DNA of 37,351 nucleotides from Henriciella sp. Its GTDB lineage: Bacteria > Pseudomonadota > Alphaproteobacteria > Caulobacterales > Hyphomonadaceae. Below the pieces are notes generated by a model, which searched no databases, was not told the DNA's origin, and saw nothing but the letters and a program-made list of their open reading frames with translations. Shown here piece by piece: positions 1 through 37,351 of the stretch. Within the stretch, counting starts at the first letter, position 1. Every line of letters starts with the position of its first letter. The stretch is from assembly GCA_012960415.1 (NCBI GenBank), contig DUBH01000043.1, positions 65,365 to 102,715 on the forward strand. Direction: 5' to 3'. Position numbers and translations under genes: made by a program.

Positions 1-216
1 CGCTCTGTGATTGCTCATGATCTCGGCCTGGCTGAGAATGCGCTTCGAGTGAAACTTCACCGCGCACGCCGGGCCATGCGCCAGCGCCTGGAACAAACCT
101 GCCTGACCTGTATCGAACACGGCTATTTTCAATGCGCCTGTCCGGGCGCTGAAGACTTGCGAAAACGCGTTGAAGCGACCGCCTTGTCCATACCTCCGGG
201 CCAGGTTGTTCCTTGA
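1..216 (+). CDS. ECF-type sigma factor, C-terminal fragment
   Basis: The reading frame is open from base 1, so the start lies outside the window. The visible 71 residues hold the second half of a sigma-70 region 4 helix-turn-helix (LGLAENALRVKLHRARRAMR), the part that contacts the -35 element. After it comes a Cys-rich tail, CLTCIEHGYFQCAC, a possible metal- or redox-sensing cluster seen at the end of some ECF sigma factors. The gene ends just before a hairpin at 228-249. Sigma family membership is clear from the fragment. Which promoters it reads cannot be told. It is a different protein from the ECF sigma factor encoded at 16313-16882. Confidence 0.75.
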   Translation, partial: RSVIAHDLGLAENALRVKLHRARRAMRQRLEQTCLTCIEHGYFQCACPGAEDLRKRVEATALSIPPGQVVP

Positions 217-227
217 TACGTTTTCGC

Positions 228-249
228 AGCGGCGGGGTGTAACGCCGCT
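228..249 (+). terminator. possible terminator hairpin
   Basis: A 7-bp perfect stem (AGCGGCG/CGCCGCT) with an 8-base loop follows the stop codon of the sigma fragment by about ten bases. There is no T run after it, so rho-independent function is uncertain. The rest of the 217-341 gap shows no clear promoter. Confidence 0.35.
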
Positions 250-341
250 CCGGTTCGCGCGTCTTTGTTTTCAGGTCCGCAATAGGCGGTTTTTGCTTGT
301 GCTCGCCGAGCCAGGACGAAATTGAAGAGAAGGAGATCGCC

Positions 342-494
342 ATGAACCGTGTCAAGAAAAGCGCCGTCCAAACGCCCAAAGCCAAAGTCAAACCGCCCGT
401 CAAAAAGGGCTGTTGTTGCGCAGGCGGCTCGAAGCCGGGCCGAGGCAAGGAAAAATCGATGCCAGCGCTAAAAAGCGCTGGTGACGCAGCCTGA
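342..494 (+). CDS. small Lys/Pro-rich protein with a CCC motif
   Basis: This 50-residue protein is very basic (repeated Lys, Pro and Ala) and has one Cys triplet, KKGCCCAGGSKPGRGK, near its middle. I chose the ATG at 342 because AAGGAG lies at 330-335, six bases upstream. The frame extends further upstream but without another ribosome binding site. No signal peptide or membrane segment is visible. A perfect 8-bp hairpin (462-481, loop AAAA) lies in the last codons and may end the transcript. I do not recognise a family. Three adjacent Cys on a cationic peptide, in a copper-resistance region, would suit metal binding, but that is inference. Confidence 0.55.
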   Translation: MNRVKKSAVQTPKAKVKPPVKKGCCCAGGSKPGRGKEKSMPALKSAGDAA

Positions 495-538
495 CCCTTT
501 CGTTCTCAATCGCCCCCTTACCGCGAAAGCCTCAAGCC

Positions 539-2354
539 ATGCCAGATGATCAACGTATGACAGCTAAAAAACCCCGCAAAGCCAAACGCTCTGATCCCAA
601 AAAGAAAGCGTCCAAGAGCGCCCGCCGGGCGCAATCAAGGCCGGAGTCCGCAAAGCCCATTCAAGCCTCGTCCCGGCCCAGCCTGCCAGACGCCGCTGCT
701 TATGGGGTTGATCTCATGCAGAGACAAACTCTGTTCTTTGACGCGTTGCGCCAGCGCGCCAACACAATGCTCGCCCATGAGCGAGACGGCATGCCACCTG
801 TCTTGAAGTTCAAGTATGAGCTCGTGGCGGACGCAGCGACATTTGAACCTGCGTGCAATTATCAACTTCTAAAAATACTCGAGATTGGCGATATCTGCCT
901 CGACGATTGTCTTGATCCAGACAAACCACCCGTGATCATTATCGATCCCCGCGCGGGTCATGGCCCCGGCATTGGCGGATTCAAAGACGATTCTGAAGTC
1001 GGCATCGCTCTACATGAAGGCTACCCCGTATACTTCGTCGTGTTCACGCCTGACCCTGTTTCCGGTCAAACGCTAGCCGATGTGTTGGCGGCGCCAGTTT
1101 GTAGAACTCGTGGCCGAGCGACATGATGGCGAGGCGCCAGTGCTCTATGGCAATTGCCAAGGCGGATGGGCGGCGGCACTTCTGGCGGCTGATTGCGAAG
1201 GCCTGGCCGGACCGATTGTGATGAACGGGTCACCGCTCTCCTATTGGGCCGGTGAACCCGGTGCCAATCCGATGCGGCTTGCGGCAGGATTCCTCGGAGG
1301 GGCCTGGATCAATCACTTCTTGTCTGATCTCGGAAATGGCCGGTTCGATGGCGCCTGGCTGGTCCAGAATTTCGAAACCCTCAAACCTGAAGGGGCAATC
1401 TTCCGGAAATATGCCGATCTGTTTGAAAACGTCGATACAGCCGCCGACAGGTTCCTGGATTTCGAGCGTTGGTGGGGCGGCTTCTACCGCCTGAGCCGCG
1501 AAGAGATTCTTGCGATTGTCGAAAACCTCTTTATCGGCAACCGGCTTGAAAAAGGTCTGGTGAAACTCGGGGCCCATTGTGAGATTGATTTAAAACAGAT
1601 CCGCAATCCTCTCGTCATCTTCGCCTCACATGGCGACAATATCACCCCGCCACATCAGGCACTTGGTTGGATCCCAGCGGTTTATGAGACGACCGAGGCA
1701 CTCATCGCAGCCGATCAACGCATTGTCTATCTGATCAATCAACATGCCGGGCATCTCGGCATCTTTGTATCTGCGAGTGTCGCGCGCCTCGAACATCGCG
1801 CGATGCTGGAAAACCTTTCCGATATCGAAGCGCTGGAGCCTGGGCTCTATGAAATGAGGATCGATAATCCGACCGGCGATCCTGATTGCGACCACGACCA
1901 GTACATTGTGCGGTTTGAACCCCGCCGGGTTGAGGACCTGGTATTCGAAACCCAGCCTGAGGCATTTGAGCGTGTCGGGCGTCTGTCGGCGCAATTGGAG
2001 ACGGCTTATTCGAACTTCGCCAGCCCGTGGGTGCGCGCCTGGTCTAATCCGGTCACAGCAGAGCTTATGAAATGGTCTCATCCGATGCGGGTGACACGCT
2101 ACATGTTCTCAGAACGGTTCAATCCAGCTATGGCGATGACCGCCGCGTTTGCACCCATGGTTCGCGCCAATCGAAAGGCTGTCAATGAGGACAATCGCTT
2201 TCGCACAGCTGAAAAGATGGGCGTCGACTGGATCGAGACCGGCCTGACCCGCATGCGCGAGTCTCGCGATGCCGCATCCGAACTGGCCTTCAGCTGGCTC
2301 TATGACTGGCCCGTATTGCCTGAACCTATAAAGGACGAGGCGGCAAAGAAATGA
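539..2354 (+). pseudogene. DUF3141 / PhaC-like alpha/beta hydrolase, frameshifted
   Basis: Two overlapping frames (539-1126 and 1080-2354) together encode one DUF3141 protein, a family related to polyhydroxyalkanoate synthases. The first part has a Lys/Arg-rich leader and the N-terminal half of the hydrolase fold. The second starts at the PhaC-type nucleophile box YGNCQGGW and carries a plausible acid (SHGDNITPP) and His (QHAGHLGIF). The break is at about 1079-1090, where GATGTGTTGG is read as Asp-Val and then shifts. Restoring one lost GT would give Asp-Val-Cys-Trp and join the frames. The 3' end overlaps ackA by ATGA, so translation was coupled. The family often sits beside acetate kinase and phosphate acyltransferase genes (from memory), as here. 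It may be a true pseudogene or a sequencing error in a GT repeat. Confidence 0.8.
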
Positions 2355-3586
2355 GCGCCCTCGACACCCCCCAGCGCGAAAGTCATCGCGTCCTCACCGT
2401 CAATAGCGGGTCTTCAAGCCTGAAAATCGCGCTCTTCCGGGTCGGAAACGACGTGGTCAAGACAATGTCGGGCGCCGTCACCGGCATTGGCGCATCAGAG
2501 GCGAGAATGTCAGCTGAGACCGCTTATGGCGACACACTTTGGGACGAACGCACCTGCTGCATCAACCACCCCGTTGCGCTGGAAACCTTCTTTCATGAGA
2601 TGGCCGCTCATGTCGATCTCGGCGGAATTTCTGCTGTCGGACACCGGGTTGTGCATGGCGGCCCGCATTATACCAGCGCCCAGCGCCTGACGCCCAAGGT
2701 TGAGGCCGATCTCCGCAAACTGATCCCATTGGCGCCGCTGCACATGCCTGCCAATCTTGACGGTATTGTCGCCGCGCGCCTGCGTTTACCGAATGCGTTA
2801 CACTATGCCTGCTTCGATACGAGCTTTCATTCAGACATGCCGATCGCGGCTCAGCGCACGGGATTGCCGCCCGAGATGGAAGACCCATTCATCCGTCGTT
2901 TCGGCTTTCACGGTCTCTCTTATGCATTCATCGTCGACGATCTCGCCGCGCGCGCTGGTCAGGCGGTGTCCCGGCAGCGCCTGCTCGTTGCCCATCTCGG
3001 TGCCGGCGCAAGTATGGCCGCCATCGAGAATCGCCAAACCATAGACACGAGCATGGGGTTCTCGGCGCTTGCCGGACTGCCCATGGCGACCCGTAGCGGT
3101 GACGTCGATCCCGGATTGCTGTTACACCTCATCATCGAGAAAGGCTGGGCGCCATCTGTCTTGCGCGACCAATTGTATCTTGGGGCGGGTTTGCTGGGGC
3201 TTTCAGGTCTAAGCGGCGATGTGAAAACTCTGCTCAAAACACAAGACCCAAATGCAAGCGAAGCACTTGCGCAGTTTGCCTATCAAGCGCGCAAGCAGGC
3301 CGGCGCCCTGATCGCGGCTATGGGCGGCGTTGACCGGATCATCTTTACCGGCGGGGTTGGCGAACACGCCCCGTCGATCCGGGCCGCGATATGCCAGCCG
3401 CTTAGCGATCTCTACAGAATCAAATTTGACGCGGCCGCAAATGATCGCGGCGAAGCGTGCATTTCAAAGCCGGACAGCGGCGTGATTGTCGAAACGGTTC
3501 ACACGGATGAAGCCATGATGATTGCCCGTTATGGGCGCGAAATGTTTGAAGCCGCGCCGGCGCAGATGAAGCGGCGAGCCTCATGA
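2351..3586 (+). CDS. ackA: acetate kinase
   Basis: Acetate kinase interconverts acetyl phosphate + ADP and acetate + ATP in the cytosol. The protein has 411 residues, the normal length. It shows the ASKHA-fold signatures: VNSGSSSLKIALF near the N-terminus, the substrate-site Arg in GHRVVHGGPHY, the FDTSFH catalytic Asp region, RRFGFHGLS, the phosphate loop LGAGASMAAI, MATRSGDVDPG, and the adenosine loop FTGGVGEHAP. All key motifs look intact. It overlaps the upstream DUF3141 gene by ATGA and the downstream acyltransferase by four bases, so the three form one operon. The acetyl phosphate could come from the phosphoketolase-like enzyme encoded at 24148. Confidence 0.95.
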   Translation: MSALDTPQRESHRVLTVNSGSSSLKIALFRVGNDVVKTMSGAVTGIGASEARMSAETAYGDTLWDERTCCINHPVALETFFHEMAAHVDLGGISAVGHRVVHGGPHYTSAQRLTPKVEADLRKLIPLAPLHMPANLDGIVAARLRLPNALHYACFDTSFHSDMPIAAQRTGLPPEMEDPFIRRFGFHGLSYAFIVDDLAARAGQAVSRQRLLVAHLGAGASMAAIENRQTIDTSMGFSALAGLPMATRSGDVDPGLLLHLIIEKGWAPSVLRDQLYLGAGLLGLSGLSGDVKTLLKTQDPNASEALAQFAYQARKQAGALIAAMGGVDRIIFTGGVGEHAPSIRAAICQPLSDLYRIKFDAAANDRGEACISKPDSGVIVETVHTDEAMMIARYGREMFEAAPAQMKRRAS

Positions 3587-4647
3587 CGGGTTTTCGAGAC
3601 TTCGCCGCCCTGCAAACCGCTGCCGACGCCGGCCCGCCGGTCAAGGTCGCCATTGTCTGTGCGGCGCAACGTGAGGTTTTAATCGCCGCCGATACGGCGT
3701 TCAAGCGCGGCTGGATCCATCCCATTCTCATCGGCGATCCTGATGCCATAAAGGCTGAAGCCGAGGCGGCAAATCTCTCATTCCATCCCGATCAAGTCTT
3801 GCCCGCCTGGAATGAGGCAGAAGCAGCCCAACGCGCAGCCGGTTTACTGAAATCGGGCAGCACGCATGCCGCCATGAAAGGCCTGATCCATACCGACGTC
3901 TTGCTAAAAGAACTGCTCAACGCCAATGCTGGTCTGCGTCAGCCTGGAGCGCGGGTCAGCCATGTCTTTCTGGCGGACATTCCAGCCTATCCGAAACTGC
4001 TTGCGATTACAGATGCCGCAGTCAACATCGCCCCGGATTTGGGCGCGAAAGCCGCTATCCTGCAGCACGCTATCGATCTTATGGTTTCTATTGGTATCGA
4101 CCAGCCCAAAGCCGCAATCCTTTCAGCAATTGAGACTGTCAATCCGCTGATCAGTTCCAGCCTTGATGCCGCGGCACTCTCGGTCATGTCCCTGCGCGGT
4201 CAGGTGCGCGGCGCAGTCGTTGACGGACCGCTCGCCTTTGACAACGCAATTTCGCTTAAAGCCGCGGAAATCAAAGGCATTGCCTCGCCTGTGGCTGGGG
4301 ATGCCGACATTCTACTCGTCCCAGATCTCGTTTCTGGCAATATCCTCGCTAAGAATCTGGAATATATGGCTGACGCCACGCTGGCCGGTCTCGTCCTCGG
4401 GCTGAACGCACCCATCGTCTTGCCATCGCGTGCCGATCCGGTGAACGCACGGCTCGCAGGTCTGGCGCTGGCGCGCCTTAGCCTAGCCGCAAAGGACCGC
4501 AAATCCGCGACGCGAGACAAAGCCCCGGTCTGGCCGGTGCACGCAACGCGCAGCTCACCTTTACCGGAAGCGGACTGCTGCCCGCCCAGCCATCCCACGC
4601 CAACCTCCCCCACATCACTCAATGGAGACGCTCATGCCAAGTCATGA
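3583..4647 (+). CDS. phosphate acetyl/butyryltransferase family protein
   Basis: A member of the PTA_PTB family, which moves acyl groups between CoA and phosphate. With AckA it would link acetyl phosphate to acetyl-CoA. Recognisable blocks are [15 protein letters not shown] at the start, the [11 protein letters not shown] segment, and the conserved core with [24 protein letters not shown] and [20 protein letters not shown]. It starts inside the end of ackA. The last 50 or so residues, after ALARLSLAA, are an unusual Pro/Ser/Thr-rich tail that runs over the thiolase start. Family members normally stop near that point, so the tail may reflect a lost stop or a late frameshift. Acetyl versus butyryl specificity cannot be read from sequence. 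Confidence 0.88.
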
Positions 4648-5824
4648 CCCCGTTATCTGCGCGCCAGTGCGCACCGCCATCGGCGCCTTTGGCGGTAGTT
4701 TGAAAAACGTCCCGGCGTCCGATCTTGGCGCTATAGCGATCAAGGCCGCTCTGGAACGGGCAGGACTTGCACCGGATCGGGTCGATGCCGTTATTATGGG
4801 CTAGGTTCTGCAAGCCGGCGCCGGAATGAACCCGGCGCGTCAGGCAGCGATAGGTGCGGGTCTTCCTGTCAACGTCCCCGCGATGACCGTCAACCGGGTC
4901 TGCGGATCCGGCGCGCAGGCGGTCATAACCGCCGCGCAAGACGTCATGCTTGGCCACGCGGCGTGCGCCGTCGCTGGCGGCATGGAGAATATGGACCAAG
5001 CCCCGTTTCTGCTTGGCAAAGCGCGTTACGGCTATCGTCTGGGCGACGGGGCGCTCATTGACAGTCTTCTTAGGGACGGGCTGAACGATGCCTTTTCCGG
5101 CGAGCATTCCGGCTGGCATACCGAAGACTTAGCCGAACAGAACCAAATCAGCCGTGCCGCTCAGGATGCCTGGGCGTTGCGTTCGCAAAGCCGGTTCTCG
5201 AAAGCCCAGAGTGACGGTCTTTTCGACGCCGAGATTGTGCCCGTTGAGATGAAAACCCGTAAAGGGATTTCGGTATTCGATCGGGACGAGCACAATCGCC
5301 CGGATACGACTCTAGACAGTCTTGCGCATCTGAAGCCGGCCTTCCGAGAGCATGGAACGATCACAGCCGGGAATGCTCCCGGATTGAACGCGGGCGCTGC
5401 TGCAATGATCGTTGCTGACCGGGCCTGGGCAGAGACAAACCAGCTGCAGCCTGCGGTCCGGATTGCCGGCATGGGCGTCGGCGCCGTCGAACCCGGACTG
5501 TTCGGCCTTGGTCCTGTACCTGCTGTGAAACAGGCATTGGAGCGGGCCGCCTGGCCACTTGCATCGGTGGAACGGGTCGAAATTAACGAGGCCTTCGCGG
5601 CCATTGCCGTCGCTTTGGTCGGCGAGCTGGGATTCTCCGAGGACATAGTGAATGTCGAGGGCGGCGCCATTGCACATGGCCATCCAATCGGCGCGACGGG
5701 CGCTGTTCTGTCCGTACGGCTGATCCATGCCATGCAACGAGACAATCTTAAGCGCGGCATCGTCACCCTCTGCATTGGCGGCGGACAGGGCGTCGCGCTC
5801 GCGCTCGAACGTATCCCATCCTGA
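4634..5824 (+). pseudogene. acetyl-CoA acyltransferase (thiolase) with in-frame TAG
   Basis: A 396-codon thiolase frame, the normal length, interrupted by TAG at 4802-4804. Both sides are in the same frame. The stop falls in VIMG-stop-VLQAGAGMNPARQ, where thiolases have Gln, so one C-to-T change of CAG explains it. All catalytic parts lie downstream and look intact: nucleophile Cys in NRVCGSGAQAV, NEAFAAIAVA, His in AHGHPIGATGA and the second Cys in CIGGGQG. The ATG at 4634 has GGAG six bases upstream, inside the acyltransferase tail. Condensing two acetyl-CoA would complement AckA and the acyltransferase and feed hydroxyalkanoate or lipid synthesis. An ATG at 4826 could restart a protein lacking about 64 residues. 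Confidence 0.88.
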
Positions 5825-5870
5825 CCCGGCGCATCTCCCCCCAACTGCCCCGACGCCGGTTAACAGGGAA

Positions 5871-5906
5871 CGCCGTCTCTCACGATTGCCTCCGTGAGGG
5901 ACGGCG
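5871..5906 (+). terminator. terminator hairpin after thiolase
   Basis: A 14-bp stem with one G-T wobble (outer arm CGCCGTC pairing with GACGGCG) and an 8-base loop lies between the thiolase and the FabI-like gene. There is no strong T run after it. Its 3' arm overlaps the -35 element of the promoter at 5895, so termination and initiation are packed together. Confidence 0.55.
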
Positions 5907-5922
5907 GCTTTGGCTGCGTATT
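5895..5922 (+). promoter_or_regulatory. ECF-type promoter, site 1 (fabI-YHS-copper ATPase)
   Basis: TGAGGGA at 5895-5901, 15 bases, then CGTATT at 5917-5922. The same layout occurs at six other sites in the window, one of them in front of the ECF sigma operon. The leader to the GTG at 5942 would be very short. The match is read directly from sequence; use by the sigma factor is inferred. Confidence 0.65.
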
Positions 5923-5941
5923 ATTCTGCAAGGAGCTGGAT

Positions 5942-6730
5942 GTGAGCACACCCGATTGTGATCTTCGCGGAAAAACCGCACTGATTGTCGGCATTGCGAA
6001 TAGTGATAGTCTGGCCTGGGCGGCGGCCACGTCCCTTCGCGGTGCAGGCGCGCGCCTGGCGATCACCTATTTGAACGAGAAGGCTCGCCCGCATGTTGAA
6101 CCTTTAGCGAGAAAGGCAGATGCAGATCTCATTCTCGAATGCGATGTCACCAAACCTGGATCGCTGGACGCTGTCTTCGACGCGGTCGCAGCAAAATGGG
6201 ATCGGCTTGATCTTGTCTTTCACGGGATTGCAAGTGCGCCAAAATCTGATCTTCAGGGGCGTTTGACAGACTGTTCGGCCGACGGTTTCGCAGCCGCCAT
6301 GACGGTGTCTTGCTATTCGCTCCTTCATATGGCGCGGCGGGCTGAACCATTAATGCGACGCGGCGGCTCTCTGATCACGCTCAGTTTCTATGGCTCAGAA
6401 AAAGTCGTTGATCACTATAATGTCATGGGCCCGGTCAAAGCTGCGCTTGAAAGCGCTGTACGCTACCTTGCCCATGAGCTCGGACCCGCCGGCATCCGCG
6501 TCAATGCCATTTCCGCCGGACCCGTTGCGACAAGAGCCGCGTCTGGCCTCACCCATTTCGAAGAATTGCTAAACGAGGCCGCAGCCAAATCACCGCTGCG
6601 ACGAACAATCGATGCCAGCGAAGTCGGAAAAGCGGCTTTGTTTTTGGCCAGCGATCTGTCCAGCGGCGTGACCGGTGAAATCGTTCATGTCGATGCCGGG
6701 TTCCATATCGATGGCATGATTTTTCATTGA
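5942..6730 (+). CDS. enoyl-ACP reductase FabI-like short-chain dehydrogenase
   Basis: A 262-residue SDR of the FabI subgroup, which reduces enoyl-ACP with NAD(P)H in fatty-acid elongation. The nucleotide loop is FabI-like (VGIANSDSLAWAAA). The catalytic pair is seen as Tyr-x6-Lys in YNVMGPVKAAL, and the usual RVNAISAGP and HVDAGFHIDG motifs follow. I start at GTG 5942 because AAGGAG lies at 5930-5935; an upstream GTG at 5894 lies inside a hairpin and promoter. It leads an operon with the YHS protein and copper ATPase, behind the ECF-type promoter at 5895. It is probably a paralogue rather than the housekeeping FabI, given this context. A role in membrane repair during metal stress is possible but unproven. 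Confidence 0.85.
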   Translation: MSTPDCDLRGKTALIVGIANSDSLAWAAATSLRGAGARLAITYLNEKARPHVEPLARKADADLILECDVTKPGSLDAVFDAVAAKWDRLDLVFHGIASAPKSDLQGRLTDCSADGFAAAMTVSCYSLLHMARRAEPLMRRGGSLITLSFYGSEKVVDHYNVMGPVKAALESAVRYLAHELGPAGIRVNAISAGPVATRAASGLTHFEELLNEAAAKSPLRRTIDASEVGKAALFLASDLSSGVTGEIVHVDAGFHIDGMIFH

Positions 6731-6741
6731 GAAGAGAAACG

Positions 6742-6951
6742 ATGATGACCGTAGAAGACCCTGTTTGCCGCAACACGATCCCCCTCGAAAACGCTCACGC
6801 GTCAGAGGAATATGGTGGATGGGCCTATTTCTTTTGCTCTAACCGTTGCCACACAGCTTTCAAACTAAATCCCGAACGCTATGCAGACGCGCGCATTCCC
6901 GCCGCCTTCAGCGCGCCGAGCGACGCCTCTCACCCATCCCGCAAAGCATGA
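6742..6951 (+). CDS. YHS-domain protein
   Basis: A 69-residue cytosolic protein made almost entirely of a YHS domain: DPVCRNTIP at the N-terminus and YFFCSNRCHTAFKLNPERYA after it, with three Cys that could bind a metal ion. YHS domains occur alone or fused to copper P-type ATPases. It sits 11 bases after the FabI-like gene and 24 bases before the ATPase, which here lacks a YHS domain. It may deliver metal to the ATPase in trans (inference). Start is either of the two adjacent ATGs at 6742 and 6745; an in-frame TTG at 6727 is less likely. The last 20 residues are low-complexity Ser/Ala/Pro. Confidence 0.8.
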   Translation: MMTVEDPVCRNTIPLENAHASEEYGGWAYFFCSNRCHTAFKLNPERYADARIPAAFSAPSDASHPSRKA

Positions 6952-6975
6952 CTTAGCAGACAAAGACCCTCCACC

Positions 6976-9024
6976 ATGGATCACTCCACCCACGCCCCCC
7001 CCTCTCGCCACGCGCCTCATGGCGGTCACGGACAGAAAAAAACGGACCCGCATGGCGGCCACGACCATGAAGGCATGATTGCCGATTATCGCCGGCGGTT
7101 TTGGGTTGTGCTGGTGGCCACGATCCCCATCCTCGCTTTGGCGCCGATGATCCAAGGCTGGCTTGGCCTCGAAGATGCCTTGCGGTTTCCGGGTGACCGT
7201 TATGTGCTGGCAGGGCTTTCAAGTCTTGTTTTCTTCTATGGCGGTTGGCCGTTCCTGAAAGGGTTTTTGCAAGAGATCACCGCCCGCGACATCGGTATGA
7301 TGACGCTGATTTCGGTCGCGATTACGGCTGCTTACGCCTATTCCATCGGCATGGTCGCAATCGGCAGTGATGAGACCTTTTTTTGGGAGCTCGCAACCCT
7401 GATTGCGGTGATGTTGCTCGGGCACTGGATCGAGATGAAATCGGTGCTTGGCGCTGGGCGCGCCTTGGAAAAACTTGCAAGCCTGATGCCGGATGAAGCC
7501 CACCTGGTGGCGGATGACGGCAGCGTAATCGATGTGTCCGTTTCGACGCTGAAAGGCGGCGAACATCTTCTGATCAAGCCAGGCGAGAAAGTCCCAGCTG
7601 ACGGGATCATTGTCAGGGGCGAGTCGTCTCTCAATGAATCCATGCTCACCGGCGAGTCCAAGCCGATTTTCAAGACCGTGGAGACCGAAGTGATCGGCGG
7701 ATCAATCAATGGCGAAGGTTCGCTAACAATCCGGGTCGACAAGACCGGTGATGAGACTTTCCTGTCGAGCGTCATCAAGCTGGTTAAGGAAGCCCAAGCC
7801 AGCAAATCCAAAACCCAGGATCTCGCCAACACGGCGGCCAAGTGGCTGACTTTTATCGCACTTGGCGGAGGCCTATCGACCGTCTTGTTCTGGACCCTGT
7901 TCACCGATCAGGGATTTGGGTTTGCTATGGCGCGCGCCGTTACCGTGATGGTCATCGCCTGCCCGCACGCGCTTGGTTTGGCTGTGCCGCTTGTGGTTGC
8001 GCGCTCGACCGCGATCGCGGCCACCAATGGATTGCTCATTCGGGATCGGACGGCATTCGAAGAAGCGCGCAACATCAATGCCATCATTTTCGACAAAACC
8101 GGCACGCTGACCAAGGGCGAGTTTGGGATCACCGATACGCTTGTTTTTGATACGACATTCACTGAGAGCGATATCGTCGCCTACGCGGCGTCTATTGAAG
8201 CTCATTCTGAACACCCAATCGCCCAGGGGATCGTTCGCGATGCGCCGCAGGCATGGGGTGTCGACAAGTTTAAGGCGATCCCTGGCAAAGGTGCAGAAGG
8301 CCTCGTTAAGGACCGCGACGTGAAAGTCGTCAGCCCCGGCTATTTGCGCGACCAGGGTCTTGAAATGGATGATCCCCGGTTCGAAACCCTGAGCGCGCAG
8401 GGCAAGACAGTCGTCTTCGTGCTCATTGATGACAAGCTCGCTGGCGCAATCGCGCTGGCCGATATCATTCGTGAGGAATCCGCTAAAGCCATCCTCATGC
8501 TTCAGGCCATGGGCATTCAGTGCATCATGCTCACTGGCGACAATCAACAGGTGGCGGAATGGGTCGGCCAGGAAATCGGCCTCGACGAAGTGATTGCCGA
8601 AGTCCTGCCAGAAGAAAAAGCCGCTAAAGTCCGTGAAGTTCAGTCCCGCGGTCTGATCGTGGCGATGACCGGCGATGGCGTGAACGATGCGCCGGCGCTG
8701 GCTCAAGCGAATGTCGGGATCGCAATCGGTGCAGGCACGGATGTCGCGATCGAAACCGCCGACATTATTCTTGTTCGGTCCAGCCCGTCTGATGTCGTGG
8801 CGATCGTCGAGTTGGCTCGCGCGACTTACAATAAAATGATGCAAAACCTCGCTTGGGCGACCGGCTATAACACGTTCGCCATTCCAGCGGCGGCGGGGGT
8901 GTTTTTCCCCTGGGGCGTCATTCTCACACCCGCGCTTGGCGCCGTGTTCATGTCGGCGAGCACCGTGATCTGCGCAATCAATGCGCAACTCCTTAAACTG
9001 TCTCGATCGCGGGTGTCGGCATGA
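6976..9024 (+). CDS. copper-translocating P-type ATPase, CPH (CopB/P1B-3) type
   Basis: An inner-membrane pump of 682 residues that exports copper or silver using ATP. The first 35 residues are His-rich with repeated HGGH, and there is no CxxC domain. In order: membrane segments, actuator loop with MLTGESKP, the transmembrane metal motif CPH at about residue 329, phosphorylation motif DKTGTLTKG at about 373, HSEHPIAQG (nucleotide binding), MLTGDN and [13 protein letters not shown] instead of CPC together with a His-rich N-terminus is characteristic of P1B-3 (CopB, often Cu(II)/Ag(I)). It lies in the operon behind the promoter at 5895 and shares ATGA with the next small gene. No domain is missing for this subtype. 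Confidence 0.95.
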
Positions 9025-9251
9025 CAGTGCGAGGTGTTGTTCCGGGTTTCGGGTTTTTGACGCTCTGCTTGAGGGCGCTCAGCATCGGAGCGCTCCTGCT
9101 CCTGGTCCTGGATCATGCCGGGCATTTGAGCTGGCAAGATTGGCTGTTGATCGTTTTTATTTTTGCGGCGCAGCTCATCGGGTTGAGGCCTTCAGGCCGG
9201 AGCCGCGTATCAAACCCATCATCTTCATCCCGCGGATCCCGTCCGTTCTGA
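9021..9251 (+). CDS. small membrane protein, unknown
   Basis: A 76-residue protein whose start overlaps the copper ATPase stop (ATGA). It has two predicted membrane helices (around residues 10-30 and 39-55) with an Asp-His pair between them, then a Ser/Arg-rich tail. I recognise no family. The coupling suggests a small accessory of the pump or of the following DUF2933-like protein. Confidence 0.6.
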   Translation: MTVRGVVPGFGFLTLCLRALSIGALLLLVLDHAGHLSWQDWLLIVFIFAAQLIGLRPSGRSRVSNPSSSSRGSRPF

Positions 9252-9273
9252 CCCTGCTATAGGAGTATTCGCT

Positions 9274-9561
9274 ATGCACAACCATTCTGATCATGATGAC
9301 CATCGGCCAAAAGGTGGACGCTTCTGGATGCCGCTCTTGGTGTTCGCCGGCGCGATCGGCTTCCTGTTACTCTTTGAACACCGCGCTCATATCCCCGGTG
9401 ATGCGGTCTTCCTGGTCAGCTTCTTACTCCTTTGCGGTGTGATGCATCTATTCATGCACAGCTCGATGGGCGGACATGGAGGTCATGGGGGGCATGGCAA
9501 TCACGAAGGCCAGAGCCCGTCCCAACTGGATGAGGATGATGACTGGAGGACACGGCGATGA
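9274..9561 (+). CDS. DUF2933-like small membrane protein, His-rich
   Basis: A 95-residue membrane protein with a His/Asp-rich N-terminus (HNHSDHDDH), two membrane helices (around 18-35 and 45-62), and a C-terminal HGGHGGHGNH stretch. This resembles DUF2933 proteins that commonly accompany copper ATPases and ICMT-like methyltransferases. AGGAG at 9261-9265 supports the start. Its stop overlaps the start of the methyltransferase by four bases. The His clusters could bind Cu or Zn at both sides of the membrane, but no function is established. Confidence 0.8.
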   Translation: MHNHSDHDDHRPKGGRFWMPLLVFAGAIGFLLLFEHRAHIPGDAVFLVSFLLLCGVMHLFMHSSMGGHGGHGGHGNHEGQSPSQLDEDDDWRTRR

Positions 9562-10241
9562 GTGAGAGCATGGCCCATTCTGAATATGGTCTCTGGTTCC
9601 TGGTGATCCTGAACTCGGCCATCTTCATCATTTTCGCGTTCAGTTTTGCAAAACCATCCAAGTCAAAAGACTGGACGTCATTTGGCGCCTTTAGCGGTTT
9701 TGTGATCGCTCTTTTTACCGAGATGTATGGCTTCCCGCTTTCGATTTACTTCCTCTCGCCATGGCTTGAATCGCAGTTTCCCGACATCAATTGGTTCGCC
9801 CATGATTCCGGGCATTTCTGGGAGATGATTTTCGGCTGGCAAGGCAATCCACATTTTGGCCCATTCCACTTTGCCAGCCTCGGCTTCATCTTGCTGGGTT
9901 TTAGCGTTCTGTCATGGGGGTGGCCGATCCTGCACGGGGCGCTGCGCAGTGGCAAGCTCGCCAAAACCGGCATTTATGCCCGCATGCGCCACCCGCAATA
10001 TGCCGGCTTCGTGCTGATCATGTTTGGGTTCCTGCTGCAATGGCCGACCATCCTTACCCTGATCATGTTCCCGGTTCTGGTGTTCATGTATGTCCGTCTT
10101 GCCCTCAGAGAGGAGAAGGACGCCGAAGCCGCATTCGGCCACGAGTATCGCGCCTACGCCGCGGTCACTCCGCGCTTCTGGCCGCGTTGGGGACGCTTAG
10201 AGACCCTCACGCAATCCCGCCCGAATGATTTGCCTTCCTAG
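9558..10241 (+). CDS. isoprenylcysteine carboxyl methyltransferase (ICMT)-like membrane protein
   Basis: A 227-residue integral membrane protein of the ICMT/PEMT-like family. The C-terminal half has the family hallmark TGIYARMRHPQYAGF, followed by two helices and LREEKDAEAAFGHEYRAY, which together form the S-adenosylmethionine site. The N-terminal half adds two or three helices. Bacterial members of this type are often found in copper-resistance operons after a DUF2933 gene, as here, and their substrate is unknown (lipid or small amine are options). It is the last gene before the hairpin at 10256. Confidence 0.85.
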   Translation: MSESMAHSEYGLWFLVILNSAIFIIFAFSFAKPSKSKDWTSFGAFSGFVIALFTEMYGFPLSIYFLSPWLESQFPDINWFAHDSGHFWEMIFGWQGNPHFGPFHFASLGFILLGFSVLSWGWPILHGALRSGKLAKTGIYARMRHPQYAGFVLIMFGFLLQWPTILTLIMFPVLVFMYVRLALREEKDAEAAFGHEYRAYAAVTPRFWPRWGRLETLTQSRPNDLPS

Positions 10242-10255
10242 CCCTTCTCATTCTT

Positions 10256-10281
10256 GCGATCCGCCGGACCAGGCGGATCGC
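10256..10281 (+). terminator. terminator hairpin of the copper ATPase operon
   Basis: A perfect 10-bp stem (GCGATCCGCC/GGCGGATCGC) with a 6-base loop begins 15 bases after the methyltransferase stop. No T run follows, which is common in this window. Confidence 0.6.
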
Positions 10282-10286
10282 GGAAC

Positions 10287-10314
10287 TGAGGGATACCTAA
10301 ACATTCAAGTTTAC
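10287..10314 (+). promoter_or_regulatory. weak eighth ECF-type promoter candidate
   Basis: TGAGGGA at 10287-10293 matches the -35-like element perfectly. However, the hexamer 15 bases on is GTTTAC instead of CGTANN. At 14 bases, AGTTTA keeps only GT and one more base. It lies in the right place for the patatin operon, with AGGAGG at 10340-10345. Confidence 0.3.
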
Positions 10315-10349
10315 ACTGCTACAGGTTCATCCAGCTTGAAGGAGGCAAT

Positions 10350-11225
10350 ATGCAGCACAAGAGCTTCGGCCTCGTTCTAGCCGGCGGCGGGGCGCGCGGA
10401 ATGGCCCATGTGGGCGCCCTCAGAGCGCTCAACCATCTTGGATATTATCCAAGAGTTGTTGCGGGAGTTTCGATCGGCGCGCTTGTCGCGGCGACTTATT
10501 CGCTCAATCCGAACTGGTACCTGGACTTGAGAGAGATGGATGTATCGGGCTTCCCCCGCCTGCCAGAGCTCAAAACGCATGGCCTAAAGGAAAGGCTCAA
10601 AAGTTTTATATTGGCTGGACGTGATCTGAAGTCTTTAACCTTTGGATGGGGCATTGGTGAGCACACGGTCGACTGGGGCCGTTCGGTGATCGAAGATTTA
10701 ACCCTTGGCAAAGACCTGCAGCAAGGCCGTGTGGAAACCCTGATTACGGCAACGGATATTCTGAGCGGTGAAAGGATCATTAAAACAAAGGGGCATGCGG
10801 TCGATGCGGTTTATGCCAGCTCGGCGATCGCCGGCATCTTACCACCTTTTGAAGACGGCGAGCATCTCCTGGTTGATGGCGGCTACTCTGATAGCTCACC
10901 CGTGGACATTGTCAGAAATGCAGGCGTCGATTGCGTTATCACGCTCGATCCGGGTCAACGCATTAGCGATTATCCGCCTCAAAATGGGCTGGATGTCTTC
11001 CTGCGTTCGATCGAAATCACTCACAAAGCCTTTTCGAGATCACGCTACGAACACGCTGATCTGGTGTTGACCCCGCGTTACGACACTCAGATCGGATTGT
11101 TCGATTTTCAACACACTGGTCGCTGCATCGCTGCTGGAGCCAAAGCCGTCAAACGCGCAGCGCCTCAATTAGGGAAGCTTCTGGCGCCGGCTCAATCCGA
11201 CGCCGAAATGTTATCCGCAGAATGA
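10350..11225 (+). CDS. patatin-like phospholipase (RssA/NTE type)
   Basis: A 291-residue soluble lipid acyl hydrolase with a Ser-Asp dyad. The oxyanion loop GGGARGMAHVGAL is at residues 12-24. The nucleophile elbow is GVSIG near residue 40, and the catalytic Asp is in LVDGGYSDSSP. It resembles the bacterial RssA/NTE-like patatins that cut acyl chains from phospholipids or lysophospholipids. AGGAGG five bases upstream fixes the start. A desaturase and an FAD oxidoreductase follow, so the three genes probably remodel membrane lipids together. Confidence 0.9.
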   Translation: MQHKSFGLVLAGGGARGMAHVGALRALNHLGYYPRVVAGVSIGALVAATYSLNPNWYLDLREMDVSGFPRLPELKTHGLKERLKSFILAGRDLKSLTFGWGIGEHTVDWGRSVIEDLTLGKDLQQGRVETLITATDILSGERIIKTKGHAVDAVYASSAIAGILPPFEDGEHLLVDGGYSDSSPVDIVRNAGVDCVITLDPGQRISDYPPQNGLDVFLRSIEITHKAFSRSRYEHADLVLTPRYDTQIGLFDFQHTGRCIAAGAKAVKRAAPQLGKLLAPAQSDAEMLSAE

Positions 11226-11283
11226 GCATCCCTTTATCCATCCCGCTCCGACCTGCGCCAGGGCAGCCAAGAAAGATCAGCTC

Positions 11284-12348
11284 ATGACATATCTGGCGAC
11301 ACCTCAGAGCGCTGCGTCATCGCATGCCCCTGCCAGGGATTGGGTAAAGGTATTAGCCGGCTATCGAGAGCCCTCGATGGTTCGAAGCCTGTTCGAACTG
11401 GCTGTTACAATGGTCCCCATTTTAATTCTTGGGGGCGCTGCGGTCTGGTCAACCAGCATTAGTTATTGGCTTACCGTTTTGTTTAGCGCCGCAGCATCAG
11501 GATTTCTGGTTCGATTGTTCATGATCCAGCATGACTGCTCACATGGTGCATTTTTCAAATCGAAACGCGCCAATGATTGGACCGGGCGCGTCATCAGCGT
11601 TTTAACCCTGACGCCTTTCGACCTTTGGAAGCGATCGCATAATGTACATCACAGTTCGCAGGGAAACCTCGACCGGCGCGGCATTGGCGACATCATGACC
11701 CTGACCGTCGAAGAATACAATTCCCGCTCGTTTTCAGGCCGTCTCGCTTATCGGCTCTATCGCAATCCATTCGTCTTGTTTGGGGTCGGGCCAATTTTCA
11801 TTTTCCTGTTTCACCATCGCCTCCCGATAGGCTTCTTGCGCGCTGGCATGAAGTATTGGCTCAGCGCAATGGGCACCAATATTGCAGTTGCTGCGCTTCT
11901 CATTGGAGGCATCGCCGCGGTTGGCTGGCTCCCCTTCCTGGTGGTATATCTGCTGATTACAATGCTTGCCGCAATCATCGGTGTTTGGCTGTTCTATGTG
12001 CAGCACCAGTTTGAACACACCGTCTGGGACAGCAATGACACCTGGCAACTCCATGAAGCTGCACTCCATGGCAGCTCTTTCTATGATTTGCCTCAACCTT
12101 TGCGATGGTTGACGGCAAATATTGGCATCCATCATGTCCACCATCTCAATAGCCGTGTGCCGTTCTATCGTTTGCAGCAAGTCCTGCGCGACCACCCTCC
12201 TCTCGCAAGGATCGGCCGGATGACCATTTTAGACAGCTTTAAAACCACACGGCTGAAACTCTGGGACACCAGCACTCGAAGGCTGGTCTCGTTCAAAACC
12301 GCGCGGGCTTTGTGCGGCGAGAAAGAGACGCTGCCAATGATACAATAG
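11284..12348 (+). CDS. membrane fatty-acid desaturase
   Basis: A 354-residue integral membrane di-iron desaturase. The three His boxes are HDCSH, HNVHH and HHVHH (in GIHHVHHLNSR), with an additional QHQFEH that also resembles acyl-lipid desaturases. Membrane helices lie at about 38-78 and 190-245. It would introduce a cis double bond into acyl chains of membrane lipids, which alters fluidity. The stop (TAG) is one base before the start of the FAD oxidoreductase, so the pair is co-transcribed and perhaps translationally coupled. Regiochemistry (delta-9, delta-12) cannot be decided here. The TAG stop also shows that TAG works as a stop in this genome. Confidence 0.92.
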   Translation: MTYLATPQSAASSHAPARDWVKVLAGYREPSMVRSLFELAVTMVPILILGGAAVWSTSISYWLTVLFSAAASGFLVRLFMIQHDCSHGAFFKSKRANDWTGRVISVLTLTPFDLWKRSHNVHHSSQGNLDRRGIGDIMTLTVEEYNSRSFSGRLAYRLYRNPFVLFGVGPIFIFLFHHRLPIGFLRAGMKYWLSAMGTNIAVAALLIGGIAAVGWLPFLVVYLLITMLAAIIGVWLFYVQHQFEHTVWDSNDTWQLHEAALHGSSFYDLPQPLRWLTANIGIHHVHHLNSRVPFYRLQQVLRDHPPLARIGRMTILDSFKTTRLKLWDTSTRRLVSFKTARALCGEKETLPMIQ

Positions 12349-12349
12349 A

Positions 12350-13486
12350 ATGACGACGAAGACCGACATCACGATTGTTGGCGCCGGACCCTCGGGCCTT
12401 GTGTGCGCGACGGTTCTGGCGCGAGCCGGTCGCAAAGTGACCGTGCGCGAGTGGCATCGTGATGTCGGACACCGCTTTCATGGTGATTTTCAAGGTCTGG
12501 AAAACTGGACCGATCCACAAGACGTGCTCGAAGAGCTTGTCTCAGCCGGGATCAATATAAATTTTGAACACCGCGGCGTAAAGACGGGCATTGTCTTCGA
12601 CAGCCAGGCCAAGCCTCATCGCGTGTATGGCGCGCGTCCATTGTTCTACTTGCTCAGGCGAGGCCGCGCCGACGGCAGTTTGGACCGCGGACTTCTCGAA
12701 CAAGCCCTCGCGGCTGGCGTGGAGGTTCGCTTCAATGACCGCGTAACACAAACATCCGGCGAGATGGTGCTTGCTGGAGGGCCGCGGCGCGCCGACATTA
12801 TTGCAGTCGGAAAGATCTTCGATACGGATATGGCGGATGGCGCTTGGCTCGCATTGGACCCTGCGCTAGCGCCAAAAGGGTACGCCTATTTGCTTGTGCA
12901 TCGGGGACGAGGGACAGTGGCAAGCTGCATGTTTACGGGCTTTCGCGACCAGGCATCACACCTTTCCGAGACATTAGCGTTCTTCGAGCGTCATGCCGGA
13001 TTGTGTATGAAGAACCCTCAGCCGTTTGGCGGCTTCGGTAACACCCGCTTGCTCCGCACGGCGCTGCAGGGCGGATATCCCGTGATCGGTGAACATGCCG
13101 GCTTCCAGGATGCACTGGCCGGCTTCGGATTGCGCTACGCTATTCGGTCAGGTCGATTGGCCGCTGAAAGCATGATCCATGGAACCAGCTATAGACAGGC
13201 TTGGCGGAAAACGCTCCAGCCAACGCTTAGAACTGGCGTGGTCAATCGCTTCTTATTCAATATGGCTGGGCGTCGCGGAATTGATTTCATGGTTGGACAT
13301 CTTGCCCGCACCGACACCGGCGAGGCCCTCCGGCGGGCATACCGCCCATCAGTTCTAAAACGTCTTCTATTTCCTCTGGCGCGGCGCCGTTTTCGAGCGC
13401 CGCTCGCAGACCCCAGCTGCACTCATGAAGATTGTAACTGCATTTGGTGCGAGCATGGCGTCCACAATCAATCACCTAACGCTTGA
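12350..13486 (+). CDS. FAD-dependent oxidoreductase, geranylgeranyl-reductase-like, Cys-rich tail
   Basis: A 378-residue flavoprotein with a Rossmann FAD loop at the N-terminus (ITIVGAGPSGLVCATVLARAG) and a second nucleotide/FAD motif around GEHAGFQDALAGFGLRYAI, as in geranylgeranyl reductases and related monooxygenase folds. It ends with a cluster CTHEDCNCIWCEHG (four Cys and two His), which could hold a zinc ion or Fe-S centre; most relatives lack such a tail, as far as I recall. It is coupled to the desaturase, so its substrate may be an unsaturated acyl or isoprenoid chain (inference). The last 19 bases overlap the convergent gene at 13468. Confidence 0.78.
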   Translation: MTTKTDITIVGAGPSGLVCATVLARAGRKVTVREWHRDVGHRFHGDFQGLENWTDPQDVLEELVSAGININFEHRGVKTGIVFDSQAKPHRVYGARPLFYLLRRGRADGSLDRGLLEQALAAGVEVRFNDRVTQTSGEMVLAGGPRRADIIAVGKIFDTDMADGAWLALDPALAPKGYAYLLVHRGRGTVASCMFTGFRDQASHLSETLAFFERHAGLCMKNPQPFGGFGNTRLLRTALQGGYPVIGEHAGFQDALAGFGLRYAIRSGRLAAESMIHGTSYRQAWRKTLQPTLRTGVVNRFLFNMAGRRGIDFMVGHLARTDTGEALRRAYRPSVLKRLLFPLARRRFRAPLADPSCTHEDCNCIWCEHGVHNQSPNA

Positions 13487-13986
13487 GCGCAATTTTTGTG
13501 GCACGCTGCCGACTGGGCCTGCACGATCGAATCAAGGTCTGCATATCTCACGAATGGCGACGCATTAAGCTGCTGTGTTATTTCGTCGAGCGTTGGACGT
13601 GGTATCCTATCATCCGTACGAGGGTCGTAAATCAGCAGCGCCTCACCAGAATATGCGACACGGTCCAGCGCCAGTCCGCGAAACGCTGGCTTGTCCCGCG
13701 CCCAAACGCCGAATGCCTGAACAGCGCGCTCGCGCTGCGGGCGGTAGAGCGCAAGAATTTCAGCTAATCCCTCATCCGCATTGAACTTCACGATGAACAC
13801 GTAAGATTTGCCGGGATGAAGTTCAGCGCCGTCGGCAGGTCCGGCCACCAGATCAGCGCGTTGCAGCTCGCCTTGAGACTTGTTGGTCCCGCCACCCGCC
13901 GCTCCTAAAAGACTCAAGCCCGCAAGGGCAAACAGGCAAAGTACAAGAAAGACGATCAGGTGTGCGTTTTCAAATTGGTGTTTCAT
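13468..13986 (-). CDS. exported/membrane-anchored protein of unknown function
   Basis: A 172-residue protein with one N-terminal membrane helix (about residues 9-30) and no lipobox. The rest is presumably periplasmic. The body has mixed alpha/beta content, a conserved-looking LHPGKSYVFIVKFN segment and a C-terminal pair of Cys (SAACHKNCAQ) that could bind metal or form a disulfide. I recognise no family. It is downstream of the Rieske gene on the same strand, 40 bases away, so it may be part of an electron-transfer or metal-handling pair. Confidence 0.6.
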   Translation of the reverse strand: MKHQFENAHLIVFLVLCLFALAGLSLLGAAGGGTNKSQGELQRADLVAGPADGAELHPGKSYVFIVKFNADEGLAEILALYRPQRERAVQAFGVWARDKPAFRGLALDRVAYSGEALLIYDPRTDDRIPRPTLDEITQQLNASPFVRYADLDSIVQAQSAACHKNCAQALGD

Positions 13987-14026
13987 TGTCTGTCGCTCTT
14001 GGTGACAAGCGCTCCAAATCGGTTTT

Positions 14027-14583
14027 TCAAATCGAGATCGTCACTAAATCATTGGTCAGATAGACATAGTCTGGGACAGGCAGATTCAGCGGCGCCGGTC
14101 CTTTTCTGATCCGCCCAGAAATATCATAATGCGATCCGTGGCAGGGACAGTACCAGCCGCCATAGTCTCCGACCGCGCCCTGATTTGGACCAACCGGCAC
14201 ACAGCCAAGATGGGTACAGACGCCCGATGTAATCAATATAGCGGGGTTGAGCGTGCCATCTCGGGGCGGGGTCTTAAGCGGGCTTCATCCGTCTCGGGGT
14301 CCGGTAATCGCTCAATATTCACGCTATTGGCAGCGGCGATCTCCGCTTCGGTGCGGCGGCGAATAAAAAACGGCTTGCTGCCGATCAGAACCCGGATTTC
14401 ACCGCCAACCGGTATTTTCGAAACGTCTACATCGAGCGAACTTGACGCACGTGTGTCGCTGGCGGGGTTCATCTGATCAACAAGCGGCCAGGCCGCTAAG
14501 CCTGCTCCAGCGGCAGCTGCGGCAGTCGTCGCAATAAAGATAAAATCACGTCGCTCTGGATCTGCGGGAACGGTGTCTGACAT
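14027..14583 (-). pseudogene. petA: ubiquinol-cytochrome c reductase Rieske subunit, frameshifted
   Basis: Two overlapping minus frames make up one Rieske protein of about 185 residues. The upstream part (14233-14583) has a twin-arginine type signal (ERRDFIFIATTAAAAAGAG) that anchors the protein, and the SKPFFIRRRTEAEI segment. The downstream part (14027-14236) carries both cluster boxes: CTHLGC and CPCHGS. Reading on in the correct frame gives [14 protein letters not shown] then [11 protein letters not shown], so about one base is missing near 14276-14283. No cytochrome b or c1 gene is adjacent, which is unusual. It is either a decayed duplicate of petA or a sequencing error. Nothing clear lies between 14584 and the next gene end at 14820. 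Confidence 0.85.
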
Positions 14584-14819
14584 GAAATATACTCCCTGAA
14601 GCCTTCATCACTGGAACAGACGCTGGGCACACCTTTTTCATTACAGGACTTATTGCAGCCTGCTGTCCTTCATTGAAAATCTTGCCGCGCCCCATGATGG
14701 CTTTGGAGGGCATATGGGACGCGGCAAGTTCAGAACGAGATCGCACGAGAAGGGGGGGGACGCACTGCGAGGGCCCGGGACCAAGGCGGCGGCGCTGAAC
14801 AACAACGCCCGAAAACGCC

Positions 14820-15281
14820 TTATTCTGTGGCAGCCTCCTCCTTATCGCCCGTCATCATTGGGCAGTGCTCAGCTGGATCATGGCCCATGGCTTCATGCTT
14901 GGCCTGACAGTCTTCCGGAGACATTGGATGCTCGCCTGATGCGTCATGCATTTTATGGCCATCCGCGCCATGTTCCGTCATTTTGTCCATGTCCATCGCC
15001 ATGCCGCCCTCGCCCATCATGGGTTTGTCGCTATCCATCATGTGATCGCCGCCATGGTCCATCATATGACCTTCAGCCATCTTATCTTCCATGTTGGCCA
15101 TACAGCCCTCCATGCCCTCCATGCCTTCATGACCCGCCATGCAGGTTTTGGCCTCGGCGGCGTCTGCCTCTGCTTCAACGGCAGGTGTTTCGCTGTGATC
15201 GTGCGTCTTGTGGCCGTCTTGAGCCAAGGCCGTGGGCGACAAGGCAAAAATAGCGGCGGCGGTGATCAAGATTGGTTTCAT
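14820..15281 (-). CDS. Met/His/Cys-rich periplasmic metal-binding protein
   Basis: A 153-residue protein with a typical signal peptide (MKPILITAAAIFALSPTALA) and a mature part dominated by Met, His, Asp and Glu: runs such as CMAGHEGMEGMEGC, HMMDHGGDHMMD and MAMDMDKMTEHGADGHKMH. Such sequence binds Cu(I), Cu(II) or Ag(I) in the periplasm. I start at the inner ATG (15281) because AAGGA is spaced correctly for it; the outer ATG at 15290 overlaps the ribosome binding site. The promoter at 15338-15365 has the ECF-type layout, so it should be induced with copAB. No named family is recognised. Many overlapping frames on the opposite strand are artefacts of its composition. Confidence 0.8.
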   Translation of the reverse strand: MKPILITAAAIFALSPTALAQDGHKTHDHSETPAVEAEADAAEAKTCMAGHEGMEGMEGCMANMEDKMAEGHMMDHGGDHMMDSDKPMMGEGGMAMDMDKMTEHGADGHKMHDASGEHPMSPEDCQAKHEAMGHDPAEHCPMMTGDKEEAATE

Positions 15282-15312
15282 GAGGGGCATCCTTTATATA
15301 ATTATTCGAGCC

Positions 15313-15340
15313 CAAGGGTATTGGGCACTTGCAACGTATT
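15313..15340 (+). promoter_or_regulatory. ECF-type promoter, site 3 (EamA transporter)
   Basis: CAAGGGT at 15313-15319, 15 bases, then CGTATT at 15335-15340. The first base differs from the usual T. Its -10-like hexamer overlaps, on the other strand, that of site 2, inside the 9-base palindrome CGTATTACG (15335-15343). Confidence 0.55.
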
Positions 15341-15365
15341 ACGCAGCACACAGGCGGCGCCCTCA
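15338..15365 (-). promoter_or_regulatory. ECF-type promoter, site 2 (Met/His-rich protein)
   Basis: On the minus strand: TGAGGGC (15365-15359), 15 bases, CGTAAT (15343-15338). It lies 57 bases before the ATG at 15281. Same architecture as the sigma operon's own promoter. Confidence 0.65.
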
Positions 15366-15407
15366 TAATCGGCTCCACTCTTTCAAGTGTTTCACCGGAG
15401 CCCTGGT

Positions 15408-16316
15408 TTGATTGTCAGCCCCCGCATTCTCGCAGCGCTCGTCATGGTCTTATGGGCCTCCTGCTATCCGCTCATCACGCTGGGGCTCGACTATGCGCCT
15501 CACCTGACCTTTGCAGCGCTACGCGCTGTTCTGGCTGGTAGTGTTTTAATAGGTGTCGCCGCTCTGCGCCGAGCCGCGTTGCCTCGCGGGTGGACCGTTT
15601 GGGGCTGGATCACGCTTGCTGGTCTTGGAATGACCGGCATTGGCTACTTCGGAATGTTTCACGCCGCGGAGTTTGTATCACCTGGTCTTGCGACCGTGAT
15701 AGAAAGTCTCCAGCCGTTGATCGCCGCCGTGCTCGCTGTCGTGTTTCTGCGCGAACGTCTTGGACCGATTGGCTGGTTTGGGCTTTGCCTCGGCGTCGGC
15801 GGCGTGGCGCTCATCGCCATACCGCGCGTACTGGCCTCGGGCGGGGGGTCAACAGCCTTCGGTCTGGTCCTGGTAATTATGGCGACGAGCGGCGTCGCTG
15901 TAGGTAACATCGCCATTAAGTCATTAGCGATGCGCGTCGATGCGGCGATGGCGATGGGGTTACAGCTTTTGGTTGGAGCGATCCCGATCTCAATTTTGGC
16001 GTTCGCGACCGAATCCCCAACGGCCATCGACTGGTCGGCGCAATTCATAATTTCACTTCTTGGACTCGCCCTGCCCGGGACGGCGCTGGCCTATTGGTTA
16101 TGGCAGGTGACTTTGCAGTCGCTGGATGTATCCAAGGCGGCCGCATTTAGTTTTCTCGTTCCGATCATTGGCGTTTCGATTGGCGCGCTATTCTTCTCAG
16201 AGCCACTGACGATAAATGTCATTGGCGGCGGCGCGCTCGCTGCCATCGGGATCTATCTCGCATCGCGCCCGAGGTCCGAAACGTCGCCGCTAATGTCTGC
16301 TAAAAAAGAAGCCTAA
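15408..16316 (+). CDS. EamA/DMT-family transporter
   Basis: A 302-residue inner-membrane protein with about ten helices in two repeated EamA halves (ASCYPLITLGLDYAPHLTFAALRAVLAG in the first; TALAYWLWQVTLQSLDVSKAAAFSFLVPIIGV in the second). DMT exporters move metabolites or drugs out of the cell; the substrate is not known. I favour the TTG at 15408 with GGAG at 15397-15400; a GTG at 15387 would add seven residues but has no ribosome binding site. It overlaps the convergent sigma gene by four bases. An ECF-type promoter at 15313 places it in the proposed regulon. Confidence 0.85.
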   Translation: MIVSPRILAALVMVLWASCYPLITLGLDYAPHLTFAALRAVLAGSVLIGVAALRRAALPRGWTVWGWITLAGLGMTGIGYFGMFHAAEFVSPGLATVIESLQPLIAAVLAVVFLRERLGPIGWFGLCLGVGGVALIAIPRVLASGGGSTAFGLVLVIMATSGVAVGNIAIKSLAMRVDAAMAMGLQLLVGAIPISILAFATESPTAIDWSAQFIISLLGLALPGTALAYWLWQVTLQSLDVSKAAAFSFLVPIIGVSIGALFFSEPLTINVIGGGALAAIGIYLASRPRSETSPLMSAKKEA

Positions 16317-16882
16317 TCGAGCTTTTCGACCTGTTCCTGCAAGATTTTCCGGGCGCGGTAGACCCGTGTTTCCACCGCCTTGATGGAGACACTAAGTATT
16401 TCGGCCACTTCACTTTGGGGCATGTCTTGAAGGACCTGCAGCGTAAAGGCCTGCCTCAACTTATCTGGCAGCGCGTCCACCATTTTCGAGACACGGTTGA
16501 GCTCATCGCGGTGCTCATAATCGTCTTGAACATTTTGCGAGTGGTCCGCGATATCGGGCCGATCCGGGCTCTCCAGAGGTGCTGCTTGAAAGAAAAAGCT
16601 TCGCACGGCGCGTTTACGGCCATGATCACGAACTTTGTTGAGCGCAATGTGGTAGATCCAGGTCGAGAACTTCCGCGACGGGTCATAACGGTCAATCGAA
16701 CGCCAGGCTGCGGTAAAGGCTTCCTGCAGCACATCATAGGCGTCTTCATTGCCACGCATCGAGCGTTGAACGTAGCGGTAGAGCGGTTCCTTGTAACGGC
16801 GCATAAGCTCGGTGAAAGCGCGTTCCTCGCCCCCCGCTGCGGCTACAGCAAGCTCTGCATCTGTTCGCTCTGTGTTGTGCAC
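16313..16882 (-). CDS. ECF RNA polymerase sigma factor (CnrH-like)
   Basis: A 189-residue ECF sigma factor. Region 2 runs from about residue 24 to 92 (LMRRYKEPLYRYVQRSM, AYDVLQEAFTAAW, FSTWIYHIALNKVRDHGRKR) and region 4 from about 132 to 185 (LPDKLRQAFTLQVLQDM, SVSIKAVETRVYRARKIL). It is the third gene of an operon after a CnrY-like anti-sigma candidate and a CnrX-like sensor, the order of the cnrYXH metal-response locus. It is released when the sensor binds metal, by analogy. The operon's own promoter (17702-17729) has the layout found at six other sites, which suggests autoregulation and a local regulon. Confidence 0.93.
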   Translation of the reverse strand: MHNTERTDAELAVAAAGGEERAFTELMRRYKEPLYRYVQRSMRGNEDAYDVLQEAFTAAWRSIDRYDPSRKFSTWIYHIALNKVRDHGRKRAVRSFFFQAAPLESPDRPDIADHSQNVQDDYEHRDELNRVSKMVDALPDKLRQAFTLQVLQDMPQSEVAEILSVSIKAVETRVYRARKILQEQVEKLD

Positions 16883-16892
16883 GTGTATATGT

Positions 16893-17327
16893 CTAAAGCT
16901 CCGTCAGTGCTCGAACGACTTCTGCGTCAAAGACGATCGCTTGTTCCTCGGTAAGGATCTCGCGCATCTCAAACACATGCTCGATAGTGACTTTTTGCAG
17001 TTCCCCCATGGCTGTGTGGAAATCATCGATCGCCGCCTGAACAGCGGGCGAATAGGATTTGTCGGCCTCCATAGCGCCAGCAAGTGCCAAGTTGGCCGCG
17101 CGAAGCTTTTGTTCCAGCTCAGCCTTTCTGGCCGCGAAACGGTGTTCGATTAGCTCGAGTTCTGCTTCCTGATCCGCTGAGAGATCCAAGTCGTGATGGA
17201 CCAGCTCATGCAAACCAGACGCTGTTTCGACCGGATGCGTTACAGACCAGTTTCCAGCGACAAACACGCCGGTCATGCCCGCGCACAGGGCTAGGAAAAC
17301 GACAATGATCCAGTGTTCTAGTTTCAT
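16893..17327 (-). CDS. periplasmic heavy-metal sensor (CnrX/Spy-like)
   Basis: A 144-residue protein anchored by one N-terminal helix (residues 5-25) with a helical periplasmic domain. LHELVHHDLDLSADQEAEL and HVFEMREILTEEQ closely match the metal-site helices of CnrX, where His, Glu and Met ligands bind Co/Ni/Cu; the middle is a long charged coiled coil (HRFAARKAELEQKLRAA). It sits eight bases after the anti-sigma candidate and ten before the sigma gene. A ribosome binding site, AGGAG, lies two to three bases before the ATG. It probably senses copper rather than Co/Ni given the neighbours, but the metal is inferred. Confidence 0.88.
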   Translation of the reverse strand: MKLEHWIIVVFLALCAGMTGVFVAGNWSVTHPVETASGLHELVHHDLDLSADQEAELELIEHRFAARKAELEQKLRAANLALAGAMEADKSYSPAVQAAIDDFHTAMGELQKVTIEHVFEMREILTEEQAIVFDAEVVRALTEL

Positions 17328-17335
17328 TACTCCTC

Positions 17336-17653
17336 TTACCTCAGAAGCCCGGAAGGGGCATATGGGGCGTCAACAGAGAAGACCGAAAAATCGCTCGGCG
17401 ATGACTGGCTGGGCGCCCCGAACAATCCGACCAAAAGGCCGATTGCAACGGCAAGCGCAACCGCCGCGGTTCGACTTACTGCCGGTGTCGCAAAAAGGCG
17501 TCTGTCTGTGGCAATCGCTGCGGGCGAAGCTGGGTGTCCGGCTGGGTTGCGCGCGTCAATCCGCTCCCAAACCTCGGCTTCGAGACAGTGAAGGTCGCGA
17601 TCAAGCGGTTCAATCTTTAAATCATTAATGAGCACATCTAGGTCATTTTTCAT
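17336..17653 (-). CDS. CnrY-like anti-sigma factor candidate
   Basis: A 105-residue single-pass protein. An acidic helical N-terminus (NDLDVLINDLKIEPLDRDLH, CLEAEVWERID) faces the cytosol and would bind the sigma factor. A membrane helix follows at about residues 63-81 (AVALAVAIGLLVGLFG), then a short periplasmic tail. This small bipartite form and first position in the operon match CnrY. The ATG at 17653 has AAAGGAG eight bases upstream; the longer form with nine more residues is not supported. Family assignment is by layout and context, because CnrY sequences diverge strongly. Confidence 0.78.
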   Translation of the reverse strand: MKNDLDVLINDLKIEPLDRDLHCLEAEVWERIDARNPAGHPASPAAIATDRRLFATPAVSRTAAVALAVAIGLLVGLFGAPSQSSPSDFSVFSVDAPYAPSGLLR

Positions 17654-17701
17654 GGCGCTCTCCTTTCGAGAAGCAAACATAGGGAAGATTACGTATTGAC
17701 G

Positions 17702-17729
17702 TATACGCAGCGCCTATCGCGCTCCCTCA
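17702..17729 (-). promoter_or_regulatory. ECF-type promoter, site 4 (own promoter of the sigma operon)
   Basis: On the minus strand: TGAGGGA (17729-17723), 15 bases, CGTATA (17707-17702), 49 bases before the anti-sigma ATG. Finding the shared motif here is what ties it to this sigma factor. Confidence 0.7.
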
Positions 17730-17789
17730 AAAAACATCGATTAAAGTCAATATGGACCGATCGCACGCCCGACAACGCCGATCTGCATG

Positions 17790-17817
17790 TGAGGGATAAT
17801 ACCTGTCGACACGTAGA
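17790..17817 (+). promoter_or_regulatory. ECF-type promoter, site 5 (membrane protein)
   Basis: TGAGGGA at 17790-17796, 15 bases, CGTAGA at 17812-17817, 37 bases before the ATG at 17854. It is divergent from site 4, with 60 bases between the two -35-like elements. Confidence 0.65.
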
Positions 17818-17853
17818 AACTGGCATCTGGTCGCATTTTCGCAAGAGACGCCA

Positions 17854-18333
17854 ATGACTCAAGAACTGGACATCCCGAAACCACCCACCCATCCAAACTG
17901 GCGGTTGGTAAAGTTCTTTTTCACCTACATTTTGATTATCGCGGTCGTAAACCTGATTTGGGAGGTCGCCCACGCGCCGCTTTACACGATCTGGATTGAT
18001 GGGACACGCGCCGAGATCGCCTTCGCGATCGCGCACTGCACACTTGGCGATGTCCTGATCGCCGGGTCTTCACTGTCGATCGCCTGGCTTATCGCGGGGC
18101 GTGGCGGATGGCCAGACATACACTATTGGCGCGTTGCAGGTTTAAGCCTCCTGATTGGACTGACCTATACGGTGTTCAGCGAATGGCTGAATATTTCGAT
18201 CCGCGAAAGCTGGGCCTATCGCGAAACAATGCCGACGATCGCACCGCTCAACACCGGGCTATCGCCGCTCTTACAGTGGCTGATCATCCCCAGTCTGACC
18301 TTTGCCTGGCTGAAAAGTGCGATGCGGCGGTGA
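17854..18333 (+). CDS. four-helix membrane protein, unknown
   Basis: A 159-residue inner-membrane protein with about four helices (residues 20-42, 55-80, 88-108, 130-152). WEVAHAPLYTIW, AHCTLGDVLIAG and FSEWLNISIRESWAYRE stand out and contain His, Cys, Asp and Glu within or near membrane helices. I recognise no named family, though similar small membrane proteins occur beside copper oxidase genes. The ECF-type promoter at 17790 and its position 132 bases before copA suggest a role in metal resistance. The start at 17854 is the first ATG and lacks a strong ribosome binding site. Confidence 0.75.
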   Translation: MTQELDIPKPPTHPNWRLVKFFFTYILIIAVVNLIWEVAHAPLYTIWIDGTRAEIAFAIAHCTLGDVLIAGSSLSIAWLIAGRGGWPDIHYWRVAGLSLLIGLTYTVFSEWLNISIRESWAYRETMPTIAPLNTGLSPLLQWLIIPSLTFAWLKSAMRR

Positions 18334-18373
18334 CGGGTCGCTAAAGTGTCGCACCTCATACCCTAAGGGGGCA

Positions 18374-18401
18374 TAAGGGGTGCCTGGCGTGGCCGCGTAA
18401 C
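18374..18401 (+). promoter_or_regulatory. ECF-type promoter, site 6 (copAB)
   Basis: TAAGGGG at 18374-18380, 15 bases, CGTAAC at 18396-18401, 65 bases before copA. A second TAAGGGG ten bases upstream does not have a correctly spaced partner. An imperfect inverted repeat (GCACC at 18351 to GGTGC at 18383) covers the -35 region. Confidence 0.6.
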
Positions 18402-18465
18402 CATCCGATAAGGACGCCCATTCCTCACCCAATATTCTAGCGGCGTCCAACGCAATAAGGAGAAC

Positions 18466-20067
18466 ATGATGCGTTTCAAACTTGCCGGGCTGCTCATCGC
18501 GACAAGCAGCTTGATCGCGCCTGCCTCACTCGCAGACGTCTATAATTTGGAGATCGACCAATTTGAACGGACGGTCGATGGCAAGACGCTGACTGGCGTC
18601 AGCATTAACGGGACGAGCCCTGGCCCTCTATTGCGACTGCGTGAAGGCGAAGACGTGACCATCAATGTCACCAATACACTCGACGTAGATACCTCGCTTC
18701 ACTGGCATGGGATTATCCTGGACGCTGGTATGGATGGCGTTCCGGGGATCAGTTTTGACGGCATCGCGCCGGGCGAGACCTACACTTACAACTTCACCGC
18801 CAACCAGTCAGGCACCTACTGGTACCATGGACACTCTGCGCTGCAGGAACAGGAGGGCGTCTTCGCGCCCATCATAATCGAACCGGCACAGCCGGACCCC
18901 TTCGAGTATGATCGCGAGCATGTGATCATTCTCGCCGACTGGCTGAACGACAGTCCCTACAAAGCGCTCGCCAATCTCAAGAAGCGCTCGAACTATTACA
19001 ATTACAATCGCCGAACCGTTTTCGACCTCTGGCGTGATTGGACAAATGCTGATGGCGGCGAAAAGACCGACGTCATCCAGGAGCGACTGGCGTGGGGCCG
19101 GATGCGCATGGATCCAACCGACATTGTCGACATTACCGGCTACTCGTTTCTGGTGAACGGTGAAACGCCTGAAGACAATTGGAGCGGTCTTTTCGAACCG
19201 GGCGAGAAAGTCCGTCTCCGGTTCATCAATGCTGCCGCCATGACCTATTTCGACGTCAAGATTCCGGGACTCAAAATGACAGTGGTCCAGGCCGATGGTC
19301 AGAACATCGAGCCAGTCTCGGTTGATGAGTTCCCGATCGCTATCGCTGAAACCTTCGACGTTATCGTCGAGCCTGAGGCGGGACAATCATATACGATCTT
19401 CGCCGCTGCAAAGGACCGATCAGGATATGCCCGCGGCACACTCAGCGAGACACCCGGCGCCGAAGCGGCGATCCCGGAACTTGGGCCCCGGCCAGAGCTG
19501 ACAATGGCAGCGATGGGCGAAGGCCATGCCAGCCACGGCGCGATGGCTGATGGTGAAGCTACCGGCATGGATGAGATGACCATGGACATGAGTGGAGACG
19601 CCCATAGCGGACATGGCGAAATGCCTGCGATGGAGCAAGGACAGAAAGTCCTCACCTATGACGATCTCCGCGCGCTCACGCCATATACGGACCGGCGAGC
19701 TCCAGATCGCGAGGTCGAGCTTCGTCTCACAGGGAACATGGAACGGTATTTCTGGTCGATTAACGACGTGAAGTTCGGTGACGCCGGCCCGCTGGAGTTT
19801 AATTACGGCGAACGCGTTCGTATCACATTCAAGAATGAAACCATGATGGAGCACCCGATGCACCTGCATGGATTGTGGATGGATCTGGTGAATGGCGAGG
19901 GCGACATGGCGCCCCGCAAGCACACGATCACGATCCGGCCAGGTGAAACTATCTCCGCCGATGTAACCGTCGATGCCACCGGATCCTGGGCCTTCCACTG
20001 CCACATTCTCCAGCACGCCGCGACCGGCATGTTCCGGCAAGTCGACGTCATTGGCGGCGTTCAATAA
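18466..20067 (+). CDS. copA: copper-resistance multicopper oxidase CopA
   Basis: A 533-residue periplasmic multicopper oxidase, thought to oxidise Cu(I) to less toxic Cu(II) and to sequester copper. It has a Sec-type signal peptide ending about residue 23, without the twin-arginine motif usual in CopA. The copper ligands are all present: HWHG, WYHGHSALQEQEG, HPMHLHG and HCHILQHAATGMF. A Met/His/Gly-rich insert (about 345-390, with MDEMTMDMSGDAHSGHGEM) matches the copper-binding loop of CopA. AAGGAG precedes two consecutive ATGs at 18466 and 18469. CopB follows 24 bases later. It is shorter than many CopA proteins but appears complete. Confidence 0.94.
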   Translation: MMRFKLAGLLIATSSLIAPASLADVYNLEIDQFERTVDGKTLTGVSINGTSPGPLLRLREGEDVTINVTNTLDVDTSLHWHGIILDAGMDGVPGISFDGIAPGETYTYNFTANQSGTYWYHGHSALQEQEGVFAPIIIEPAQPDPFEYDREHVIILADWLNDSPYKALANLKKRSNYYNYNRRTVFDLWRDWTNADGGEKTDVIQERLAWGRMRMDPTDIVDITGYSFLVNGETPEDNWSGLFEPGEKVRLRFINAAAMTYFDVKIPGLKMTVVQADGQNIEPVSVDEFPIAIAETFDVIVEPEAGQSYTIFAAAKDRSGYARGTLSETPGAEAAIPELGPRPELTMAAMGEGHASHGAMADGEATGMDEMTMDMSGDAHSGHGEMPAMEQGQKVLTYDDLRALTPYTDRRAPDREVELRLTGNMERYFWSINDVKFGDAGPLEFNYGERVRITFKNETMMEHPMHLHGLWMDLVNGEGDMAPRKHTITIRPGETISADVTVDATGSWAFHCHILQHAATGMFRQVDVIGGVQ

Positions 20068-20091
20068 CAAACACCCATAAGGACAAAACAG

Positions 20092-20787
20092 ATGAAACCC
20101 AAAATCCTGATAGCGGGTGCGCTCGCTATGGCGACCGCCCTGCCTGCCCTCGCAGCCGAAGGTGACCCGGTCTACAATTACACGCTGATCGAAGCCGATA
20201 TTGCCGAGATTGATGATACAACCGTCGGTGCCTTTGATGCCCAAGGCTGGGTCGGCGGCGATTATAATCGCTTTTGGTGGAAGACCGAAGGTGAGTTCGC
20301 CGATGGCGACTTCGAGGGCGCCGAGGTCCAAGCGCTGTATTCACGCTACATTTCAAAATTCTGGGATGCCCAGATTGGTGTGCGCTACGATCTTGAGCCA
20401 AAAGGCGAGACCTATGGCGCTATAGGACTGCAAGGACTTGCGCCCTACTTCTTCGAAGTTGATGCCGCCGCCTTTGTCTCTTCGAGTGGCGATGTCAGCG
20501 CCCGATTTGAAGCCACGGGCGAACTTTTATTCACGCAACGCCTGATCCTCGAACCCGGCATTGCGCTAGATTTCTATGCCGAAGACGATCCGTCCCGGCA
20601 GATTGGTTCGGGATTAGCGACGGCGGAATATAGCGCTCAATTGCGCTATGAATTCACCCGTGAATTCGCACCTTATGTTGAGCTTGCCTATGAAGAAGCC
20701 TATGGCGACACCGCTGACTTTCAACGATTGGAAACCGGCAGCGCGGATGACACCGTTTTTAAAGTCGGCTTGCGAACCATGTTCTAG
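20092..20787 (+). CDS. copB: copper-resistance outer-membrane protein CopB
   Basis: A 231-residue CopB-family protein. A signal peptide (about residues 1-21) leads to a beta-barrel with alternating aromatic strands and the family blocks YNYTLIEADIAEID, VGGDYNRFWWKTEGE, GVRYDLEPKGETYGAIGLQGLAPYFFE-type segment, and a C-terminal strand ending in Phe (FKVGLRTMF), the usual outer-membrane signature. The Met/His-rich N-terminal region of longer CopB proteins is absent. It is co-transcribed with copA and ends 66 bases before a strong hairpin. Confidence 0.92.
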   Translation: MKPKILIAGALAMATALPALAAEGDPVYNYTLIEADIAEIDDTTVGAFDAQGWVGGDYNRFWWKTEGEFADGDFEGAEVQALYSRYISKFWDAQIGVRYDLEPKGETYGAIGLQGLAPYFFEVDAAAFVSSSGDVSARFEATGELLFTQRLILEPGIALDFYAEDDPSRQIGSGLATAEYSAQLRYEFTREFAPYVELAYEEAYGDTADFQRLETGSADDTVFKVGLRTMF

Positions 20788-20853
20788 CAATTCTTAGGAG
20801 GCAGCGTTTCTATTGGCGACTCCGGACCGGCAATCAATCAGCAGACGGAAGCT

Positions 20854-20881
20854 AAGGCCCGCATCGAAGGATGCGGGCCTT
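20854..20881 (+). terminator. terminator hairpin after copAB
   Basis: A perfect 12-bp stem (AAGGCCCGCATC/GATGCGGGCCTT) with a GAAG loop, 66 bases after copB. It is the strongest hairpin in the window, though without a T run. Confidence 0.7.
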
Positions 20882-21285
20882 GATCACTCCTAGCGGCGGC
20901 AATGGAGACATATAGTCTGGCTCGAATTCGGAAGATGACCATGAAAGATTGATGGTGCGCTGTGTCCGACCACTTACTCTGCCTATACACGGGTCGGCTC
21001 ATCGACTGTAAGGCTCTGGCGCAATTCCAGAGACGGCAAAGCCCACCGATGATGAAGCACCTAATTTCCGCGGCACACTTCGATCTTCGACCCGTTTCTT
21101 TGGACGATGGCGATACTGTCTTCTACTACTCAAACGATGCTGAATGAGCATTTTTTCAGAGCGAACCCAGTCCCTACAATCGGGTCCACCCCGACGAGCG
21201 CCTTCAGAAACTGACTGGACGTGATTGGTTTAAAGAATTCGCCTGGGCCATCAACAGATGGCCAAGAAGTGAATATCCGCGTCAA
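20882..21285 (+). other. gene-poor A+T-richer stretch with a possible coding remnant
   Basis: About 400 bases between the copAB terminator and the DUF3644 gene. A frame from GTG 20962 is open for 61 codons to TGA at 21145. It then stays open beyond the stop for at least 45 more codons, with protein-like content (AFFQSEPSPYNRVHPDERL, then GRDWFKEFAWAIN). No family is recognised. It may be a decayed gene interrupted by TGA, or chance. Confidence 0.3.
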
Positions 21286-22488
21286 TTAGGACTTATTAAG
21301 CTTCACCGCTTTGATCTTGTTTCTCTTTTTTGGATCGGTCCACTCGCTAGCCAAAAGATCCACCCAGTCTTGCGAGTATGAATAGTCTTTATGGAGCGAA
21401 TGGTAGGTACAAAATTTGCCGTTCACTTGCTTAGACTCAGGTTTGAAATTACGCGGCCGCACTTTGTGAAAACGCCATGCCTGAGTGTGATTGTGTGAAG
21501 TGAATTTCTCTTCTGTGCGTTCGTCCACGAGCTTTGTGACATCCGATGCCCGAAACGGGTGGGACTTGCCGGCGTCTTTGTACTTCACCAAAATGTTTTC
21601 GATGGCTTCAGCCTCGGGGGTGTCAGGTAATACGAACCGAATGTGGGCTTTGCTCTTCGAGGTAGACGTAAGCGTATAAACTACGCCAAACTGGTAGTGA
21701 AGATCTGCGATTTGCTCGTCGGTCATTCCCTCTGCCAGCTGCGCGTCAACAGCTTTGATCTTCTTGGGCAATTGATGGGACTGTACAGAACCGAGTTGGC
21801 CAATCTCCATTCGAGCAAATTGAAGAGCAAGTGAAAGCTCACTTGATAGTGAGAGCCTGTCCCCAAAGAGCTCGCAGATGGTTCGATCAAAGTTCAAACA
21901 ACAGGCTTGATAGAGAGCATGCCAATCTGGATCTACCCCACCCAGCAAATGATGCTCGACTTTGTCTCGAATGAGTTTCAGTGCGCGCAGGTTGTTCTTT
22001 GTCCCTTCCGAGACCGGGCAATCAGGACGCTCTAGCATCGCGGTCAATGAAAGTGATTGACCGTCAGAGTTGTAGATGGAGACTTTGGTGCGCTCATAAT
22101 GCTGATGTAACAGGTACGTCCACGCAATATTCGCGAGAACTGAAAACACTTCAGTTTTGAAATTTACGCCAGGACTGTTGAACGTCTGCACAGCAAGTAT
22201 CATAGCCTCGCGCGCGCGAACCAATCGTTCGTCATCGTATAGATTCAATCCGGTTTTAGGATCTATCGCTGCCTTCTTTGCGATGTAGAGATTGGTTTCT
22301 TTTTCGCTGGCGCATTTTTGGCCCTCGTTCTTTTTTACCTCAGTGATCCGCGCACTGTTTATAGTGGCTGTACGGCCCTGATTGATCAGGTCTTGGATGT
22401 CCTGGTTTCGCCATCCGCGTTGAAGCAACGCCTTAGCGACACGCTTTTCAGGCGCGGCCAATGAGCCTTGTTTTGATCGCTTAGCCAT
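21286..22488 (-). CDS. DUF3644-like protein with HEPN-type motif
   Basis: A 400-residue protein resembling DUF3644. The N-terminus looks like a helix-turn-helix (VAKALLQRGWRNQDIQDLI, then TINSARITEVKK). The central helical domain (about 75-240) begins LVRAREAMILAVQTFNSP and includes IRDKVEHHLLGG, where Arg174 and His179 are spaced R-x4-H as in HEPN ribonucleases. The C-terminal third is basic, with no recognised domain. It is an isolated gene in sequence clearly richer in A+T than its flanks, so it is probably a recent arrival. A defence or toxin role is possible for a HEPN-like protein but is not shown. No antitoxin-like partner is visible next to it. The 22489-22673 gap shows nothing definite. 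Confidence 0.72.
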   Translation of the reverse strand: MAKRSKQGSLAAPEKRVAKALLQRGWRNQDIQDLINQGRTATINSARITEVKKNEGQKCASEKETNLYIAKKAAIDPKTGLNLYDDERLVRAREAMILAVQTFNSPGVNFKTEVFSVLANIAWTYLLHQHYERTKVSIYNSDGQSLSLTAMLERPDCPVSEGTKNNLRALKLIRDKVEHHLLGGVDPDWHALYQACCLNFDRTICELFGDRLSLSSELSLALQFARMEIGQLGSVQSHQLPKKIKAVDAQLAEGMTDEQIADLHYQFGVVYTLTSTSKSKAHIRFVLPDTPEAEAIENILVKYKDAGKSHPFRASDVTKLVDERTEEKFTSHNHTQAWRFHKVRPRNFKPESKQVNGKFCTYHSLHKDYSYSQDWVDLLASEWTDPKKRNKIKAVKLNKS

Positions 22489-22673
22489 TTCAAAAGACTA
22501 GCACAGATCTCCTAAGAGTTGATTTTTTGATTTTCTTCAACTCGTTCGAGATGCGGACGATTTGGCTAACTGAACTCAGACTGGCGCTAAATCGACAGGC
22601 AGCGATGAGCGCCCTAGTTAAAGCGTTTGGTGTGACTCCGCACCATTATCCGAAAACGAAGCGTGCCAGATCA

Positions 22674-23954
22674 TCAGAACTGATACACCGGCGCAAACCC
22701 GCCGCCGCTGGTGCGGAAGTTGGTCGTCTGTCCCTGATAAACGCGGGCAGCCAACAGCAGTGTTTTCCCGGCATAAGTGTAAAGCCGAACGTCATACTTC
22801 AGTGTTACCGGCTCTTGGTCGACAGTTACAGCGCGCACCGTCGGCGGGACCAGGGCTTGAGCAATATAATCCCCTTCCAGGATTGCCGACCAGACGCGTT
22901 TCGTCAGCTTGTCACCACGATAAGCAGCACGGCTGCCAAAACCCGCGGCGGGTTTAAAGAAGTATCCTCGCCGCGTCGCCCAAAGCTCATCAGCGACGTC
23001 TTCGGTAACGCGCCGCGTATCGGGGATCGCCGCAAGCACCTGTCGGTCTGCGTCATCCGCGCCAAACGATTTAAGCGAATCTGGATCGCTAAGCCAAATC
23101 AGGTTTCGTTTGTTGGCATAGAGCGCGTGGTGGCGCGGCGCCGGACTGATAACCACCGCCTCGTCGAGGAGCGCGGCGCGCAGATGTGCATGACCTGGCT
23201 CGGACAGATCAAAATCCGTTAGCCGATTATAGACCATGTCGATAGCTCTTCCACCGTGCGCAAGATCGCCGTTCTCATAGGTGAGCGCCTCGGGGTCAAG
23301 GATGAGGGTTTCGATGCCGTTGCGGGCCAACAAGTCTCTCGCGAGCACCATGTCCGGATAGAGATACTGCCCAGATGCGTCCTGATCGAGAATAGCCAAC
23401 CTGCCCGGACGGCCCTCCCGTCCCGTCGCCTGCCACTCAGAGATGAAGCTTTCAACAAGGACTGCATCGATTGCGTCCGAATCCGCGAGACGCGCATCTC
23501 CGCAAGCCTCAGCATGTTTCGCCGCAGCGCGCTGGAGCTCGCTGACCAGGAAGGCTCCGCCGGCATTTGTATTTATCTCAATGAGTTTGGGTCCGTCTTC
23601 AGAGATGTGAAAATCGTATCCCATGAACAGACCGCGTGCGCCGGTCTGAGCGCTGAAAATATTATCATTTGAGCGTGCCAGGGCGACCTCTTGATAAGAC
23701 GTCAGGGATGCCACCGCTTCAATTGCAGACACTTGCGCCTGCATCGCCCGCAGGTCCGATGGTGAGACAAAAACGGCCGTGGCCGCAAATAGATTGGGCC
23801 GCGCCGCCAGAAGCGCCGAGAGCTCATCATTGCCGGCATGATCCAAAATGGCTTCATCAAGATCGGCCCTGCCGAGCGTCATGCAAAAGCAGGACTTGTT
23901 GAGGGAAATCAAATCACTTGCGCCAGGCAGTTCGCAGGTTTTATCGCACCGCAT
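22674..23954 (-). CDS. circularly permuted ATP-grasp-like protein, unknown substrate
   Basis: A 426-residue protein. Near residue 124 it has KLIEINTNAGG, which resembles the Mg-binding E-x-N motif of ATP-grasp enzymes. A glycine-rich ATP loop with a Lys, FFKPAAGFGSRAAYRG, comes later at about 332. That order is reversed from classical ATP-grasp and fits the circularly permuted group (glutathionylspermidine synthase-like). VYNRLTDFDLSEP and ANKRNLIWLSD are further conserved-looking blocks. The ATG at 23954 has AAGGGG upstream; a TTG three bases earlier is weaker. It is divergent from the phosphoketolase operon. It would join a carboxylate to an amine or phosphorylate a substrate, but the substrate cannot be told. 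Confidence 0.7.
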   Translation of the reverse strand: MRCDKTCELPGASDLISLNKSCFCMTLGRADLDEAILDHAGNDELSALLAARPNLFAATAVFVSPSDLRAMQAQVSAIEAVASLTSYQEVALARSNDNIFSAQTGARGLFMGYDFHISEDGPKLIEINTNAGGAFLVSELQRAAAKHAEACGDARLADSDAIDAVLVESFISEWQATGREGRPGRLAILDQDASGQYLYPDMVLARDLLARNGIETLILDPEALTYENGDLAHGGRAIDMVYNRLTDFDLSEPGHAHLRAALLDEAVVISPAPRHHALYANKRNLIWLSDPDSLKSFGADDADRQVLAAIPDTRRVTEDVADELWATRRGYFFKPAAGFGSRAAYRGDKLTKRVWSAILEGDYIAQALVPPTVRAVTVDQEPVTLKYDVRLYTYAGKTLLLAARVYQGQTTNFRTSGGGFAPVYQF

Positions 23955-24065
23955 CAAAACCCCTTTCTGGGCGAGACTGAACCATCACACTCATCGCCTT
24001 TCTCCTGCTTATAGGCTGCGTTTCTGGGCCGCGAAAGCCAGCCTGAATCCACGCAAATCTGATCG

Positions 24066-24093
24066 TGAGGGTTTGCCCGCCACGCGCCGTATC
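24066..24093 (+). promoter_or_regulatory. ECF-type promoter, site 7 (phosphoketolase operon)
   Basis: TGAGGGT at 24066-24072, 15 bases, CGTATC at 24088-24093, 55 bases before the ATG at 24148. It rules out the upstream extension of the reading frame to 23848 and links this metabolic operon to the copper genes. Confidence 0.65.
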
Positions 24094-24147
24094 AAGACTG
24101 CTCACCTGATTTTTGATGCGCGAACTGGCAGGGGGATATCGACGATC

Positions 24148-26535
24148 ATGACAGAACAATGGACCAGCGGATATGGCGTGATCGTCCATGATACCGAGAC
24201 GCAGCAGCGACTTCAGAGTATCTTGCAGAACGCCGACCGCGGGCTTTTGGCGCTCACACAAACCGAGGCCGCAGACGTGTTCTCGGCGACGGACAGACTC
24301 GCGAATGCGGCAATGTGGCTCATCGCGCACATGTCATATGCACGTCGCGTCGACCTGTCTGGCGCACCCCTGAAGGCGGGGGATTTCAAACCCTCGCCAG
24401 AAGGCCATATGGGCGGATCGTTTAACATGGCGATCGCATTTGCAGGCTATCTCGCCGCCAATGCGTTGAGTGGCCATACCCGTGCTTGGACCCTTGGGCA
24501 GGGTCATTGCGTCGCTGCAATTGAAGCCATCAACGCACTCACAGGCGATGTCTCAGCCGCGCAGCAAGGGCGCTATGATCGCAGTGAAGCAGGCCTTTCC
24601 CGGCTCGTCAGTGACTTTTACGGCTATGCGATCACCCCCGATGGCCGCCCCGGCGTGCCGCTCGGCAGCCACGTCAACCCGAATACAGCTGGCGGGTTGT
24701 CGGAAGGCGGGTATCTTGGATTCACCAGCCTGCAATATATCCACATGCCATTGCTGGGCGAGCGCCTTGTCGCCTTTCTGAGCGACGGCGCTTTCGAAGA
24801 GCAGCGCGGATCCGACTGGGCGCCGCGCTGGTGGCGCGCCAGCGATAGTGGTTTCGCCGTGCCTGCGATGGTGCTGAATGGCCGGCGGATCGAACAGCGT
24901 ACCGAAATCAGTCAGGAAGGCGGACTTGATTGGTTAGTCAAGCATTTGACCTTAAGCGGGTTCGACCCAATCATTGTCGATGGCCATGATCCCCTCTCTT
25001 ATGCATGGGGCATATTGGAAGCGGAGGCCCGGCTTTCAAAACTGAGCGATACGGACGGCCCCTACCCCGCGCGGCTGCCTTATCTGATTGCGCCCTGCAT
25101 CAAGGGTTTTGGGTTTCCAGGGGCTGGGGGAAATAGCGCGCACAATCTCCCACTGGAAGGAAATCCGCGCACCAATAAGGGCGCACGCGTGCTCTTCAAT
25201 GAAGGCGTACAAGCGCTCTACACACCGCCTGACATGCTTGATGATGCGGTCCGGACCCTAAGCGTCCACAAAATACAAAACCGCATGTTGGAAAGTCAGA
25301 ACGCCCTCGCCGTTCGCAAGGTTTCTGATCCCGTATTGCCTAGGTCAGACGCGCGTTCGCTCGGCACCCCCCGCCCAAATTGCGCAATGGACGCGATCGA
25401 TCAGTGTTTCACCGAAATTGTGCGCGCCAATCCGCATTTGCGGGTCCGCGTTGCAAACCCTGACGAGCTTCGCAGCAACCACATGCCGCTGACGCTCGAG
25501 ATGCTCAAGCATCGGGTCAATGCGCCTGAGCCCGGCACGCCTGAATCCAAAAATGGTCGCCTCATCACGGCGCTGAATGAAGAGGCTGTGATAGCTGCAG
25601 CCCTTGGCAATAAGGGCGGGCTGAATCTCGCAGTGAGCTACGAGGCCTTCGCCATGAAGATGCTCGGCGCGCTGCGCCAGGAGATTATCTTCGCGCGTCG
25701 ACAGAAAGAACTCGGTCAAATTCCGGGCTGGATCAGCGTCCCGCTTATTGCAACTTCGCATACTTGGGAAAATGCCAAGAATGAACAATCCCACCAGGAC
25801 CCGACACTGCCCGAAGCGCTGCTCGGAGAAATGTCGGAGACCGCTCGGGTGATCTTCCCGGTCGACGCGCCAAGCGCTGCTGAAGCGCTGCGCAACATCT
25901 ATCGTGGGCGCGGCGAAATCGCCTGCCTGGTGACACCGAAACGAGATGTCCCAAACCTTCTATCCGAAGAGGAAGCCGAACAGGCGCTGGAAAATGGAGC
26001 GCTTCATATCGCCGGTGACATCATGGCAGCCGACATTCAATTGGTCGCGATCGGCGCTTATCAGGCGCACGAAGCCCTCGCCGCATTCCAGCGTCTCACT
26101 GAACGCGGCGTGCCATGCTGTGTCACCTTGATCCTTGAACCGGGCAGGTTCCGCATGGGACGCGACGCAATGGAGCAGGCTTTCACAGCGAGCGAAGACA
26201 GGCTTGAAGCCCTTTTCCCGCGCGGGCTGGCAAGAGTGCTGCTAACGCATACGCGGCCCGAACCGATGACGGGTGTGCTGAGACGACTGGATGGCGGGCC
26301 GGAACAATTGCGCGCGCTCGGCTACATTTCTCGCGGCGGAACATTTGATGTCGCAGGCATGCTGTTCGCCAATCGCTGCACCTGGGCTCATACTGTCGAT
26401 GCCGCCATGGCGCTGCTGCCGAATAAACCTCTCGATCTCCTTTCGGAGGAGGAACGGCGCGCCATTGAGGGGCAAGGCGACCCATCCGCTCTCGTGCGCT
26501 CAAAACATGTCCTGCGCCGGAAGCACGCATCATGA
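24148..26535 (+). CDS. phosphoketolase-family (TPP-dependent) protein, divergent
   Basis: A 795-residue protein of phosphoketolase length and order. Classical members split xylulose-5-P or fructose-6-P with phosphate into acetyl phosphate and a sugar phosphate. Here EGHMGGSFNMAIAF and TLGQGHCVAAIEA replace GHWGT and the GPGHGG loop. The TPP/Mg region is FLSDGAFEEQRGSDW instead of a GDGE motif. Later blocks (GFDPIIVDGHDPLSYAW, KGFGFPGAGGNSAHNLPL) and the C-terminal domain are present. The changes suggest altered chemistry or substrate. It starts an operon with the MBL hydrolase, phosphorylase and PRPP synthetase (overlaps of four bases), behind an ECF-type promoter. Its acetyl phosphate would suit AckA and the phosphate acyltransferase at 2.3-4.6 kb. 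Confidence 0.85.
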   Translation: MTEQWTSGYGVIVHDTETQQRLQSILQNADRGLLALTQTEAADVFSATDRLANAAMWLIAHMSYARRVDLSGAPLKAGDFKPSPEGHMGGSFNMAIAFAGYLAANALSGHTRAWTLGQGHCVAAIEAINALTGDVSAAQQGRYDRSEAGLSRLVSDFYGYAITPDGRPGVPLGSHVNPNTAGGLSEGGYLGFTSLQYIHMPLLGERLVAFLSDGAFEEQRGSDWAPRWWRASDSGFAVPAMVLNGRRIEQRTEISQEGGLDWLVKHLTLSGFDPIIVDGHDPLSYAWGILEAEARLSKLSDTDGPYPARLPYLIAPCIKGFGFPGAGGNSAHNLPLEGNPRTNKGARVLFNEGVQALYTPPDMLDDAVRTLSVHKIQNRMLESQNALAVRKVSDPVLPRSDARSLGTPRPNCAMDAIDQCFTEIVRANPHLRVRVANPDELRSNHMPLTLEMLKHRVNAPEPGTPESKNGRLITALNEEAVIAAALGNKGGLNLAVSYEAFAMKMLGALRQEIIFARRQKELGQIPGWISVPLIATSHTWENAKNEQSHQDPTLPEALLGEMSETARVIFPVDAPSAAEALRNIYRGRGEIACLVTPKRDVPNLLSEEEAEQALENGALHIAGDIMAADIQLVAIGAYQAHEALAAFQRLTERGVPCCVTLILEPGRFRMGRDAMEQAFTASEDRLEALFPRGLARVLLTHTRPEPMTGVLRRLDGGPEQLRALGYISRGGTFDVAGMLFANRCTWAHTVDAAMALLPNKPLDLLSEEERRAIEGQGDPSALVRSKHVLRRKHAS

Positions 26536-27908
26536 CCCTCACCCTGACCAGTCTTGGCGGGGCCGGAACCGTGACCGGTTCACGCCATCTTCTTGAATAT
26601 GAAGGTCAGCGTATACTGATCGATTGTGGTCTGTTCCAGGGATATAAGGCGTTGCGCGAGCGCAACTGGGCGCCCTTCCCGATTGATCCAAAATCCATCG
26701 ACGCCATTGTCCTCACGCACGCCCACATTGATCATAGTGGTTATCTGCCAAAACTGGTCAGAGAAGGTTATCGCGGTCCCGTTTATTGCTCGAGCGCGAC
26801 CAAGGATCTTTGCGGAATCCTGCTGCGCGACAGCGCGTATATTTCAGAACGAGACGCCGAGCGGGCCAACCGCCTTCGCTACACCCGCCACAAACCGGCT
26901 CAGCCACTTTATACGATCGCCGACGCCGAAGCGGCGATTGAGCAGCTCACCCCCATCGACTTTCACCAGGACGTTCATCTCGCGATTGGGGCCGATATCT
27001 ATTTACGCCGCGCTGGGCATATTCTTGGGGCATCGACCGTTGAAGTTCGTTGGGGCGGCAAAACCATTATCTTTTCTGGTGACCTTGGCCGCTATGACGA
27101 CCCTTTCATGTTTGACCCTGAGCCGGTGCAAAATGCCGATTACGTCGTCATTGAGTCGACCTATGGAGATCGCACTCATCCGAAGCTCGATCCCATGGAA
27201 CAGTTGGGTGACGTGATTGCACGCACCGCCAGGCGCGGCGGGACAGTGGTTATTCCAGCCTTTGCGGTCGGGCGCGCTCAACTCATTCTCTACCATATCT
27301 GGATGCTCAAAAAAGCGGGCCGGCTCGAGAATGTCGCGATCTATCTCGACAGCCCAATGGCGATAAACGCAACTGAACTTCTCTGCACACACCTCGATGA
27401 TCACAGATTTGCGCGGCAGGTTTGTGAAGAGACTTGCGCGATTGCGACTTATGCGCGTGACGTCGACGCTTCAAAAGCCATTACCAATGATCTGATGCCA
27501 AAGGTTGTGATCGCAGCGAGCGGTATGATCACAGGCGGCCGCGTTCTGCACCATATTCAGGCATTTGGTGGAGACCGGAAAAACACGATCCTGTTTGCTG
27601 GATATCAGGCCGGTGGCACGCGCGGAGACAAGATTCTCAAGGGCGCAAGCAAGGTCAAAATGTTCGGCCACGACGTTCATATCGGCGCCGAGATCGCCAG
27701 CCTGCCAGCTTTGTCAGCCCATGCGGATGCCGACGAGCTGATCTCCTGGCTTGGCGGCTTTGAAAAGCGTCCGGCAAAAGCATTTATTGTTCACGGCGAA
27801 CCCGATGCATCAGAGGCGCTAAGCACGCGAATGCAGGATGAGCTCGGCTGGCGCACTGATGTTGTTGCCATCGAGAAGGCCTATGAGCTTGGAGGCGGCG
27901 ACGAATGA
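26532..27908 (+). CDS. beta-CASP metallo-beta-lactamase (RNA-processing type) hydrolase
   Basis: A 458-residue cytosolic protein with an MBL domain split by a beta-CASP insert and an RMMBL tail. Metal ligands: HAHIDHSG (residues about 64-71), AGHILG, FSGDLGR. The beta-CASP part has ESTYGDRTH and IPAFAVGRAQ, and ASGMITGGRVLHH, with LSAHADADEL and FIVHGEP near the end. Such proteins act as endo/exoribonucleases of the CPSF-73/RNase J-like group. It overlaps both neighbours by four bases in the phosphoketolase operon. Why an RNase-like enzyme belongs in a pentose operon is unknown; it could also cleave another phosphodiester. Confidence 0.9.
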   Translation: MTLTLTSLGGAGTVTGSRHLLEYEGQRILIDCGLFQGYKALRERNWAPFPIDPKSIDAIVLTHAHIDHSGYLPKLVREGYRGPVYCSSATKDLCGILLRDSAYISERDAERANRLRYTRHKPAQPLYTIADAEAAIEQLTPIDFHQDVHLAIGADIYLRRAGHILGASTVEVRWGGKTIIFSGDLGRYDDPFMFDPEPVQNADYVVIESTYGDRTHPKLDPMEQLGDVIARTARRGGTVVIPAFAVGRAQLILYHIWMLKKAGRLENVAIYLDSPMAINATELLCTHLDDHRFARQVCEETCAIATYARDVDASKAITNDLMPKVVIAASGMITGGRVLHHIQAFGGDRKNTILFAGYQAGGTRGDKILKGASKVKMFGHDVHIGAEIASLPALSAHADADELISWLGGFEKRPAKAFIVHGEPDASEALSTRMQDELGWRTDVVAIEKAYELGGGDE

Positions 27909-29425
27909 CGCATGATAATCAACCCCACGCCGCCACGACCCTGTCCGCGCGACGCCTGAAATGGCATGCTCAGGACGAAGCGATCGTTCTAATGCGGACC
28001 GACTGCCCGGTCTGCCGTTCAGAAGGACTGACGTCGCGCGCCCGTGTGCTGATCAGTTGCGACGGGCGGGACGTGGTCGCGACCCTCCACCAGATCGACG
28101 ATGACTGGCTGGCCCTTAGCGAGGCTGGTCTTTCTGAAGCGGCTTGGAGCCGGCTTGGCGCCGAGCCCGGCGCAGATCTTAAAGTCAGCCATGCTCCGAC
28201 ACTTCCGTCTCTCTCTGATGTGCGTCAACGGATGACCGGCAAACGGCTGGCACGCGATGGATTTGACCGGATCGTGACTGATATCGCCGCCGGACTGTAT
28301 TCTGATATTCATCTGGCCGCCTTTATCTCAGCCTGTTCCACGCTGAGCCTCGACATAGACGAAATCACCTCGCTGACCGGCGCCATGGTGAACGTTGGAG
28401 AGCAACTCGACTGGAATACCGACATGGTCATCGACAAACACTGCGTGGGCGGCCTACCCGGAAATCGCACGACGCCGATTGTTGTTGCGATCTTGGCCAG
28501 CCTGGGTTTGACGGTCCCAAAGACCTCCTCGCGCGCCATCACATCGCCCGCCGGAACTGCAGATACGATGGAGACGCTCACCCAAGTCGATCTGTCACTG
28601 CCAGACATCAGGCGGGTTGTTGAAACGGAAGGTGGATGCCTTGCCTGGGGCGGCGCGGTCCAGCTCAGCCCGGCTGATGATATTCTCATCCGCATTGAAC
28701 GGGCCCTCGACATCGACGCCGAAGGTCAGCTGATCGCGTCTGTTTTGTCAAAGAAGATCGCCGCCGGCGCGAGCCATGTGGTGCTCGACTTGCCCGTCGG
28801 ACCAACCGCTAAACTGCGTAGTGCTGCCGGTGCCCGCGCCCTTGCCCAGCACATGACGATCGTTGCACGTGGGTTTGGCCTCAAGACCCATTGCGTGTTC
28901 AGCGACGGGCTCCAACCCGTCGGGCGCGGCATCGGACCGGCGCTCGAAGCCTGGGACGTGCTCAGGGTCTTGCAAAGAAGCAAAAGCGCGCCGCCAGATC
29001 TTCGCGAACGGGCGCTGACGCTGGCTGGCGCCGCCCTTGAACTTGCGGGCCGTGCCAAACCGGATACCGGAGCGGCCATGGCTCAGGACGCGCTCGACAA
29101 TGGATCTGCCTGGTCGAAGTTTCAGGCCATATGCGCCGCTCAAGGCGGTTTGCGCGAACCACCACGCGCAGCGCAAACTGCGCCCGTCGCGGCAATTCGG
29201 TCAGGGGTCTTGAAAGCAATCGATAATAGAAAGCTCTCCAGGCTCGCAAAACTTGCTGGTGCTCCCGAACGCCCGGCCGCTGGTCTGACCGTTCACAAAC
29301 GCCTAGGCGAACAAATCACGATTGGTGAGCCGCTTCTCACCATCCACGCAGAGGCGTCGGGCGAGATCGACTATGCCATGAGCTACGCTCACGCCAATGC
29401 CGGCCTCTTCACCATTGAGGGTTAA
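27905..29425 (+). CDS. thymidine phosphorylase family protein, archaeal AMP-phosphorylase-like
   Basis: A 506-residue protein of the long, archaeal-type phosphorylase group. These enzymes split a nucleoside or nucleoside monophosphate with phosphate, giving a base and ribose-1-P or ribose-1,5-bisphosphate. An N-terminal extension (about 1-90) precedes the helical domain. The glycosyltransferase-family signature is DKHCVGGLPGNRTTPIVVAI, followed by TSSRAITSPAGTADTMETL (phosphate and substrate site) and the C-terminal domain with AGLTVHKRLGEQI. Overlap with the MBL gene and three bases to the PRPP synthetase show one operon. Substrate (AMP, thymidine, other) is not decided here. Confidence 0.9.
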   Translation: MTHDNQPHAATTLSARRLKWHAQDEAIVLMRTDCPVCRSEGLTSRARVLISCDGRDVVATLHQIDDDWLALSEAGLSEAAWSRLGAEPGADLKVSHAPTLPSLSDVRQRMTGKRLARDGFDRIVTDIAAGLYSDIHLAAFISACSTLSLDIDEITSLTGAMVNVGEQLDWNTDMVIDKHCVGGLPGNRTTPIVVAILASLGLTVPKTSSRAITSPAGTADTMETLTQVDLSLPDIRRVVETEGGCLAWGGAVQLSPADDILIRIERALDIDAEGQLIASVLSKKIAAGASHVVLDLPVGPTAKLRSAAGARALAQHMTIVARGFGLKTHCVFSDGLQPVGRGIGPALEAWDVLRVLQRSKSAPPDLRERALTLAGAALELAGRAKPDTGAAMAQDALDNGSAWSKFQAICAAQGGLREPPRAAQTAPVAAIRSGVLKAIDNRKLSRLAKLAGAPERPAAGLTVHKRLGEQITIGEPLLTIHAEASGEIDYAMSYAHANAGLFTIEG

Positions 29426-29428
29426 CCC

Positions 29429-30289
29429 ATGACGATTTACATTCCGCTTCCCGGTAATGAAGCTATGGCTTCTGAGCTTGCCAAAATCACAAGTTCTGAA
29501 CTTGGCACCCTTGAACACCGCAGATTCCCGGACGAAGAGACCTATGTGCGCCTCACCTCAGATGTCTCTGGAAAAGCAGTCGAACTGGTTTGCACGCTCG
29601 CCCGGCCTGACCCGCAATTGCCAGGACTTCTTTTTGCCGCTTATACAGCGCGCGAGCTTGGCGCCACATCGGTTGGGCTGATTGCCCCCTACCTTGCCTA
29701 TATGCGTCAGGATAAGAGATTTTCAGACGGCGAGTCTGTGTCATCAGGACACTTTGCCAGATTGCTCTCAGGTGCGTTTGAAAGGGTGGTCACCGTCGAT
29801 CCGCATTTGCACCGCATCCACGATCTCAATGACGTTTTTTCAATCAATACAAAGGTTGTGCACGCCGCCCCGGCACTGTCCGATTGGATCAAGGCCCATG
29901 TCGACAAGCCGCTCATCATTGGCCCGGACGCTGAGAGCGAGCAATGGGTTTCTGACGTGGCCGACCGAGCGAGCGCCCCGCATCTTGTGCTCTCCAAAGT
30001 CCGCCATGGCGACCGCAATGTAGAAGTGACAGCGCCTGGCCTTGAAAACTGGACCGGCCATCAACCCGTTCTTGTCGACGACATTGCCTCTTCCGGGCGA
30101 ACCATGATGGAAGCGGCCCGCCACTTTGAGACCGCTGGCTTTGCAAAACCGGTCTGCGTGATCGTCCATCCGCTCTTTGCCGGCGATGCTTATGAGGACC
30201 TTAAGTCTGTCTCGACACGTGTCGTATCGACCAATGCGGTCCAACATGCCTCAAATGAGATTTCGATCACGCCCTTACTGGTCGGTTAG
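29429..30289 (+). CDS. prs: ribose-phosphate pyrophosphokinase (PRPP synthetase)
   Basis: A 286-residue enzyme that makes PRPP and AMP from ribose-5-P and ATP. Motifs: LEHRRFPDEETYVRL at the ATP/R5P site, YLAYMRQDKRF, VVTVDPHLHR (the Mg/flexible loop), and the PRPP-binding loop VLVDDIASSGRTM. It is shorter than the housekeeping enzyme (about 310-315 residues) and resembles the archaeal, non-allosteric type. It is probably a second copy. It is the last gene of the phosphoketolase operon. Its product AMP is a possible substrate of the upstream phosphorylase, and ribose-5-P competes with phosphoketolase, so the enzymes may form a pentose and nucleotide recycling unit (inference). Confidence 0.92.
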   Translation: MTIYIPLPGNEAMASELAKITSSELGTLEHRRFPDEETYVRLTSDVSGKAVELVCTLARPDPQLPGLLFAAYTARELGATSVGLIAPYLAYMRQDKRFSDGESVSSGHFARLLSGAFERVVTVDPHLHRIHDLNDVFSINTKVVHAAPALSDWIKAHVDKPLIIGPDAESEQWVSDVADRASAPHLVLSKVRHGDRNVEVTAPGLENWTGHQPVLVDDIASSGRTMMEAARHFETAGFAKPVCVIVHPLFAGDAYEDLKSVSTRVVSTNAVQHASNEISITPLLVG

Positions 30290-30334
30290 GCGCCGCAATG
30301 AGGACGCGCAGTTTGACCGGTCCCAACGGTCTTT

Positions 30335-30348
30335 TTGATAGAAATCAA
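30335..30348 (+). promoter_or_regulatory. FNR/FixK-type box
   Basis: TTGATAGAAATCAA is a perfect TTGAT-N4-ATCAA site, the consensus of FNR, FnrL and FixK-type oxygen-responsive activators, extended by one T and A on each side. It lies 90 bases before the EF-hand gene. If it centres at -41.5, transcription would begin near 30383, and TTTATC at 30368-30373 could be the -10. Confidence 0.6.
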
Positions 30349-30398
30349 ACCGGCAGGGTCGCCATGCTTTATCAAACAAACCGGCTTTGGAACAAAAT

Positions 30399-30421
30399 GC
30401 CTGACCGTGTCACGGTCAGGC
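30399..30421 (+). other. perfect 11-bp inverted repeat
   Basis: Arms GCCTGACCGTG (30399-30409) and CACGGTCAGGC (30411-30421) around a single T. As RNA it would form a 9-bp hairpin with a 5-base loop. It may terminate the PRPP operon, act as an operator, or be a leader structure of the EF-hand gene. No T run follows. Confidence 0.55.
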
Positions 30422-30437
30422 CTTCATGGAGTGTGTC

Positions 30438-30965
30438 ATGAAACACAAAGCTACACGTCTTATCTCAACCTTGCTCACCACCTCGTTACTCCTGACGAGC
30501 ATGGCCGCAGCTGAAACCCCAAACCCTCAGCTGGAAAAAGAACCAGCGGCACACATGACAGAGCGCGACGGCGTTCGACTGCACCTTGGCCTACGCAGCA
30601 GGATGCAAGAACACGATCTTGACGGTGACAGTCTACGCAGCCGCGCAGAGTTTGATGCCTGGCACAGCGCGAATTTCGCGCTGATGGATACCGATGGCGA
30701 CGGTCTGACGCTTGAGGATTTTCAAGGCGCGCAGCTCGGACCAGGCCCCTATGGCGCCGGCCATCATGCGCGCCGGGCGAAAATGCGTGAGCAGGCCGAC
30801 CTGCGCAAGAAAGCACGTTTCCAACTCATGGACAGCGACGGCGACGGTGTTGTGACCCTCAGCGAGCATGACGCATTCACCGAGCACGTCTTTCTGGAAG
30901 CAGACGCCGATGATGATGGGTATCTCACTTTTCAGGAGCTCAAGCAGCACAATCGCGGCATGTAA
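30438..30965 (+). CDS. periplasmic EF-hand calcium-binding protein
   Basis: A 175-residue exported protein. The signal peptide is about residues 1-26 (LISTLLTTSLLLTSMAAAE). It has four EF-hand-like loops: DLDGDSLRSRAEF, DTDGDGLTLEDF, DSDGDGVVTLSEH and DADDDGYLTFQEL. The first is the least regular. Two have complete Asp ligands and should bind Ca. The ATG at 30438 is preceded by GGAG; an ATG four codons earlier is out of place for it. Its promoter area holds an FNR-type box and a palindrome, so oxygen control is possible. The function of such proteins is not known; calcium storage or signalling and binding to periplasmic enzymes are options. Confidence 0.85.
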   Translation: MKHKATRLISTLLTTSLLLTSMAAAETPNPQLEKEPAAHMTERDGVRLHLGLRSRMQEHDLDGDSLRSRAEFDAWHSANFALMDTDGDGLTLEDFQGAQLGPGPYGAGHHARRAKMREQADLRKKARFQLMDSDGDGVVTLSEHDAFTEHVFLEADADDDGYLTFQELKQHNRGM

Positions 30966-30989
30966 GGCATACCAATCGGTTAAGTCCTA

Positions 30990-31020
30990 CTGATCTCGGC
31001 GACAGTATTGCCGAGGTCAG
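30990..31020 (+). terminator. terminator hairpin after the EF-hand gene
   Basis: An 11-bp stem with one G-T pair (CTGATCTCGGC/GCCGAGGTCAG) and a 9-base loop, 24 bases after the stop codon. It is followed by a short T-containing stretch (CCCGTTTTC). Confidence 0.55.
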
Positions 31021-31365
31021 CAACCCGTTTTCAGAGCAACGCCGCTATTGAACCCGTTTTAGCTACTGGCCTTAACACCGAATGAAGCAAGCTTAACATC
31101 GCACTAAAATCCGCAATACGCATACGCGGCCGCCAGTTCGTCCCCCTAGTGCATGATCTACATCCCGATGTTTCTTTGCATGAGTCGCATCCATTTTGCA
31201 AAAAGTCTGACAAATCAATCCACAACCCACGCGCGAACGGATGAGCGGCTAGGTTGTGCTTTTATCTTCACGCCGCCCTTCAAAACCTGTCAGTATCGTC
31301 AATTTACTTGCCACGTGTATTTCTGAGCTTAAAAGCCAGCGCTGATGAAAACGCTGGCCAGACGC
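31021..31365. other. non-coding A+T-rich stretch
   Basis: About 345 bases with no supportable gene on either strand and no strong promoter or hairpin. It lies between the EF-hand terminator and two gene remnants. Confidence 0.4.
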
Positions 31366-31497
31366 TCAGTTCGGCTTGAGGAAGATAAACGGCGCTGGCT
31401 CATCCAACGCCCAAGGATATTCGTCATTACCGGCGATATCGTCCCAATATAATTCGCCGGTTTCGCAGCCTTGATGAACTGGGAAATTCCTCGTCAA
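31366..31497 (-). pseudogene. C-terminal remnant of an unknown protein
   Basis: A minus-strand frame without a start, 43 codons ending TGA, reads like a genuine protein tail: CETGELYWDDIAGNDEYPW, then LDEPAPFIFLKPN. I do not recognise the family. It meets the plus-strand channel remnant almost head to head, and their frames overlap for a few bases, suggesting a deletion or rearrangement scar at about 31476-31497. Confidence 0.4.
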
Positions 31498-31672
31498 CTA
31501 CACATCGCTTGGGCTGGGCGATATCTATCCAACCGGACATTCGCGGTTCCTGGCGGGACTGGAATCACTCAATGGTTTCCTGCTGATTTCGTGCTCGGCA
31601 TCCTTCATTTTCCTCCTGATGCGAAACCAAATGGATGGTCCAACTTCGGGCGGAATTCAAAAATCGGATTAA
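31478..31672 (+). pseudogene. remnant of a two-helix potassium channel (Ion_trans_2)
   Basis: A plus-strand frame without a start codon, preceded by a stop at 31475-31477 and ended by TAA at 31670. It contains NYTSLGLGDIYPTGHSRFLA, then ESLNGFLLISCSASFIFLLM, which is the pore loop (TSLGLGDIYP in place of TVGYGD-type) and second helix of small bacterial ion-channel proteins. The first helix and start are missing, so the gene is truncated. It ends about 80 bases before the DUF305 gene. Confidence 0.6.
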
Positions 31673-31750
31673 CTCGGAACCTGTTCACACACTTCTCCGT
31701 TAGTCGTGGAAATACCCCACCACTGTATAAGGAGGATGTTGAAAGTGGAT

Positions 31751-32305
31751 ATGAAGAATAGTTATTGGCGGTTCGGCGCAATGATCATCACATCGATGAT
31801 CGTAATGTTTGGGCTGATGTATCTCAACACTTATGCGTGGGAGCATGTTCGCTGGAGTGAGACGCGCTTTTACATGGCGTTCATTATGGGTGCGGCGATG
31901 GCCGTCGTGATGCTGAGCTTCATGCTCAACATGTACAAGGACAGCCGCATCAATATCAGTATATTCGTTGGCGCTGCCGTCGTGTTCGTCCTGGCGTTGT
32001 GGCTGGTGCGCAGCCAAAGCACGGTCGAGGACCGGTCGTACATGAAAGCGATGATCCCCCACCACTCCATTGCCATCATGACCAGTGAACGCGCCGGCAT
32101 CGACGATGTCCGTGTACGTGAGCTTGCCGACGAGATCATCACGGCCCAGCGCCGCGAGATAAAGGAAATGGAGTGGCTGATTTCGGACATCGCGGAGAAT
32201 GGTCCGGCGTCGACCGAGAGCGAGGCGGAAAGCCGTCCCGTGCCCCCTTTTGAAGGCACGCTCAATCCAGAAGACGCTGCCGGTGCATCCATCGCCGAGG
32301 ACTGA
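31751..32305 (+). CDS. DUF305 membrane-anchored protein
   Basis: A 184-residue protein with three hydrophobic helices (about residues 8-30, 38-56, 67-87) followed by the DUF305 region, YMKAMIPHHSIAIMTSERAGI, with the paired His typical of the family and AQRREIKEMEWLISDI after it. DUF305 proteins are common in copper and silver resistance clusters; their activity is unknown. Candidate starts are ATG 31751, GTG 31745 and ATG 31736, with AAGGAGG at 31729-31735; the last is too close to it, and 31751 matches the usual MKNSYWRFGA start. It begins a block of different base use from the left part of the window. Confidence 0.85.
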   Translation: MKNSYWRFGAMIITSMIVMFGLMYLNTYAWEHVRWSETRFYMAFIMGAAMAVVMLSFMLNMYKDSRINISIFVGAAVVFVLALWLVRSQSTVEDRSYMKAMIPHHSIAIMTSERAGIDDVRVRELADEIITAQRREIKEMEWLISDIAENGPASTESEAESRPVPPFEGTLNPEDAAGASIAED

Positions 32306-32359
32306 CGTGCTTTCCACGTCCAGTCAGACCCATTCGATCCCGAAAAGGAGCGAAACAGA

Positions 32360-33715
32360 ATGAGACTGCAGAAGATCAAGACAGAGGGCCTTGCCCATCT
32401 TTCCTATTTCCTGAGTGCCGATGGCGAAGCTGCGGTCATCGATCCGCGGCGTGACATCGACATATATCTGGACCTCGCCCGTGAGGAAGGCTCTGTCATC
32501 AAGCACGTCTTCGAAACCCACCGGAACGAGGACCTGCTTTCAGGCGCCGCTTTGCTGAAGAAAGAGACCGGCGCAAAGGTATGGCACGGGCCGAACCCTG
32601 AAAAGCCAATCCAGTACGCCGCCGAGACGCGCGAAGGCGACACGTTCGAGATTGGTGAGGCCCTGCTCAAGGTGCTCGAAACGCCCGGGCACACAGACGA
32701 CAGTCTCTCCTACGTGCTTTTTGACAAGAGCTTCGAGGAAGGTCCGGTCGGTGTGTTCACGGGTGATGCCTTGTTCATTGGCGATGTGGGCCGCACGGAC
32801 TTCTATCCCGACCGCAAACGCGAAGTTGCCGGCCTGCTCTATGACAGCCTGAAGAAACTGATGGGGCTCGGCGACCAGTGCCTCGTCTATCCCGCGCATG
32901 GCGCAGGTTCGGTCTGTGGCTCGGGCATGGCCGACCGGGAGTTTTCCTCCATCGGCCATGAAAAGCTCAACAATCCGAGCCTGCAGATCGATGACCGGGA
33001 GGCTTTCATCGACGCCAAGGTAGCCGAGAACCACTACATCCCGCCATACTTCCGGCGCATGGAAGAGGGCAATATGGAAGGCACCGAAGCTGCGCCGCCG
33101 GCGCCCCTGCCCGCTTCCCCGGCCAGGTTGCTCGATCCGGGCGATGCGGTCTGCCTCGATGTCCGTGGCATATTCGACTTTGCCGGCGGACACCGCACGG
33201 GCTCGCTCTGCATCCCGGATGACATGCTTGCCGCCTTCGCGGGCTGGTTGCTGCCAGGCGACAAACCGGTGCTGCTGGTAGCGCGCGATGACGACCAGGC
33301 GGTCGATGCGGCCACCACGCTTCAGCGGATCGGCTTCGACAATGTGAGCGGATTTGTCAGCGGCGCCATGCCCGTGGCGGTCCAGAACGGCCCGCTCGAC
33401 ACACTCGACTTCGTCGATACCGAAACCGTCGCCGCGCGCGTAGACAACCCGCCGGCTGGCTGGACCCTGCTCGATGTCCGGGCCATCGACGAATATGAGA
33501 GCGGCCATATCAAGGACAGCAAGCACGCTTATGTCGGCAAGCTGCCTGATGCGGCCAGTGACCTCGACCCGGACAAGCCCGTCACCGTCATGTGCGGAAG
33601 CGGCGCCCGGGCCACCATTGCCGCCTCGCAGCTCATGCGGAAGGGGTTCTCCGAGGTCGATGTCTATATCGGCTCGATGAAGGCGTGGACCGCAGCTGGA
33701 AATGCCAATGAGTGA
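32360..33715 (+). CDS. MBL-fold hydrolase with two rhodanese domains
   Basis: A 451-residue protein: MBL domain (about 1-245) then two rhodanese-like domains (about 258-345 and 355-450). Metal-site remnants include ETPGHTDDSL, FTGDALFIGDVGRTDF and VYPAHGAGS. The usual HxHxDH motif is THRNEDLLSG, which lacks two of its His. The first rhodanese domain has no active-site Cys; the second keeps one in VMCGSGARA. Relatives are persulfide dioxygenases and sulfur-transfer proteins. AGGAG about eight bases before the ATG supports the start. In this metal block it may handle sulfane sulfur or glutathione persulfide (inference). Confidence 0.88.
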   Translation: MRLQKIKTEGLAHLSYFLSADGEAAVIDPRRDIDIYLDLAREEGSVIKHVFETHRNEDLLSGAALLKKETGAKVWHGPNPEKPIQYAAETREGDTFEIGEALLKVLETPGHTDDSLSYVLFDKSFEEGPVGVFTGDALFIGDVGRTDFYPDRKREVAGLLYDSLKKLMGLGDQCLVYPAHGAGSVCGSGMADREFSSIGHEKLNNPSLQIDDREAFIDAKVAENHYIPPYFRRMEEGNMEGTEAAPPAPLPASPARLLDPGDAVCLDVRGIFDFAGGHRTGSLCIPDDMLAAFAGWLLPGDKPVLLVARDDDQAVDAATTLQRIGFDNVSGFVSGAMPVAVQNGPLDTLDFVDTETVAARVDNPPAGWTLLDVRAIDEYESGHIKDSKHAYVGKLPDAASDLDPDKPVTVMCGSGARATIAASQLMRKGFSEVDVYIGSMKAWTAAGNANE

Positions 33716-33798
33716 TGACTGTCAGTCCATCTTGGGCTGAACCTTTCGTTTCTGACGCATGAAGAGACTGGAAATTGCTTCACGAGGTCCCCATATGG

Positions 33799-33816
33799 AT
33801 ACCCTGTATGGGGTAT
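33799..33816 (+). promoter_or_regulatory. CsoR-type operator
   Basis: The inverted repeat ATACCC-TGTA-TGGGGTAT spans 33799-33816, with G/C runs flanked by AT, as in CsoR-family operators. It ends five bases before the csoR ATG, so CsoR would repress its own gene and possibly the whole block. Confidence 0.6.
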
Positions 33817-33821
33817 TTGCC

Positions 33822-34097
33822 ATGAAGACTGAAACCAAAGAGGCCGCGACCCGAAGGCTTGCCCGCATCGAGGGACAAGTGCGCGGCATCATGAAGATGG
33901 TGTCCGACGATCGGTATTGTATTGATGTCATTCGTCAGGTGCAGGCTGTGAAGGCCGCGCTTGTCGGCCTCGAGGCCGTTATCCTGGATGACCATATCGC
34001 AACGTGTGTGGATCATGCCCTGACCGGAAGCAATGTCGATGACCGGCGTGAAAAGGTCGAGGAACTTGTTGCTGTGCTTGGTGGCCGCAAGAAGTAG
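33822..34097 (+). CDS. csoR: copper-sensing repressor, CsoR family
   Basis: A 91-residue all-helical repressor (DUF156). The Cu(I) ligands are Cys33, His58 and Cys62, in DDRYCIDVIRQ and DDHIATCVDH; spacings of 25 and 4 match those of CsoR. RLARIEGQVRGIMKM is the signature of the first helix that binds DNA. I start at ATG 33822, because the region upstream is the operator, although an ATG at 33795 or 33759 could extend the frame. It is expected to bind the repeat at 33799 and release it with Cu(I). The next gene begins 53 bases on. Confidence 0.9.
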   Translation: MKTETKEAATRRLARIEGQVRGIMKMVSDDRYCIDVIRQVQAVKAALVGLEAVILDDHIATCVDHALTGSNVDDRREKVEELVAVLGGRKK

Positions 34098-34150
34098 CGG
34101 CCTCACAGTTTGTTGAAATGAAAGTTTTAATCTTTTCACGTATTTGAACA

Positions 34151-34570
34151 ATGATGCAGTTTGTGACCCGCCTCCTGACACTGTTTGCCGCTGCCTTCAT
34201 GGCGGCTCATCCGGTCATGGCGTGTCCATTGATGGTCGGGACCTCCGAAACCGCGCCGACTGAAATGAGCAGCAATCACCCCTGTAATGACATGGCGATG
34301 GAAGCCATGGCCGACACCGGGCATACAGATCAGGCATCATCGTCTGATTGCCCCGCGGGATACAACTGTGCACCCATGCTTATCCAGGCGCACAGTGACG
34401 CCAATCCAGTTGCACCTGTTGCGAATGTAGACGCAGAATTTGCTGCGGTTCTCGCTAACCCACCAAAGGCATTCCTGCCAGAGCGCGAAACGCTAAAGAC
34501 CGGGCCTCCACCTCGGCTGGATATCGTCCAGCACACGCCAATATCGCTAAAGCAGCGCTTCCTGAATTGA
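34151..34570 (+). CDS. small exported Cys/Met/His-containing protein
   Basis: A 139-residue protein with a signal peptide (about residues 1-24, FVTRLLTLFAAAFMAAHPVMA) and four mature Cys (ACPLMVG, NHPCNDMAMEAM, SDCPAGYNC), plus Met-rich stretches. Two ATGs (34151, 34154) are equivalent. No family is recognised, but similar small exported proteins occur between a CsoR gene and CusC. Cys, Met and His in an exported protein suggest copper binding. Confidence 0.65.
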   Translation: MMQFVTRLLTLFAAAFMAAHPVMACPLMVGTSETAPTEMSSNHPCNDMAMEAMADTGHTDQASSSDCPAGYNCAPMLIQAHSDANPVAPVANVDAEFAAVLANPPKAFLPERETLKTGPPPRLDIVQHTPISLKQRFLN

Positions 34571-34642
34571 GAGCGATGACCTGCGGCCGCCACAGCAGCC
34601 CGTCGTCATCGCTTCTCACAATTCAGAAGAGCCCGTTTTATC

Positions 34643-35857
34643 ATGCCCCACATTTCAAGAATGCTGCTGGTCGCAGCGTTTGCCGCTGTGCCCCTGGCGG
34701 CGGTTGCCAGCGCTCAGAGCTTTGCCGAGCTTGAAGCCCGTCTCGAGGCCCATCCAAGCCTCTCCGCTCTCGGTTACGATGCCGAAGCCGACCGGGAGCG
34801 TGCTGTCGCCTCAACCGCACTCCCGGACCCCGTCGTATCCCTCGGGATCAACAACTTTCCGATTTTCGATCCCTCATTCGACAGTTACTTGCCGACCAAT
34901 AAAGCCGTTGGTATCCGGCAACAATTTCCGAGCTTCGCGGGCCGTGAAGCCCGCGCCGGTGAAGCCCGGGCGATGTCAGCACAGACCGAGGCGGTTCGCG
35001 ATGCCCGTTATGCGGCCTTGCGCGCCGAACTCATCGCTCTTCTCGCTGACAAGACTAGACTGACCAGGCAGAGATCCCTCGCCGAAGCGCGAAACGCCAA
35101 ATACGACGAGCTTGTCGACATTGTCGAGGCCGAGATCGATGCGGGCCGCCCGGCCGTCTATCGCCTTGCCGAAATTGAAAGCGAACGGGCAGAAGTTTCC
35201 CGGACGCTTGTTGATCTTGACCGGCAGGAAGCCGAGACCGATGCGCGCCTGATCGAACTCGTCGGACTGGTCCCTTCGACCGGCCTCCCTCCCCTGACTG
35301 AAAGAGACTGGTCCGGCGCAGCGCTTGAGTTCCACACCGTACGCATTGCCGACGCGGCCGTCCGCGTTACCGATTACGGTATCGACGAGGCCCGCGCGGC
35401 CTGGAAGCCAGAATGGGGGGCCCAGCTCACTTATCAACAGCGCGATGAAGGCGCGATGTTCGCGGGGGATGACTGGGTCTCCGGTATGGTGACTTTTACG
35501 GTTCCGCTCTGGGCCGAAAGGAAGCAGGCGCCGAACTTGCGCGCCGCAAAGGCTGAGCGGGCCGGCGCCGAGCAACGCTACCAGGCTGCCGCACGGAATG
35601 CGGCGGCCCAGTATGCGTCCCGGGACGCCATTATACGCGCGGCCGATGCCAGTATCGACGTGCTGCAGGTCAAGATTGCTGCCGTCGAAGACGAAGTCGA
35701 GGCCCAGCTGATTACTTATGAATCCGGTGTTGGCGGTTATGCGCCGATCATCGACGGCGAGATCGCTATTCTCAAACTCCGGGCGGAAATCGAAGCTGAA
35801 ACGGCCCGCAAGGCCGCTGCGATCGCACGCCTGAATGCCCTCCTGGTGACACAATGA
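34643..35857 (+). CDS. TolC-family outer-membrane efflux protein (CusC/CzcC-like)
   Basis: A 404-residue protein with signal peptide (MPHISRMLLVAAFAAVPLAAVASA, cleavage near residue 24). Two repeated helical-hairpin regions (about 30-200 and 215-400) form half of the trimeric tunnel. Landmarks are DPVVSLGINNFPI and AVGIRQQFPSFAGREARAGEA. It is the outer-membrane tube of an RND metal exporter. Its stop overlaps the adaptor start by ATGA, so the two are one operon. The RND pump itself (CusA/CzcA-like) should lie just beyond the right edge. Metal specificity is better inferred from the adaptor and CsoR: copper or silver. Confidence 0.9.
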   Translation: MPHISRMLLVAAFAAVPLAAVASAQSFAELEARLEAHPSLSALGYDAEADRERAVASTALPDPVVSLGINNFPIFDPSFDSYLPTNKAVGIRQQFPSFAGREARAGEARAMSAQTEAVRDARYAALRAELIALLADKTRLTRQRSLAEARNAKYDELVDIVEAEIDAGRPAVYRLAEIESERAEVSRTLVDLDRQEAETDARLIELVGLVPSTGLPPLTERDWSGAALEFHTVRIADAAVRVTDYGIDEARAAWKPEWGAQLTYQQRDEGAMFAGDDWVSGMVTFTVPLWAERKQAPNLRAAKAERAGAEQRYQAAARNAAAQYASRDAIIRAADASIDVLQVKIAAVEDEVEAQLITYESGVGGYAPIIDGEIAILKLRAEIEAETARKAAAIARLNALLVTQ

Positions 35858-37351
35858 AAAAGACATTCCTGATAATGGGCACCGCATCTGCCGCCCTCTT
35901 GCTCGCCGCATGCGGCGCACCGGGCGGATCACCGGGCGGCCAGGGTGAAAAGCCGAACGCCTTGAGCGAGACGCAACAATACACCTGCTCCATGCACCCG
36001 CACTATATTTCGACCGATCCGGACGGCACCTGCCCGATCTGTGGCATGGACCTGGTGCCTGCCGACAAGACCCAGGAACCGACGAGCTCAACAGGGGAAA
36101 TCCTGTACTACAAGCATCCCATGGGCAAGCCGGACACTTCGCCCGTTCCGAAACAGGATTCCATGGGCATGGATTACATCCCGGTTTATGCCGATGACAC
36201 CGGATCGGGCGTGGCCGTCTCGCCGGAAATGATCCAGACCATGGGGATCCGGACAGCACCTGCCGAGACCAGGGATTTCAGCCGTGTACTGAGAGCCTTC
36301 GGCACGGTCGAGACCAATGAACGGCTCGAAAATGTTACCGTCTCGCGGCTAGAAGGCTGGATTGAGAATCTGGCGGTCAATGCCGAGGGCGACACCGTCC
36401 GCCCCGGCAGTCTCCTCTACCGGATCTACAGTCCGGACCTGATCGCCGCGCAGAAAGATTATCTGAACTCGTTCAAGATCGGCAACGAAGCGCGCATCGC
36501 GTCGGTTCGCCAACGCCTGCGCTCCCTTGGCATGCAGAATGCGGCCATCGACCGGCTGACCGAAACCCGCCAGGTCATTGAACGTGTTCCAGTTTACGCA
36601 GAAGCCGGCGGCACGGTTGCCGAGCTTCAGGTCCGCAATGGCGACTATGTCAAACCCGGTACACCCATACTGCGCCTGCAATCCTATGCCGATGTCTGGG
36701 TCATTGCCTCTGTGCCGGAGAGCGACCTGCCGCTAGTGCAGGCAGGCATGCCGGCCGAACTCGATTTTCCGAGCGCGCCCGATGCCCCCGGTAAAGGCCA
36801 GGTCGACTATATCTATCCGACAATCGACCCGAAAACCCGTACAGCCGACGTCCGGATCGAAGTGGACAATGTGTCGGGCTATCTTCGCCCGGGCGCCTAT
36901 GCGGACATAAGGCTGAATATCGGCGGCCGACCGCGTCTTTCGGTTCCAAGTGAAGCCATTCTGCTTGGTAGCGAGGGCGCCCGTGTCGTCATCGCCGAAG
37001 GCAATGGCCGCTTCTCCGGACGCGCCGTGCAAACCGGGATTTCGGCCAATGGCCGGACCGAAATCCTGTCGGGTCTGGAAAGTGGCGACATGGTCGTCGC
37101 CAGCGGGCAGTTCCTGCTCGATAGCGAAGCCAACCTGAAAGAAGGTCTTGCCAAGCTGGAAGCTCCGGATGCGAGCGCGGCCAGTCCGGAAACACCGCTC
37201 TTCGATATACCGGTGGACAGTAAAGCCCTCGCCGAAATCGATCACTTCACTGACATGGCGCTCTACTTCCACGAGGCCCTGAGAGACGGGTATGACATCG
37301 ATCCGCTATTCGTGGACCCGGCGCTCGCCCTGGTGTGCGCCGACCTGGCGG
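35854..37351 (+). CDS. cusB: RND efflux periplasmic adaptor (CusB-like), partial
   Basis: At least 499 codons, open to the window end. A lipoprotein signal ends in LLAACGAPG with a Cys for lipidation. Two heavy-metal-binding domains follow: YTCSMHPHYISTDPDGTCPI, continuing CGMDLVP (about 43-69), and YYKHPMGKPDTSPVPKQDSM (about 82-101). Then come the HlyD/CusB barrel-sandwich and beta-barrel regions (ERVPVYAEAGGTVAELQVRN; PGAYADIRLNIGG). The last part, DHFTDMALYFHEALRDGYD, may be a DUF3347-like metal domain. The adaptor hands Cu(I)/Ag(I) to the pump. It overlaps the TolC gene by ATGA. The C-terminus is cut off by the window. Confidence 0.92.
   Translation, partial: MKKTFLIMGTASAALLLAACGAPGGSPGGQGEKPNALSETQQYTCSMHPHYISTDPDGTCPICGMDLVPADKTQEPTSSTGEILYYKHPMGKPDTSPVPKQDSMGMDYIPVYADDTGSGVAVSPEMIQTMGIRTAPAETRDFSRVLRAFGTVETNERLENVTVSRLEGWIENLAVNAEGDTVRPGSLLYRIYSPDLIAAQKDYLNSFKIGNEARIASVRQRLRSLGMQNAAIDRLTETRQVIERVPVYAEAGGTVAELQVRNGDYVKPGTPILRLQSYADVWVIASVPESDLPLVQAGMPAELDFPSAPDAPGKGQVDYIYPTIDPKTRTADVRIEVDNVSGYLRPGAYADIRLNIGGRPRLSVPSEAILLGSEGARVVIAEGNGRFSGRAVQTGISANGRTEILSGLESGDMVVASGQFLLDSEANLKEGLAKLEAPDASAASPETPLFDIPVDSKALAEIDHFTDMALYFHEALRDGYDIDPLFVDPALALVCADLA

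Follow-up and report, generated by a model that had tools for sequence, protein, structure and literature searches.

The window, a 37,351-nt stretch lying on contig C43 of a 3.52-Mb genome, contains a cnrYXH-like operon, genes of copper handling, and genes encoding phosphoketolase-, PRPP synthetase- and acetate kinase-type enzymes (Table 1). The gene labels offered in a preliminary description of this DNA agree with the domain matches, and the P-type ATPase of the fabI-YHS operon carries the motif CPH, not CPC. The first protein of the phosphoketolase operon finds solved relatives at E 2.5e-22, and its scores fall below the NCBIfam phosphoketolase cut-offs; it may be regarded as a remote member of the family, for which an acetyl phosphate-forming activity is predicted. 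The phosphorylase-type protein of the same operon is nearest to 4ga5, which we take to be an archaeal AMP phosphorylase. Judging by gene spacing, the third sigma gene, DUF3141, acetate kinase and phosphotransacetylase probably share one transcript. A CsoR-like gene is also present in the window, at 33759-34097.

Table 1. Genes and predicted promoters of the window, in order of position.
Feature	Coordinates	Strand	Basis or remark
Third sigma-like gene, 3' end	1..216	+	Start and exact CnrH-type site outside the window, C43:64873+
Acetate kinase and phosphotransacetylase	2351..4647	+	In line after the third sigma gene and DUF3141
Predicted CnrH-type promoter before fabI, YHS and P-type ATPase	5895..5920	+	Exact motif
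FabI paralogue, YHS protein, copper-type P-type ATPase	5942..9024	+	
Met/His-rich periplasmic protein	14820..15290	-	Sequence; no Pfam match
Predicted variant CnrH-type promoter (CAAGGG) before EamA	15313..15338	+	Two mismatches
Predicted CnrH-type promoter before Met/His-rich protein	15340..15365	-	Exact motif
EamA transporter	15387..16316	+	Domain match
Sigma A, CnrH-like ECF sigma factor	16313..16882	-	Sigma70 regions 2 and 4
CnrX-like periplasmic metal sensor	16893..17327	-	Metal_resist domain
CnrY-like anti-sigma candidate	17336..17680	-	Position and gene order match cnrYXH; single hydrophobic stretch; no Pfam match
Predicted CnrH-type promoter of the cnrYXH-like operon	17704..17729	-	Exact motif
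Predicted CnrH-type promoter before membrane protein	17790..17815	+	Exact motif
Membrane protein, no assigned function	17854..18333	+	Sequence; no Pfam match
Predicted variant CnrH-type promoter (TAAGGG) before copAB	18374..18399	+	One mismatch
CopA multicopper oxidase and CopB	18466..20787	+	Domain matches
Predicted CnrH-type promoter before the phosphoketolase operon	24066..24091	+	Exact motif
Phosphoketolase-family protein	24148..26535	+	XFP 131 bits, XFP_N 41 bits
Beta-CASP RNase-type protein	26532..27908	+	Nearest TTHA0252
Thymidine/AMP phosphorylase-type protein	27905..29425	+	Nearest 4ga5
PRPP synthetase-type protein	29429..30289	+	Nearest 1u9y

The cnrYXH-like operon shares with CnrYXH of Cupriavidus metallidurans CH34 (pMOL28) the Y-X-H gene order, the metal-ligand positions of the sensor and a sigma factor that is 36% identical. 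CnrH (4cxf) is the best solved match of sigma A (E 1.9e-27), and CnrX that of the sensor (E 1.7e-20). Residues H40, H44, E61, H117 and M121 of the window sensor are invariant in CnrX of CH34, in a paralogue encoded on contig C44 and in a Hyphomonas homologue; the metal ligands of CnrX are presumably H42, H46, E63, H119 and M123. In a tree, sigma A joins CnrH at 89/94, a value below the 95 mark, with a long-branched ECF sigma factor of the same genome falling inside this grouping. Whereas the system of CH34 serves the nickel/cobalt pump cnrCBA, the predicted targets here are of copper type: copper-type genes follow the cnrYXH-like operon, and no RND pump was found among the window genes examined.

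The element TGAGGG-N16-CGTA occurs in exact form five times in the window, against 0.05 expected, and none of 100 shuffles reached five. Seven sites had been described in the preliminary account, of which these five are exact, while 18374+ has one mismatch and 15313+ has two. The spacer, formerly written as one free base plus 15 bases, is equivalent to N16, and its constancy is borne out in this genome, where N16 gives 17 exact sites and eight other spacings from N12 to N20 give 14 in total. The minus-strand coordinates 15338 and 17702 were wrong by 2 and should read 15340-15365- and 17704-17729-; the second of these is the exact motif placed, as had been claimed, before the sigma operon itself. 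Likewise, the proposed distance of 20-68 bases to the genes holds, with 21 to 66 bases between the end of each site and the start of the listed frame. The spacers differ between sites, and the motif is thus not a repeat. When two mismatches are allowed, the window yields 26 matches against 24.8 by chance, so that the variants 15313+ and 18374+ have to be judged by their position and conservation. Taking into account that relaxed matching is swamped by chance, the argument is limited to exact sites and to variants backed by place and conservation.

Mapped promoters of CH34 provide an anchor for this motif. On pMOL28, CAAGGG-N17-CGTA is found before cnrY and CGAGGG-N17-CGTA before cnrC, and the available part of PMC9045368 places the corresponding transcript starts 24 and 25 bases before these genes, from which it follows that CGTA ends 9 bases ahead of each start. 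The CnrH promoters and those of the window have (C)(A/G)AGGG and CGTA in common and differ in spacing, N17 there and N16 here. Given that the same elements stand at mapped CnrH starts and that a cnrYXH-like operon lies in the window, the motif can be read as a CnrH-type promoter with N16, and the assignment of TGAGGG as the putative -35 and CGTA as the putative -10 element of promoters recognized by an ECF sigma of CnrH type is supported. The presence of sites near gene starts, together with the CsoR-like gene of the window, could also be accommodated by a repressor or activator binding site (e.g., of CueR or CsoR type) instead of a promoter. However, the halves of the motif are unlike and lack dyad symmetry, and the same elements sit at the mapped CnrH start sites, so that this possibility appears very improbable.

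In the whole genome, 17 exact sites were found against 1 for the reversed pattern; with one mismatch allowed, the numbers are 149 and, in the reversed control, 102. Eight of the 17 lie on C43, five on C44 and four elsewhere, and C43 and C44, which jointly hold 13, are both rich in copper genes. The four sites on C73, C80 and C19 fall inside long open frames and were set aside as background. The regulon had been called local; it is not confined to the window, the sites spanning ~35 kb of C43 and continuing on C44. Outside the window, genes for an outer-membrane protein and a DcuC-like carrier stand behind a site of C43, and a CMAS gene is located behind the variant TCAGGG. A phosphate transporter was discarded as a safe target, its site (C43:62502-) being ~360 bases off with no clear gene between. 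On C44, sites precede genes for an APC permease, a methyltransferase, copA/copB and a DUF2231 protein; behind C44:17774+, the likely gene encodes a second Met/His-rich protein, situated within a longer listed frame and with a start that we infer. For the 17 sites of the island, of which 13 are exact and 4 variant, strong information is confined to (T)(G)AGGG and CGTA, and weak base preferences flank CGTA.

In relatives, several of the sites recur before the same genes in G020, G024, G026 and G033. The promoter site of the cnrYXH-like operon is conserved in these four genomes, all of which also have CAAGGG or CGAGGG-N16-CGTA before EamA, and TAAGGG-N16-CGTA precedes copAB in G020, G026 and G033. 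The site of the Met/His-rich protein is conserved in G020, G024 and G026 and reads TGGGGG in G033, and that of the membrane protein is kept in G020 and G026 and degraded in G024 and G033. In the diverged relative G026, nine orthologous sites, a comparison that leaves out the outer-membrane protein and phosphate-transporter sites, retain 89/90 motif bases against 72/144 spacer bases; for the fabI site, the values are 10/10 and 8/16. Among 101 genomes, a sigma A match with E no higher than 1e-25 was obtained in 24, which have 6.5 sites on average; the mean for the other 77 is 2.35, and the controls give 1.7 and 1.45, respectively. Site numbers of 6-9 are reached in five of these 77; for one of them, G067, a Sigma2-like match was obtained. 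Such sites also precede CnrX-sigma operons and copA genes in several more distant relatives.

It had been proposed that one CnrH-like sigma governs these promoters. The likeness to CnrH stands, while a single factor is only one possibility, since a CnrH-like sigma encoded on C44 shares the motif and a third sigma gene lies behind a site. The CnrH-type promoters might therefore be partly read by the C44 or the third sigma, with copper removal and the metabolic operons being switched apart. On C44, a second CnrX-sigma operon is located behind the variant TAAGGG, and exact sites precede copA and other genes of this contig; the third sigma gene is itself preceded by an exact site. Moreover, one separate group of phosphoketolase loci (L128, L129, L131 and L137), with a phosphoketolase 64-66% identical, has TCAGGG or CCAGGG at the site and a nearby sigma only 36-39% identical to sigma A, and the three sigmas of this group included in the tree cluster as a separate clade. 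However, G010, G019 and G020 combine sigma A and the phosphoketolase site with no Sigma2 match at E 1e-25, and such a division of labour seems unlikely. As for the third sigma gene, in G026 it also stands behind its site and is followed by acetate kinase, and no acetate kinase was found after it in the Hyphomonas jannaschiana locus.

The phosphoketolase arm was followed through the best 80 of 573 confirmed loci, which are related to one another, so that the counts given are not independent. An upstream site with N16 is present in 15 of these 80 loci and one with N17 in 5, and spacings of 10-15 and 18-23, as well as the reversed pattern, gave 0/80. The N16 sites, one of which, in L127, contains an N within the spacer, begin 72-124 bases ahead of the aligned phosphoketolase start, and 11 of the 15 loci belong to Hyphomonas, Henriciella or near MAGs. 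The N17 loci come from Brevundimonas and other MAGs, and in one of them (L132, taken as contig G081:C9) a sigma gene lies further along. A sigma A-like gene occurs in the piece examined in 14 of the 80 loci, 13 of them with the site, the exception being L145; conversely, the short pieces of L119 and L122 carry the site and no sigma. No site of either spacing (N16 or N17) was found in 60/80, which rules out a CnrH-type promoter common to all phosphoketolase cassettes. Considering also that G024 and G033 have a sigma 94-97% identical and no phosphoketolase match, the metabolic arm appears to be optional.

In the same best 80 of 573 loci, tblastn detected the RNase in 77/80, the phosphorylase in 66/80, the PRPP synthetase in 62/80, a P-type ATPase like that of the window in 37/80 and acetate kinase in 34/80. 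An exact FNR-type box (TTGAT-N4-ATCAA) was found in 25/80, where 1.5 would be expected from base number alone, which calls for caution before speaking of a copper cassette everywhere. These boxes bear on the suggestion that energy supply at low oxygen is the main role of the phosphoketolase cassette, to which the CnrH-type promoter would only add stress expression, copper metabolism not being its purpose. This suggestion also finds some backing in plasmid copies of the cassette near FixJ or Crp/Fnr genes, and in Bradyrhizobium, where like-annotated proteins appear in a table of low-oxygen changes in the accessible part of PMC6515984. However, six loci share one near-identical box, and the expectation considers base number and not composition; in addition, CnrH-type sites are kept before the phosphoketolase gene in loci with the sigma, and a P-type ATPase accompanies the cassette in the 37 loci mentioned. 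A primarily low-oxygen role is thus possible, although rather doubtful.

Taken as a whole, these data are best explained by a CnrH-type sigma regulon that would unite copper defence with the phosphoketolase, PRPP synthetase and acetate kinase operons, a reading to which a probability of about 0.77 can be given. The regulon proposed in the preliminary description is in line with a motif that matches mapped CnrH promoters, with the presence of cnrYXH-like genes and with the phosphoketolase site being kept near the sigma. From the sites and the gene content we infer transcription, a CnrH-like sigma acting at each promoter, and a metabolic purpose. Thus, at rest, the membrane CnrY-like protein, together with the CnrX-like periplasmic sensor, would hold the sigma, which would be freed when the sensor binds a metal; to judge from the target genes, copper is most likely the inducer. 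Once free, the sigma would transcribe its own operon, copAB, the fabI-paralogue/P-type ATPase operon and the genes for the Met/His-rich protein, EamA and CMAS. It would also transcribe the phosphoketolase/RNase/AMP-phosphorylase-type/PRPP-synthetase-type operon and the third sigma gene, which is followed by acetate kinase and phosphotransacetylase. Efflux and oxidation would then lower copper, and the metabolic operons would supply a spare PRPP synthetase and convert pentose phosphates into acetyl phosphate and ATP.

In Staphylococcus aureus, the available portion of PMC10249872 describes that copper inhibits PRPP synthetase, with a build-up of pentose-phosphate and glycolytic intermediates, and that extra prs lowers copper sensitivity; inhibition of GAPDH by copper is also cited there. 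A second PRPP synthetase, a phosphoketolase and an acetate kinase behind like promoters would fit this injury. It could be envisaged that the sigma installs a metal-tolerant metabolic bypass, in which, besides the spare PRPP synthetase, the RNase and the AMP-phosphorylase-type enzyme would recover ribose phosphate from RNA, the phosphoketolase would drain pentose phosphates, and acetyl phosphate would be converted to ATP or acetyl-CoA by acetate kinase and phosphotransacetylase. The third sigma gene, being inside the regulon, would add a sigma cascade, if this is true. The complete bypass is put forward tentatively, as an idea with somewhat less than even odds.

Machinery of the CnrYXH type is known, and it is the content of the regulon that looks new. 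CnrH of CH34 is said, in the part of PMC7563307 available, to serve only the cnr locus, whereas here at least a dozen promoters are predicted on two contigs. CorE of Myxococcus is likewise an ECF sigma tied to copper (PMC8999054, accessible part); however, its sensing relies, according to that text, on a cysteine-rich C-terminal domain, which is absent from sigma A, a protein with no cysteine in its sequence and with a CnrX-like sensor instead. SigAb of Acinetobacter is also a metal-responsive ECF sigma with a copper phenotype, differing in its promoter (GTCAAC/CGTT) and in a small direct regulon with relA, as far as the accessible portion of PMC12153292 goes. In the openly licensed literature searched, no paper linking an ECF sigma and phosphoketolase under metal stress was found, and the available part of PMC4221894 contains nothing on phosphoketolase.

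These observations suggest that the cells of this marine bacterium of the Hyphomonas/Henriciella group may re-route their metabolism while removing copper. If true, by way of PRPP synthetase, phosphoketolase and acetate kinase a metal switch would be tied directly to metabolism that copper reportedly poisons, and there would be a testable reason why the enzyme cassette often adjoins copper genes. Furthermore, a promoter consensus anchored on mapped CnrH starts would allow CnrH-type regulons to be listed from sequence. Cassettes with the same enzymes as the window operon (phosphoketolase, MBL RNase, thymidine-phosphorylase-type protein and PRPP synthetase) are also carried by plasmids. A scan with N16 alone gave no NNAGGG-N16-CGTA directly before the gene in the nine plasmid records examined of 15 found; five of these nine adjoin heavy-metal ATPases or copper oxidases and, unlike the window, the plasmid cassettes have other regulators nearby. 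In plasmid records, homologues of the phosphoketolase-family protein are labelled 'xylulose 5-phosphate 3-epimerase'.

Between the EamA gene and the gene for the Met/His-rich protein, two CnrH-type sites point towards one another at a distance of two bases, and the same facing pair is present in the related genome G026. With this layout, the 5' ends of the EamA and Met/His transcripts would overlap. A second copper island lies on another contig of the same genome (C44; pieces L019 and L020). It encodes a separate CnrX-like sensor and CnrH-like sigma factor, and it also holds copA/copB and exact CnrH-type sites. The product of a third sigma-like gene, at the start of the window, contains a cysteine in its C-terminus, and in other records its homologues adjoin CMAS or DUF3141 genes.

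Coordinates of the features discussed
Feature	Position in window	Other coordinates	Associated element
Third sigma-like gene	1-216	L018, 17925-18581	Exact CnrH-type site upstream
DUF3141 gene	539-2354		
Thiolase frame	4646-5824		
P-type ATPase gene	6976-9024		
Facing CnrH-type sites	15313-15365		
Exact FNR-type box	~30335		Upstream of EF-hand gene at 30426

FNR-type boxes were found at 25 of 80 phosphoketolase loci (the best 80 of 573 confirmed) and point to a putative oxygen control near the phosphoketolase cassette. In most of the 15 plasmid records, the phosphoketolase-family homologues are labelled 'xylulose 5-phosphate 3-epimerase'. In four of the nine plasmid regions viewed (L089, L112, L113 and L114), a gene encoding a type II GAPDH is found close to the cassette and to metal genes, and this enzyme is possibly another replacement for a copper-sensitive one.

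The P-type ATPase of the window carries a CPH motif, not CPC; CopB-type ATPases share this CPH motif. The DUF3141 gene is split into two frames, being a single frame in the related genome G020, and may be a decayed gene or reflect a sequence error. The N-terminal part is missing from the thiolase frame, and the upstream sequence in that frame resembles thiolase as far as one stop.
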